Positions 1 to 64,000 of a DNA stretch of 64,000 nt are shown here, in pieces (within the stretch, counting starts at the first letter, position 1; every line of letters begins with the position of its first letter). A program made the translations under genes and the position numbers. The notes beneath the pieces were generated by a model that had not been told where the DNA came from, searched no databases, and saw only the letters and a list, made by a program, of their open reading frames with translations. The stretch covers positions 186,001 through 250,000 of the forward strand of contig NW_024881713.1 in the NCBI RefSeq assembly GCF_019059575.1, given 5' to 3'. The DNA comes from Amphibalanus amphitrite (lineage: Eukaryota > Arthropoda > Thecostraca > Balanomorpha > Balanidae).

Positions 1-2
1 AG

Positions 3-3000
3 CAAACCACCACCGAACCAGCCACCTCTGGAACAACCACCACCGGATCAACCACAACCGATGCAACCACCACCGAACCAACCACTTCTGGAACAACCAG
101 CAGTGAAGCAACCACCATCAAATCAACCACTTCTAGAACAACCACCACCGAACCAACCACCACCGAAACAACCACAACCGAAGTATCCACCACCGAAGTA
201 ACCACCACCGAAGCAACCACTTCTGGGACAACCAGCAGTGAAGCAACCACCATCGAATCAACCACTTCTAGAACAACCACCACCGAACCAACCACCACCG
301 GACCAACCACCACCGAAGCAACTACTTCTGGGACAACCACCACTGGACCAACCACCACCGAACCAAGTACTTCTGGAACAACCACCTCCGAACCAACCAC
401 TTCCGAAACAACCACCAGTATACCAACCACCACCGAAACAAGCACATCTGGAATAACCAGCACCAGATCAACTACCACTCGACCAACCACAACCGAAGCA
501 ACCACCATCAAATCAACGACACCAGGAGCAACAACTGCCGAACCAACCACTTCTGGTACAACCACCACTGAACCAATCACCACCGAACCAACCACTACAG
601 ATTCAACCACAGAACCAACGACTTCTGGAACATCCAGCACAGGACCAACCACCACTGAGGATACCACAACCGAATCAACCACTTCTGGAACAACCAGTAG
701 TGAAGCAACCACCATCGAATCAACCACTTCCAGAACAACCACCACCGAAGCACCTACTTCTGGGACAACCACCACTGGACCAACCACCACTGAACCAATT
801 ACTTCTGGAACAACCAGCAGTGAAGCAACCACCATCGAATCAACCACTTCTAGAACAACCCCCACCGAAGCAACCACTTCTGGGACAACCACCACTGAAC
901 CAAGTTCTTCTGGAACAACCAGCACAGGACCCACCACTGAGCAAACAACCACCGAACCAGCCGCCTCTGGAACAACCACTATTAAACCAATCACCACCGT
1001 ACCAACCACAACCGAAGCAGCCACCACCGAACCAACCACCTCTGGAACAACCACCAGTGAACCAACCACCACTGAAACAACCACTTCTGGAATAACCACC
1101 ACTGGACCAACCACCACCGAACCAAGTACTTCTGGAACAACCAGCACAGGACCCACCACTGAGCAAACGACCACCGAACCAGCCACCTCTGGAACAACCA
1201 CCACGGGACCAACCACAACCGAAGCAACCACCATCAAACCAACCACTTCCGAAACAACCACCAGTAAACCAACCACCACCGAAACAAGCACATCTGGAAC
1301 AACCAGCACCGGACCAACTACCACTGGACCAACCACAACCGAAGCAACCACCACCGAATCAACCACACCTGGAGCAACAACCACCGAACCAACCACTTCT
1401 GGTAAAACCACCACTGAACCAATCACCACCGAACCAACCACTACAGGTTCAACCACAGAACCAACGACTTCTGGAACAGCCAGCACAGGACCAACCACCA
1501 CTGAGGAAACCACAACCGAACCAACCACTTCTGGAACAGCCAGCAGTGAAGCAACCACCATCAAATCAACCACTTCTAGAACAACCACCACCGAACCAAC
1601 CACCACTGAACCAACCACCACCGGACCAGCCACCACCGAGGCAACTACTTCTGGGACAACCACCACTGGACCAACCACCACTGAACCAAGTACTTCTGGA
1701 ACAACCAGCACAGGACCCACCACTGAGCAAACCACCACCGAACCAGCCACCTCTGAAACAACCACCACCGAACCAACCACAACCGAAGCAGCCACCACCG
1801 AACCAACCACTTCCGGAACAACCACCAGTGAACCAACCACCACTGAAACAACCACTTCTGGAACAACTACTGCTGGACCAACCACCACCGAACCAAGTAC
1901 TTCTGGAACAACCAGCACAGTACCCACCACTGAGCAAACGACCACCGAACCAGCCACCTCTGGAACAACCACTATTGAACCAATCACCACCGTACCAACC
2001 ACAACCGAAGCAGCCACCACCGAACCAACCACCTCCGGAACAACCACCAGTGAACCAACCACCACCGAGCCAAGTACTTCTGGAACAACCAGCACAGGAC
2101 CCACCACTGAGCAAACCACCACCGAACCAGCCACCTCTGAAACAACCACCACCGAACCAACCACAACCGAAGCAGCCACCACCGAACCAACCACTTCCGG
2201 AACAACCACCAGTGAACCAACCACCACTGAAACAACCACTTCTGGAACAACTACTGCTGGACCAACCACCACCGAGCCAAGTACTTCTGGAACAACCAGC
2301 ACAGGACCCACCACTGAGCAAACGACCACCGAACCAGCCACCTCTGGAACAACCACCACCGAACCAACCACAACCGAAGCAACCACCACCAAACCAACCA
2401 CTTCCGAAACGACCACCAGTAAACCAACCACCGCCGAAACAAGCACATCTGGAACAACCAGCACCGGACCAACTACCACTGGACCAACCACAACCGAAGC
2501 AACCACCACCGAATCAACCACACCTGGAGCAACAACCACCGAACCAACCACTTCTGGTAAAACCACCACTGAACCAATCACCACCGAACCAACCACTACA
2601 GATACAACCACAGAACCAACGACTTCTGGAACAGCCAGCACAGGACCAACCACCACTGAGGAAACCACATCCGAACCAACCACTTCTGGGTCAGCCAGCA
2701 GTGAAGCAACCACCATCGAATCAACCACTTCTAGAACAACCACCACCGAACCAACCATCACTGAACCAACCACCACCGGACCAACCACCACCGCGGCAAC
2801 TACTTCTGGGACAACCACCACTGGACCAACCACCACTGAACCAAGTACTTCTGGAACAACCAGCACAGGACCCACCACTGAGCAAACCACCACCGAACCA
2901 GCCACCTCTGTAACAACCACCAACGGATCAACCACAACCGAAGCAACCACCACCGAACCAACCACTTCTGGAACAACCAGCAGTGAAGCAACCACCATCG

Positions 3001-3860
3001 AATCAACCAGTTCTAGAACAACCACCACCGAACCAACCACCACCGAAACAACCACAACCGAAGTATCCACCACCGAAATAACCACCACCGAAGCAACCAC
3101 TTCTGGGACAACCACCACTGGACCAACCACCACTGAACCAAGTACTTCTGGAACAACCAGCACAGGACCCACCACTGAGCAAACCACCACCGAACCAGCC
3201 ACCTCTGAAACAACCACCACCGAACCAACCACAACCGAAGCAGCCACCACCGAACCAACCACTTCCGGAACAACCACCAGTGAACCAACCACCACTGAAA
3301 CAACCACTTCTGGAACAACTACTGCTGGACCAACCACCACCGAACCAAGTACTTCTGGAACAACCAGCACAGTACCCACCACTGAGCAAACGACCACCGA
3401 ACCAGCCACCTCTGGAACAACCACTATTGAACCAATCACCACCGTACCAACCACAACCGAAGCAGCCACCACCGAACCAACCACCTCCGGAACAACCACC
3501 AGTGAACCAACCACCACCGAGCCAAGTACTTCTGGAACAACCAGCACAGGACCCACCACTGAGCAAACGACCACCGAACCAGCCACCACTGAAACAACCA
3601 CATCTGGAGCAACCAGCACAGGACCAACTACAACCGAAACAGCCACCACAGAACAAACCACCTCCGAACCAACTACGTCTGGAACAACCAGCACAGGTCC
3701 AGCCACAACCGAAGCAACCACCACCGAACCATCCACCGAACCAACCACTTCTGGAACAAACAGCACAGGACCAACCACCACCGAACCAACCACCACCGAA
3801 TTAACCACTACAGAACCAACCACTGCTGGAAAATCCAGCACAGTACCTAAGACTTCTACT
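3..3860 (+). repeat. Coding minisatellite of the mucin domain
   Basis: Short ACC ACC GAA CCA-type units are grouped into higher-order blocks of several hundred bases. Nearly the same block order recurs around 1620-2330 and 2770-3560, showing segmental duplication inside the coding array. Unit lengths keep the Thr-rich frame, which suggests selection against frameshifts. Confidence 0.85.
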
Positions 3861-4754
3861 GAAGTGACAGCTACCGAAAAAGGTACTTCTGAGGTAACCA
3901 GTACCGACACTACCGAGTCAATGACCATTGCGGCAACCACTACAGAGCAAAGCATTCCCGAAATTACAATAACCAACGCAACAACTGCTCATCCAGCCAC
4001 TACTGCAAACGCCACCACCAATGTGCATTACAATGGGAACAGTTCATTTGGCCACAGTCCACTTCTTCTTTACAAAGCATCATCACTACCTTCTGGCAAT
4101 GATAGCAACTGTAGTTCTGTACAAGAAGAGCTGCCCACTACTCTGGTGGATGCCACCAACGCTCTGGACCTGGTGGCCGCGCAGGAGTTCACTCCGGCTA
4201 CCCTGGCGGCGCTGCAGGAGAGTAACGACGAGCTCGGGTCGGCGCTGCATTGTGCCGACAGGGGCGAGCTCAACAGCCTCACAGGCCCCGAAGTTGCCCA
4301 GCTCACTGACATGGCCGACAGCGCGCGCACGCACGTAGCGCCGGCCGAGGTCGTCATCGACGACATCCTGGACCCCCGGTCTGGCCTGGCGCTGAGCTCT
4401 CCGTTCATGGTGGTGCTGATGACGCTCGGCTGCCTGCTGGTGCTGGGCGCCGTCGTCGCGGTGGCCGTCATCGGCGTGCGCGCCTCGCGCCGGCCGGGAG
4501 CGCCGGCGGCCCGGCGGCCGCGGCCGGCCCGCTCCCCGGTCGGTGGCCGGGATAACGCGGCGTTCGGCGACCTGGAGCTGGCCGAGCGGCCGCTGGGCGG
4601 CTGGCCGCCGGCCGAGCGGCGCGGCGCCGCCACCTCGCGCCCCGTGGCCCGCCGCTGGCTGGAGCCCATCGCCGAGGCGCAGAATTTCCGCGTGCGCCGG
4701 TACCCGGCCTTCAGCCAGGGACAGCTGATCCCACGCGCCTACCTGAGCGACTAG
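3..4754 (+). CDS. Mucin-like type I transmembrane protein, 3' part (5' end outside window)
   Basis: One reading frame stays open from base 3 to the TAG at 4752-4754, giving about 1,583 residues with no in-frame stop. Most of it (3-4020) is a Thr/Ser/Pro/Glu/Gly domain of short repeats such as TTTEPTTSGTTS, typical of densely O-glycosylated mucin stalks. Then comes a less repetitive stem (about 4020-4400) with N-glycosylation sequons and two cysteines, a hydrophobic helix (about 4402-4476, containing FMVVLMTLGCLLVLGAVV), a stop-transfer Arg cluster and an Ala/Arg/Pro-rich tail of about 90 residues ending in AYLSD. The protein should sit in the plasma membrane with the mucin part outside. GC content jumps after 4140, where unique sequence replaces repeats. 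Longer uninterrupted frames exist in other registers of the repeat (Gln/Pro-rich), but only this one runs into the membrane helix. The start codon and signal peptide lie left of the window. The exact family is not recognisable because such repeats carry little homology. Confidence 0.82.
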   Translation, partial: QTTTEPATSGTTTTGSTTTDATTTEPTTSGTTSSEATTIKSTTSRTTTTEPTTTETTTTEVSTTEVTTTEATTSGTTSSEATTIESTTSRTTTTEPTTTGPTTTEATTSGTTTTGPTTTEPSTSGTTTSEPTTSETTTSIPTTTETSTSGITSTRSTTTRPTTTEATTIKSTTPGATTAEPTTSGTTTTEPITTEPTTTDSTTEPTTSGTSSTGPTTTEDTTTESTTSGTTSSEATTIESTTSRTTTTEAPTSGTTTTGPTTTEPITSGTTSSEATTIESTTSRTTPTEATTSGTTTTEPSSSGTTSTGPTTEQTTTEPAASGTTTIKPITTVPTTTEAATTEPTTSGTTTSEPTTTETTTSGITTTGPTTTEPSTSGTTSTGPTTEQTTTEPATSGTTTTGPTTTEATTIKPTTSETTTSKPTTTETSTSGTTSTGPTTTGPTTTEATTTESTTPGATTTEPTTSGKTTTEPITTEPTTTGSTTEPTTSGTASTGPTTTEETTTEPTTSGTASSEATTIKSTTSRTTTTEPTTTEPTTTGPATTEATTSGTTTTGPTTTEPSTSGTTSTGPTTEQTTTEPATSETTTTEPTTTEAATTEPTTSGTTTSEPTTTETTTSGTTTAGPTTTEPSTSGTTSTVPTTEQTTTEPATSGTTTIEPITTVPTTTEAATTEPTTSGTTTSEPTTTEPSTSGTTSTGPTTEQTTTEPATSETTTTEPTTTEAATTEPTTSGTTTSEPTTTETTTSGTTTAGPTTTEPSTSGTTSTGPTTEQTTTEPATSGTTTTEPTTTEATTTKPTTSETTTSKPTTAETSTSGTTSTGPTTTGPTTTEATTTESTTPGATTTEPTTSGKTTTEPITTEPTTTDTTTEPTTSGTASTGPTTTEETTSEPTTSGSASSEATTIESTTSRTTTTEPTITEPTTTGPTTTAATTSGTTTTGPTTTEPSTSGTTSTGPTTEQTTTEPATSVTTTNGSTTTEATTTEPTTSGTTSSEATTIESTSSRTTTTEPTTTETTTTEVSTTEITTTEATTSGTTTTGPTTTEPSTSGTTSTGPTTEQTTTEPATSETTTTEPTTTEAATTEPTTSGTTTSEPTTTETTTSGTTTAGPTTTEPSTSGTTSTVPTTEQTTTEPATSGTTTIEPITTVPTTTEAATTEPTTSGTTTSEPTTTEPSTSGTTSTGPTTEQTTTEPATTETTTSGATSTGPTTTETATTEQTTSEPTTSGTTSTGPATTEATTTEPSTEPTTSGTNSTGPTTTEPTTTELTTTEPTTAGKSSTVPKTSTEVTATEKGTSEVTSTDTTESMTIAATTTEQSIPEITITNATTAHPATTANATTNVHYNGNSSFGHSPLLLYKASSLPSGNDSNCSSVQEELPTTLVDATNALDLVAAQEFTPATLAALQESNDELGSALHCADRGELNSLTGPEVAQLTDMADSARTHVAPAEVVIDDILDPRSGLALSSPFMVVLMTLGCLLVLGAVVAVAVIGVRASRRPGAPAARRPRPARSPVGGRDNAAFGDLELAERPLGGWPPAERRGAATSRPVARRWLEPIAEAQNFRVRRYPAFSQGQLIPRAYLSD

Positions 4755-5437
4755 TCGACCCATGTGGGGTGAGCGACCCACGCTATAAGCAACTGGTATA
4801 ATATAATATATTACAGAATATGTAGTTGTTTTTTTTTTCATTGATGCTCAATTTTAGAAGTTTTAAGGTTTTGTTTTTCGTGCTAATATGTCAGGCGGAT
4901 TTATGTTTATATTTGTTGTATCAATGGCAACTATGTGGCCTTACAAGTGAAAAGGCTCACACAGCTGGACACGAGCACATACACATACACATTCACACAC
5001 GCACACATTCACCTATTCGTGCGCGTATTTTGTGTTTAGTTAGGTACTCCGTTGTTGTATTGTTATGTTATGTAGGCATGTAAATTTTCATTTGGTTTTG
5101 TTTTCTCAAAATATCCTAAATTTGTAAATATATTGTTGATGGTGATCAGAAACACAAATGTGTTTTTTTTTTTTGCATCCAGCGAGAAATGCATTTTGCA
5201 GAAGGAAATGCTAACCGTGTGATTGATTTTTCGATATAATATTGAGAATATGACATGTATTTACAGGTGATGATTGTTAGAGTGTTATGACATGCTTTTC
5301 CTCATATTAAATACATTATTAACCCTCACATGTACTGGCGTTTTCCCGGCAACTAACTTGTATGTGTGTGTGTGGGGGGGGGGGGGGTATCCGCTGCACC
5401 CCCAGCTGTTGGACGCTGATCGAGCTGGATCTTGTTT
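4755..5437 (+). other. 3' flank of mucin-like gene
   Basis: This AT-rich stretch follows the stop codon and presumably holds the 3' UTR. No clear AATAAA signal was seen close to the stop. It contains a CA-rich microsatellite near 4975-5010 and a run of about 14 G near 5374-5387. No gene is recognised. Confidence 0.4.
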
Positions 5438-5482
5438 ATTCACTTTCGATGATAAAACAAAAGCAAATATTCTAAACAGCCA

Positions 5483-5512
5483 GACGTTTCGGCCTCAGGG
5501 TGCCTTCGTCAG
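5483..5512 (-). ncRNA. Hammerhead-ribozyme-like core in Penelope tail
   Basis: On the minus strand CTGACGA is followed by a GGC/GCC stem with an 8-base loop, then GAAAC and GTC. This is the conserved order of a type I hammerhead core, and such minimal hammerheads are known from the terminal repeats of Penelope-like elements. Helix III would be extremely short. Catalysis is inferred. Confidence 0.6.
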
Positions 5513-5866
5513 TGACAATACCGAGATACTAATACATTAATAAATTATCAATATAATCTTTTACACTTTCAAAATACGCATGACCTGGACATTTTTCAAC
5601 CATATTCTGCACATGAGACTCGAGATTATAAAAACTTGATAAAAACTAAATATACATTTTTGACACGTTCAACTTTTAAAGCATGACCTTTCGATAAGAT
5701 CATAATTGATATGCTACACTTCTTTTTCTCTTATACAAACATACACAGCACAATTGTCGGGCATAACTGTTATCAGATGTCGTTCAGTCGTATTCTTCCT
5801 TTCGAGATTCATTCTTAAATGTTTCTTTTTTTCTTTTTCCTTTTCTTCTCCTTTTCGTTTTCCTTT

Positions 5867-6238
5867 CTACGTTTTCTTAGTTTTCTTTAACGCCATTTTG
5901 GCTCCGGATTTTGCCCATGTAAAGAAGCCCGGCTTCTCATTCACTGTGTTTTCCAAAGAGATGTGAGCTGCTTCCAAAGCCTTTCGTATTGATTTGGACA
6001 TTCCTTTTTCTATGACCTCAGCCTGGTTCCAGTTCGGTAAAGTTTCACATGTTTCGATGTGGTGTAAGACCATTGCATTTGAACGATTGTGATTTCTTAC
6101 GTCGCGCTTATGTTCTTTGAGTCTTGTTTCTAAACCTCTTCCAGTTTCTCCTATGTACGACTTATTGCAAGCTCCCGAGCAGGGAATTTTGTACACTACA
6201 CTTTCTTCATTTGTTATTTCACGTTTTCGTCGAGTCAA
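5867..6238 (-). pseudogene. GIY-YIG endonuclease domain of Penelope-like element (fragment)
   Basis: The 123-residue translation shows IPC-x3-C followed by KSYIGETGRGLETRLKEH, the signature of the endonuclease fused to reverse transcriptase in Penelope-like elements. Further on are the NW-x-x-AEVIEKG segment and a basic C terminus. In an intact element it would nick target DNA for target-primed reverse transcription. Here there is no polymerase upstream on the same strand, because the copy ends at the inversion point near 6285, so it is a dead fragment. It differs from the plus-strand copy by a few substitutions and one extra residue (HHIE against RIE). Confidence 0.85.
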
Positions 6239-6309
6239 ATTCGCAATTTTTCTACCAGAGACTACTGCTACGTTCGATCCGATGCACGAACGAAAAACTA
6301 CGAAACCTC

Positions 6310-7405
6310 AATCAGGTGGAAGAGAAAATTCAATTTACGATCGAACGAGAAAACGACAGAAAAATACCTTTTCTGGACACACTCATAATGAGATGTGGAA
6401 GTGGGGTAAAATTTTCAGTGTACCGCAAACCAACGAACAAGGAAGATTACGTACACTATTTATCGGGTCATAGTGAGCGCATAAAAAGTGGTATAGTGAT
6501 TGGATTTTTCTTACGAGCTTTCCGGATTTGCAGTGACGACTTTCTAACAGAAGAGACTAGACATACCGTAAAGTGGGGCTATTTGAGACAGTGGGGCTAT
6601 TTGAGACAGTATTTAAAATCGTTATAAAATGAAGATCGTTTGATTTTTGTGTGATATTTTTGCTCAGGGAGGTGTGGAATCGAGCAGTAAATCGCCTGAG
6701 CAAAAAATTAAGCATAAATTTTAAGTGGTTTTTATTTTATAGTAATTTTAAATACTGTCTCAAATAGCCCCACTGTCTCAAATAGCCCCACCTTACGGTA
6801 TCTTTGATACGTTTGAAAAGTTACAGTATCCAAAAGGCTTCATTATTAGGGCAAAAAAGAAAGCAGAAGAAATATGGAAACGAAGTGCGGAAGAAAAGAA
6901 AAAACGAAAACAAGAAGAAAAGAAATGAGGACGATTTATATCTATACCTCACTCGAAACATGCCGACTCGATATCGAACCAGCTTCGTGACATCGGAGCG
7001 AACGTAGCAGTAGTCTCTGGTAGAAAAATTGCGAATTTGACTCGACGAAAACGTGAAATAACAAATGAAGAAAGTGTAGTGTACAAAATTCCCTGCTCGG
7101 GAGCTTGCAATAAGTCGTACATAGGAGCAACTGGAAGAGGTTTAGAAACAAGACTCAAAGAACACAAGCGCGACGTAAGAAATCACAATCGTTCAAATGC
7201 AATGGTCTTACGCATCGAAACATGTGAAACTTTACCGAACTGGAACCAGGCTGAGGTCATAGAAAAAGGAATGTCCAAATCAATACGAAAGGCTTTGGAA
7301 GCAGCTCACATCTCTTTGGAAAACACAGTGAATGAGAAGCCGGGCTTCTTTACATGGGCAAAATCCGGAGCCAAAATGGTGTTAAAGAAAACTAAGAAAA
7401 CGTAG
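6310..7405 (+). pseudogene. Penelope-like reverse transcriptase / GIY-YIG endonuclease, degraded
   Basis: Bases 6310-6563 encode KIPFLDTLIMR and FSVYRKPTNKEDYVH, matching the last polymerase motifs and thumb of Penelope-like reverse transcriptases. After the MITE the frame resumes at 6801 with a Lys/Glu-rich linker that reaches a stop near 6926. Another frame then leads into the endonuclease (about 6953-7402; KSYIGATGRGLETRLKEH). The catalytic palm motifs are missing, so the copy is 5' truncated, and at least one frameshift or stop separates polymerase and nuclease. It would not encode an active enzyme. Confidence 0.82.
6566..6798. mobile_element. 233-bp MITE with long terminal inverted repeats, TA target
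   Basis: Inverted repeats of at least 50 bp start with CCGTAA and contain GTGGGGCTATTTGAGACAG twice in tandem at each end. TA flanks both sides (6564-6565 and 6799-6800), as expected for Tc1/mariner-type insertion. There is no coding capacity. Confidence 0.88.
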
Positions 7406-7934
7406 AAAGGAAAACGAAAAGGAGAAGAAAATGAAGAAGAAAAAAAAGAAACATTTAACCCGCGCCCGGCTGGGGGTCCTGGATTTCCACGCCCTGCTGG
7501 GGGGGGGGGGGGTGTTTGAACACCCCCCCTTGTAACTCGGCTCCTGGGCCACGTAGCGATACGCGGAAGGCGGCGTTCGAAAGAGCGTCAAAATTAATGA
7601 CGAAATCACTTCGGTCAATTTTTTGGTCAGGTCAAAGGTCAGGTCACCAGAGGTCATTGAAGGCAAAATTTCGCCGATTTCCAGGTCGAATGTCGAAAAT
7701 TCCCAAGAAGCCAACGCATAACTCGAGAACCAATAGAGCTACAGCGCCGCGGAAAAGCGCATTCGATAGCTCTATTAAAGCCCTTTCTGAGTAATTCTCT
7801 CAGATTTGACCTAACGTCAACGGTTTTGCCTGCAGGAGGCAAAAACTGCAAAAATAGCCGATTTTTTCGGAAACAGTTTTTCTGCAATAACTTTTGACCC
7901 AAGCCTTGTACGAGCTTACTTTTACCGGCAATGT

Positions 7935-8080
7935 GTTCCTCTCGTCAAGACGCATCGAATGAACTATAAGTTGACCTTGAAAGGTCAACTTGAAAATTTG
8001 ACCTCAGGTCAAGGTCATGACCTGACCGGAAAGGGTCATGTTGCATATCATTCGATCCGTATCGTCGAGCTGAACACATC
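7935..8080. promoter_or_regulatory. Palindromic core with nuclear-receptor-type half-sites (copy A)
   Basis: An imperfect inverted repeat (CGTCAAGACGCATCGAATGA on the left; CATTCGAT-x-CGT-x-TCGTCGAG on the right) encloses a cluster of TGACCT/AGGTCA, including AGGTCATGACCT and the extended form TCAAGGTCA. The same arrangement recurs in other copies in this window. Binding by nuclear receptors is inference. Confidence 0.55.
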
Positions 8081-8555
8081 TAAGGCGTTTTCATCGCTCT
8101 AGTATGCCTCTATCAAAAGTTATTTGCGAAAAACTGTGAGATACCATTCGTGACCTAAGATGACCTCAGGGCATAAACAAGGGTCACGGACACCATTTTC
8201 ATGTTCAGTGTGTCTAAATCACTTGTAATTCGGTGTTTGGGAGTGTTTATAATGTCTTTTGTCCAAAAGAGGCGCATTTCAATTTTCTCCCATTGACTTA
8301 TAATGGGGAGGTCGCAAAATTGACCTGACCTTAGGTCATCGATATCAAAATTCTGAGATATACATTTTGTACATGCTATTGCTCTTAGCAATCGCTGAAA
8401 GTTTCAAAGTGATCGGTCACTCGGTGTAGCTATGACAGACATTGAAACTTTTTATGAGGTGAGGTCACTTCAAGTGACCTGGTGACCTGACCTTGAATGA
8501 CCTTGGTCTGAAATTTTCACAACATGTGTAGAATTGATGTATGATAAGGTGTACC

Positions 8556-8586
8556 AAAAACGGCGGCGCTCCGCGCCGCCGTTTTT
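8556..8586. repeat. GC-rich hairpin near right end of copy A
   Basis: A 14-bp perfect stem (AAAAACGGCGGCGC against its complement) closes a TCC loop. Equivalent hairpins lie near one end of the elements at 13669, 16450, 32081 and 33340. Confidence 0.8.
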
Positions 8587-8949
8587 GAGATATTCGCGAA
8601 AAACCACAAGGGGGGGGTGTTCAAACACCCCCCCCCAGCAGGGCGCGGGTTAAGAATGAATCTCGAAAGGAAGAATGCGACTGAACGACATCTGATAACA
8701 GTTATGCCCGACAATTGTGCTGTGTATCTTTGTATAAGAGAAAAAGAAGTGTAGCATATCAATTATCATCTTATCGAAAGGTCATGGTTTAAAAGTTAAA
8801 CGTGTCAAAAATGTATATTTAGTTTTTTATAATCTCGAGTCTCATGTGCAGAATATGGTTGAAAAATGTCCAGGTCATGCGTATTTTGAAAGTGTAAAAG
8901 ATTAGGTATATTGATAATTTATTAATGTATTAGTATCTCGGTATTGTCA

Positions 8950-8979
8950 CTGACGAAGGCACCCTGAGGCCGAAACGTC
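8950..8979 (+). ncRNA. Hammerhead-ribozyme-like core in Penelope tail
   Basis: CTGACGA (8950-8956), a GGC/GCC stem, GAAA (8972-8975) and CGTC follow in order on the sense strand of the element, downstream of the endonuclease. The core is identical to that at 5483-5512. Self-cleavage is inferred from the motif alone. Confidence 0.6.
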
Positions 8980-9029
8980 TGGCTATTTAGAATATTTGCT
9001 TTTTTGTTATCATCGAAAGTGAATAAATA

Positions 9030-9274
9030 TCGCAATGTCTGACACGATACATACAGAGCTGGATCTTCGCGGAAAAAATGAGCGTGCTGCCCGTGACGAG
9101 CGAAAGCCGATGATACCATACTGTAAGCTCTTAGGTCATCGTTTGACCTCCCAGGTCTGGTCAATGATTTTAAAGTTGGAAAAATCAGGAACCGTTAAAA
9201 CTCCTCAAACCGCGCCGGGCCGGTGCTCAGCGCCAACCGCGCGTGGCCGGGGGTCTTTCGGAACATCCCCTTAC
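9030..9274. mobile_element. Fragment related to the CCCTCGCCGG family
   Basis: The stretch with GAGCTGGATCTTCGCGGAAAA and CCGATGATACC resembles 37800-37930 and 47700-47790, which belong to the family seen at 37726 and 50303. It is short, has no clear ends, and holds no gene. Confidence 0.45.
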
Positions 9275-10446
9275 AAGCGCCCCACTGGGGGGCTATTCAT
9301 AGCCCCCCTCCCGTTTTTCTGCAATAACTTCCAAACCGCTTGACGTATCGACGCCAAACTTTCAGTACCTTCGGCTGCATTAATTTGACACCTTGTGTCA
9401 ACATATGAACTTCGTAGCTGCCATAGGTCGGCCGAAAAGGACGTCAGAGTGACGTCATTTTAGACCGATTTCGACGCAAAACATTGAACCACGGCAATCG
9501 CTCCCAAGAGCTCAGTTTTTAAGCTAGATCCAATATCTTTGCATGGAGGACTCAGAATAAACTGCCCTATCAAACTGCCATCTCGGAATTTCAAAATTTT
9601 GAAAATTTTGAAAATTATACAAAATAAAATTCAGAATTTATATTTTTATATTTTTTCAACAACTTTTTGACTCTTCGAAAAAACCGGAATATATGTGATA
9701 GAACACATGCTTATGACTTACTCTAGCAAGTTTTAGCTAAATATCCTAAAAAAACGGCCAAGTTATACGCATTATTGCAAAAAAAAATTCACAATTATAA
9801 ATATTTCAAATTAATTTTCAGTACGTTTTTGACATCGTACACCAATATTAATAGCACCATCGTGTCCTAAGCTCGAACTGCATCCAATGGACACTTTTCT
9901 TGTTGAAAAATTTTAACTTTGAAATTTGACCTTTTTTTACCTAAAAGTGACCTGACCTAAATTCAACTCAAAATGATCTCGAATGACACAAACGACATCA
10001 AATTCGAAATCCATGGCCTAAGTGGTCCATAAAACATGTGTCACGTGATCGATGCATGATGTAATATTTCCGTGACCTGTGATGACCTGACCTTGACCTG
10101 AAAATCAAAGTACAAGTTTGATACCCTCAGGTTATCTAGAGTATCTGTTCACGAGTGTGTAAACCAAAAATAAGCCTGATCTGACTTGTAAGACGGCGGC
10201 CAGAGCCCAAAATGTGAACAAGCCAAAATGCTAATAATTTTTACTTTGTCCTGACCTGTGACATCATCGGTGACCTTGAGGTCAATGAAATTAGGTTTCG
10301 CTCGACAGTTTTTCCGGGGGTATCAGACCCCGTTTAAATTCTGACGATCGGCCCAGTACCAGTAGTTTAGGAGTTAGGAGGGGGGGGGGGGGGCTATGAA
10401 GAGCCCTCCTTGGGCGTGTTATACGCAGACCCCAGTGGGGCGCGGG
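9275..10446. mobile_element. TTAA-type element, family 2, copy B
   Basis: The right end is GGGGCGCGGG followed by TTAA at 10447-10450. The left end is decayed (TTAC, then AAGCGCCCCACTGGGG). Subterminal palindromes of the GGCTAT..ATAGCC type lie at both ends. The interior is AT-rich with scattered TGACCT hexamers near the right part. It matches, in reverse orientation, the two halves of the element at 45947-50298. No gene is present. Confidence 0.65.
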
Positions 10447-10522
10447 TTAAATCGGCTCCTGGGCTACGTAGCAACACACGGTAAGCGGCATTAGAAAAAG
10501 CGTAAACAAATCATGACTTAGA

Positions 10523-10688
10523 CAGGGGTGGACAATTGTGCCGGGTTGGGGTAGCACAAGCTTTCCCAATTCACGCCGGATTGGCTTTGGAGCCACAACA
10601 GACGGCGGAGGTTAATGTCACCGCTAGGGCGGCGGGGGCTTTGCTGCGCCCGTCCTATACCCCAACTCGGCACGTTTGTCCACCCGTG
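10523..10688. mobile_element. hAT-type MITE, 166 bp
   Basis: The termini CAGGGGTGGACAA and TTTGTCCACCCGTG form inverted repeats that extend inward through GTGCCGGGTTGGGGTA and its complement. Flanking 8-mers GACTTAGA and GACTTGAA match at six of eight positions, as expected for an aged 8-bp target duplication. Confidence 0.75.
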
Positions 10689-10704
10689 GACTTGAAAGAA
10701 AAAT

Positions 10705-11085
10705 ACATCAGTCATTTTTTTCTTTTCGATATTCTGCATTTGCTATTTTTTACATTTTTTGTCGATATTTTCTTTTTCGATATCATCTTGCTCAATATTT
10801 TGCCTTTTCGATAGCTATTTGTTCGATGTTTTGTCTCGCTATTTTGTTTTTTCGATACTTTATCTTCGATATTTTGCAACTCCGATACCTATTCTGCTAT
10901 TCGATAGGTATGTGCGACTTCGATATTTTGCGATTTGATATTTTGCCACTTCGATATTCTGTTTTTCGATATTTTGCAACGCCGACATTTTTCCTTTTCA
11001 ATATTCTGCTATCGATATCTTATCACTTTGATATCTTTCCTTCTATTTTGCGATTCGATGTTTTTCACTTCGATATTTTGTCCGG
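10705..11085. repeat. Degenerate TTCGATATTTTGC array
   Basis: About 380 bp consists of loosely repeated TTCGATATTTTGC, spaced 10-30 bp, giving a dense cluster of CGATA motifs. There is no fixed period and no coding. Confidence 0.75.
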
Positions 11086-11139
11086 AACCCGTCCAACGGA
11101 CCCATTTCCCATCAGTGTATTAAAAAATGGATGTTGCAC

Positions 11140-12262
11140 TTCGCGCCGGGCTGGGGGGGGGGGTGTTTAAACACCCCCCTGCGGTTTTTGGCACACCTGT
11201 TTGTTCATCTTTTCCGCACATGTTGTGAAAATTTAAGATCCAGGTCGCTCAAGGTCAGGTCACTAGGTCACGCCAAGTGAGACGCACCTCAGAAAAAAAA
11301 TTAGAACACTCTCAAACATCGGGATGCAGGTAAAATTGACACACTGAACCGGAAAATGGCACCTGTGACCCCTCGTCATGTCCTCGAGGTCATCTCAGGT
11401 CATAAATGCACAGCAGCTGTATGTACTCACAGTCCTGCACAATCCTATCTGCACAACGTCCCGTATCCTATCGATATCCTTGCCATAGTATTTTACGCAT
11501 CACCTCATAATCACCTCAACTGAAAAGCCATGATGCTTGTGGATGTTGTTGTATGTACGCAAATAAATAAAATGAAAATAAATAGTATCTAACAGTTTTT
11601 TCGCTAAAAACTTCTGATAGCGTCATGCGAGAGCGATGAAAACGCCTTAGACGTGTTCGGCTGGACGATGTGGATCGACTGATATACAGCGTGACCTTTT
11701 CCGGTCAGGTCAGGACCTTGACCTGAGGTCAAATTTTCAAGTTGACCTTTCAAGGTCAAAGTAGAGTTTATTCGAAGCGTCCCGACGAGAGAAACACGAT
11801 GCTTAAAAGTAATGCCGTGGCTCTTTTGAGTCAAAAGTTATTGCCGAAAAACACTTTTCGTAAAAACGGCTATTTTTAGAGTTTTTGCCCTCTGGAGGCT
11901 AAACCGTTGACCTGAGGTCAAATCTTAGGACATGTTAAAGAAAGAGTGTTAAAAGAGCTGTCGAATGCGCTTTTCCGCGGTGCTGTAGCTCTATCGGTTC
12001 TCGAGTTAGCCGTGAGCAATTGCATGTTGAAAAAGCTAACATTTTACCTTTGGTGACCTCTGGTGACCTGACCTTTGACCTGACCCAAAAATGACTGAGG
12101 TGTTTTCGTCCTTATTTTGGACATTCTTTCGATATCCGCTTACCGCGTGTCGCTACTTGGCCCATGAGCCGAGTTGGAAGAGGGGGGGGGGGGGGTGTTC
12201 AGTTCAGACAGTAGACACCCCCGGCCCGGCGCGGAAGTCTCGGAGCACCGGCCCGGCGCGGG
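11140..12262. mobile_element. TTAA-type element, family 1-like, copy C (left end decayed)
   Basis: The right end is GGCGCGGG with TTAA at 12263-12266. The left end (TCGCGCCGGGCTGG) lacks a clear TTAA. The GTGTTTAAACAC palindrome between G and C runs sits near 11160. The palindromic half-site core lies reversed at about 11640-11800. No gene is present. Confidence 0.65.
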
Positions 12263-12266
12263 TTAA

Positions 12267-12673
12267 AAGCTCCTCAGAGAAGTAACTCTAGTCTCAAAAA
12301 AGTTTAAGTACGGAATTACGACAACTTCCAAAAAGCTATAGACTGATATCATCGAAAACTTATCTTTTCCTTTGATAACAGGAATTGGAAAAGCAGGTTA
12401 GTCATGATGCTCAATCCCGTAAAACGTCGACCTCTGATGACTGAAGGCGCACCCGAGAAGCCAGTCAGTAAGCGTGACGTACGCTTTGGTATGTAACCTG
12501 ACCCTAAAGGCCTAAACAATGGAAATCAACGGAGAGGGAGGGGCTGGGATTTCGCAGAGGCAGGGGTTCTGCTCCTCCCAGTAGCCAATCGGGGCATGTC
12601 ACAGCAGACCGGAAAGCCCTCCTATACTGGCCGTGCAACGGTCAAGTGTCCTGAAATCCCCCGCTGACCCAAT
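12267..12673. other. No gene recognised
   Basis: This unique-looking sequence lies between copy C and the hAT-like element. I see no coding potential or clear repeat structure. Confidence 0.4.
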
Positions 12674-13668
12674 CAGGGTTGTATACCAATCAAGTCGATT
12701 GAATTGATTGATTTGTTTCAACGCGTATTTTGAGTTGATTGGATTGAGTCGATTGACTTTTCGAGATGACTAGTTGACTGACTCGTTTGACTTTAGTGAC
12801 TGGTTGACTGATTTGATTCCCGAAAATTAGAGTGACTCGTATGATTGAGTCGATTGAATGGAAAGTTCAAATAAGTTTTAGTTGACGAAAAATAATGACA
12901 CCAATTGATGACATAAAAGATCACAAAACTACATTGAAAACTGCTTGTCATCACAGCTGCAATATGGGGTAGATGGCCAAATAAAGAACAGGGCCTAAAC
13001 ATGAACAGCCAACTTAGACTAGACTTTCAACTGCAATAACTGCTCCAATCCTGGTGATAGAACCTGGCGATGCACCTACCTACCTTTCTGCACTCAGCAG
13101 GTAACTTTTTTTTTAATCCAGATGATAAAGTGCAAGGCTCTAAATACTAATAAAGTGTGATTAATTTATAATTCACATCTCCACACCGCCTCAGAAACAA
13201 CCCACTGAACTCTTTAAATATCTCAAACCCCTACAAAAATAACTGAAACAAAAGCGCCGTTTTCGTCTCGCTAATTACATTTACGTGCAAAATTAATAGC
13301 TAATTTGCTGCATTGTTTAATTTGCAGCAGAACGTTTGTTGATCCTTTTCTCCTGAGAGCCTAAGCATAACATATTTAATATATTTCATTTTCCTTAAAA
13401 TATTTTACCGAATATTATTAAGTGGTTTTATTTCAAATGAAATAATAATTAAAACGAAATTGGTGTTGTACAGCCGATTTATTTTATGATGATATAGGTA
13501 CCATACTACATGATAATCAATGACGTCATCGTACTAAAAAATCAAAAGATGTAGAATAAGGATTTATTAAAGCTTAGCATACTTATTGGCAAAACGTTTT
13601 TCGCAGTCGCACCGTGCCGTTTTCTCGCGTTTTAATTTCCCGATTGTTCCTACTTCCTTTGTCCTTAT

Positions 13669-14844
13669 CCCGCGCGGGGCTGGGGTCTCCAGCCGAACGC
13701 GCGGGGCTGGGGGGGGGGGTAAATTTTACCCCCCTGTTATCTCCCGAACTAATGGTCCGATTTGGAAAATTCAAACGCCAATCGAAAGCTCTCATCACGA
13801 ACTACTAAAAACATGTACTTAATTTAAAGTTTGAGGTCAAGGTCAAGGTCAGGTCAAGGGTACAAATTGCAAGTTTCTACAGTATCGGCCTTGCACCGTA
13901 GTTGCCGAAGAATGGAGTCATGGACTGAGACTGATCGCCCAAAACGTGTTCTTAGGCTACCAAGACAATATTCGTTGCATACAATATCATTCAGAGGTCA
14001 AGGTCAAGGTCAGGTCAGGTCAGGTCAGGTCACCAAAAAACAAAATATAGAAAAGGGCATGTGCGACACATGTTTTATGAGTCATTTTACTCATAGAATT
14101 CAATAGGCACACTCAATAAGTGATATGGACCACCTCTGGATGAATTTCAGGTCGAGGTCAGGTCAAGGTCAGGTCAAGTGAGGTCAAATTTTGAAGTTGG
14201 TTGTTAAGGCTTAAAAGGGTGTCTATCTGATGCAGTTTTTCACGGCGAATCGAATGGTGCTATTTTTGTTTCCGTACGAGGTCTAAAACTTCCAAAAAAA
14301 GTCATTTTTCAAAAAATTTGTGTGTCGTGACGTCATAAAATTTTGAATAACTCCCACATTTTTGAACCGATTCTTCTAAAATTTGGTATGTAGGTGCACA
14401 TAGACCACTACTCTGACATATATTCCGGTTTTTTCGATAGACTCAAAATTTTGGATTTTATAATGATTTTCCCAAAAAAGTCAGTTTTTTGAAAAAATTT
14501 AGGCCAAAATCTAAAATTTTCAAAAAACCGAGATAGCCATTTGATAGACAAAGTAAAATTACGTATAACCTTTTTTGTTACGTCTTGATTCCTTTAAAAA
14601 TGAAGATGTTAGCGGCGTTTGAACTTTTGCCGTTTTTGAGGCGAAAATGGCGAACATGACGTCACTAAAACGTCAATTTCTCAAAAATTTTCCGACGGAT
14701 TTCGCTCAAATTTTCAGGGAACGTGTCAAATTGATGTAAGAAAAGGTACTGAAAGTTTGGCGGCGCTGCGCGCCGCCGTTTTTGAGATATCGCAAAAATT
14801 CGCGAGGGGGGGTAAAATTTACCCCCCCCCCAGCCCCGCGCGGG
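13669..14844. mobile_element. TTAA-type element, family 3, copy D
   Basis: The ends are CCCGCGCGGGGC and GCCCCGCGCGGG, flanked by TTAT (left) and TTAA (right). G-run / GTAAATTTTAC / C-run palindromes lie at both ends, a GC hairpin near 14758-14783, and dense AGGTCA arrays at 13830-13860, 13996-14032 and 14148-14185. There is no coding. Confidence 0.78.
13830..14190. promoter_or_regulatory. AGGTCA direct-repeat arrays
   Basis: Three clusters of AGGTCA in direct repeat appear, spaced by zero bases (AGGTCAAGGTCA) or overlapping with a 5-base period (AGGTCAGGTCAGGTCA). These match consensus half-sites of nuclear receptors, and TCAAGGTCA also matches the FTZ-F1/ERR extended site. Function is inferred only from the motif. 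Confidence 0.5.
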
Positions 14845-16449
14845 TTAACTTATCCTGTGGTTCCAGAGTCCCTGTCTTCTCCATTTCCTTTTAAATATAT
14901 TTTTAATCCTCATCCCTATCCCCCAGTCCTAACAGTTTCAAATTGCATTGCAATAAAATGTTTTGAATTCTTCACATATAACCTATCTATACCTTCGTTG
15001 GTACTGTTGGTAGCCAGTGAAACATCTAGGCAGGTAAGTAGGTACCTACTTGCTTTCCTGCTGTCTTCATAAAGCATAGGTACCTAATGAAGTTGTCAAA
15101 TTTGTAGCACATTTTCAACACTTTCATATGGTGTCAGTGTGGCATGAAACCTAGCTAGGTTCATTATGTTCAGGGTTCATTTCAAATGAGCTCCGCATAA
15201 CTCACATAAGAGACAGACAGGGGCTTTACATGGGGTAGATGGCCTGATGACTTAGCTGGAATATGGCCAAAATTAAATTGACAACTTTTAGGTGAAAGGT
15301 GGTGATTTGGGTTAAGGGGCGAGTCAACTACTGGGCTATTTTGCACCCATTAAATGAAACTTCTGCTCCAATCAATATTACTATTTGAGGAGGGTGCGTC
15401 TGTCCGTTACCGAGGTCCCGACTTGGTGGTGCTTTGCGTGGACTACAGGCCAGACCGTTGCACCTATCCCGGTGAAACTTGCACAACTCATAGATCAAGG
15501 ATGCGCGACGTGCCTTTGAGGGGTCTCAGCTCGATCGGGTCGATAGGGAGCGCGTGGCGCGTGCTCAAAAAGTGCAAATTCGCGTCATAGACTTTACATG
15601 TATAAACCGGCGTGCGAAATCGGGCGAAAACGGCAAATTTTGGCCGACAGGGTCCAGTTCCCGTGCAATATCTTGGTGACCAGGGGTCCGACCGGCACGT
15701 GGAAAACAGCATCGTGTACAGAATTGAACGGGCTATTGAATGGTGTGCAATGCAGAGGATAGCACGCGCCACGTGCACCGGAGAGGGCACTTTTATTTGA
15801 AAAATTGCGGTTTTTGAGGGATTTTGGAATTAATTTTATTTTTAGGTGACCGTTAAATGGAGCTAGTTGAATCAACGCCTATTTGCAAGAGAAAGGTACC
15901 GCCTCTCATATAAAAATTGTGAATAGCTAATTGATCGACGCCAAGGTGGTACAAATCGCTAGAGAAAATGGTGTTTGTCGATGATGTGCCACTTTATTAA
16001 TTACACGGGTTTTGCTGCATAACCTGATACGTTTGGCAATTGAAAATGGCACCGTTGGAAAGAGCATTCAATTCTGTCCAAGATTCACTCTTCATGTTTG
16101 CATGATGAGCAACAGTATTCTTAAAAATGTAAATGTTCCAAACCATTACATTGTCATTTTTAGCGAAATTCAGCGATGGCCCTCAAAAGACTTCACGCCA
16201 GTTTTCGAATCATTCTTAAGTAGAACGCATGATAATACGACACGGGCACCTCGATGCGATGCATCTTTTTTATTACAAAATGCTTGGCCGTCGAAAAGCA
16301 ATCGAACGAAATGGATACCAGCCAAATCGACACAGACCAACCCAATACCCACGGGTCTAAAATAACCATTCTTCGCGTTGCGGAGCACGCGGGTCACCCT
16401 AGTTCTACCCATTGAACCTCAATATCATGGTCCACCTGTCCATCACTAG
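14845..16449. other. Interior of hAT-like element, no gene recognised
   Basis: About 1.6 kb of mixed sequence lies between two nested elements. Short open frames occur, but none has a recognisable domain or shows coding-like composition. Confidence 0.5.
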
Positions 16450-17457
16450 CCCGCGCACCGACGGGGGTCTGCGCCAACTTAGTACCGACGGGGGGGGGGG
16501 GGCGGATGACCGCCCCCCCCCTGAGATCTCGAGAACGAAGCAAGATAGCGACAAGCGGTAAACGGCATCGGATACGCACGGACAAGGTCTACAATTTTTA
16601 CTAAGGTCATTTTCAGGTCAGGTCAAAGATGACGTCACAGGGGTCGAAAAAGTCAAAATGGCGGCGCTAGATATGGAGAGGGTTTTTCTCGAATAACTTT
16701 CGAAGTAGTCAAGATAGGAACAAACTAAGGGCATCATCGTGATCCTCTCGTCGATCCGCATCGAATGATATATATGTTGACCTCGAAAGGTCAAGGTCAA
16801 AGGTTGACCTCAGGTCACGTGACCTCGAGGTCATCATGTATATCATTCGATGCGTCTTGACGAGCTGAACACAATGAGACCATCCGCGCGGCTGTATCTT
16901 GTTCCTGTAAGGAGTTATTGGCAAAAAACCTTTGGTGACCTTTGATGACGTCACATGACCTTACAGCTGCCCAACAGCAAAACAGACCTCAAGGTAGTGA
17001 AGGTTGATCGTATGTGAAGTCATGTATGGTATATGGGGCCATTCCGACCCGTTTTAGTGGTAAAAACAGGGAGTTGATTTTTCCCCCATTGACTTATAAT
17101 GGGGAGGTCGCGAAATTGACCTGACCTTAGGTCACCGACATCAAAATTCCGAGATATACAAATTGTAGCTACTAATGACCTAATAATATCCTGCGACTTT
17201 CAAAGGCCTCCGACATCTACTGTAGCTCTGGCACGGTGACAAAGTTGCAAAAAAGTGACTTGAGGTTGGGTCATTCAAAGTGACCTGGTGACCTGACCTT
17301 AAAAGTTAGGAGGTTCAAACTTGCACACCATGTGTAAAATTGATGAGGTTATAGTCATACCAAATTTCGCGGCGCTACGCGCCGCGGTTTTCCCGCTATC
17401 CGCGAAAAACCTCAGGGGGGGGGGGCGGATATCCGCCCCCCCCCGTCGGTGCGCGGG
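16450..17457. mobile_element. CTAG-flanked relative of the TTAA elements, family 4, copy E
   Basis: The ends are CCCGCGCACCGACGG and CCGTCGGTGCGCGGG, flanked by CTAG on both sides (16446-16449 and 17458-17461). G-run / GCGGATATCCGC / C-run palindromes are at both ends (left copy slightly mutated), with a GC hairpin at about 17368-17393 and the palindromic half-site core at 16735-16880. It is 1,008 bp and has no transposase. Confidence 0.8.
16735..16880. promoter_or_regulatory. Palindromic half-site core (copy E)
   Basis: CATCGAATGATAT and ATATCATTCGATGCG face each other across a cluster of TGACCT, AGGTCA and GTCACGTGAC. The layout matches the core of copy A although the element ends belong to a different family. 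Confidence 0.55.
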
Positions 17458-17540
17458 CTAGGTATCCTTCCTTATTACATAGAAACTTTGAATGGCATGA
17501 CAATTTATAATTTTAAATGACAATATTTTTGTTTCTTCTG

Positions 17541-17585
17541 TAGGTAGGTAGGTAGGTAGGTAGGTAGGTAGGTAGGTAGGTAGGT
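17541..17585. repeat. (GTAG)n microsatellite
   Basis: There are about eleven uninterrupted GTAG units. The array lies inside the right part of the hAT-like element. Confidence 0.95.
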
Positions 17586-19784
17586 ACACCAGACTGCTAT
17601 GGACACTTTTCCAAGTTGGTGGGGCAAAGAACCTAATGTATGTCTTGGTTTGAGTCGTTTGATTGAGTTGATTGATTCCTTTCATTGTCGCGTTTGAGTC
17701 GATTGAATCAATTCCCGAAAACTGCTCTGACTTGATTGATTTGATTGGTTTCCCAAATTTGTCGTGATTGAATTGATTGCTATTGATTGAGTCATATACA
17801 ACCCTGGACCCAATGACTCTGACTCGGCGTATGTGAGGAAACGGGCCGATGACGAGTCAAGGATGTGAGAGCAGGGACACGGCAGTCGGCTGACACTGCC
17901 GGCTGGACGATAAGACCGATACTGGTGTTTGCTCGGCGAGCGCTGGAACTGCTCGGAGGTGATAGGCCACGGGTTTCATGAAGTGGCGCCACCACAGTCG
18001 CGTATCTCGGATTTTTTCCAGGGGGGTCCGCAGTCAAAAGGGCCCTTGACTGACTGGGTTGAAAGGGCCCTAAGCTTCAAAAGGGCTCTTAAAGCATGAG
18101 TTGAAAGGGCTGCGCCCTGCTGGGAGGGGGGGGGGGGTCGATTATATCGCTTTTAAAACTTTCAGCAAACGATGAGGACAACAGTAACTCTGTTAAAATG
18201 GACAACAGTTACTCTGTCCCCCTTAGATTTTCATAAAAACTGGTCCATGTGTACAGTTTTTGACGCTGATTCCAAAGATGAAGTCTGTTTTTCGCCACAT
18301 ATTATACTTTGGCCCCTAGACCCAGTAAACATGCCGACGTCGGCCCGACGTCGGCCGACGTCGGGGTGACGTCGGCAACTCGGCATCGGCATGCCGACGT
18401 CGGTCCAACCTCGGCACGACGTCGGCTGGATGTCGGATATGCCCGCATGTACCGACGTCCAGCCGAGGTCCAGCCGACGTCGGGCCGACGTCGGACCGAG
18501 ATCAATTGCTGAGGTCCAGCCGACGTCGGACCGACATCGGCCGCTGTTTTGACCGTTAAAATAATATGAAATACATGTTTCATGTTTCATAAAGAGCTTC
18601 TGTATTCAAAATATCCTCAGGAAACTCAAATCTTCCTCCACGCCGCAACCCCCTGATCCGGACTGGACGGGAAACTTTATCCCATTTGGGATTGCCCGTA
18701 AGCCGAGCTCGCCCGTAGTCGGGTGCGGTGAGTGCTTGGGGGCTGCTCAGCCTATCCTTTGGTCAGGCTCAGCCCCGGCAGCTCACCAGGGCCGGGCCCA
18801 GTTCATATAGAAAGGCCAGTCGCTGTCGGCAAGTGTCACTTTGCCAAAGTGCCACTTATCAAAGGGACACTTTGGGAAACGTTGGTGCAGGTGTGTAAGA
18901 GTGGCTATATGAATCCATTGTGGGGTCGCCCTTTCCAATAAGTGTCACGTAACAGCAATGGGACCAGGGACTCTATATGAACCCAGTAAACATGCCGAAG
19001 TCGGCCCGACGTCGGCCGACGTCGGGGTGACGTCGGCAACTCGGCATCGGCATGCCGACGTCGGCCCGACGTCGGTCCAACCTCGGCACGACGTCGGCTG
19101 GATGTCGGATATGCCCGCATGTACCGACGTCCAGCCGAGGTCCAGCCGACGTCGGGCCGACGTCGGACCGAGATCAATTGCTGAGGCCCAGCCGACGTCG
19201 GGCCGACGTCGGGGCGACGTCGGACCGACATCAGCCGCTGTTTTGACCGTTAAAATAATATAAAATACATGTTTCATGTTTCATAAAGAGCTTCTGTATT
19301 CAAAATATCCTCAGGAAACTCAAATCTTTCTCCACGCCGCAACCCCCTGATCCGGACTGGACGGGAAACTTTATCCCATTTGGGATTGCCCGTAAGCCGA
19401 GCTCGCCCGTAGCCGGGTGCAGTGAGTGCTTGGGGGCTGCTCGGCCTATCCTTTGGACAGGCTCAGCCCCGGCAACTCACCAGGGCCGGGCCCAGTTCAT
19501 ATAGAAAGGCCAGTCGGCAAGTGTCACTTTGCCAAAGTGCCACTTATCAAAGGGACACTTTGGGAAACGTTGGTGCAGGTGTGTAAGAGTGGCTATATGA
19601 ATCCATTGTGGGGTCGTCCTTTCCAATAAGTGTCACGTAACAGCAATGGGACCAGGGACTCTATATGAACTGGACCCAGGGTGCTCGCCAAGAAGACCAA
19701 TGTCTCCATCCTATCATCCTTCCGGTTCTGAAATGGTCTTGTCAGACCGAAAGGGCATAACCCAACAAAACAAACTATATTCGC

Positions 19785-19856
19785 TGGCTGCGTGGTGTAG
19801 TGGATAGCGCACTAACCTCGCGTTCAAATGACACAGGGTTTGAATCCCATCGCCGG
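19785..19856 (+). repeat. tRNA-like SINE head, copy 1
   Basis: A TGGTGTAGTGG A-box and a GGTTTGAATCC B-box are spaced as in tRNA. The flanks repeat with copies 2 and 3, and an acceptor-stem fold is not evident, so this is a tRNA-derived retroposon or tRNA relic, not a tRNA gene. Confidence 0.65.
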
Positions 19857-20308
19857 ATGATGCTTTTGGCGTGTTGTCCCAGTAAACATGCCGACGTCGG
19901 CGATTGGGGGGCTCGAATCCCGCCGCCGGTTGATATTTTTGGCGCGTTGTCCCAATAAACATGCCGACGTCGGCCCCGTCGATCCAACGACAAAAGATCT
20001 CGTCAACCTCGGCAAACGACCTCGGCCCGACGTCGGCTCGACGTCGGCTGGACTTCGGCTGGACGTCGGAACATGCGGGCATATCCGACGTCCAGCCGAT
20101 GTCGGGCCGAGGTTGAACCGACGTTGGGCCGACGTCGGGCCGAGGCTCGGCCCGACGTCGGGCCGACGTCGGCATGTTTGCTGGGGAACTGGACCCAGAG
20201 TGCTCGCCAAGAAGACCAATGTCTCCATCCTATCATCCTTCCGGCTCTGAGATGGTCTTGTCAGACCGAAAGGGCATAACCCAACAAAACAAACTAAATT
20301 CGCTATCT

Positions 20309-20380
20309 GGCTGCGTGGTGTAGTGGTTAGCGCGCTAACCTCGCGTTCAAATGTCACGGGGTCCGAATCCCATCGCCGGC
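20309..20380 (+). repeat. tRNA-like SINE head, copy 2
   Basis: It has the same A-box (TGGTGTAGTGG) and a B-box reading GGTCCGAATCC. It is nearly identical to copy 3 and is part of a tandem unit of about 490 bp. Confidence 0.65.
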
Positions 20381-20797
20381 TGATGCTTTTGGCGTGTTGT
20401 CCCAGTAAACATGCCGACGTCGGCGACTGGGGGCTCGAATCCCGCCGCCGGTTGATATTTTTGGCGCGTTGTCCCAATAAACATGCCGACGTCGGCCCCG
20501 TCGGTCCAACGACAAACGATCTCGTCAACCTCGGCAAACGACCTCGGCCCGACGTCGGCTCGACGTCGGCTGGACTTCGGCTGGACTTCGGAACATGCGG
20601 GCATATCCGACGTCCAGCCGATGTCGGGCCGAGGTTGAACCGACGTTGGGCCGACGTCGGCATGTTTGCTGGGGAACTGGACCCAGAGTGCTCGCCAAGA
20701 AGACCAATGTCTCCATCCTATCATCCTTCCGGCTCTGAATTGGTCTTGTCAGACCGAAAGGGCATAACCCAACAAAACAAACTAAATTCGCTATCTG

Positions 20798-20869
20798 GCT
20801 GCGTGGTGTAGTGGTTAGCGCGCTAACCTCGCGTTCAAATGTCACGGGGTCCGAATCCCATCGCCGGCT
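20798..20869 (+). repeat. tRNA-like SINE head, copy 3
   Basis: This is almost identical to copy 2, 489 bp away, showing that it spread by tandem duplication of the larger unit and not by a new retroposition. Confidence 0.65.
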
Positions 20870-22619
20870 GATGCTTTTGGCGTGTTGTCCCAGTAAACAT
20901 GCCGACGTCGGCGACTGGGGGGCTCGAATCCCGCCGCCGGTTGATATTTTTGGCGCGTTGTCCCAATAAACATGCCGACGTCGGCCCCGTCGGTCCAACG
21001 ACAAACGATCTCGTCAACCTCGGCCCGACGTCGGCTCGACGTCGGCTGGACTTCGGCTGGACGTCGGAACATGCGGGCATATCCGACGTCCAGCCGACGT
21101 CGGGCCGAGCCTTGGCCCGACGTCGGGCCGACGTCGGTATGTTTACTGGGGAGGCATTAAAAAAAATTAGGGGTAAAGGGGCCCCCTCAGATTTTCATAA
21201 AAAACTGGTCCATTTGTACATTTTTGGGCGCTGATTACAATGGTGAAGTCTGTTTTTCGCCACATATTATACTTTGACCCCTAGAGGCATTCAAAGTTTT
21301 TTTTAGGGGTAGCGGGACCCCCTTAAATTTTCATAAAAAAACTGGCACATGTGTACAGTTTTTGACGCTGATTACAATGGTGAAGTCTGTTTTTCGCCAC
21401 ACATTATACTTCGGCCCCTAGATGCATTCAAAAAATTTTAGGGATAAAGGGACCCCCTTAGATTTTCATGAAAACTGGTCCATTTGTACATTTTTGGACG
21501 CTGATTACAATGGTGAAGTCTGTTCTTCGCCACATATTATACTTTGACCCCTAGAGGCACTCAAAGTTTTTTTTTAGGGAAGGGGGACCCACTTAGATTT
21601 TCATAAAAACTAGTCCATGTGTACAGTTTTTGACGCTGATTCCAATGGTGAAGTCTGTTTTTCGCCACATATTTTACTTTGGCCCCTAGAGGCATTCAAA
21701 AAAATTTAGGGGTAAAGGGACCCCCTTAGCTTTTCATAAAAACTGGTCAATTTGTACATTTTTGGACGCGGATTACAATGGTGAAGTCTACAAATGGACC
21801 AGTTTTTATGAAAATCTAAGGGGGTCCCTTTACCCCTAAAATTTTTTGAATGCCTCTAGGGGCCAAAGTATAATATGTGGCGAAAAACAGACTTCACCAT
21901 TGGAATCAGCGTCAAAAACTGTACACATGGACCAGTTTATATGAAAATCTCAAGGGGTCCCCCTACCCCTAAAAAAACTTTGAATGCCTCTAAGGGTGAA
22001 AGTATAATATGTGGCGAAAAACAACAGACTTCACCATTGTAATCAGCGTCCAAAATGTACACATGGACCAGTTTTTTGTGAAAATCTAAGGGGGTCCCCC
22101 TTCCCCTAAAAAAACTTTGAATGCTTCTAGGGGTCAAAGTAAAATATGTGGTGAAAAACAGACTTCACCATTGTAATTAGCGTCTAAAAATGTACAAATG
22201 GACCAGTTCTTATGAAAATCTAAGGTGGCCCCTTTACCCCTAAAATTTTTGAATGCCTCTAGGGGCCAAAGTATAATATGTGGCGAAAAACAGACTTCAC
22301 TATGGTAATCAGCGTCAAAAACTGTACACATGGACCAGTTTTTATGAAAATCTAAGGGGGTTCCCCTACCCCTAAAAAACTTCGAATGCCTCTAGGGGTC
22401 AAAGTATAATATGTGGCGAAAAACAGACTTCACCATTGTAATCAGCGTCCAAAAATGTACAAATGGACCAGTTTTTATGAAAATCTAAGGGGGTCCCTTT
22501 ATGGACCAATTTTTATGAAAATCTAAGGGGGTCCCCCTTCCCCTCAAAAACACTTCGAATACCTCTAGGGGCCAAAGTATAATATGTGGCGAAAAACAGA
22601 CTTCACCATACACCAGCTT

Positions 22620-23123
22620 CTGTGGGCCGAGGGAATCGGGGGGGGGGGGGGTACTCGGCTCCTTATGTGCGTAGTGTGTAAAGAAGGCGTTGAGAGACTC
22701 GTCAAAAACAGTTAAGCCGCGACCTAGGGGGGGGAGGGGGCTAAGGGGCCCAACACTGTGCTTTTTCGCAGATAACTCAGAAAGGCGGCTGCGATTTACG
22801 ATTCGCCATTTTAAGTGCCTCTCCGGAAACAAGTTTCGTTAAACAAGTTTAGCGCAAGGCATGCTCAGCAGTGCGCACAAGGTATTCCCATGCATACTGT
22901 CTAGTCTCTAAGCTCTGGCCTTTACTGGAAACGACATCTTCCCGTGAGCTGATGTCGGAGCACCCAAGCCGTAATGCATTGAAATATATCGCCCGGTGGG
23001 AGTCAAGATGTGCGGCTCGAGCTATATGATAATCAAGCCGATAACAAGGCTTCGACACACGCATTTCTGTAAGCCCTCGATCCTTCCGATATCTCTCACG
23101 CGTTTTTCGTCATAGTCATTCCC
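22620..23123. other. No gene recognised
   Basis: This stretch has G-rich runs (22637-22650, 22728-22740) and unique-looking sequence between the satellite and the Helitron-like array. No coding potential is recognised. Confidence 0.4.
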
Positions 23124-24900
23124 ATATATAAAAATCAAAACGTCCGTATGTATGTATGTATGTATGTACGTATGTATGTGACGCGTCAGTCACGCTTGCC
23201 GGGCTATTGCTCCGGAACGGTGCGGGCTGCGGTGGTGGAATTTTGGGGGCAAGTGGGACGCGTGCATCTGTTTGTCGTATTAAATTTTGGTGGGGGTGCG
23301 CTCGCCGGTTTGCACGTGGCGGGCGCATCTTTGCGGGATTTTGGGCCGCGGCCGGCGCCGATCAGACGGCACGCGCCCTAGGCTCAGTTTCTTCGCTGCA
23401 AAACTGGGTGAACTCAGAGCCGGAAGGTCACTGACCTTTGGCAATGAATACCGGCGCAGGGCACCGCCGGCCAGGAGGAGACGCCAAATTTATTCTGGCC
23501 ATAACTCGGCCGCTACTGGGCCGATTTTAATGAAAATTGACTTATTACGCTGCGGGTAATTACATATATAAAAATCAAAATGTCTGTACGTATGTATGTA
23601 TGTATGTATGTAACGCGTCAGTCACACTTGGCGGGCTATTGCTCCGGAACGGTGCGGGCTACGGGGGTGAAATTTTGGGCGCAAGTCGGACGCGTGCATC
23701 TGTTTGTCGTATTAAATTTTGGTGGGAGTGGGTTCGGTGGTTTGCACGTGGCGGGCGCATCTTTGCGGGATTTTGGGCCGCGGCCGGCGCCGAGCAGACG
23801 GCACGCGCCCTAGGCTCAGATTGTTCGCTGCGAAAATGAGGGAAAACAGAGTCGGAGGTCGTTGACCTTTGGCAATGAATACCGGAACAGAGCACCGCCG
23901 GCCAGGAGGAGACGCCAAATTTATTCTGGCCATAACTCGGCCGCTACTGGGCCGATTTTAAAGAAAATTAGTTTATTACGCTGCGCGTAATGCTGTCCCT
24001 CTTTACGCTGCGCGTAATGCTGTCCCTCTAGTTCACTTATATAAAAATCAAAACGTCTGTACGTATGTATGTAACGCGTCCGTCACGCTTGGCGGGCTAT
24101 TGCTCCGGAACGGTGCGGGCTGCGGGGGTGAAATTTTGGACATAAGTCGGACGCGTGCATCTGTTTGTCGTATCAACTTTTCGAGGGGGTGCGCTCGCCG
24201 GTTTGCACGTGGCGGGCGCATCTTTGCAGCATTTTGGGCCGCGGCCGGCTTCGAGCAGACGGCACGCGCCTTAGGCTCAGTTTCTTCGCTTGCCAAACTG
24301 AGCGAAATCAGAGCCGGCAGGTCACTGACCTTTGGCAATGAATACCGGAACAGAGCACCGCCGGCCAGGAGGAGACGCCAAATTTATTCTGGCCATAACT
24401 CGGCCGCTACTGGGTCGATTTTAATGAAAATTGATTTATTACGCTGCGCGTAATGCTGTCCCTCTTTACGCTGCGCGTAATGCTGTCCCTCTAGTTTACA
24501 TACCTATATAAAAATCAAAATGTCTGTACGTATGTATGTAACGCGTCCGTCACGCTTGGCGGGCTATTGCTGTGGAACTGTGCGAGCTGCGGGGGTGAAA
24601 TTTTCGACGCAAGTGGGACGCGTGCATCTGTTTGTTGTATTAAATTTTGGTGGGGGTGCGCTCGGCGGTTTGCACGTGGCGGGCGCATCTTTGCGGGATT
24701 TTAGGCCGCGGCCGTCGCCGATCAGAGAGCACGCGCCTTAGGCTCAGATTGTTCGCTGCGAAAATGAGGGAAAACAGAGTCGAAGGTCGTTGACCTTTGG
24801 CAATGAATACCGGAACAGAGCACCGCCGGCCCAGAGGAGTCACCAAATTTATTCTGGCCATAACTCGGCCGCTACTGGGCCGATTTTAAAGGGAGATTAT
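23124..24900. mobile_element. Tandem Helitron-like non-autonomous units
   Basis: Four units start at about 23124, 23563, 24031 and 24505 with TATATAAAAATCAAAA, followed by a GTAT/TATG microsatellite and a conserved GC-rich body. Two units end with the small hairpin TTACGCTGCGCGTAA, then CTGTCCCTCTAG (CTAG at 24028-24031 and 24491-24494). A 3' hairpin followed by CTRR is the Helitron hallmark. No Rep/helicase is encoded. The assignment is by structure only. Confidence 0.6.
23149..23180. repeat. (TATG)n microsatellite at the head of a Helitron-like unit
   Basis: Tetranucleotide repeats directly follow the conserved start. The other units have shorter arrays at the same place. Confidence 0.9.
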
Positions 24901-25160
24901 GAGCTTTCTTTTTTCTTAAATAAAAATTACTCGACATCTATACTATTTCTACTGTAGTTTCTATAAAATATGAAAATTTCCTAGCACATTTTCGTATGTG
25001 AAAAAGGTTTTTATTTTTGCAAAAAAGAAGCAGTACTTGCAGTACTTGTAACACCCACCGAAATGCGTTGTCCTTCTCTATAAAAAAGTCGCAGTATATG
25101 GCGCTTTTGTTTCAAACAGCGACGCTTGGGTTTTTGTTTATGTTATCGCCTTGTCGTTGC
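24901..25160. other. No gene recognised
   Basis: AT-rich unique-looking sequence lies between the Helitron-like units and the foldback. Confidence 0.4.
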
Positions 25161-28100
25161 ATGTAACGGAAGTTAGCAGGGATTCAGCAGGGGTTCAGCA
25201 GGGATTCAGCAGGGATCGACGGCCCCTACGATTTCGCTGAATTTTGGTGGAGAGGTGCAGAATGGTGTCCTCTATCGAAAATCCTAGTGCCAAAATGCGG
25301 GGAATCCATCAGGGGGGCCACAAATCCCAAAAAACAGTATGCCCTCAGGGCACAATCGACGAACTTTGAAAACCCTACTTCTAGCCGTCAAAACAGCTAA
25401 AAATGCACGTCATTCGAAAGAGGACAAAATTTTACGTACAACGGTACCAAATTTAGGGGGCTAGCGCCCCCCTGAACCGAACAAAACAGCTTCAAATATA
25501 TGGGCCCGGGAGTATGCCCTCGGGGCATAAATAAACGTTTTCAACAATTTCAGGCCTATAACATCGACGAAATCCAGCAATATGCACATCATTGGAAAGA
25601 GCGTAATTTCCCAAACAAAAAACCCAAATAACATTTTTCGATGGGGCCCACCTGGGGCCCACAGGACCCAATTGAAATTTGGGGCCCAATGGGGCGGCCC
25701 CTACGATTTTCTTCAAAATTGGCACAGACACTCTCCTGGGCCCCCTCTTTAATCTGGCTGAAAAAACCTACCGGGGAATCCAAAGGAAGGGGCCCAAAGA
25801 GGGCCCCAAAGAGGCCCTTTCTAAGTATTGCCCCTAATTTCTCGACCAACCCCGGCAATATGCACATCATTGGAAAGAGCATAATTTCCCAAACAAAAAA
25901 CCCAAGTAACATTTTTCGATGGGGCCCACCTGGGGCCCACAGGACCCAATTGAAATTTGGGGCCCAATGGGGCGGCCCCTACGATTTTCTTCAAAATTGG
26001 CACAGACACTCTCCTGGGCCCCCTCTTTAATCCGGCTGAAGAAACCTACCGGGGAATCCAAAGGAAGGGGCCCAAAGAGGGCCCCAAAGAGGCCCTTTCT
26101 AAGTATTGCCCCTAATTTCGCGACCAACCCCGGCAATATGCACATCATTGGAAAGAGCGTAATTTCCCAAACAAAAAACCCAAGTAACATTTTTCGATGG
26201 GGCCCACCTGGGGCCCACAGGACCCAATTGAAATTTGGGGCCCAATGGGGCGGCCCCTACGATTTTCTTCAAAATTGGCACAGACACTCTCCTGGGCCCC
26301 CTCTTTAATCTGGCTGAAGAAACCTACCGGGGAATCCAAAGGAAGGGGCCCAAAGAGGGCCCCAAAGAGGCCCTTTCTAAGTATTGCCCCTAATTTCGCG
26401 ACCAACCCCGGCAATATGCACATCATTGGAAAGAGCATAATTTCCCAAACAAAAAACCCAAGTAACATTTTTCGATGGGGCCCACCTGGGGCCTACAGGA
26501 CCCAATTGAAATTTGGGGCCCAATGGGGCGGCCCCTACGATTTTCTTCAAAATTGGCACAGACACTCTCCTGGGCCCCCTCTTTAATCCGGCTGAAGAAA
26601 CCTACCGGGGAATCCAAAGGAAGGGGCCCAAAGAGGGCCCCAAAGAGGCCCTTTCTAAGTATTGCCCCTAATTTCGCGACCAACCCCGGCAATATGCACA
26701 TCATTGGAAAGAGCGTAATTTCCCAAACAAAAAACCCAAGTAACATTTTTCGATGGGGCCCACCTGAGGCCCACAGGACCCAATTGAAATTTGGGGCCCA
26801 ATGGGGCGGCCCCTACGATTTTCTTCAAAATTGGCACAGACACTCTCCTGGGCCCCCTCTTCAATCTGGCTGAAGAAACCTACCGGGGAATCCAAAGGAA
26901 GGGGCCCAAAGAGGGCCCCAAAGAGGCCCTTTCTAAGAATTGCCCCTAATTTCGCGACCAACCCCGGAAATATGCACATCATTGGAAAGAGCGTAATTTG
27001 CCAAACAAAAAACCCAAGTAACATTTTTCGATGGGGCCCACCTGGGGCCCACAGGACCCAATTGAAATTTGGGGCCCAATGGGGCGGCCCCTACGATTTT
27101 CTTCAAAATTGGCACAGACACTCTCCTGGGCCCCCTCTTTAATCTGGCTGAAGAAACCTACCGGGGAATCCAAAGGAAGGGGCCCAAAGAGGGCCCCAAA
27201 GAGGCCCTTTCTAAGTATTGCCCCTAATTTCTCGACCAACCCCGGCAATATGCACATCATTGGAAAGAGCATAATTTCCCAAACAAAAAACCCAAGTAAC
27301 ATTTTTCGATGGGGCCCACCTGGGGCCCACAGGACCCAATTGAAATTTGGGGCCCAATGGGGCGGCCCCTACGATTTTCTTCAAAATTGGCACAGACACT
27401 CTCCTGGGCCCCCTCTTCAATCTGGCTGAAGAAACCTACCGGGGAATCCAAAGGAAGGGGCCCAAAGAGGGCCCCAAAGAGGGGCAATACTTAGAAAGGG
27501 CCTCTTTGGGGCCCTCTTTGGGCCCCTTCCTTTGGATTCCCCGGTAGGTTTCTTCAGCCAGATTGAAGGGGGGCCCAGGAGAGTGTCTGTGCCAATTTTG
27601 AAGAAAATCGTAGGGGCCGCCCCATTGGGCCCCAAATTTCAATTGGATCCTGTGGGCCCCAGGTGGGCCCCATCGAAAAATGTTACTTGGGTTTTTTGTT
27701 TGGGAAATTACGCTCTTCCCAATGATGTGCATATTGCCGGGGTTGGTCGCGAAATTAGGGGCAATACTTAGAAAGGGCCTCTTTGGGGCCCTCTTTGGGC
27801 CCCTTCCTTTGGATTCCCCGGTAGGTTTCTTCAGCCAGATTGAAGAGGGGGCCCAGGAGAGTGTCTGTGCCAATTTTGAAGAAAATCGTAGGGGCCGCCC
27901 CATTGGGCCCCAAATTTCAATTGGGTCCTGTGGGCCCCAGGTGGGCCCCATCGAAAAATGTTACTTGGGTTTTTTGTTTGGGAAATTACGCTCTTTCCAA
28001 TGATGTGCATATTGCCGGGGTTGGTCGCGAAATTAGGGGCAATACTTAGAAAGGGCCTCTTTGGGGCCCTCTTTGGGCCCCTTCCCTTGGATTCCCCGGT

Positions 28101-31100
28101 AGGTTTCTTCAGCCAGATTAAAGAGGGGGCCCAGGAGAGTGTCTGTGCCAATTTTGAAGAAAATCGTAGGGGCCGCCCCATTGGGCCCCAAATTTCAATT
28201 GGGTCCTGTGGGCCCCAGGTGGGCCCCATCGAAAAATGTTACTTGGGTTTTTTGTTTGGGAAATTACGCTCTTTCCAATGATGTGCATATTGCCGTGGTT
28301 GGTCGCGAAATTAGGGGCAATACTTAGAAAGGTCCTCTTTGGGGCCCTCTTTGGGCCCCTTCCTTTGGATTCCCCGGTAGGTTTCTTCAGCCAGATTAAA
28401 GAGGGGGCCCAGGAGAGTGTCTGTGCCAATTTTGAAGAAAATCGTAGGGGCCGCCCCATTGGGCCCCAAATTTCAATTGGGTCCTGTGGGCCCCAGGTGG
28501 GCCCCATCGAAAAATGTTACTTGGGTTTTTTGTTTGGGAAATTACGCTCTTTCCAATGATGTGCATATTGCCGTGGTTGGTCGCGAAATTAGGGGCAATA
28601 CTTAGAAAGGTCCTCTTTGGGGCCCTCTTTGGGCCCCTTCCTTTGGATTCCCCGGTAGGTTTCTTCAGCCAGATTAAAGAGGGGGCCCAGGAGAGTGTCT
28701 GTGCCAATTTTGAAGAAAATCGTAGGGGCCGCCCCATTGGGCCCCAAATTTCAATTGGGTCCTGTGGGCCCCAGGTGGGCCCCATCGAAAAATGTTACTT
28801 GGGTTTTTTGTTTGGGAAATTACGCTCTTTCCAATGATGTGCATATTGCCGGGGTTGGTTGCGAAATTAGGGGCAATACTTAGAAAGGGCCTCTTTGGGG
28901 CCCTCTTTGGGCCCCTTCCTTTGGATTCCCCGGTAGGTTTCTTCAGCCAGATTGAAGAGGGGGCCCAGGAGAGTGTCTGTGCCAATTTTGAAGAAAATCG
29001 TAGGGGCCGCCCCATTGGGCCCCAAATTTCAATTGGGTCCTGTGGGCCCCAGGTGGGCCCCATCGAAAAATGTTACTTGGGTTTTTTGTTTGGGAAATTA
29101 CGCTCTTTCCAATGATGTGCATATTGCCGGGGTTGGTCGCGAAATTATGGGCAATACTTAGAAAGGGCCTCTTTGGGGCCCTCTTTGGGCCCCTTCCTTT
29201 GGATTCCCCGGTAGGTTTCTTCAGCCAGATTGAAGAGGGGGCCAAGGAGAGTGTCTGTGCAAATTTTGAAGAAAATCGTAGGGGCCGCCCCATTGGGCCC
29301 CAAATTTCAATTGGGTCCTGTGGGCCCCAGGTGGGCCCCATCGAAAAATGTTACTTGGGTTTTTTGTTTGGGAAATTATGCTCTTTCCAATGATGTGCAT
29401 ATTGCCGGGGTTGGTCGAGAAATTAGGGGCAATACTTAGAAAGGGCCTCTTTGGGGCCCTCTTTGGGCCCCTTCCTTTGGATTCCCCGGTAGGTTTCTTC
29501 AGCCAGATTAAAGAGGGGGCCCAGGAGAGTGTCTGTGCCAATTTTGAAGAAAATCGTAGGGGCCGCCCCATTGGGCCCCAAATTTCAATTGGGTCCTGTG
29601 GGCCCCAGGTGGGCCCCATCGAAAAATGTTACTTGGGTTTTTTGTTTGGGAAATTACGCTCTTTCCAATGATGTGCATATTGCCGGGGTTGGTCGCGAAA
29701 TTAGGGGCAATACTTAGAAAGGGCCTCTTTGGGGCCCTTTTTGGGCCCCTTCCTTTGGATTCCCCGGTAGGTTTCTTCAGCCGGATTAAAGAGGGGGCCC
29801 AGGAGAGTGTCTGTGCCAATTTTGAAGAAAATCGTAGGGGCCGCCCCATTGGGCCCCAAATTTCAATTGGGTCCTGTGGGCCCCAGGTGGGCCCCATCGA
29901 AAAATGTTACTTGGGTTTTTTGTTTGGGAAATTACGCTCTTTCCAATGATGTGCATATTGCCGGGGTTGGTCGCGAAATTAGGGGCAATACTTAGAAAGG
30001 GCCTCTTTGGGGCCCTCTTTGGGCCCCTTCCTTTGGATTCCCCGGTAGGTTTCTTCAGCCGGATTAAAGAGGGGGCCCAGGAGAGTGTCTGTGCCAATTT
30101 TGAAGAAAATCGTAGGGGCCGCCCCATTGGGCCCCAAATTTCAATTGGGTCCTGTAGGCCCCAGGTGGGCCCCATCGAAAAATGTTACTTGGGTTTTTTG
30201 TTTGGGAAATTATGCTCTTTCCAATGATGTGCATATTGCCGGGGTTGGTCGCGAAATTAGGGGCAATACTTAGAAAGGGCCTCTTTGGGGCCCTCTTTGG
30301 GCCCCTTCCTTTGGATTCCCCGGTAGGTTTCTTCAGCCACATTAAAGAGGGGGCCCAGGAGAGTGTCTGTGCCAATTTTGAAGAAAATCGTAGGGGCCGC
30401 CCCATTGGGCCCCAAATTTCAATTGGGTCCTGTGGGCCCCAGGTGGGCCCCATCGAAAAATGTTACTTGGGTTTTTTGTTTGGGAAATTACGCTCTTTCC
30501 AATGATGTGCATATTGCCGGGGTTGGTCGCGAAATTAGGGGCAATACTTAGAAAGGGCCTCTTTGGGGCCCTCTTTGGGCCCCTTCCTTTGGATTCCCCG
30601 GTAGGTTTCTTCAGCCGGATTAAAGAGGGGGCCCAGGAGAGTGTCTGTGCCAATTTTGAAGAAAATCGTAGGGGCCGCCCCATTGGGCCCCAAATTTCAA
30701 TTGGGTCCTGTGGGCCCCAGGTGGGCCCCATCGAAAAATGTTACTTGGGTTTTTTGTTTGGGAAATTATGCTCTTTCCAATGATGTGCATATTGCCGGGG
30801 TTGGTCGAGAAATTAGGGGCAATACTTAGAAAGGGCCTCTTTGGGGCCCTCTTTGGGCCCCTTCCTTTGGATTCCCCGGTAGGTTTCTTCAGCCAGATTA
30901 AAGAGGGGGCCCAGGAGAGTGTCTGTGCCAATTTTGAAGAAAATCGTAGGGGCCGCCCCATTGGGCCCCAAATTTCAATTGGGTCCTGTGGGCCCCAGGT
31001 GGGCCCCATCGAAAAATGTTATTTGGGTTTTTTGTTTGGGAAATTACGCTCTTTCCAATGATGTGCATATTGCTGGATTTCGTCGATGTTATAGGCCTGA

Positions 31101-31489
31101 AATTGTTGAAAACGTTTATTTATGCCCCGAGGGCATACTCCCGGGCCCATATATTTGAAGCTGTTTTGTTCGGTTCAGGGGGGCGCTAGCCCCCTAAATT
31201 TGGTACCGTTGTACGTAAAATTTTGTCCTCTTTCGAATGACGTGCATTTTTAGCTGTTTTGACGGCTAGAAGTAGGGTTTTCAAAGTTCGTCGATTGTGC
31301 CCTGAGGGCATACTGTTTTTTGGGATTTGTGGCCCCCCTGATGGATTCCCCGCATTTTGGCACTAGGATTTTCGATAGAGGACACCATTCTGCACCTCTC
31401 CACCAAAATTCAGCGAAATCGTAGGGGCCGTCGATCCCTGCTGAATCCCTGCTGAACCCCTGCTGAATCCCTGCTAACTTCCGTTACAT
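25161..31489. mobile_element. 6.3-kb foldback element with satellite arms
   Basis: The outer 415 bp (25161-25575) are an almost perfect inverted copy of 31075-31489, beginning ATGTAACGG. Inside are 278-bp tandem units: seven in forward sense up to about 27484, then thirteen in reverse sense to about 31070. There is no unique central region and no transposase. Long inverted arms made of tandem repeats are typical of foldback elements. All open frames here come from the 278-bp unit in various registers and are not genes. Confidence 0.85.
25583..31070. repeat. 278-bp satellite, 7 forward and 13 inverted units
   Basis: The period is exactly 278 bp (for example 25641, 25919, 26197, 26475). Each unit is rich in GGGGCCC-type palindromes (GGGGCCCACCTGGGGCCC, AGAGGGCCCCAAAG). 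The orientation switch lies at about 27484 and is itself a tight hairpin: GGCCCCAAAGAGGGGCAATA faces AGGGCCTCTTTGGGGCC. Confidence 0.92.
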
Positions 31490-32080
31490 CATAGTGCCTA
31501 CTCTTCTTTGTTTCCAAGTATTATTTTGCGCCACAAATGAACGGCATGCGCCAGAATCGCAGCCAAATCTTGCGATTGCGACTACGAAATTCATTATTTT
31601 GGCCTCAGAGCCTGAAGCGAAAAATACAAGCATATTTATTTCAAAAAGACTTCAGGTTTGTCGAACGGTGTTATGAGAATTTTGATAACAGTACTGCATA
31701 AGTTTTTCAGTGATGCCGCAAAAGTGTTGTATCTATTTTCTTTTATTGTGCAGTCGGCGGGACCGATTCAAAATTGAGTCGTTGCTACTAAAATAGCAGC
31801 ATATGGCGACAGATGATGAACAGGAAAAATAGTTGCGTAAATTTAGACATAAACCACCCCCAAACCATGAATATCTTTTGAAGGCACTATAGACGACCAT
31901 TAACTAACTAGATGTGATGAAGATCAAATGTAATGAATACGCTCATTTTACAAAATTACATGCAAGTACCAAAAAGTGATGTAAGTACTTATTCAACGGT
32001 CATTTTCAGCGCTCCCCGCTAACGTGACTTCAAGTTGAGATATTTGCGGCAAGGTACCGAATTGAGCAAAATGGTTTTAA
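31490..32080. other. No gene recognised
   Basis: About 590 bp of AT-rich unique-looking sequence lies between the foldback and copy F. No coding or clear repeats were seen. Confidence 0.4.
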
Positions 32081-33255
32081 CCTTCGCCCCAGTGGGGGGG
32101 GCATATGTTACCACCCTGTCGCGTTTTTTTCGTATAAATAAAAAACCGCGGCGCGTAGCGCCGCGCCGCTTGGGGTAGCTTTTGGTACATCAATTTTGGA
32201 CAATGTGTGAAATTTTTGACCCCAGGTCATGTCAGGTCAGGTCACTAGGTCAAGTTAACTGACCAAGCCTAAAAAAAAGTTTGCAATCATGTCCAGCCTG
32301 CAGTGTTTGTCAGAGAGGTTTCAAACTTGGTGGATTTCATGATGTTATGGGTGCCTACAATTTGTATATCTCGGATTTTTTATATGCGTGACCTAAGGTC
32401 AGGTCAGTGGCGTGACCTTTCCATTATAAGTCAATGGAGAAAAACGAAAATGCCTCTAGATCCGTGTGTACGCATAGGAACAGTCCAAATATTTCAGGAT
32501 AACAATGATTTGGACCACCCGTGACGACCAAGGTGTCTTTTTTGCTGATAGCCTCTTGAAAGGTCATCCGAGGTCATTTGAGGCTACAAACAGTTTTTTT
32601 GCCAATAACTCTCGATTGGAAAGAGATAGAACGCTGGGGTTGGCCTCATTGTGTTTGTCTTGCCGAGACGCATCGACTGATATGCAACATGACCTTTTCC
32701 GGTCAGGTCATGACCTTGACCTGAGGTCAAATTTTGAAGTTGACCTTTCAAGGTCAAATTATAGTTCATTCGACGCGTCTTGGCGAGAGGAACACGATTC
32801 TGGCATTAGAAATAACCTAGCTTTTTTTAGTCAAAAGTTATTGTCGAAAAACACTTTTCTTGAAAACAGCTATTTTTGGAGTTTTTGCCCTCTGGAGGCT
32901 AAACAGTTGACCTGAGGTAATTTTTTATGATGACCTTATCAAAAGAAGAGTTCAAAAGCTATCGATTGCTTTTGCCAGCGTTCTTCTAGCTATCATAGTT
33001 CCTGAGATAATGGCATGTTTTCTGAAAAATATAATGACAATTCGCAAATTTTGACCTTTGATGACCTCTGGTGACCCAAATATTGCTCTGAGATGAAAAA
33101 TGACCGAAATACTTTCAAACGTACGCATCAAGAGCTATCGACTGCTTTTTACCGCGTCTTTCTAGCCCTCTTTGTTTTTGAGTTAGAGGTGGGTGGTAAC
33201 ATATGCCCCCCCCCCACTAGGGCGAAGTTGGCGGAGACCGCCACTGGGGCGCGGG
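32081..33255. mobile_element. TTAA-flanked element, copy F
   Basis: It is flanked by TTAA (32077-32080 and 33256-33259). The left end is CCTTCGCCCCAGTGGGG and the right end CCACTGGGGCGCGGG. It carries a GC hairpin near 32146-32170 and the palindromic half-site core reversed at about 32655-32800. It is 1,175 bp, with no transposase. Confidence 0.8.
32655..32800. promoter_or_regulatory. Palindromic half-site core (copy F)
   Basis: GACGCATCGACTGATATGCA and CATTCGACGCGTCTTGGCGA enclose several TGACCT/AGGTCA sites, including TGACCTTTCAAGGTCA. It matches copies A, C and G. Confidence 0.55.
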
Positions 33256-33339
33256 TTAATTTACATTATAACTTGTTGTGTTTTGTCAGAAAATGGTCCT
33301 AACTCAGATTTTGTGGAAAAAGGTCATAATCTCCCTTTA

Positions 33340-34531
33340 ACCCGCGCCCGGCTGGGGGTCCTGGATTTCCACGCCCTGCTGGGGGGGGGTGTCTGAACAC
33401 CCCCCCCCCTTCTAACTCGGCTCCTGGGCCACGTAGCGATACGCGGAAGGCGGCGTTCGAAAGAGCGTAAAAAATAATGACGAAATCACTTCGGTAAATT
33501 TTTTGGTCAGGTCAAAGGTCAGGTCACCAGAGGTCATTGAAGGCAAAATTTCGCCGATTTCCAGGTCGAATGTCGAAAACTTCCAAGAAGCCAACGCATA
33601 ACTCGGGAACCAATAGAGCTACAGCGCCGCGGAAAAGTGCATTCAATAGCCCTATTAACGCCCTTTCTGAGTAATTTTCTCAGATTTGACCTAACGTCAA
33701 CGGTTTTGCCTGCAGGGGGCAAAAACTGCAAAAATAGCCGATTTTTTCGGGAACAGTTTTTCTGCAATAACTTTTGACCCAAGCCTTGTACGAGCTTACT
33801 TTCACCGGCATCGTGTTCCTCTCGTCAAGACGCATCGAATGAACTATGACTTGACCTTGAAAGGTCAACTTGAAAATTTGACCTCAGGTCAAGGTCATGA
33901 CCTGACCGGAAAGGGTCATGTTGCATATCAGTCGATCCGTATCGTCGAGCTGAACACATATAAGGCGTTTTCATCGCTCTAGCATGCCTCTATCAAAAGT
34001 TATTTGCGAAAAACTGTTAGATACCATTCGTGACCTAAGATGACCTCAGGGCACAAACAAGGGTCACGGACACCATTTTCATGTTCAGTGTGTCTAAACC
34101 ACTTGTAATTCGGTGTTTGGGAGTGTTTATAATGTCTTTCGGCCAAGAGAGGCGCATTTCAATTTTCTCCCATTGACTTATAATGGGGAGGTCGCAAAAT
34201 TGACCTGACCTTAGGTCATCGATATCAAAATTCTAAGATATACATTTTGTACATGCTATTGCTCTTAGCAATCGCTGAAAGTTTCAAAGCGATCGGTCAC
34301 TCGGTGTAGCTATGACAGACATTGAAACTTTTTATGAGGTGAGGTCACTTCAAGTGACCTGGTGACCTGACCTTGAATGACCTTGGTCTGAAATTTTCAC
34401 AACATGTGTAGAATTGATGTATGATAAGGTGTACCAAAAACGGCGGCGCTCCGCGCCGCCGTTTTTGAGATATTCGCGAAAAAACCACAAGGGGGGTGTT
34501 CAAACACCCCCCCCCCCCAGCAGGGCGCGGG
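33340..34531. mobile_element. TTAA-flanked element, family 1, copy G
   Basis: It is 1,192 bp, flanked by TTAA (33336-33339 and 34532-34535), and nearly identical to copy A over its whole length, including ends, half-site core (33815-33960) and GC hairpin (around 34436-34465). The high identity points to recent movement. Confidence 0.87.
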
Positions 34532-34582
34532 TTAATGAAACATGGTTTATTACGCTGCGCGTAATGCTGGACACCTAGTTCA

Positions 34583-35753
34583 CATATATAAAAATCAAAA
34601 TGTCTGTACGTATGTATGTATGTATGTAACGCGTCAGTCACGCTTGGCGGGCTATTGCTCCGGAACGGTGCGGGCTGCTGGGGTGGAATTTTGGACATAA
34701 GTCGGACGCGTGCATCTGTTTGTTGTATTAAATTTTGGTGGGGGTGCGCTCGGCGGTTTGCACGTGGCGGGCGCATCTTTGCGGGATTTTGGGTCGCGGC
34801 CGGCGCCGAGCAGAGAGCACGTGCTCTAGACTCAGATTGTTCGCTGCGAAAACTGAGCAAAATCAGAGCCGGCAGGTCACTGACCTTTGGCAATGAATAC
34901 CGGAACAGAGCACCGCCGGCCAGGAGGAGACGCCAAATTTATTCTGGCAATAACTCGGTTGCTACTGGGCCGAATTTATTACGGAGCGAGCGAAGCGAGC
35001 GGAGTCTTACGTAGAATAACGGAAATTTCTGAGTATGAGCGGCCGGCCGGCCGGCCGGCCGGCCGGCCGGCCGGCCGTGCGGACGCTTTTGCGAGGCTTA
35101 TATCTCAGCAACCACTTGACCGATTTACATGCGGTAATTTTTGTAGGGTAGCTTCATTCCTTCTACCAAGTATTGGACTATTCCCGATGCATGTGGGTGA
35201 CCCCTTATGCACGTGCCACGTGCAAAACGAAGAGGTGTCACTTTTGTAATTGTTGCAATATTTCGGTAACCACTTGGCCGATTGCGCTGAAAGTTGGCAT
35301 GTAGGTAGGCACCCACTAGGCACTGCATATCCATGTGCCAGAGTTGGGGTGCCGCTGCACGTGCGCACGTGCAGGGGTCGTTTCCAGATCTCGAGAACGG
35401 CTCGACCGATTGCGCTCAAATTTGGTACACAGTTAGGGACCGGTTACTAGGGTGCCGTGCACAAGTCAGTTGGGACCCATTTTGCACGTGCGCACGTGCA
35501 GGGTGCCGCTTCCAGATCTCGAGAACGGCTGGGCCGATTGTGCCCAAATTTGGCACATCGCTAGAGACCAGTCAGTAGGGTGCCCTGCACAAGTCAGTTG
35601 GAGGTACCCCCTCGAAATTTCGCACGTGCAAGACTCACCCCCTCGCTCGCTCCGTTAGTCGCCCCAAAAGGCGCTATACTGGTTGAAAATTGACTTATTA
35701 CGCTGCGCGTAATGCTGTCCCTCTTTACGCTGCGCGTAATGCTGTCCATCTAG
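34583..35753. mobile_element. Helitron-like unit carrying a second insertion
   Basis: It starts with TATATAAAAATCAAAA and a GTAT microsatellite, shares its body with the units at 23124-24900, and ends with two TTACGCTGCGCGTAA hairpins followed by CTAG at 35750-35753. The block 34979-35656 interrupts it. Confidence 0.6.
34979..35656. mobile_element. Insertion with ACGGAGCGAGCG inverted ends and CACGTG repeats
   Basis: The left end TTACGGAGCGAGCG and right end CGCTCGCTCCGTTAG are inverted repeats. A (GGCC)n tract lies at 35041-35080, followed by units of about 115-130 bp with GCACGTGCGCACGTGC and CCAGATCTCGAGAACGGCT. A related block lies reversed at about 48622-49474. There is no coding. Confidence 0.6.
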
Positions 35754-35756
35754 TTC

Positions 35757-36459
35757 CTTTCTAAAACACTTAATATTTTGTTGATTTATTTGAAAAGAGC
35801 ACGGCTCATTCATTTGACACGAACTTCTGTGTGAATCACATCCGATTTCTGGGCCATGCAGCCTTAGACCTGACGACATTTAACGCCAATTTCTTAACAT
35901 GTTAAGCGACAACGGGATAATTCTTATGGAACTGCCTGTAAACCACATTTGCGGGGGTTCGCAATACGCACTTCTGCTTAAAATACTTCCCCAAATGAAC
36001 TGCATAACATATTTTTCATGGGTAATATAAAACTGAATGCTCACCAACGAAAGCCTACTATGATAACTTGTCCAATGTCCAATATCTAAATTACAGCATT
36101 GTTCTACAATATAGAGTAATCAACAACTGGGCCCTACGAAAAGCCAAACGGACGGCATTTCACCAATTAAATCATTTATTTGGTGTGAAAATCCGCCCCA
36201 TCACGACTGATTGCACACAAAAACGATACCAGAAACAGAAAGGAAGGATAGTAAGGCTTGATTAATGTGCCATCAACACTATTCTTAGAAGCTGTTGATT
36301 GGATTTCGTTTCAGGAAGGGGCACTCACTAGTAACAGCAAAGCACATACACTGGGAACAATGGCCCCCAGCTGGGACCCGTCATACAGTTCACATATAAC
36401 CCGCTCTCAAAAAACACCTGCAGGGAAACTGGGACCCGCTCACATGCAACCCGCTTTAT
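35757..36459. other. Intergenic, no gene recognised
   Basis: This is the 3' flank of the minus-strand gene. It has no coding potential that I recognise. Confidence 0.4.
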
Positions 36460-36464
36460 TTATT
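36455..36464 (-). terminator. Candidate polyadenylation signal of the minus-strand gene
   Basis: Two overlapping AATAAA hexamers on the minus strand lie about 400 bases past the stop codon at 36860. This is a plausible poly(A) signal, with no transcript evidence. Confidence 0.45.
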
Positions 36465-36859
36465 GATCGTGAATCGCGGGAGGGATTTAAACAAAATCGA
36501 AGAGAATCTACACGTGTCTTTGCCAGCATATACGCAGGTTTACGCAGTATCCAGACGGGGTCACCCAGCTCTATAATCAATGATGGGTCTCAGCGATACC
36601 GCCGGGGGTCAGCGAGTATAACATAGCAGTCGCTACTGCCGATCTAACACAGAGCTCCGCTCGTTCGGCGCCCCTCGGCACAATAAGCTCGGTCCCCGTC
36701 TAAGCTCAGTTACCCTACCACTCGGCCACTGACTTCCCCAGCCCAGCGACCGCTCACCGGTCACGAGTCACTGCACAGCACCGGTCGACGCCCGCCTACC
36801 ACTGCCTAGCCGAACAGGCGGCGCCCGCCTACCGCCGCCTGTCACCCGCCTACCGCCGC

Positions 36860-36996
36860 CTAGCCGAGCAGGCGGCGCAGGCCAGCGGCGGCCCCCAGCA
36901 GCAGCAGAGACAGCGTCGCACCGCTGGCCGAGTTGCAGCGCATGTTCTCGTGTGTGATAGTGAACTGGATGCTGTCCGGGAACGGGCACTCGTCGT
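36860..36996 (-). CDS. Visible exon 18: C terminus with GPI-like tail
   Basis: The acceptor is CTTTTCAG. It encodes DECPFPDSIQFTITHENMRC, then NSASGATLSLLLLGAAAGL and RRLLG before TAG (36860-36862). The small-residue site and short hydrophobic end without a cytoplasmic tail suit GPI attachment, though the hydrophobic stretch is short and a tail anchor cannot be excluded. Confidence 0.85.
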
Positions 36997-39900
36997 CTGA
37001 AAAGGAGATGGAGTCGTGCTGACTGAGACTTTATTGATGAGCATCAGGTATAAGTAAGTCTTTGACGGGGAGACCCCGCCCGGACCATGTGAACCTGAGT
37101 CGCTCACGGCATGCCTCGCTACTCCACGTATCGGGACATACATACATTCGCAGGCTGTTAGAGATGACGGGAGCTCTTTCAGTGAACCCACTCCCCACAG
37201 AGCACTGCACAACCCTGTGCAGACGGAGGTTACGGAATAAGGATACAAACCTGTGCCGACGGAGGTTACGGAATAAGGATACAAACCTGTGCAGACGGAG
37301 GTTACGGATACAAACTCAGTGCAGACGGGGTTTATGCGGTCACAAACCTGTGCACACGGAGATGGCGGACGTCTTCTCGGGGTTCTGCTGGATGGAGAAG
37401 TAGAGCGGCGGGCAGTCGTCGTTCATCTGGTCCTCGGAGCAGGGCGTGCCGAGCTCGAACTCCACCTGACTCGACTGGGAGGACTCTGCCGGGGAGACGA
37501 CGGATGCCGCGCAGCGGGGAGGAGGGTTACGGCGGGAAACCGAGACCACAATGGGGGCAGGGGGACAACGGAAACAGATATCAAATATATAGCCACCGAC
37601 CTTTGACCTCTGAGGGTGTGCAAAAGTGTACTCGTATCATGCAGCCAAACATTGTAAGTCTTGAACGCAGAGACGAAACCTGCTTCATTACAGTCAACGT
37701 TAGCGAATATATTAACCCTCGCCGGCACAGGCCATTTTGAGTCCTTCGACGGCACAAGGGGGGGGGGTTGGTACGACCCCCCCTCGCGTTTGGCCCCTGA
37801 TCGAGCTAGAGCTTCGCGAAAAAAAAAAACGAGCGTGTTGCCCGTCACGAGAGGAAGCCGATGATACCCAATTTTAAGGTCCTAGGTCATCGGGTGACCT
37901 TCCAGGTCAGGTCAATGACCCGAAAACCGGAAAAATCGGGACCTGTGTCGTAAAGTGTGGCTGCTATGTGGTTTTCCGGGGTGCTGATCACGAATATCGT
38001 GTTAGTTTTGATCAGAGATGATGTCTTTAAGCATTTAGACCAGGTCGGGTCAGGTCAGGTCAGGTCAACCGGTAGGGATTGTGACGGGTATTCGTAATAC
38101 GTGTCAACCGCCTCGGACAGCTTCGTAACATGTTACGAAGGCACCAAAACTACTTCGTAAATGTTCAAATGGTTGCTAAATTCGAAATCAGCTCCAAAAA
38201 CTAGCCTAGAAACATGTAAAACTCGAAAAAGTGAACCGAGGTCACCCGAGGTCACCAAAGGTCAATGACCTGACCTGACCTTCAGGTGACCTTGACACCC
38301 ACCCTAATGCATGGGAGCAACATCAAATCACATGTTTGAACGTTTGAAACCACGAAAAGCTTGCAAACGCGCGGCTAATGCGAGCCGACACGCGCCGAAC
38401 CGCGATTTCGGCCAAACATGGTCACAGAAAAGAGGTCACAGGTCAAAGGTCATTGGGGTCAGGGTCATGAAATTTTCAGGGTAGGTGTAAAATTGATCAA
38501 TGCGAGGGTACAGAAAGTTTCGTCAGTTGTGCCCTCGGCGGTGTGAGTGCGCCGTGTCAGTGCGGGTTCGCGTCGGTACGGGCGCGCGGCTCGCTCCTCG
38601 CGTCGGCTCCGTCGCGGACTGACCGGTGGAGACGCACTGGGCGTCATCGGCGTCGACAGGGGCCTGCGGATCGGTGCGGCTGAGGCAGACCTGCAGGGGG
38701 CCGTACACCGACTCGAACTGAAGCGGAGCAAATAGCACACGGCGCTCAGACCAACGAAAACCCAGACACAGCGGTCAAACAGTACACGGCGCTCAGACCA
38801 ACGAAAACTCAGACACCACGGCGGTCAAACAGTACACGGCGCTCAGACAAACGAGCACACAGACGCGCTAACGGGCGCATATCTCTCCCGATAGCAGCTG
38901 AATAGACATCTTTGTGTTTAAGATCTAATGAAAGACGATGCCCATAGCAGTGCGTCACAATCGAACTTTCTAAACGCATAAAATATCCGATTCAGCGATC
39001 ACAATTATGAAAAGAACGAAGTTAAAACATCACCAGTGGAACATTCTGACACCATCCATCCCATGAAATCGGTCACTGGAGTACAGGATACCGTCCGTTC
39101 CATCTCGGGCACTGACCTGGATCTTGAGGTCGTTGCTGGAGAAGAACTGCTGCGGCCCGACCCGCAGGTAGGTCACCTTGTTGGGTTCGACGTAGTAGGT
39201 GTACTCGTGGTTACCCTCGTTGACGTTGGTGAACATTGGGTCGTCCGTGTGGCAGGCGGGGTACACGAACCGTGACGGCGCTGTAGGGTGCAAAACATGG
39301 CGTCAGGCGGGGTACACGAACCGGGACAACGCTGTGCGGTACAGAACAGGAGTACAGAACAGGGCATCAGGCTGCACATAAGTCTACACGTCAGGCTACA
39401 TAACTACACGAACCGGGACGGCGCTGTGGGACGTCAGGCGAGGTGCACAAACCAGCACATTGCCACGTTGATATATGTCGCTTGCAAGTTCCTCTAGTGC
39501 CATGGAATCTCAAGCACCATGCCCCCCCCCCCGCTGAAGTGAACTGAGAGGACTAGAGTCAAACACTGAGTGCAGGTTGATACTTGACAGTGCCGCTAAG
39601 CATTGGTGTGCGCGGTCACGGCATACATATCGGTCGGCTGGGGAGCCACTTACCACCGAACAGTGCAGCGCTCACCCGCATACAGTACAGCTTAGTACAC
39701 CTTCAAGGTGTTATCGAGGACACATTTACCTTACCAATGTCACCGTTTCTTTACAGAGGTCATGCATAGTTACCTTACCGAGATCACCTTTACTTTACCT
39801 TACCGAGGTCAGTCACCTTACCGAGATCAACTTACTTAACCTTACCGGGGTCACGTTACCGAGGTCACGCTCGCCACTGACCAGCCGGAGTGCTGTGGCA

Positions 39901-42900
39901 CTGACTACCGGAGCTGAGATACCGCCAGCCCAGCCCAGCGCTGCACACAGCCCGGCGTCCCGCTGCCGTTTAGCTTACCGTGGCACATGTTGGTGATGAC
40001 CTCCGGCACCAGGGTTTCGCGGGTGGCGCGCTGAGAGGACTCGGACGCGAACATGTTGTCGGCCAGGAACTGGCGCCGGTCCATCGCCTGCTGGATGTTA
40101 CTGAACGACCCCTGGCTGTCCGACACCGTCATGATGTTGATGTCTGCCGGAGATATTGCGGGCGTCGGGCGCGACGCAGAGGCAGCGGCTGTCAGCTCGG
40201 CTGGTGCTCCATTTACATATACACCTACCCCTATAGATATGGCGATTCCTGTTTCCAAACAGGAAAAGAAACACAGCACGAGCTGTGGGGTTTCGAGATT
40301 CGTTGGGTCGAATTCGAATGGGCACTATCGATATGACGGTTCATGATAAGTGTCAGTAAGAATGCTCGCAAGTGTACTTACTGTGTGGTACACTTCGCCA
40401 CTATACCGTATTAAAAAGATATCGCGCTTAGTGTTGCTTGGAAAATGAAAGAAAAGTTGCATTATGTTACGGACAACATGTGAAGTATCACTGCTTGTCA
40501 GTCATCGTTTTTCTTCTGTGGAACATTTAACTGGGATGCAACACTAACAGCCTCTCATACCTACCTACAGTACCTACTCATGCAAAGGAAATGCCACTCC
40601 AATCATTTAAATGCTTAAGAGTCCGGAGAGTGATTAGACGGAATCAGTCGCCCTTTGTGGCGCCGCTACGAGTGGGTTTCGACATACCTACGGCATGATA
40701 AGGCCGGCTTCAGGACCTGCTATCTGCTCAATCGAGTGTGCAACAGCGGACTTCGTCCATATGACTATTCCGGACTCCTTTGCAGATTGCGGAACGTTGG
40801 GCAACGATAGAATATGGCCGCGGGCTGATGTGTCACCGGTCTCTATGTTTGCCCTTATCTTGAAGTTGTACGACTGCACGACTTAATCATTGCTTTGAAA
40901 CTTCCAGGGATTCATAAAGGTTTGGTCAAATTTATCTTCTCAGAGGGCCTGCTTTAACCTTTATCTTGGATGATTGACATTGGTGAAATAAAATCATGTC
41001 ATTTTAGCGACCTCCTCAGCAAGTTAATGGGAGAGAAAATAAACTGAAATGCGCTTCTGTCAGACAAAAGTCCTGTAAGCACCCCGATTTTTCGCGACAC
41101 AGGGCGGTTCGCTCACCGGGGAACACTTCGCAGAGGTTGTTGAGCATGGTGGTGATGTCCTCGTCGCTGTTGCTGAAGCCGCTGCCGAACCTCATCAGCA
41201 GCAGCACCTGGGTGTTGGACCGAGAGGCGCCCTGCACGGAGACACACAGAGCTCAGACACAGAGCTCAGATAGCCGCTCACAGAGTTCAGATACAGAGCT
41301 CACACAATACGCACCAAGCTCACACACAGAGCCAGCATACGGAGCTTACACACATAGCTCAGATACAGAGCTACAGAGTTCAGATACAGAGCTCACACAT
41401 AGTTACAGTCAGAAGTTACACACAGAGCTTACACACAGAGTTTACACACACAGAGCTCACACACAGAGCTCGGATAGAGCTCACACACAGAGCTGGGATA
41501 GAGCTCACACACAGAGCTCACACACACAAAGCTCACATGCAGAGCTCAGACGACGACGGCCGTCCGACGGAGGCAAGGAGGACTAAAAGAAATCAGAACG
41601 AGGACAACGGAGCTCGTGCTCCTTTCTCAGGGCTATGAACATTTTGATATATGGATTTACCGACATGGACAAAAATAAGGAGTTTGACTTGTGAGTTAGT
41701 AACTAATGTCTGGATTGCCAGCCATTAGGATCAATTATGTGATTGTAACTGTAGATTTCATGACGCTCAACTGTAACCTAACTATTTCAGTGCGTTGTGT
41801 TATCTTTCAAAATAAATCGAAATTTATGCATGATGTAGGTACGCATGTATACCTACATCATGACTGCAGGATGATGTTCCACTCCTCACAAGCTATCAAT
41901 TGACTGAAATGCTAGTCGGTGCCGACTCTCTCGAAATCGCGCCACACCACAGGGCCATACCTACTGTTATTTCAGCCCGTGTGATGCGGCACAGCCTACC
42001 ATTCCAGGCAACTGGCCACCCGTGAGAAGTGGAGCGTCGTTCTGCCCGAGAGGTGTCTGAGGCCAAGTCAGCAGTGCAGTCAGAGACACACATGACATCG
42101 CCATATGGACTGTGGAGCGTAATGCGCAGGCCCTGACCATTTACGCTGACCGGAAGAGGTGGCTAGCGACGGTAGAATTTAGATTTGTACGATAACCTGT
42201 CCACATCATCTCACACGTGATTTTTTCGTTAGCCGTCGAAATTTGGCCTGTAAGTAACGGACCGAATAGCTGCCAATGATCCCAACCATCTCCGTCAGGA
42301 ACGAGCTAGGTAGAGCCAGGGCTGCTCAAGCTGGGGTTTGACTACATCGATAGGGAAACACTCGACCGTTTTCCGCATCACGCCAGTGGGCGAGCAACTC
42401 GACCGCCATTCTGACAGTAACTAATGAACAGCAACAGTAACATCAGTTTTACGGTTCTAGTGACGGGCTTTGCGCTAGTTACAAAACATGTCGCAACATT
42501 CTAACGAAATATTGCATATGATTTCGACGCGATAGGTAGGTTATGTGGAAAATGATGAGTAACGATTTTCAATGGCCTTGAACATAGCATCAGGTATACG
42601 ATGAATTGTTACTTATGGTGACCATATTCGACTCACAGTACGCTAAATGTCCTTGAATGAGCAGCTAAGGAACATTCCAATGAAGTTCGGTTGGATTTAT
42701 GACCACCAGGGAAGCAAAGCAAAGTAATATGAAACAGGAAAACACAATAGAAACATTTACATTGCACATTGTTCAACACCATGCAAATTGTAAACAGTCG
42801 AAGTCCAATAACTCAGCACAGATGCCGCCTATTACCATGGAATTTCAAAAGACTTCATGGCCGACTCTGGGCCGCTGTAACCGATTCCGTGTCACCCGGT

Positions 42901-45900
42901 GGTCCGTGTATTCCGCGCTCTGCAGCCAACCGCCAACAGACGCCGGCCCGTACTCACATCGTTGGCCTCCTGGTCCAGCATATCGGCGTAGTAGGTCATC
43001 AGACGGTACAGAGTAGCCACCAGGTCGTACTGCCCGTCCGGAACTGAAACACATCAGACAAAACAGCGTAAATCGTACCGGAGCTGGGTACACAAAAGGT
43101 TATCATTTGGAAATTGAAATATGATATTGTAAGTCTAATAATATGCATACAAAAATAATTCTTAGACACCGCCTCAGCATCATTTGGTTGACATGTGCGC
43201 TATGCTAGTGAATCTGGAATTGCGCTACGTTTATATTCATACTCGTATTTACCTGTCATGTGACAATGTTCAGCTTCCTTAATTTCAAATATAATAAGCA
43301 TAACTGTGATCGAAAACAATAAGAAAACAATGGTTATGGGTACCACACCGATAAAAATACCTAAGTAAAACGCAAATGACAAACAAAACTCGTATAAAAG
43401 CAGCAATCACTCAGATATGATGAATGTCTCATAACTTGAACTACCTGATTATATACATACATACTTTCGAGGTGATGAAGGAGTGCCAGCATGAGCAGCC
43501 GGATGAGCAAAAGGTGAATCATTAGCTAACTACTTTAGAGAAGCTAGGATGAAAATGATCGAATAATATAATATTTTAAAAATAATCGAATAAAATAAGT
43601 CGATTCCGGAGCACGAAAAGCACTGAAAAGCTTATAACCAATTTCAGATTTCAAAAATTGGTGTTTCACAAGAGTCGTGGAAGTCACAGGAGGGCTCCGC
43701 TCCCAGTGTTTAGCCGGTGTCGGAGCTGGGACGGTAGCGGGTGTCGGGCCCGACCCAGCCTCTCACCGTCCACACGCTGGATGTCGCAGGCCAGGCGCGC
43801 CTTGTTGGTGTAGTTCCACTTGTCCAGCAGCACGGCGCCGTCCTCACCGCTGACCAGGTGCATGTACGACTTGTTCCAGCCCACGTCCAGCGCCAGAGCC
43901 AGCTCCCTGCGCCGAACATCGGAAACACACGGCGGGTCGGAACAGTGCAATAGCACGCTGCCTATGGGAGCTCAGCTCCGGCCAGAGACCCGCCCGTCGG
44001 CCGCAGAGAGGGCTGGTGGGCGGCTGCGTCCCTCAGGGTACCCTGGCTGTGCAATGCGCTAGGGAAGACATGAGCGTGTGAACGGGAAGGTGCAGTGTCG
44101 GTGGTAGCTCTGACATCGCAGCACTGCCGAACTAGAGTTTTTAGTTTCCCCGGAAAGGACAACAAGTGTCCACCCTGATCATTGCCCTGCTGTTGAAAAC
44201 GCACGGGCACGCAATGGTGCCAAAAATGGGCAAACGAAAAAAAAATGTTCCAGGAACTCACGACAGAAACAGAGGTGTAACAGAGAATGTCCGATGGACT
44301 CACGAGAGGAAGATTTTCTGCGCCTGCGCTCCGATGCCGCTGACGCTCGGGTCGAACACGGCAACCACGTCCGCCTTGGTGGAGCACGTCGGCTCGTCGG
44401 GGGTGGCGCCCTGCGCCGGCACGTTCTTGCAGCCGGGGCCGTCATCAGTCATCGACTTACCTGGCCGGTCAGTCACGGTCAGGTCACAGCTCTGGGGCAC
44501 ACCCAGACGCCCGCGGCACGCTCTATGCCAAATCAGGGTCATTCAGAGGTCAGCTGTTTTATGGTTTGGCCAATGCTTTTGCACGAAACAGCATAAGAAG
44601 AAATATCTGCATAAACATACGCTATAGGTACAGAATTGGCGCAATGTGGTATACCTCATACCCGCCTACAAAAGAACATATGAGACGATAAATCTCAAAT
44701 AAGAAAACACCGAGTCTCAAGTAAAAACCTATAGAACAACATAACTACATGTCAATCGGATATCAACTTTTTGGTATACCGTTACCAAACCGATACCAAC
44801 TTGGTAGGTATTTGGTATTTCAATACTAAGGCTTTCGGTATTGTGTTGGTATTATGAATCCTGACTAATGTAAAAGAGGCAGCTAATTTGGTATAAAGTT
44901 GGTATTTTTCTCATTTTCCAAAGTCGGTGCGGTTTCGGTATTTTCTCATGGTTTTTGTTGGTATTTGGTTTGGTATCGGTATCACGATTTTCCGTAATTG
45001 ACATCACTAAACATAACCATACATGATTAAGTTGTCACCTGATATCGAAACTGAGTGTGCTCTAACGCTAGCCGATTCGCCCTAACCTAACTGACCGGCA
45101 AATGGGTGAATGACACGCTGAACGCCAACAGACAAGACGTCATGTTTATGAAATGATGAATTGTCTGTGATGTAATGTGGTGAGTTCAGATATAACTACA
45201 TACACGCCACATGGCTGAAATGCGTGCAATTACATACACGCCACATGGCTGAAATGCGTGCAATATGCATAAATCCACCTATTTATGCAATATACATAAA
45301 TCCACTAATCCTGAAATCGTATTTTTGCAACGCAATTTTTCTTTTATATCATGCAACGATATCCGAGCGGGGAATTGGAAGTGAACAGGTAGGGTTTATT
45401 GTTCAGTTTGGCCGGTCATCTCACCCGCGAAGTCGTTCAGCTGCTCGATGACATTGGTCATCAGGGTGTCCATGGCCTCGTCCAGGCTCTCCTGGTTCAG
45501 CATCGGCATCCGGCCCAGGTCGGCCGAGTAGTAGGCAAAGCCAAAGTTGACCGCCTGTAACACGCCAGACGACGTGAGGCAATCGACTCATCCGTTCACG
45601 CAAACGATAGCCAGCAACGAATTGAAAAAACGCGGGCCGTTTTGCTTACAATACAAGTGTACCACATTACATTAGTTGTGGCATCCTAACTGTGAGTCGC
45701 CGCTTTCCAACTTCATCATTTATTTCATCCCCAACCCTTCAGTTGACATCCGAGCCCTACGCTATCCCCGCAGGGAAGAGTGGGGCAAAGCGGCCACCCT
45801 AACGCTTCTTACAATGCCAACGCTTAATTTTTAAAATTTGAAAGATTCTTTCTATGCCAATTTGATCCCTATTAAATTGTCTTTTATTTCAACTCCGTTT

Positions 45901-48900
45901 TATTTCCAAAGGCGTTCACATATGAGAAATATTAGCAAAGCTTTAACCCGCGCCTCACTGGGGTCTGCATATAACGCGCCCTACGGGGGGGGGGGGGCCA
46001 TTCATAGCCCCCTTCCTAACTCCGAAACTACTGGGCCGATCGTCAAAATACAAACGGCGTCTGATAGCCCCGGAAAAACTGTCGAGTGAAACCTAATTTC
46101 ATTGACCTCGAGGTCACCGATGACGTCAAAGGTCAGGTCAAATTAAAAATTATCGACAATTGGCTTGTTCATGTTTTGGGCTCTGAACGCCGTCTTACAA
46201 GTCAGATCGGGCTCATTTTTAGTTTACACACTTGTGAACAGATGCTTTAGATACCCTAAGGGTACCAAACTTGTACTGTGATTTTCAGGTCAGCGTCAGG
46301 TCATCACAGGTCACGGAAATCTTATGTCATGCATCGGTCACCAGACACATGTTTTTTTGGTCCATTTAGGCCATAGATTTCGAATTCGATGTCGTTTATG
46401 TCATTCAAGGTCATTTTGACTTGAATATAGCTTAGGTCAGGCCACTTTCAGGTAAAAAAAAAATCAAATTTTAAGTTGAAAATTTTCAACAAAAAGTGCC
46501 TATCGGATGCAGTTTGAGCTCAGCAACACGATGGTGCTATTTATATTCGTGTAAGGTGTCAAATACGTACTGAAAAACTGACTTGAAAAATTTATAATCG
46601 TGAACTTTTTGCTATACCTAATGCAGTTAGCAGGGGCGTCGCCACGGATTTTTGAGTGGGGGGGGGGGTCGGGTTACCGGTCTTCGTCTTGATGGATAGG
46701 GGTGTTTTTAGCTACACTCCCGTTTTTTCCGTGTGTTGAGAAAAACATCGGTGCCCAGCGCCACGAAAGCAGCGGTATATCTTATTGTACATCACTTTTG
46801 CATCGTGCATAGAAATCAAGCACAGGTCACCTGAGGTCAGGTCACAATGTCATGTCAAGCTCAGTTTTAATGCTTCAAAAACTGCAATCTTTTCATTCCT
46901 ATAGATTATCTCCTAAAGTCTGAAATTTAGTGTAATGAATGGGACTATAAGTGCCAACAGTTCATGAATCTGGGATTTTACATCTGAGAAGTGAAGTCTG
47001 GTCAAATATGTGACCTCACCAATCATGATAAGATATGGGAAAGGCACGAATGCCCTCTGCTTTGAACGAATTTGCTAAAAACGCTAGACACTTTTGTAGC
47101 CATGGCACCTCTGCTCATTTTAGAGATAAGGTGCAACTAATGACCAGATGGTGACTCGAATGGTCAATTGGTCAGTCATTGGGTCATCAAGGGTCTCTAA
47201 CACATTTTCGACAACAACTTTCGGTGGAGACGCTGTAGAGCGATGACAGCACCTGGAGTGTGTTCAGCTCAGCAACACAGATCGATCCATATGCAGCAGG
47301 TTCTTTTCCGGTCAGGACATGACCTTTACCTGATGTCAAGTTTTCTAGTTAAATTTCCAAGTTCAAATTGTAAGCCATGCGACGTGTTTCGACGAAACAA
47401 ACACGATGGTGATAATATGAATATCATACACAACCACTGAATCATAGGTTGTTACAGAATAAATGTTTTGGCAAAATCCGTCCGCTGTTTGGCCAAACAG
47501 CTCTGCCAGAGCTGTTTGGCCTCTGGTACACAGTGGTACACAAGCCATAGACCCGAAGTCATATCTGAGGCGAAGTTGGCGAAAGAGCTTTAAAAAAGCT
47601 ATCGAATACGCTTTCTGTGTCGCTGTAGCACTTATTCGTGTTTTACGGGTCGCTAAGGTAAAACGTTTACCAACGCAACGCTAAGGTATGCTTTCGGCCC
47701 CTGATCGAGGTAGAGCTTCGCGGAAAAGCGAGGATGCTGCCCGTGATGAGAGAAACCGATGATGCCCAATTCCAAGGTCTTGGCCGGGTCATCTTAGGTC
47801 AACGCCCAAAGAAAAGAAGGAAAAATCTGGCCTGCTAGAACTTTGTGGGCCGTAGCTGTTATCGGGGTCCCGAGTACGATTTCCATGCATTTCCATGCAT
47901 TTGGGGTATATCGGGTCGGTTCAGGTCAGGTCGACCATCAGGCTTCCTGCCGGCCATCTAGAGTGGGTGAAAACTGACAACCACCAACGATAGCTTCGTA
48001 AATGTTACATAACCACCATTTATCAAAACTAGGTACTTCTTATGTTCAAACCGGCGCTAAGCTCGAAATCAGTTCCAAAAACTACACTTGTAAGTGGAAG
48101 AAAATAAAACTAAAAAAGTGAACCAAGGTCAGCTATATTCGAATCAGGGCCAATATTTTTTTAGAGTAGGTGTAAAATTGATTAACTCGAGGTCACTGGA
48201 AGTTTCGTTGCAATAGGCGAAACGACGTCATTTTGCGCGGAAAGCCCGAGAGGAGTCCACCATCTGACCCCATTCCCCCCATGCAGGCAGGTCCGCGTAG
48301 GTACAGGTCTCGCGGGTTTTACTTTAGCGGTAGGTTTTGCACCTAGAAAATTTAGTGTACTTCAGGCTATATCTTCGTCGTCTTAAGCTTTTAAGTGTTG
48401 AAGGTGCGATCGACTTGTTGGATCACAGGCCGGCCATGATCGTGTAAATTGGCTTCATCGTAGATCGATTAGTTTCTGAGATATAACCGGAAATGTAAAA
48501 GTGCAAAATGCCTACCGCTTAATCTCGCAAGAGCCGTACCTCGTAGTTACTGATAGGTCATCCGACGAATCGACTGCAACCATTATTTTAACAACCAGTA
48601 AAACGCCTTTTGGGCGAAGAACGAGCGAGCGAGATAGTGAGCCCTGCACGTGCGGAAGGGCGAGAGGGTGCTTCCAACGGGCTTGCGCAAAGCACCCTTC
48701 TAACCGGTCGCTAGCGGTGTGCCAACTTTGAACGCAATCGGCCCAGCCGTTCTTGAGATCTGGAAGCGGCATTCTGCACGTGCGCACGTGCAAACGGGGT
48801 CCAAAATGACTTTTGCACGGCACCCTACTAACTGGTCCCCAACCGTGTACCAAATTTGAGCGCAATCGGCCCAGCCGTTCTCGAGATCTGGAAACGCCCC

Positions 48901-51900
48901 CTGCACGTGCGCACGTGCAGTAGCACCCTAACCGCAACACATGGGAATGCATTGCCTGGTGGGTGCCTACCTGTATGCCAAGTTTCAGCGAAATCGCCCC
49001 AGTAATTACCGAGTTACTGAAATGGGAACAAATTTGGCACCTCTTATTGTTGTATTTTGCACGTGCACTGGGAGTGACCCACATGCATCGAGAGTATCCT
49101 ATTTTGGGTAGAGGGGATGCTGCTACCCTACAAAAATTATCGCAAGTCAATCGCCCGAGCGGCTGCTGAGATATGAGCCTCTCAAAATCACTACTTTTGC
49201 AAAACAGCTTGAACACCCTTGACTTTTCACGTGGCACGTGCCACGACGGTCACTGAGATGTATCAAAAGTAGTCAATTACGGGGTAGAAGGGATGGGGCT
49301 ACCCAACAAAAAAGACCGCAGGCCAATCGGTCCAGCGGTTGCTGAGATATAAGCCTCTCAAAAGCGTTACAGGCCGGGCCGGGCCGGGCCGGGCCGGGCC
49401 GGGCCGCTCATACTGAGATTTTTCCGTTATATTGAAAAGACTCACTTCGCTCGCTGCGCTCGCTCGCTCGTAATCAGACGAGCGGTTGGGTCAGTTTTGG
49501 CGCGCTCACTCCTATGAGGGATAAAAGGGATTAGAATAGTGGCTACTTTAAAATATTGTCATGCTGATGTTCCACGCCCGCAGCTTATTGACCCATAAGC
49601 AATAGGGACTTGGTAGCTCTTGAAGCCATTCTGAATCTGACGATATTTGTTGATGTTGCTGACGCCAACTTCACTGACATGATAGCTCAAAAAAGCATAC
49701 TCAGCATCGCCAAAAGTGGGGGGTCGACCCCCCCGGTTCTCACGAGTGGGGGGGGGGGGTCGCGACCCCTGCGACCCCCCGTCGGCGAGGCCCCTGGTAT
49801 AACTTGGCCATTTTTGAAGATATCTGGCTAAAATTTGCTAGAGTGAGTCATAGGCATGTGTTCTCTGACATATAATCCGTATTTTTTTTCGAAAAGTCAA
49901 AAACTTCTTGAAAAAAGGTAAAAATATAAATTTTGAATTTTAATATATATAGGTACTTTTCAAAATCTTCAAAATCTGGAAAATCCGAGAAAACAGTTTG
50001 ATAGCGCAGTCTATTTTAAGTCCTCCCATGCAAGAAATTGGATCTACCTGAAAAACTGGGCTCTTGGGAGCGATTGCTGCGGTTCAATGTTTTGCGTCGA
50101 AATCGGCCGAGCATGACGTCACTCTGACGTCATTTCCGGCCGACCTATGGTAGCTACGAACTTCATATTTTGACACAAGCTGTCCAATTGATGCAGCCGA
50201 AGGTATTGAAAGCTGGGCGTCGATACGTCAAGCGGCTTAGAAGTTAATGCAGAAAAACGGGAGGGGGGCTATGAATGCCCCCCCCCCGTGGGCGCGGGTT
50301 AACCCTCGCCGGACCTATTGGTTTTCTACATACGCGCCGGCCGAGGGGGGGGGCGGGTACGACCCCCCCCCCTCGCCGTTTCGCCCCTGGTGGAGATAGC
50401 GCGTCGCGGAAAAAACGAGCGTATGCGCCGTTACGAGACGCAGAGATTGGTACCCGATTTTAAGGTCCTAGGTCAACTGGTGACCTCTGAGGTCAGGTCA
50501 AGTGCCCCAAGGTACGGCTCAGTTTTTGGTGAATAACTTCGCAAAAAACGGCCGCAGAGCGCCGATTTTGGCAGCATCGTGTTCGTCTCGCTCAGGCGTG
50601 TCGAATGGTATACTTTTTGTCCGGGTCAGGTCAACTTAGGGTGTTGACCTCAGGTCAAGGTCAGGTCAGCACCCCAAGGTCACGAAGTTGGTCGAAATAG
50701 GTCATATCGCATATCATTCGATTCGGCAGGTCTTCCTGAGTTCATTGGTGGCTTTCCCGACTCGCTAGCTCAATTTGATCAAGAGTTATTGACGAAAAAC
50801 TAATATGACCTTGATGACGTCATAAATGACATCACGCAAGGTCAACATTGCAAAAGTGACGCATCTAACCTTGCAAGGAGTGCATCAAATCACGATTCTG
50901 TGTGCTTGAGATAGTTGCAGATAGTTCCCGGCGCCAGAATAGCAGTTTTCATTTTTCCCCATTGACTTATAATGGTGAGGTCACGAAAATGACCTGACCT
51001 CATATGACCTTTAGGAAAAATCCGAGATATACAAGTTGTGAGACTCATAATGGATACTAGATCCTGCAAGTTTCATTTCCCTGTGACATCTCCTCTGGCA
51101 GTGAGGGCGTTGCGAAGTTGCGACATCTGAAGACCGTGCAGAGGTTCACTTATGACGTCATAGGTCAGTGACCTGACCTGACCCAAAAATGCGGTTGGTG
51201 TCAAAAGATCCGGCTTGAATCAAAGGTCAGGTATGCCAAGTTTCAGCTCTCTATCGCCAGCGTGCTCGGAGCTATCGCGAAAAAACCCTATGGGGGGGGG
51301 GGCGGCACCCGCCCCCCCTCGGCCGGCGAGGGTTTTAAACCTATGCATTTTGGCCACTTTGCCCCATACACTGGGGCAAAGTGGCCACCGGTGACTTTAA
51401 AGTCCCAATATGAGAAATAGAATAGTTGCCTCATGTACGACTAGGGTATTTGGCGGTGACAAGGTATAAACAAGGATTGATGTTTAATTTCTCATCTTCC
51501 CACCTGTAGGTACACAAGGAAAGAGCATTCATAGAATAACATTTAATTACATTATTTGGTGACTCATGTAACCGACAAGTGGCCGAGATGAATGCATGAC
51601 GACACATTGCAATATAAATAGCGTTTGTTTTGCAAATGGAAACAACTTATGACCTTTTCGGAGCTGGCTACTTTGCCCCGTCTTCTTTGCCCGGTCCACT
51701 TTGCCCCGAGCATACCGTCAGAGACAAAAAATATTCCAGCTTAGCTATTAGTGGGACAAAGGCATTAAAATTGGTAAAAAAGAAATATGATAACCACATA
51801 ATGCACGAACAAGAGCGCTTAAGTAAAATTCCAAACGGGTATGAATAAAACAACATTTAAAAATCGTAAAAATAGTTAGTAACCTGGCAAGAAATGTTTT

Positions 51901-54900
51901 TCCGTGTACCACAGAAAAATGACGACGGGCCGGAAACTCTGGTCTGGCTCATTCGGACGACCGCAAAGAGGAGAATAATTGACAACCATATATTGGACCT
52001 GACGCCAGCTGTGGCGGGCTAAAACGATGGGTGGCCGCTTTGCCCCGGGTGGCCGCTTTGCCCCACTCTCCCCTACTGACCTGGGTCTTTCGCACTGACC
52101 TGGGTCTTGAGCGTGTCCTGGTTGACCAGGTCATCGTTGAGGAAGTTGGTGAGCCGGTCGCAGGCGCGGAACTGGCGGTCGTAGCTCACCCCATCGGGAG
52201 AGTAGTACATACGCAGCAGTGACGACAGTCGGAATCCGGTCTGCTTGGACCAGCGGTAGATCTGCGAGCCGAGCAGGTACCCTGCGGGCGCCACGGCACG
52301 GTCACACCGACACACCCGGATCCGAACCGCGCCATATGCACTCGCGCTTTTCAACGAGTATGCCTGAGTAAGTAACAAAGCATATCTGATTCAATAAAAT
52401 ATACCTGATCAAGTAGCCTAACTAATCAATTTTTAGGTCGAATCAGCCGGGAGCAGCGTGACTGCAGATACGCAGCTTTCGTTTTCGACAGCGGTCCCAT
52501 CGGCCGTGAACCGTCTCCGAGCCCAGCCCATGTCCGTGCCATCGGCCGAGTGTCGTCTCCGAGGAGCCCAGCTGCGCCTACCGTCGATGCCTCCGTAGAT
52601 CTCTGCGTTGGTCAGCGCCGAGATGGCGTCGCTGTCGGGCATGTTGTACTCGTGGGGGCAGTAGGTGCAGTTCCAGTAGCCGGTCGGACCGATCACCTGC
52701 GGCGCGTTGTTGTTCTGACCGCCGCCCTCGTAATGCAGCGCCGTCTGAGCAATGTCGCCTGGCGGGGCCGCGGCAGGGGTCAGGGGGTTGGAGAGCCACG
52801 GCGCGGGGTCAATGGGGAGAAGCGGCGGCTGGCTGAGAGAATTTAAGGTGAAAGCAGACATTGAACAATTTTTTACTGTGTGATATAAAATGCTTATTGG
52901 TTAGTGAGCTACATTTTGAAATAAATTTACGAAGCACACACATTAACAGCTCCCTATGGAACAGCAGAAACGCAACCTGATAATGACTTCTGATATAGGT
53001 ACATTTAGTGCTATATTAAAAAAGTAGCCACTTATACATAGTGGTTCAAGGTCTCCACGTAACACAATGTCCATCGCTCCTTTATGTCAAACCAATGCAA
53101 TATGTCATAGCAGTCAGGTCATCAGCAACTGTCGGACAGATACCTTCATAATATCTGTTTTGAACTACTGGGAACCACATATTTCGCTGCCACCTAGCAC
53201 CTGCGATATCACATGGCCCCATATGGGAGCCCTTGAGTCACGGGGACCACCCCACACCTGCATCCACGGGGAACCGCCTGTACCCACGGGGAGCCACCTT
53301 TACCCACGGGGACCGTCTGGACCCACGGGGAGCCGCCTGTACCCACGGGGAGCCGCCTGTACCCACGGGGAACCGTCTGTACCCACGCGGACCGCTTCGC
53401 ACAAGCAGCTGGGGCCACCTGGGCCCACTGGGACCGCCGGAGACCAGTTGGGACCACATGTACCCACGAGGGATCACGTGCACCCGCACGGACCGCCGCA
53501 GACTGCCGCGCCGGCTCCCTCACCGGCTATCGTGGTCGCCCAGATGTTGTTGATTTGCAGCCGGCGCTGTTGGTCGCTGAGCGACTGCATGGTGAGCGTG
53601 TCTGCACCCACGGTATCCTCCACGCTGACGTCCTGCTCGGAGAGACCGGCCGCCAGACCTGCAGGGAAAGGAAGGGGGTTTGTGACGTGCTGGGCGGACA
53701 GACCTGCAGGACAGGGAGGGGGTTTGTGACGTGCTGGACGGACAGACCTGCAGGACAGGGAGGGGGTTTGTGACGTGCTGGACGGACAGACCTGCAGAAA
53801 AGGGAGGGATTCGTGACGTGCTGGACGGACAGATCTGTAGGACAGGGAGGTGACGCTCTGGACAGACAGGCCTGTAGGGCTGGGAGTGAGGAGACGTACT
53901 GGACGGACAGGCCCACGGGAGAGTTAGGATTAGGTGACTTCTCGGACTCAGCCTCCAAACCTCCGGTGGGGAGCGGGAGGTTCCCGCCTCACGGAGGCCT
54001 GATCAGACGGACCTCCGGGCGGCGCGGTGGTGGAAAGAAAGTGACGTTGTTGGGCAGTTGACATATTATAATGCGACTATGATACACATCACACTGACCT
54101 ACATCTACCTAGAGGAGCCGGTCTGCGACTGACCTGCTATGAGTGAGCCGGCCGCCACTGTGCCGTACGGCGAGTAGATGACGCCCAGCTCCAGCGGGCA
54201 GCTGCTGGCATCCTCTTCCACCACGTTACCGCTGCTGGGGACAGGCCGACGTCAAACCACGCTCCCTATGTGGGACAGGCCGACGTCAAACCACGCTCCC
54301 TATGTGGGACAGGCCGACGTCAAACCACGCTCCCTATTTGGGACAGGTCGACGTCAAACCACGCTCCGACGTCAAACCACGCTCGGACATCAAACCACGC
54401 TACCACCGGGACAGGTCGACGTCAGACCACGCTCCCTTTTTGGGACAGGTCGACGTCAAACCACGCTCCCTTTTTGGGACAGGCCGACGTCAGACCACGC
54501 TCCCTTTTTGGGACAGGTCGACGTCAAACCACGCTCCCTATTTGGGACAGGCCGACGTCAGACCACGCTCCCTTTTTGGGACAGGCCGACGTCAAACCAC
54601 GCTCCCTATTTGGGACAGGCCGACGTCAGACCACGCTCCCTTTTTGGGACAGGCCGACGTCAAACCACGCTCCCTATTTGGGACATGCTGAAGTCAGAGC
54701 ACCGGCCGTCAAACCTCTGATAATGGACCACGAATCATCAAATTTCGCTCTTTTTTCTTCAACTTTCGCTCTAGCGGCAGAGCAGACAACACGGCCGCCG
54801 CAGAAATATTGTGCAAACATGGAGATGCGTGAAGTTGCGCCAGTGGGTACCTATATGTCCTGGAACTCTCCAATGGTTACGAAAAGTGTTTTTAACTGTT

Positions 54901-57900
54901 GAACATTAACCTTCGGTTACACTTAGTGATAATGAAAAGTGCATAGGTAGGTACCATTTGCAATTTTCCCGTTACGTGTAGGACATTATACCGCTCTGGT
55001 ATGTGGGTAATGATCTACTCAAAGTGCAATTCTAGTAGGTAGCAAGCTATTGTAATTATGTTGGTCGGAGCAGTGCAAACCAACCGATTTGCAATGAAAT
55101 GTCGCTCTGACACGACACTGCTGAGTTGTTTTGCATGATGCATAAACTCAAGAACTTGGCTTACTCACCCGCTGCAGAATATCCAGCATTGCATGAAAGA
55201 AACGTTCAATGAAATGTCAGCCAATTTTGCAAATAAAGCAGCGATTCCGTCAAATCGCAACATGACACAATAAAAGGAAAACTAATGCTTAATTTTAATG
55301 TGTTCTCTATCTGCCGAGTTTTTATTCTGAAACAACTAATCGTTAACTAGTATCAACGCATTGACAAACTCATTGGTAGGTATAGTACAATATCATTTTA
55401 CCTATCTTTGAGCTTTCATGACGCGCCACCTATGACATGTTCATGCTCACTTTTGCCCGATCGACCCCGTCTTACCTAAAAATGTATGTACACAAATCCT
55501 CCGGCGGTCTTATGAGACCGCTATCGTGGAGGTGCCGCTAACGTACACAGAACCTTCGGCAGGACCTGCTGGCTGCTAACGTACATAAATCCTCCGGCAG
55601 GAGCGCTTGCTTACACAAATCCTCAGGCGGGAGTTGCTAGCTTACACAAACCCTCCAGCAGGAGCCGCTCACTTACACAAACCCTCCAGCAGGAGCGGCT
55701 AACTTACACAGATCCTCCGGCAGGAGCCGCTCACTTACACAAATCCTCCTGCGGTTTTGGCCGAGGAGCCGCTGGAGGAGCTGCGCGAGTTGTAGCGACG
55801 GGCGGCGCGCCGGCGTCGGCGTCGGCGCCGGAACGACCTGGCGCAGTAGTCGTTCTCATCCTCGCGCTCCGTCTCGTTCACAGAGTGGGACAGCATCCAG
55901 TGCATGGTGCACTGTCGGGAGTAGGAGCGGGGGGCGAGGCATATCAATATTTCTTATTGTCATGTACATAGGCGCATATTTGGTGCATAGTTGCATGCAG
56001 TTAAACAAAAAATCGTACACATGATATTTTCCGTGATGAAAAATCACCCAACCGTTCAGTCATCCGTGAGTGATATCCATGTTCTCAATTAATAAATAAT
56101 CTCTACCTTTTTCAAAGACTGTTTTCAGTCACTGAGGGTAAGCGTATTGGGCACACACTGAAAACCAAAATGAATCTCCTGATGCCCTGATCATTGAAGT
56201 CTATACCCCAATTATTCCCTTTTGATCTCTTCATTATACCTATGGGGTATATTCATGGAATCGCAGTTGGCTTCATATTCCCATGATATTCCCTCGACCT
56301 CCATGAATTATTGATTCTCTTAATAAGCTCTTGATATCACCCTGTGAGAACCATATTATGCCATTGATACCCCAAATGATTCTGCATGATTCCGTGCGTA
56401 TAAGATGCTGTTGATACCCCAGTCGCTGATAGTTATGCCTTTATGATTCTCTATCTATTCTTGCAATATACCCTTTCATTGCCCAGAGGGTATCTTGCCG
56501 GAATCACAGGGAGGCTCATATTCCCTTGAGATGCTTTCATATTCTTCTGTTATGCTTCCTTTGCCTGATTCTTTCAAAATACTCTTGATATCACCCGAGT
56601 AGAACCATAGTATTCCTCAATGATTCTTCGCTGGAGGCATCAGGAACGCGCCAAAGGTCCGCCATTTTTCTCCGCCATTTCCGGTGATCAGTGAAGAGCG
56701 GTGTTGGGTGCTGTGTGGTTGCGAGTGGTGCCATTTTTAGGCTGGAATTGAGCCTTATTGAGGGTGAGTACCATCCTAAGCAGGAACTCATATGACGAAT
56801 GACGATGAAATGCTTGGATTGACTTAGGCCCTTCATTTTTCATATGTAGTGTTCTTCTAAGGTTGCGTGTACTTGTGCTTCTGATGTCTAAATGAGATCA
56901 TTACTATACAGCATTATATTTGTTTAAATAGGTAGGTACCCAACAGTTGAACATCGTTGCTCTGATACATGTTAACTTCTTACATATCGAGTATAAGCAA
57001 ACCTGTTCAACCAATCTTATACAAAATGCATTGGGGGGGGGGGGGGATTGCCTCATACTCTTGAGTATTGTGTGAGCATCCCTGGAGCCGTTAGTGTGAA
57101 TAAAAAATATTCTCAAATGAGTAAGTGATATGTCCGTCGTCCTCCTTGCCTGATCCACAGAGGACGCGGCGCTGGTACTGCTGCGCCTTCTGGGTGAGGA
57201 GGGAACGGTCGTCATGGAGGCGCCAGCGGCGACGATGACACGTCCCCTGATACACGAGCGGGAGACGAGTTCGACATCGTGGTCGAAGAAACAGTGGTGG
57301 CCAGCGCCCAGTGCCTTGAAGAGGCACTCCTTCTCTTCGGGGTCGCCTACTACGTCTTCAACCAGAAAGTGTCCCGTGCATCGCGCTCCACGATGTGGTT
57401 CATCGTCCACGACATCATGGGGCTGCCGGCAGAGTCAACAGCGACGGCGGACGCGCTGAAAAATCTGTCGGTGCTGACAGCATAGTGTGCCCGCGCAGTG
57501 AGGTAAGCCCAGGGGCGGAGTGGAGACGGAGTGATGGACGGAGATGATGGAGACGGACGTGATGGCCCGCCCCACAGGGAAAGGGGTCACAAGCGGCATG
57601 GGCGGGCCTGTTGACATCCTGTGGCAGCCCCTGGGCTACGTTGTCGGACTTTCTTGAGGTCAGGGAGGGAGAACTCGTAGGAGCCACACGCTCAACTTTC
57701 GTTGTGTAGCGAAGGTGGGAAAAACCACGCCATTTGAAGGGGCACCGGTTGTTTTGCGACTCCTTCGTAAGAGTCGCAAAACAACGGTCATCGTAGAAGA
57801 GCCAGCGGCGCTTCTCGTGTGTCATGTGTTTTTTTACAGCCTGGATCTCAACATGTGATATGGCATTTGTTATTTGTTTGTTATTGTATGAGGCGTGTGC

Positions 57901-60712
57901 GTGACGTATGTTTAATATGGATAGTATGTACATACAAATTGAATGTCTCTTGGCAACTATAGGAAGCTGTGATTTTGAAATGAATGCAGAGGCAGTTGTC
58001 TTTCCAATCAATACAGTACGTTTTTCTTATACACACAAGCGTATCGTGGTTGCTGTTGGTGTGGCTGAGCGTCGATGGCATGGGCGGATCCAGGAAATTC
58101 AGAGGAAGGGCGAAGGTGGTTACATAAATGGCGTCTCTTACCTTTGTGTGGGTAAAGAAATCAGTGCGCTAGGTATCTCATGGGGATCTCACGAGGAATA
58201 GCATGACCCCGCGAGCCCATCCCTTGATCCGCCACTGCGGAACGAAGCATCAATGGGGTGTATAGAGAGCATCAAAGGAGCATCAATGTGGTGCATAGAG
58301 AGCATCAAATCAGCATCAATGGGGTATATAGAGAGCGTCAATGGGGTATGTAGAGAGCATCAAAGGAGCATCAATGGGTATATAGAGAGCATCAAAGGAG
58401 CATCAATGGGGTTTATAGCAAGCATCAAAGGAGCATCAATGGGGTATATAGATAGCATCAAAGGAGCATAGATCGGGTTTAGACGGAGCATCCGAACTAT
58501 GCTAGGGGGCATCAAAGGGGCATAGAGGAGATTCAGGGGGAATACACTAGGCATTTCGTAAGAATAATGGAGGCATAACCAGATAATCATTTTGATTCCA
58601 CTTAGCCATCCAACAGGCATATTAGGGTAATAATGTTGGGATATTGGGGGTATCTAAGGCCAAAAAGGTGCTACTTGAAGTATATTACGGGAATAATTGG
58701 GGTTTCGTTTTAGACCATTCTCCTAATATCACACCCCCGGAATCATTTTAGTTTTCAGTGCATGTCTTACCCTTTCCTCCAGCGTGAAGGCTTCGTCGGG
58801 GAAGTTGGCATTGGCCAGCTGGACGAGCCGTGTCATCATCTGGTACTTGGAGTTCTCCGGCTGGATGACCGTGTACGGCTCCAGGTAGGAGGACATCTCA
58901 GAGTTGACGTTCTGCCGAAACACACCACATTAGCACTGGGAGAGAGGACGGCTGGAGAGAACCGTGTACGGCTCCAACCTCAGCGGTGGGACGGCTACAG
59001 GACCGTGTACATACAGCTCCAGCCTCAGCAGTGGGAGGGGGACGGCTGGACGATCGTGTACGGCTTTGAGGACATTTCCGAGCTGACTTTCTGCCGCACC
59101 ACATGGGCAACCTCAGCGGTTGGAGATAGGGTAGCGATAAAGTCCATTTATATCGATCTATGTATTAATCAATTCTTTGATTATATGGTAGGTGAACTAA
59201 CAAAATTCAATGGTGCGACTGGAGACGAACATTGTCCTTTCATCAATTTATAGCATAATAATTATATGGCGATATGTTCATTTTCAAATAGACGTTATGT
59301 ATAAAAAGGAAATAGCACTGTCGTTTTGAGTTTATTCTACCTCAACGTCATTTAAAGTGGCATCCCCAGCGTGTGTCTACAGAAAGCTAAAGTCACATAG
59401 ATATGACGATACAATCACTATCTAAGTACACAGATATTATCAGCATTGCGTGCCTTTGCTTTACGTACGTCAATAGATAAAAATACTAACTATTCAAAGT
59501 ATGTCACTTTCCATTTGAAGGATTAGGACTAGTGTGCTCCTGTGAACTGTGTAATCATGAGCGAGAATCCCATGACAAATAGGAACATGCAGTTGCACAA
59601 GTAAAGTGAATCAGATCATAATCAGTGCTGATGCACTCGATAAGCTGACCAAATACGTCGCAAAGGTATGCGCTATGACATACGAGTGGCAGGTGGGAGC
59701 CGCGGGAGCCAGCCCGTATCAGGTGTCTACCTCGCACGATGGGTTTTAACTGGGGTCGCCGCTGGACCGGTCGGGTCGGATCTCTCCGGATGGGTCCGGA
59801 GTCCGGACCTCACCTGGTCGATAATGCCGTCGTATCGGAAGCGGCGCATCAGGCTGGCGGTGATCCGCTGTGGCGACATGTTCTGTGCCTGTGAACTGTG
59901 CTCCAACTTCTCGATAAGGCCGATCAGCTGGTCAATCGACATACCCTGCGGCACAAAACGAAAACGTACACAGGTTTATGAATACGGTGTATAACCTCAA
60001 AAACCTTTTGCCATATCCTGTCTGAAAACTCCGTTTTTTTCCAATATAAAGCGCTTTTCTAATGAGAAATGTTTTAGCTTTTGTATACAAATCGCCGCTT
60101 ATCTAGTTACGGTGTGTAGTATGACACCTGTGTGCTTCCTTACTGAGTCACTGAGTGATTTCAGATATCTACAAAGCATTCGATACCTACCGAACAAAAA
60201 ATTGATCAGAGTTGCTTTATCAAGTCAACAACCATTCAGCATTACATATGTACTGATTACAGCCATACATTCAGTTTTTTTTTTAACTTTTTCTGCGATA
60301 CGATGCGATCATTTCAAAGAATAAGACTTAAGTCTGTCCCAGCATGCTCATTGCTCACGTCTCCAGTGACCGACATTCTGCCGCCTGTTTACCTGTCTCC
60401 AGTGACCGACACTCGTCCGGCTGCCGCCTGTTTACCTGTCTGTCTCCAGTGACCGACATTCGCTCCTGCCGCCTGTTTACCTGTCTCCAGTGACCGACAC
60501 TCGTCTGACTGCTGCCTGTTTACCTGTCTGTCTCCAGTGACCGACATTCGCTCCTGTCGCCTGTTTACCTGTCTCCAGTGACCGACATTCGTCCGACTGC
60601 CGCCTGTTTACCTGTCTGTTGGCCCTGTTGAACAGCTCGTAGTTTTCATCCTTGTAGCACTGGTAGATGTTGTCTGGGATGAGTGCCGAAACCACACCAG
60701 CCAGCAGAAGCA
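36860..60712 (-). CDS. Secreted, probably GPI-anchored protein of unknown family; 18 visible exons
   Basis: Exons (5' to 3'): 60612-60712, 59814-59945, 58771-58911, 55739-55911, 54134-54234, 53524-53658, 52582-52758, 52100-52281, 45425-45554, 44304-44460, 43767-43906, 42958-43043, 41117-41231, 39979-40143, 39117-39280, 38624-38717, 37348-37485, 36860-36996. All junctions are AG/GT and every phase agrees, giving about 822 residues. The N terminus has a hydrophobic core (LLLAGVVSA). The C terminus has small residues (NSASGA), a short hydrophobic run and a stop, as in GPI-anchored proteins. Sequons NET, NCT, NKS and NYT fit an extracellular protein. A DxSxS-like motif in exon 10 (FDPSVSG) with a later hydrophobic strand in exon 13 (QVLLLMRFGSG) hints at a VWA-like fold. 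The order is not that of calcium-channel alpha2/delta subunits. The start-codon exon lies upstream, unseen. Only the acceptor of exon 10 needed a choice between sites. Confidence 0.85.
37205..37347 (-). repeat. Intronic repeat of the exon 17 donor junction
   Basis: Units of about 28-36 bp repeat CTCCGTCTGCACAGGTTTGT beyond the real donor. Two extra copies (around 37248 and 37284) keep CAG/GT intact; two others are mutated. Confidence 0.8.
37348..37485 (-). CDS. Visible exon 17
   Basis: The phase runs from 1 to 1. It encodes SSQSSQVEFELGTPCSEDQM and NDDCPPLYFSIQQNPEKTSA. The donor ACAG/GTTTGT is repeated in degenerate form downstream. Confidence 0.86.
37726..38510. mobile_element. CCCTCGCCGG-family TTAA element, right end missing (copy H)
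   Basis: TTAA at 37722-37725 is followed by CCCTCGCCGGCACAGG and a G-run / GGTACGACC / C-run subterminal motif. AGGTCA arrays lie at 37885-37920, 38040-38068 and 38246-38290. It is in the intron between exons 17 and 16. No matching right end was found. Confidence 0.6.
38624..38717 (-). CDS. Visible exon 16
   Basis: The phase runs from 0 to 1, acceptor CGCTTCAG and donor ACCG/GTCAGT. It encodes FESVYGPLQVCLSRTDPQAP and a Cys-containing acidic end. Confidence 0.85.
38740..38875 (-). repeat. Intronic repeat of about 50-55 bp near exon 16 acceptor
   Basis: There are three copies of a unit with GGCGCTCAGACCAACGAAAA about 20 bp from the acceptor. It does not copy the splice site itself. Confidence 0.7.
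39117..39280 (-). CDS. Visible exon 15
   Basis: The phase runs from 1 to 0. It encodes SRFVYPACHTDDPMFTNVNE and VEPNKVTYLRVGPQQFFSSN. The sequence across its acceptor recurs twice in the upstream intron. Confidence 0.87.
39281..39445 (-). repeat. Intronic copies of the exon 15 acceptor junction
   Basis: The minus-strand motif ACAG/CGCCGTC-x-CGGTTCGTGTA, spanning the true acceptor, recurs at 39332-39333 and 39424-39425 with the AG intact. Confidence 0.78.
39979..40143 (-). CDS. Visible exon 14
   Basis: The phase runs from 1 to 1. It encodes DINIMTVSDSQGSFSNIQQA and RRQFLADNMFASESSQRATR, ending VITNMCH. Confidence 0.87.
41117..41231 (-). CDS. Visible exon 13
   Basis: The phase runs from 0 to 1. 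It encodes NTQVLLLMRFGSGFSNSDED and a helix ending CEVFP. Its acceptor lies beside a GAGCTCTGTGT-type repeat. Confidence 0.86.
41238..41545. repeat. CACAGAGCT minisatellite next to exon 13 acceptor
   Basis: Irregular 10-16 bp units of ACACAGAGCTCA supply a long pyrimidine-rich tract on the minus strand upstream of the acceptor. Confidence 0.8.
42958..43043 (-). CDS. Visible exon 12
   Basis: The phase runs from 1 to 0, acceptor TTTCAG and donor GAT/GTGAGT. It encodes PDGQYDLVATLYRLMTYYA and DMLDQEAND. The frame was too short to stand out on its own but fits its neighbours exactly. Confidence 0.85.
43767..43906 (-). CDS. Visible exon 11
   Basis: The phase runs from 2 to 1. It encodes ELALALDVGWNKSYMHLVSG and DKWNYTNKARLACDIQRVD, with NKS and NYT sequons. 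Confidence 0.87.
44304..44460 (-). CDS. Visible exon 10: possible VWA-like motif
   Basis: The phase runs from 1 to 2. I chose the acceptor GGCCAG at 44461-44462; a longer form starting near 44525 would also keep phase. It encodes ADVVAVFDPSVSGIG, where DPSVS fits a DxSxS metal-site pattern, and two cysteines just upstream. Confidence 0.75.
44755..44990. repeat. Degenerate TTGGTAT-rich stretch
   Basis: Loose repeats of TTGGTAT/ATACCAA on both strands lie in the intron between exons 10 and 9. No fixed period or ends could be defined. Confidence 0.5.
45425..45554 (-). CDS. Visible exon 9
   Basis: The phase runs from 0 to 1, acceptor GTTACAG. It encodes AVNFGFAYYSADLGRMPM and a helix with DEAMDTLMTNVIEQLNDFA. 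It is separated from exon 8 by a 6.5-kb intron filled with nested elements. Confidence 0.87.
46631..49795. mobile_element. Element with CAGGGGC(G/C)TCGCC ends nested in copy I
   Basis: Imperfect inverted ends CAGGGGCGTCGCC and GGCGAGGCCCCTG lie beside G-rich tracts. Comparison with copy B shows that this is where continuous family 2 sequence was split. No clear 8-bp duplication was seen. It carries a half-site core (47265-47410), a piece of the CCCTCGCCGG family (about 47690-48220) and a CACGTG block (48622-49474). Confidence 0.55.
48622..49474. repeat. CACGTG-rich block, related to 34979-35656
   Basis: It is in reverse orientation, with GAGCGAGCGAG at one side and CGCTCGCTCGCTCG at the other, a (GGGCC)n tract at 49377-49407 and GCACGTGCGCACGTGC twice. 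Confidence 0.6.
50303..51332. mobile_element. CCCTCGCCGG-family element, copy J, adjacent to copy I
   Basis: It starts CCCTCGCCGG directly after the TTAA at 50299-50302 and ends CCGGCGAGGG, followed by TTTTAAA. G-run / C-run palindromes lie at both ends. It contains the half-site core (50575-50760) and the GACTTATAATGG block near 50965. It is 1,030 bp, with no transposase. Confidence 0.75.
52100..52281 (-). CDS. Visible exon 8
   Basis: The phase runs from 1 to 0. It encodes YLLGSQIYRWSKQTGFRLSS and LTNFLNDDLVNQDTLKTQ. The donor CAG/GTCAGT is duplicated 19 bases downstream; only the first keeps the phase. Confidence 0.87.
52582..52758 (-). CDS. Visible exon 7
   Basis: The phase runs from 1 to 1, donor GACG/GTAGGC. 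It encodes GYWNCTYCPHEYNMPDSDAI, with an NCT sequon and a CxxC, then ALTNAEIYGGID. Confidence 0.87.
53271..53410. repeat. 20-bp minisatellite TACCCACGGGGAGCCGCCTG
   Basis: There are about six copies, some mutated, in the intron between exons 6 and 7. Open frames over it are repeat shadows. Confidence 0.85.
53524..53658 (-). CDS. Visible exon 6
   Basis: The phase runs from 1 to 1, acceptor TTTCCCTGCAG. It encodes LAAGLSEQDVSVEDTVGADT and QRRLQINNIWATTIA. Its acceptor is reiterated in the upstream intron. Confidence 0.86.
53661..53930 (-). repeat. 44-bp minisatellite reiterating the exon 6 acceptor
   Basis: On the minus strand each unit ends CCCTCCCTGTCCTGCAG/GTCTG. The true AG is at 53659-53660; extra AGs are at 53704, 53748, 53792, 53835 and 53872 (start of each CT on the plus strand). 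Pyrimidine tracts are preserved in at least three. Confidence 0.85.
54134..54234 (-). CDS. Visible exon 5
   Basis: The phase runs from 2 to 1. It encodes GNVVEEDASSCPLELGVIYS and PYGTVAAGSLIA. The acceptor CCCCAG/CAG allows a 3-base NAGNAG choice (54234 or 54231). It directly abuts a 34-bp minisatellite. Confidence 0.82.
54235..54690 (-). repeat. 34-bp minisatellite abutting the exon 5 acceptor
   Basis: About 13 full copies of GGGACAGGCCGACGTCAAAC plus CACGCTCCCTATTT. On the minus strand the unit contains CCTGTCCCAAATAG, and the junction copy reads CCTGTCCCCAG at the real acceptor. Long frames across it arise because 34 is not a multiple of three. Confidence 0.88.
55480..55738 (-). repeat. 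31-bp minisatellite reiterating the exon 4 donor
   Basis: On the minus strand GGAGGATTTGTGTAAG recurs exactly every 31 bp: true donor at 55734-55738, further GTAAG at 55703, 55672, 55641 and 55610, then decayed copies to about 55490. Confidence 0.9.
55739..55911 (-). CDS. Visible exon 4: eight-arginine stretch
   Basis: The exon runs from phase 0 to phase 2. It encodes CTMHWMLSHSVNETERED, then CARSF and eight consecutive Arg followed by AARRYNSRSSSSGSS. The basic run could be a proprotein-convertase site in a secreted protein. The donor TTTGT/GTAAGT is the seed of a 31-bp intronic repeat. Confidence 0.85.
57160..57485 (+). pseudogene. Element-encoded ORF fragment
   Basis: The frame from 57198 to the stop at 57483-57485 encodes an acidic N part (GDDDTSPDTRAGDEFDIVVE) and a segment with LFGVAYYVFNQKVSRASRST. 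The latter recalls, from general memory, short C-terminal segments of transposon-associated zinc-finger proteins. An apparently coding stretch in another frame just upstream (ALVLLRLLGEEG) implies a frameshift near 57215-57250. The match is weak and the function unknown. Confidence 0.4.
57748..57785. repeat. Perfect 15-bp hairpin
   Basis: GTTGTTTTGCGACTC and its exact complement flank the 8-base loop CTTCGTAA, inside the CACTG element. Confidence 0.85.
58250..58475. repeat. 33-bp minisatellite CATCAAAGGAGCATCAATGG
   Basis: About seven units with a period near 33 bp give an 11-residue repeat in one frame. It lies within the CACTG element and is not a gene. Confidence 0.85.
58771..58911 (-). 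CDS. Visible exon 3
   Basis: It has 47 codons, phase 0 to 0, acceptor TTTCGGCAG and donor AGG/GTAAGA. It encodes NSEMSSYLEPYTVIQPENS and a helix rich in Leu/Ala. Decayed copies of its first part lie in the intron at 58945-59100. Confidence 0.87.
58945..59100 (-). repeat. Decayed tandem copies of part of exon 3
   Basis: GGAGCCGTACACGGTTCTCT and similar strings repeat the exon segment coding for LEPYTVIQP. The copy at 59040-59098 also keeps an acceptor-like GGCAG and would read VSSEMSS. Confidence 0.7.
59814..59945 (-). CDS. Visible exon 2
   Basis: It has 44 codons, phase 0 to 0, acceptor GCCGCAG and donor CAG/GTGAGG. It encodes a likely helical segment (IDQLIGLIEKLEHSS) and RRFRYDGIIDQ. Confidence 0.87.
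60355..60611 (-). repeat. 43-45-bp minisatellite reiterating the exon 1 donor
   Basis: GAGACAG/GTAAACAGGCGGCAG recurs on the minus strand: true donor at 60606-60611, copies at 60563, 60518, 60475, 60430 and 60387, all with GTAAAC intact. Confidence 0.9.
60612..60712 (-). CDS. Visible exon 1: end of signal peptide and mature N terminus
   Basis: The acceptor is TGTTTTAG; the first two bases complete a codon begun in an unseen exon. It encodes LLLAGVVSA followed by IPDNIYQCYKDENYELF, a signal-peptide core with a likely cleavage after Ala. The donor CAG/GTAAAC (phase 0) is repeated five more times in the intron. Confidence 0.85.
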
Positions 60713-62243
60713 CTAAAACACAACAGAACAGATCGGTATGCGTGCAGGTCTCGCAGTCGGAGTCCAAGTCAGTCAAGCTGCTCCGTCAACTAGAATATCT
60801 GACATAGCTGCCCGTATGTACATACGTCGCTCGTACAAGAGCGTGCGACAGCTGGCCATGCCTCATCGTGTAATTGGCTCTGCATGTATGCTATTATATA
60901 ACTATTCTATTTTCGTAATTATATGAGAACGACGTTTTGGTGCATACTGCATAGCTAACGAGCTCGTGTGGTGCTTACAACTCATGCACAACGTCTTTCC
61001 ATTTAAAGTCATGCGAACTTTGTTTCAGTCAATAAACTCGCTGTCGCATGAACAAGCTATGACCCGGATTCTACATAATGAACGTTCCCTAGTGGGGAAA
61101 GAGGCAGCTTTCCGACATCGACGTCTTTTGTAACAAATCTTCAGTAATAAGCCACGTCACGTCTAAACATAAACAAAATGGTAGGTTAAAATTGGCCAGC
61201 CGGCACCCTACGATAGCAGAGGGAGAGGAGGGAGGAGGGGTGCCTTTAGTCGAGACAAACATGTGTAGTGGTAGCAACACGTTCGTCTTCACAAGTCCCG
61301 TCTAATGAGGTATTGCTTAAATGTAGCAGTTCACAGCCGAGCAACTCTTTCATCCGATAAATGCAACCGAAAACAGCTGACGCTAATACAGGACAGGGAA
61401 AGTTATGCCTGACCTTTCTAAAGCATTGGCTTATTTTAACCCTGCCGGCCGAGGGAGGGGTGGGTACCGCCACCCTTAGTTTTTTTTTTCGCGATAGCTT
61501 GAAACACGCCTGAGATAGAGAGCTACTGGTACACAGGTCCGCGGCTGTTTGCCCGGCCGTGGACTGGTGCCGGGTCTCTGCCCGGTAGGTGCATCGTGCT
61601 GCAGAGATAGGCGCGCACCTTCTCCTCCGCGTTGATTCAGTGGTCCGTGCGCCGGGCAGGTATCGCCGTCACTATCGACTACTATCGGTGAGTCACACAT
61701 GCCTCAGCGGCCCGATAGTGACCGCCGGAACCCTGCTCCGCCGCCGGCACACAAAGAGAGCGAGCTCCGAGATATGGCGCAACGCCTCGGCAGCGGGATC
61801 GCTCAATGGCCCATGCGCTGGGCGTTCTTTGTGCGAACAGGAGCATCCATTAGGCTTTACCGTGATCGAACACAAATCACGCGAGATTTCGCCGTTCAAT
61901 ATCTCCCACATTTACATTTTGTTCAACATTATCCTTTCACTACTATATTTGCATCAATGTTTATTTTCCTTGTTACCAAGAGCCTTCTCGCATCGCAGAG
62001 ACAATGCAAGAGCTTAAACATAGTTTTGCAATTGAAGGGAATATAACTATAGAAATAGGTGGCCTAGTAAATGCTTACATTGTGTACTAATTGGCCTTTT
62101 TCTGCTAAAATGCTTATTCAACGATTTTTGTTACCCCAAGACATCATCAGGCAGACATTGAAAAATCGATTAGCGAAGAAATAACTATCCCCAGACCTAT
62201 CAGTTTTCTATCATACTTACTACTAGGTCTACTTACTTACTAC

Positions 62244-62275
<32 letters not shown>

Positions 62276-62622
62276 AGGTCTGCTTACAACTTACATACTA
62301 GGTCCTTGGTAGAACCCCGTTGCGTTTCGTCTTTTATTGAGCAAGAGCCCGGCGAAAAAAAACGAGTGTGTAGTGTGTACGACGCTACGAAACGCACAGA
62401 CTGGACAAAAAATCCGATGACCTTAGTGAGAAACATCAACAATACAAAATTTATGTATCGGACCTTTGAAGGCGTACATACATGAAATCACGATTCCATG
62501 TGCTTGAGAAAGCGCTAGAGCAGCATTTCCGGCGCCAAAACACCGTCACCAGGTTTTCGCATTCCTCCCATTGCCAGTCTCCCAATGGTTAGATCACGTG
62601 AATCACCTGATCTCAGGTGACT
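60713..62622. other. Upstream flank of the minus-strand gene
   Basis: The first coding exon should lie here or beyond the window, but no ATG-containing exon with a convincing donor was found. A solo element end (TTAA then CCCTGCCGGCC, 61436-61450) and a (CTTA)n microsatellite (62216-62290) are present. Confidence 0.45.
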
Positions 62623-62626
62623 TTAA

Positions 62627-63640
62627 CCCGCACCGTGCTGGTGTGCTGAGTTTTCCATGTCGTACTGGGGGAGGGAAGCGTTTTCACGTCCCCACGTCTA
62701 ACTCAACTCCTGGGCCACGTAGCGACACGCGGTAAAAGGCATTTATTTGAAATAGCGTCAACAAATGAAGACAATACTTTAGTCATTTCTAAGGTCAGGT
62801 CAAAGGTCAGCTCACCAGAGGTCCTGAAAAGTCAAATTTTGCCTACTTAAGCAATTTCGGCAAATCGGCGCATAACTAGCGCTAGCCAATAAAGCTATAG
62901 CGCAGCGGAAAGGCGCATTCGATACCTCTTTTCTTTCTGGGAGGTGCCCTCAGATTTGTACCTACTAGTCAACGGTTTAGCCTCCAGAGGGCAAAAACCA
63001 AACGCCATTCTTACGAAAAAAGTTTTTTTTTTTCTGCAACAACTTTTGACTCAAAAGCGTCATAACATTAATCTTGTCATCATCGTGTTCCTCTTGTCGA
63101 GCCGCGTCGAATAATCTATAATTTGACATCGGAAATTCTTTTCAAAAAATTATCTCAGATCAAGGTCATGCAGACCTGACAGAAATAGGTCATGTTGCAT
63201 AAATGTCAGTCGATCTGTATCGTCGAGCTAAACACATCTGGGGTGTTTTCACCGCTCTAGCGCATCTCTATCAAAAGTTATAAGACAAAACTGCTGGTGA
63301 CCTTTCATGACCTGAGATGACCTCAGGGAAATAAGGAGAGGTCGCAGGTGCCATTTCCGGATCCTGTGTCATGTTTACTTATTGACTGGGTGTTTGAGAG
63401 TGTTTCGTTTGACTTTCGTCCAAAAAAGGCGTAGTTCAGTTTTCTCCCATTGACATACCTAAAATGAAACGTTCGTAAAATTTGTCTGACCTTAGGTCAC
63501 AGACATCCAAATTCCGAGTTATGCATTCTATATACACTGGTACATTTACCAGTCGTTGAAAGGTTCAAAGCGATCGTTCAGTCGGTATAGCTATGGCGAG
63601 CATTAAAACTTTTCCTGGCGTAAGGTCACCGCGCCCGCGC
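62627..63640. mobile_element. TTAA-type element, family 1-like, copy L (right end unclear)
   Basis: TTAA at 62623-62626 is followed by CCCGCACCGTGCTGG. The half-site core lies at 63083-63235 and the GACTTATAATGG-like block near 63445 is decayed. The right end runs into another G-rich end near 63640. Confidence 0.6.
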
Positions 63641-64000
63641 CCCGTAGGGGGGGGGGGGGGAGGAGGGACCGTAACGGCCCCATGTCCTTTTTGGTCGATG
63701 TCTCCAAAACGAGTGCAGATATCGTCATCAAACTTTAAGGACCCCTCCCGGCATCAATTTTACACATTGTGACAGATTTTTCCAGAGGCTATGATAGGTT
63801 GGCCGCTAATGACGTCAGAGTAACGTCATGTTCTGCCATTTTCGACCCCCCAAAAAAGTGTTCACGGTAAGAGCTGTCAGGCCTACAGCTTTGAAGCTAG
63901 AGGAAAATGTACAGACATAAAATGTGTAGAATTAACCCGCGCCCCGTTGGGCTCTGCCGAGCAACGCGCCCGGTTGGGGGGGGGGCCATTTTGGCCCCCC
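63640..64000. mobile_element. Further TTAA-type element ends at window edge
   Basis: A G-rich end lies at 63640-63665. At 63932-63935 TTAA precedes CCCGCGCCCCGTTGGGC, the start of an element that leaves the window. Confidence 0.55.

What the first reader, a model, noticed from the sequence alone, without database searches (positions are those of the whole stretch)
37205..60611. One gene, many introns with repeats grown from their own splice junctions
In the minus-strand gene, repeats copying or touching the exon-intron boundary occur at the donors of exons 1, 4, 8 and 17 and at the acceptors of exons 5, 6 and 15, with exon 3 partly duplicated. Several arrays keep functional-looking GT or AG sites in every unit. 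Such recurrence in one gene suggests a mechanism that seeds tandem duplication at splice junctions, or selection for decoy or alternative splice sites.
Basis: seen in the sequence. Interest (0 to 1): 0.85.

Follow-up and report, generated by a model that had tools for sequence, protein, structure and literature searches.

The report
Repeat arrays copying splice junctions
In this arthropod gene many short repeat arrays are copies of the gene's own exon-intron borders and differ between the two copies of the gene in the genome; the likeliest reason is that a repeat-prone genome tolerates such copies, not that splice sites attract them.

Summary
The minus-strand gene has 18 exons with one open frame. 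A second, probably allelic, copy on contig C39 has all 18 exons with identical lengths and borders. Units copying or crossing the border lie at donors 1, 4, 8, 17 and acceptors 3, 5, 6, 15; arrays also abut acceptors 13 and 16. Arrays differ between the copies: only C39 has one across the exon 7 acceptor and 57-bp exon 6 acceptor units carrying 33 nt of exon 6. Sampled kinesin and myosin genes of this genome show such arrays at 5 of 79 and 3 of 60 junctions. Genome-wide, the donor 9-mer CAGGTGAGT is tandemly repeated only 1.2-1.5 times as often, by locus, as its reversed control; both far exceed chance. 20 of 21 copied sites would truncate the protein. Best reading: junction minisatellites of the lancelet 'mirage' kind in a minisatellite-rich arthropod genome, tolerated because splicing uses the exon-proximal site. 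Special seeding at junctions is weakly supported; selection for decoys is not. Interest is moderate: a known kind, in a new group.

The parts
36860..60712 (-). 18-exon gene, 841-residue product with a hydrophobic N-terminal stretch and a hydrophobic C-terminus (read from the sequence); no family match
   Evidence: second copy on C39
60359..60619 (-). array at donor of exon 1 (junction 60611/60612); units of 43/45 bp, six with CAG|GTAAAC; reaches 8 nt into the exon; 6 units here, 5 in C39
58858..59103 (-). partial copies of exon 3 (start and GGAGCCGTACACGGT motif) upstream of its acceptor (58911/58912); a 91-bp tandem unit in C39
55488..55755 (-). array at donor of exon 4 (55738/55739); 31-bp units with GTGTAAG, decaying away from the exon; 16 nt of exon; one unit fewer in C39
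54238..54702 (-). 34-bp array ending 3 bp before acceptor of exon 5 (54234/54235); 238-bp higher-order repeat in C39
53654..53911 (-). 44-bp array across acceptor of exon 6 (53658/53659), units with a pyrimidine tract and CAG; in C39, 57-bp units carrying 33 nt of exon 6
52075..52108 (-). two copies of AAGACCCAG|GTCAGT at donor of exon 8 (52099/52100); same in C39
41242..41548 (-). AGCTCTGTGTGTG-type array 10 bp before acceptor of exon 13; does not copy the AG
39253..39428 (-). copies of acceptor and first nucleotides of exon 15 (39280/39281); nearest unit 51 bp here, 64 bp in C39
38729..38864 (-). 47-50 bp array ending 11 bp before acceptor of exon 16; fewer units in C39
37209..37361 (-). 36-bp array at donor of exon 17 (37347/37348), CAG|GTTTGT in three units; 12 nt of exon in the array; one 36-bp unit fewer in C39
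39768..39869 (-). array with repeated CGGTAAGG 109-125 bp downstream of donor of exon 14; donor-like but not at the junction
53257..53395 (-). 20-bp CCCCGTGGGTACAGGCGGCT array 128 bp downstream of donor of exon 6

Best explanation
These are junction-spanning minisatellites of the kind named 'mirages' in lancelets. Shown: this genome holds short tandem duplications far above chance at a control word too; some span an exon end plus neighbouring intron; they differ between two copies of the gene, and some exist in one copy only; at TRF score 50 or more their exonic part is confined to the exon ends. Inferred: a duplication across a junction is harmless when the spliceosome keeps using the exon-proximal donor (first copy) or acceptor (last copy), so the extra copies lie in the intron and grow by unequal exchange. 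Inferred too: the exon end, held constant by selection, remains a faithful template, so arrays are re-seeded from it and look anchored to the junction. No splicing function is needed.
For: 41 of 2528 exonic nt in C216 and 85 of 2528 in C39 lie in TRF arrays of score 50 or more, all at junctions. Local-duplication cover falls from 19% of exonic positions within 5 nt of a junction to 1.3% beyond 40 nt. Array at the exon 7 acceptor in C39 only; C39 exon 6 units identical over 33 exonic nt and joined to an older-looking unit at the shared ACGTCA. Arrays differ between the copies at most of these junctions (exon 8 unchanged) while the coding sequence is 98.5% identical (37 of 2526 nt differ, dS 0.050, dN 0.005). 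Polarity: 9 of 9 correlations negative. Same kind of array in sampled kinesin and myosin genes, 5 of 79 and 3 of 60 junctions. High background: control 9-mer pairs 111 against 0.39 expected by chance. 20 of 21 copied sites would truncate the protein. Lancelet mirages are reported to be spliced normally and to vary in length (PMC3087553, PMC3902484, passages seen).
Against: No RNA data, so use of the exon-proximal site is inferred. Without an outgroup, gain in C39 and loss in C216 cannot be told apart for the exon 6 and 7 arrays. With a 40-bp or unit-length seed null the arrays of the gene touch junctions more than expected (7 against 1.44 and 1.03, P 5e-4 and 6e-4), so some extra affinity for junctions is not excluded. 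The raw genome-wide donor/control rate is 1.41 (Fisher P 0.002, places not independent). Five of the nine polarity correlations are weak (rho -0.04 to -0.37), and two of the nine concern exon 13, whose units carry almost no exon. At the lower TRF score of 36 one 22-bp repeat lies inside exon 10 and one overlaps the end of exon 18.
Confidence: 0.68

Rival explanations
1. A process targeted at junctions seeds tandem duplication there, for example breaks or slippage at transcribed, pyrimidine-rich or CAGGT-containing borders.
For: Array placement in the gene against seed nulls, junctions within 12 bp of an edge of a duplication locus 7 against 1.6, P 0.003; seed-null excess in kinesin (P 0.029) and myosin (P 0.014) genes; raw donor/control rate ratio 1.41.
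Against: By locus the genome-wide ratio is 1.19-1.48, P 0.38-0.15. Whole-array nulls: C39 6 against 4.3, P 0.23; kinesin 5 against 4.9, P 0.57. Against intron positions, 1 of 35 junction probes is below P 0.05 and 0 of 35 below P 0.02.
Confidence: 0.2
2. Selection keeps the copies as decoy or alternative splice sites that tune splicing or make frame-shifted, decaying transcripts.
For: Several copies keep full-strength sites, for example exon 1 (score 7.2 in all six), exon 8 (10.9 in both), exon 6 (8.4, 8.4 against 9.7). Decoys that trigger decay could regulate level.
Against: 20 of 21 copied sites truncate the frame and 17 of 21 add a length that is not a multiple of three; copy numbers differ between the gene copies; sites in distal exon 4 units are lost; the exon 7 array exists in one copy only.
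Confidence: 0.07
3. The arrays are relics of intron gain by tandem duplication of coding sequence containing AGGT.
For: Units carry coding sequence next to AG or GT; the model is published (PMC2891723 passages; PMC3087553 passages).
Against: All 17 introns exist in both copies at the same positions; each array sits near one end of its intron, and the introns are 258-16031 bp long. Similarity between the two ends of one intron was not tested.
Confidence: 0.05

Closest known systems
'Mirages': minisatellite-like tandem duplications of exon-intron borders in lancelet Adh3, globin, troponin C and PGBD5 genes (PMC3087553 and PMC3902484, passages seen; the original Adh paper not seen)
   Same: Units span the border, at donors and acceptors; many but not all units keep AG or GT; number of units differs between haplotypes; unit lengths of tens of bp to about 160 bp
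   Different: Here in an arthropod, ten junctions of one gene touched, and arrays present in one of two gene copies only; splicing and somatic instability not tested
Intron gain by tandem duplication of AGGT-containing coding sequence (PMC2891723 passages seen; PMC4974935 and PMC3443670 seen in the search listing only)
   Same: Short tandem duplication that doubles splice-site sequence
   Different: No intron gain seen: same 17 introns in both copies
Ordinary intronic minisatellites
   Same: Unit sizes, variable copy number, high background in this genome
   Different: Units include exon ends and splice signals

Membership tests
Mirage (junction-spanning minisatellite) | tandem unit spans an exon-intron border | tested here: met
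   arrays cross donors 1, 4, 17 and acceptor 6 in C216, and also acceptors 7 and 15 in C39
Mirage (junction-spanning minisatellite) | both 5' and 3' borders affected; AG or GT kept in many units | tested here: met
Mirage (junction-spanning minisatellite) | length differs between haplotypes | tested here: met
   given that C39 is the other haplotype, which is likely but not proven
Mirage (junction-spanning minisatellite) | regular splicing unaffected | not testable with these tools
   no RNA data
Mirage (junction-spanning minisatellite) | somatic length instability (Adh3) | not testable with these tools
   no reads
Intron gain by tandem duplication | intron present in one copy or relative and absent from another | tested here: not met
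   17 of 17 introns shared by the two copies; no relatives held
Selected alternative splice sites | copies preserve reading frame | tested here: not met
   1 of 21 in frame to the end
Junction-targeted duplication | junction sites duplicated clearly more than matched sites genome-wide | tested here: inconclusive
   ratio 1.19-1.48 by locus, P 0.38-0.15, one donor 9-mer only

The most novel reading that the evidence does not exclude
In this arthropod genome exon ends act as permanent seeds: purifying selection keeps them intact while unequal exchange keeps exporting fresh copies of exon end plus splice site into the neighbouring intron, so a few per cent of all junctions carry living arrays that supply raw material for new splice sites, exon extensions and introns, and can be watched between the two haplotypes of one animal.
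Probability: 0.3. Interest if true: 0.65.

Novelty: new member of a known kind. Interest (0 to 1): 0.45.

Why it matters
Junction-spanning minisatellites were described, in the passages seen here, for lancelet genes. Finding them in several genes of an arthropod, and differing between two copies of one gene, would make two questions testable: how the spliceosome ignores identical neighbouring sites, and how often such copies turn into new exons or introns. The genome-wide count also warns that recurrence in one gene is not proof of a targeted mechanism where the background of tandem duplication is this high.

Tried and rejected
Gene identity: no Pfam family or solved structure (best E 0.16 and 0.23, taken as chance); no RNA family at gathering score and no tRNA in the window. 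Structure prediction and the scans of viral, metagenome and genome contigs were not used.

Junction-probe test: 1 of 35 junctions was below P 0.05 and none below 0.02 against intron positions, because many intron positions lie in arrays themselves; kept as evidence against special status.

Searches used minus-strand kinesin loci in the wrong orientation; one search showed this by overlap conflicts (5105 against 0), and replace them. Array coordinates that those calls give for minus-strand loci are void.

Rows dropped. Kinesin: of 139 matches I entered 52 on the 20 contigs with loci; 47 lay inside held sequence; 6 of these had stops inside the matched stretch and were dropped, and 3 of 82 junctions scored below 2 and were dropped. 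An array on C975 near one dropped hit was therefore not counted as touching. Myosin: of 100 matches I entered 38 in 10 regions; 5 with stops and 6 of 66 junctions were dropped; one further C1044 place with stops was not entered. The kinesin sample holds near-identical pairs of contigs (for example C405 with C801, C865 with C975), so its 5 touching arrays stand for about 3 genes and its P values are too small.

The 35 donor loci were collapsed by hand from the 100 listed of 304 places; two places on C20, 255 bp apart, were counted as two; haplotype pairs were not merged, in the control neither.

The pattern (GTAAGT pairs 124, reversed control 490) shows that reversed patterns can exceed forward ones, so a single 9-mer is weak evidence; a second donor 9-mer (CAGGTAAGT) was asked for eight times and never answered.

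Collinearity further out: C39:1322001-1332000, where the neighbouring mucin-like gene might lie, gave only one match of 250 bp or more (565 bp, 78%, to a window intron), so it was not shown that far.

Full report
What is there. On the minus strand, window 60712 to 36860, lies a gene of which 18 exons were found. They join into 2528 nt with one open frame and a single terminal stop (the acceptor of exon 10 is at 44520). The first exon found starts at an acceptor, so a start exon is missing. The product has no Pfam or structure relative. A protein search of the window's own genome (807,550,619 bases in 2644 contigs) gave 36 matches, all on the window's contig C216 or on C39. On C39 all 18 exons have the same length and borders. 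The two copies differ at 37 of 2526 coding nt (dS 0.050, dN 0.005) and are collinear over several kb on both sides, broken by other repeats; a stretch further out did not show it. Two alleles kept apart in the assembly are the simplest reading; a recent segmental duplication is not excluded. Other genes also occur as near-identical matches on separate contigs.

Which organism. The cuticle family Chitin_bind_4 gives 150 matches, all of the 150 candidates scored out of 705. That a large number of them marks an arthropod is recalled. A crustacean, perhaps a barnacle, is my guess and rests on no call. The dS between the copies is of the order reported between alleles of Balanus improvisus, 0.061-0.12 in one gene (PMC8270832, passages).

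The arrays. Units copying the border lie at donors 1, 4, 8, 17 and acceptors 3, 5, 6, 15; arrays abut acceptors 13 and 16; in all 10 of 35 junctions are within 12 bp of a local duplication. TRF arrays of score 50 or more cover 2364 of 21325 intron nt and 41 of 2528 exon nt; in C39 85 of 2528 exon nt; every exonic part lies at a junction, up to 33 nt deep. At score 36 a 22-bp repeat inside exon 10 and one at the end of exon 18 are added. Full-strength sites recur in exon 1, 6, 8 and 17 units, weaker or none in exon 5, 13 and 16 units.

Difference between the copies. Exon 1: six units against five; in C39 the junction itself reads GTAATC and one copy GTAAAT. Exon 4: one 31-bp unit fewer in C39. 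Exon 5: a 238-bp higher-order repeat in C39. Exon 15: nearest unit 51 against 64 bp. Exon 17: one 36-bp unit fewer in C39. Exon 8: unchanged. In C39 only: a 41-bp array (2.8 copies) across the exon 7 acceptor, single-copy in C216, and 57-bp units at exon 6 that carry its first 33 nt unchanged, fused to an older-looking unit at ACGTCA. Gain in C39 is the simplest reading; loss in C216 is not excluded without an outgroup. Copies grow less like the junction with distance: 9 of 9 measurable correlations negative, from five junctions, five of them weak.

Is it more than chance? Duplication itself, yes (155 segments against 0 in each of three Markov samples). Placement depends on the null. Introns only: 7 of 15 arrays within 20 bp, 0.56 expected. 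Circular shift: 10 of 23 loci, 4.8 expected, P 0.001; junctions touched 10 of 35, 5.7 expected, P 0.048. Seed nulls: P 5e-4 and 6e-4 for C216, 0.005 and 8e-4 for C39. Whole arrays dropped at random: P 0.019 and 0.23; shifted by up to 300 bp: P 0.19 and 0.44. Junction probes against intron positions: 1 of 35 below P 0.05. A seed null fits how arrays arise, but the gene was chosen for its arrays, so its P values are too small.

Outside the gene. Kinesin motor exons (PF00225; 21 blocks, 78.5 kb, orientation corrected): 5 of 26 arrays touch 5 of 79 junctions; seed null 1.8, P 0.029; whole-array null 4.9, P 0.57. Touching arrays lie at a donor on C975 and C865 and at an acceptor on C789, C405 and C801; C405/C801 and C865/C975 look like pairs, so about three genes. 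Myosin head exons (PF00063; 10 regions chosen for clustered hits before their sequence was seen): 3 of 6 arrays, 3 of 60 junctions; seed null 0.57, P 0.014; whole-array null 1.1, P 0.076.

Whole genome. CAGGTGAGT occurs 9134 times, its reversed control 4644 times. Pairs 21-49 bp apart: 304 against 111, 3.3% against 2.4%, Fisher P 0.002 on non-independent places. Over contigs C1-C214, the range of the list, 35 loci (28 without one dispersed repeat) against 12, ratio 1.48 or 1.19, P 0.15 or 0.38. Chance predicts 0.4 control pairs. So tandem duplication is common at a control word too and this donor word is at most slightly favoured. Many CAGGTGAGT are not donors, which dilutes the ratio; one word was tested, and acceptors not at all.

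How it works. Most likely: frequent small tandem duplications; those inside exons removed by selection; those across a junction harmless because the exon-proximal site goes on being used; arrays then expand and decay in the intron while the conserved exon end can be copied again. The sequence pattern is shown; selection, use of the exon-proximal site and re-seeding are inferred. Decoy selection fits poorly: of 21 copied sites tested 20 truncate the frame and one (exon 6, +45 nt) keeps it.

What is known. The same structures are called mirages in lancelets: PMC3087553 reports them in globin genes and cites Adh3, at both borders, many but not all units with AG/GT, differing between haplotypes, apparently without disturbing splicing, and proposes intron gain from them (passages); PMC3902484 adds PGBD5 and cites troponin C (passage). 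None of the papers listed by the searches is, by its title, such a report for a barnacle or other arthropod; I did not open most of them, and the library lacks most subscription journals. PMC2891723 discusses intron gain by tandem duplication in Drosophila (passages), a different outcome.

Verdict. Observation confirmed and strengthened; interpretation partly supported; a new and dense case, variable between two gene copies, of a known kind.

Noticed in passing
window 5-3831 and 4128-4751 (+): Long ACC-rich repeat that can read TTTEPTTT, followed by a coding-like stretch with a hydrophobic segment: perhaps the end of a mucin-like membrane protein gene.
   Followed up: no
window 25577-31073: Two large arrays of a 278-bp satellite (6.9 and 12.9 copies, 98% match) meet at about 27480 in opposite orientation.
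   Followed up: partly
window 21151-22497: 133-bp tandem arrays on the two sides of 21789 whose consensus units are reverse complements.
   Followed up: no
window 55912-58770 (intron 3): Intron 3 is 2859 bp here and 258 bp in C39, so most of it, with its GATGCTC array at 58246-58526 and a coding-like fragment at 57219-57458 (+), is an insertion or a deletion between the copies.
   Followed up: partly
C39 introns 4, 8, 12 and 13 (C39:1255270-1258408, 1260895-1276925, 1279452-1283630, 1283746-1291093): These introns are 1.6 to 9.5 kb longer in C39 than in C216 (8: 16031 against 6545; 13: 7348 against 973): large insertion differences.
   Followed up: no
G000 contigs C2, C16, C76, C88, C101, C126, C206: A dispersed repeat carries two CAGGTGAGT 23-25 bp apart.
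   Followed up: no
L073 and L075 (C1044, C1366); by coordinates also C868, C1447, C640: Several neighbouring similar myosin exon hits (NGFEQLCINFT), like mutually exclusive alternative exons.
   Followed up: no
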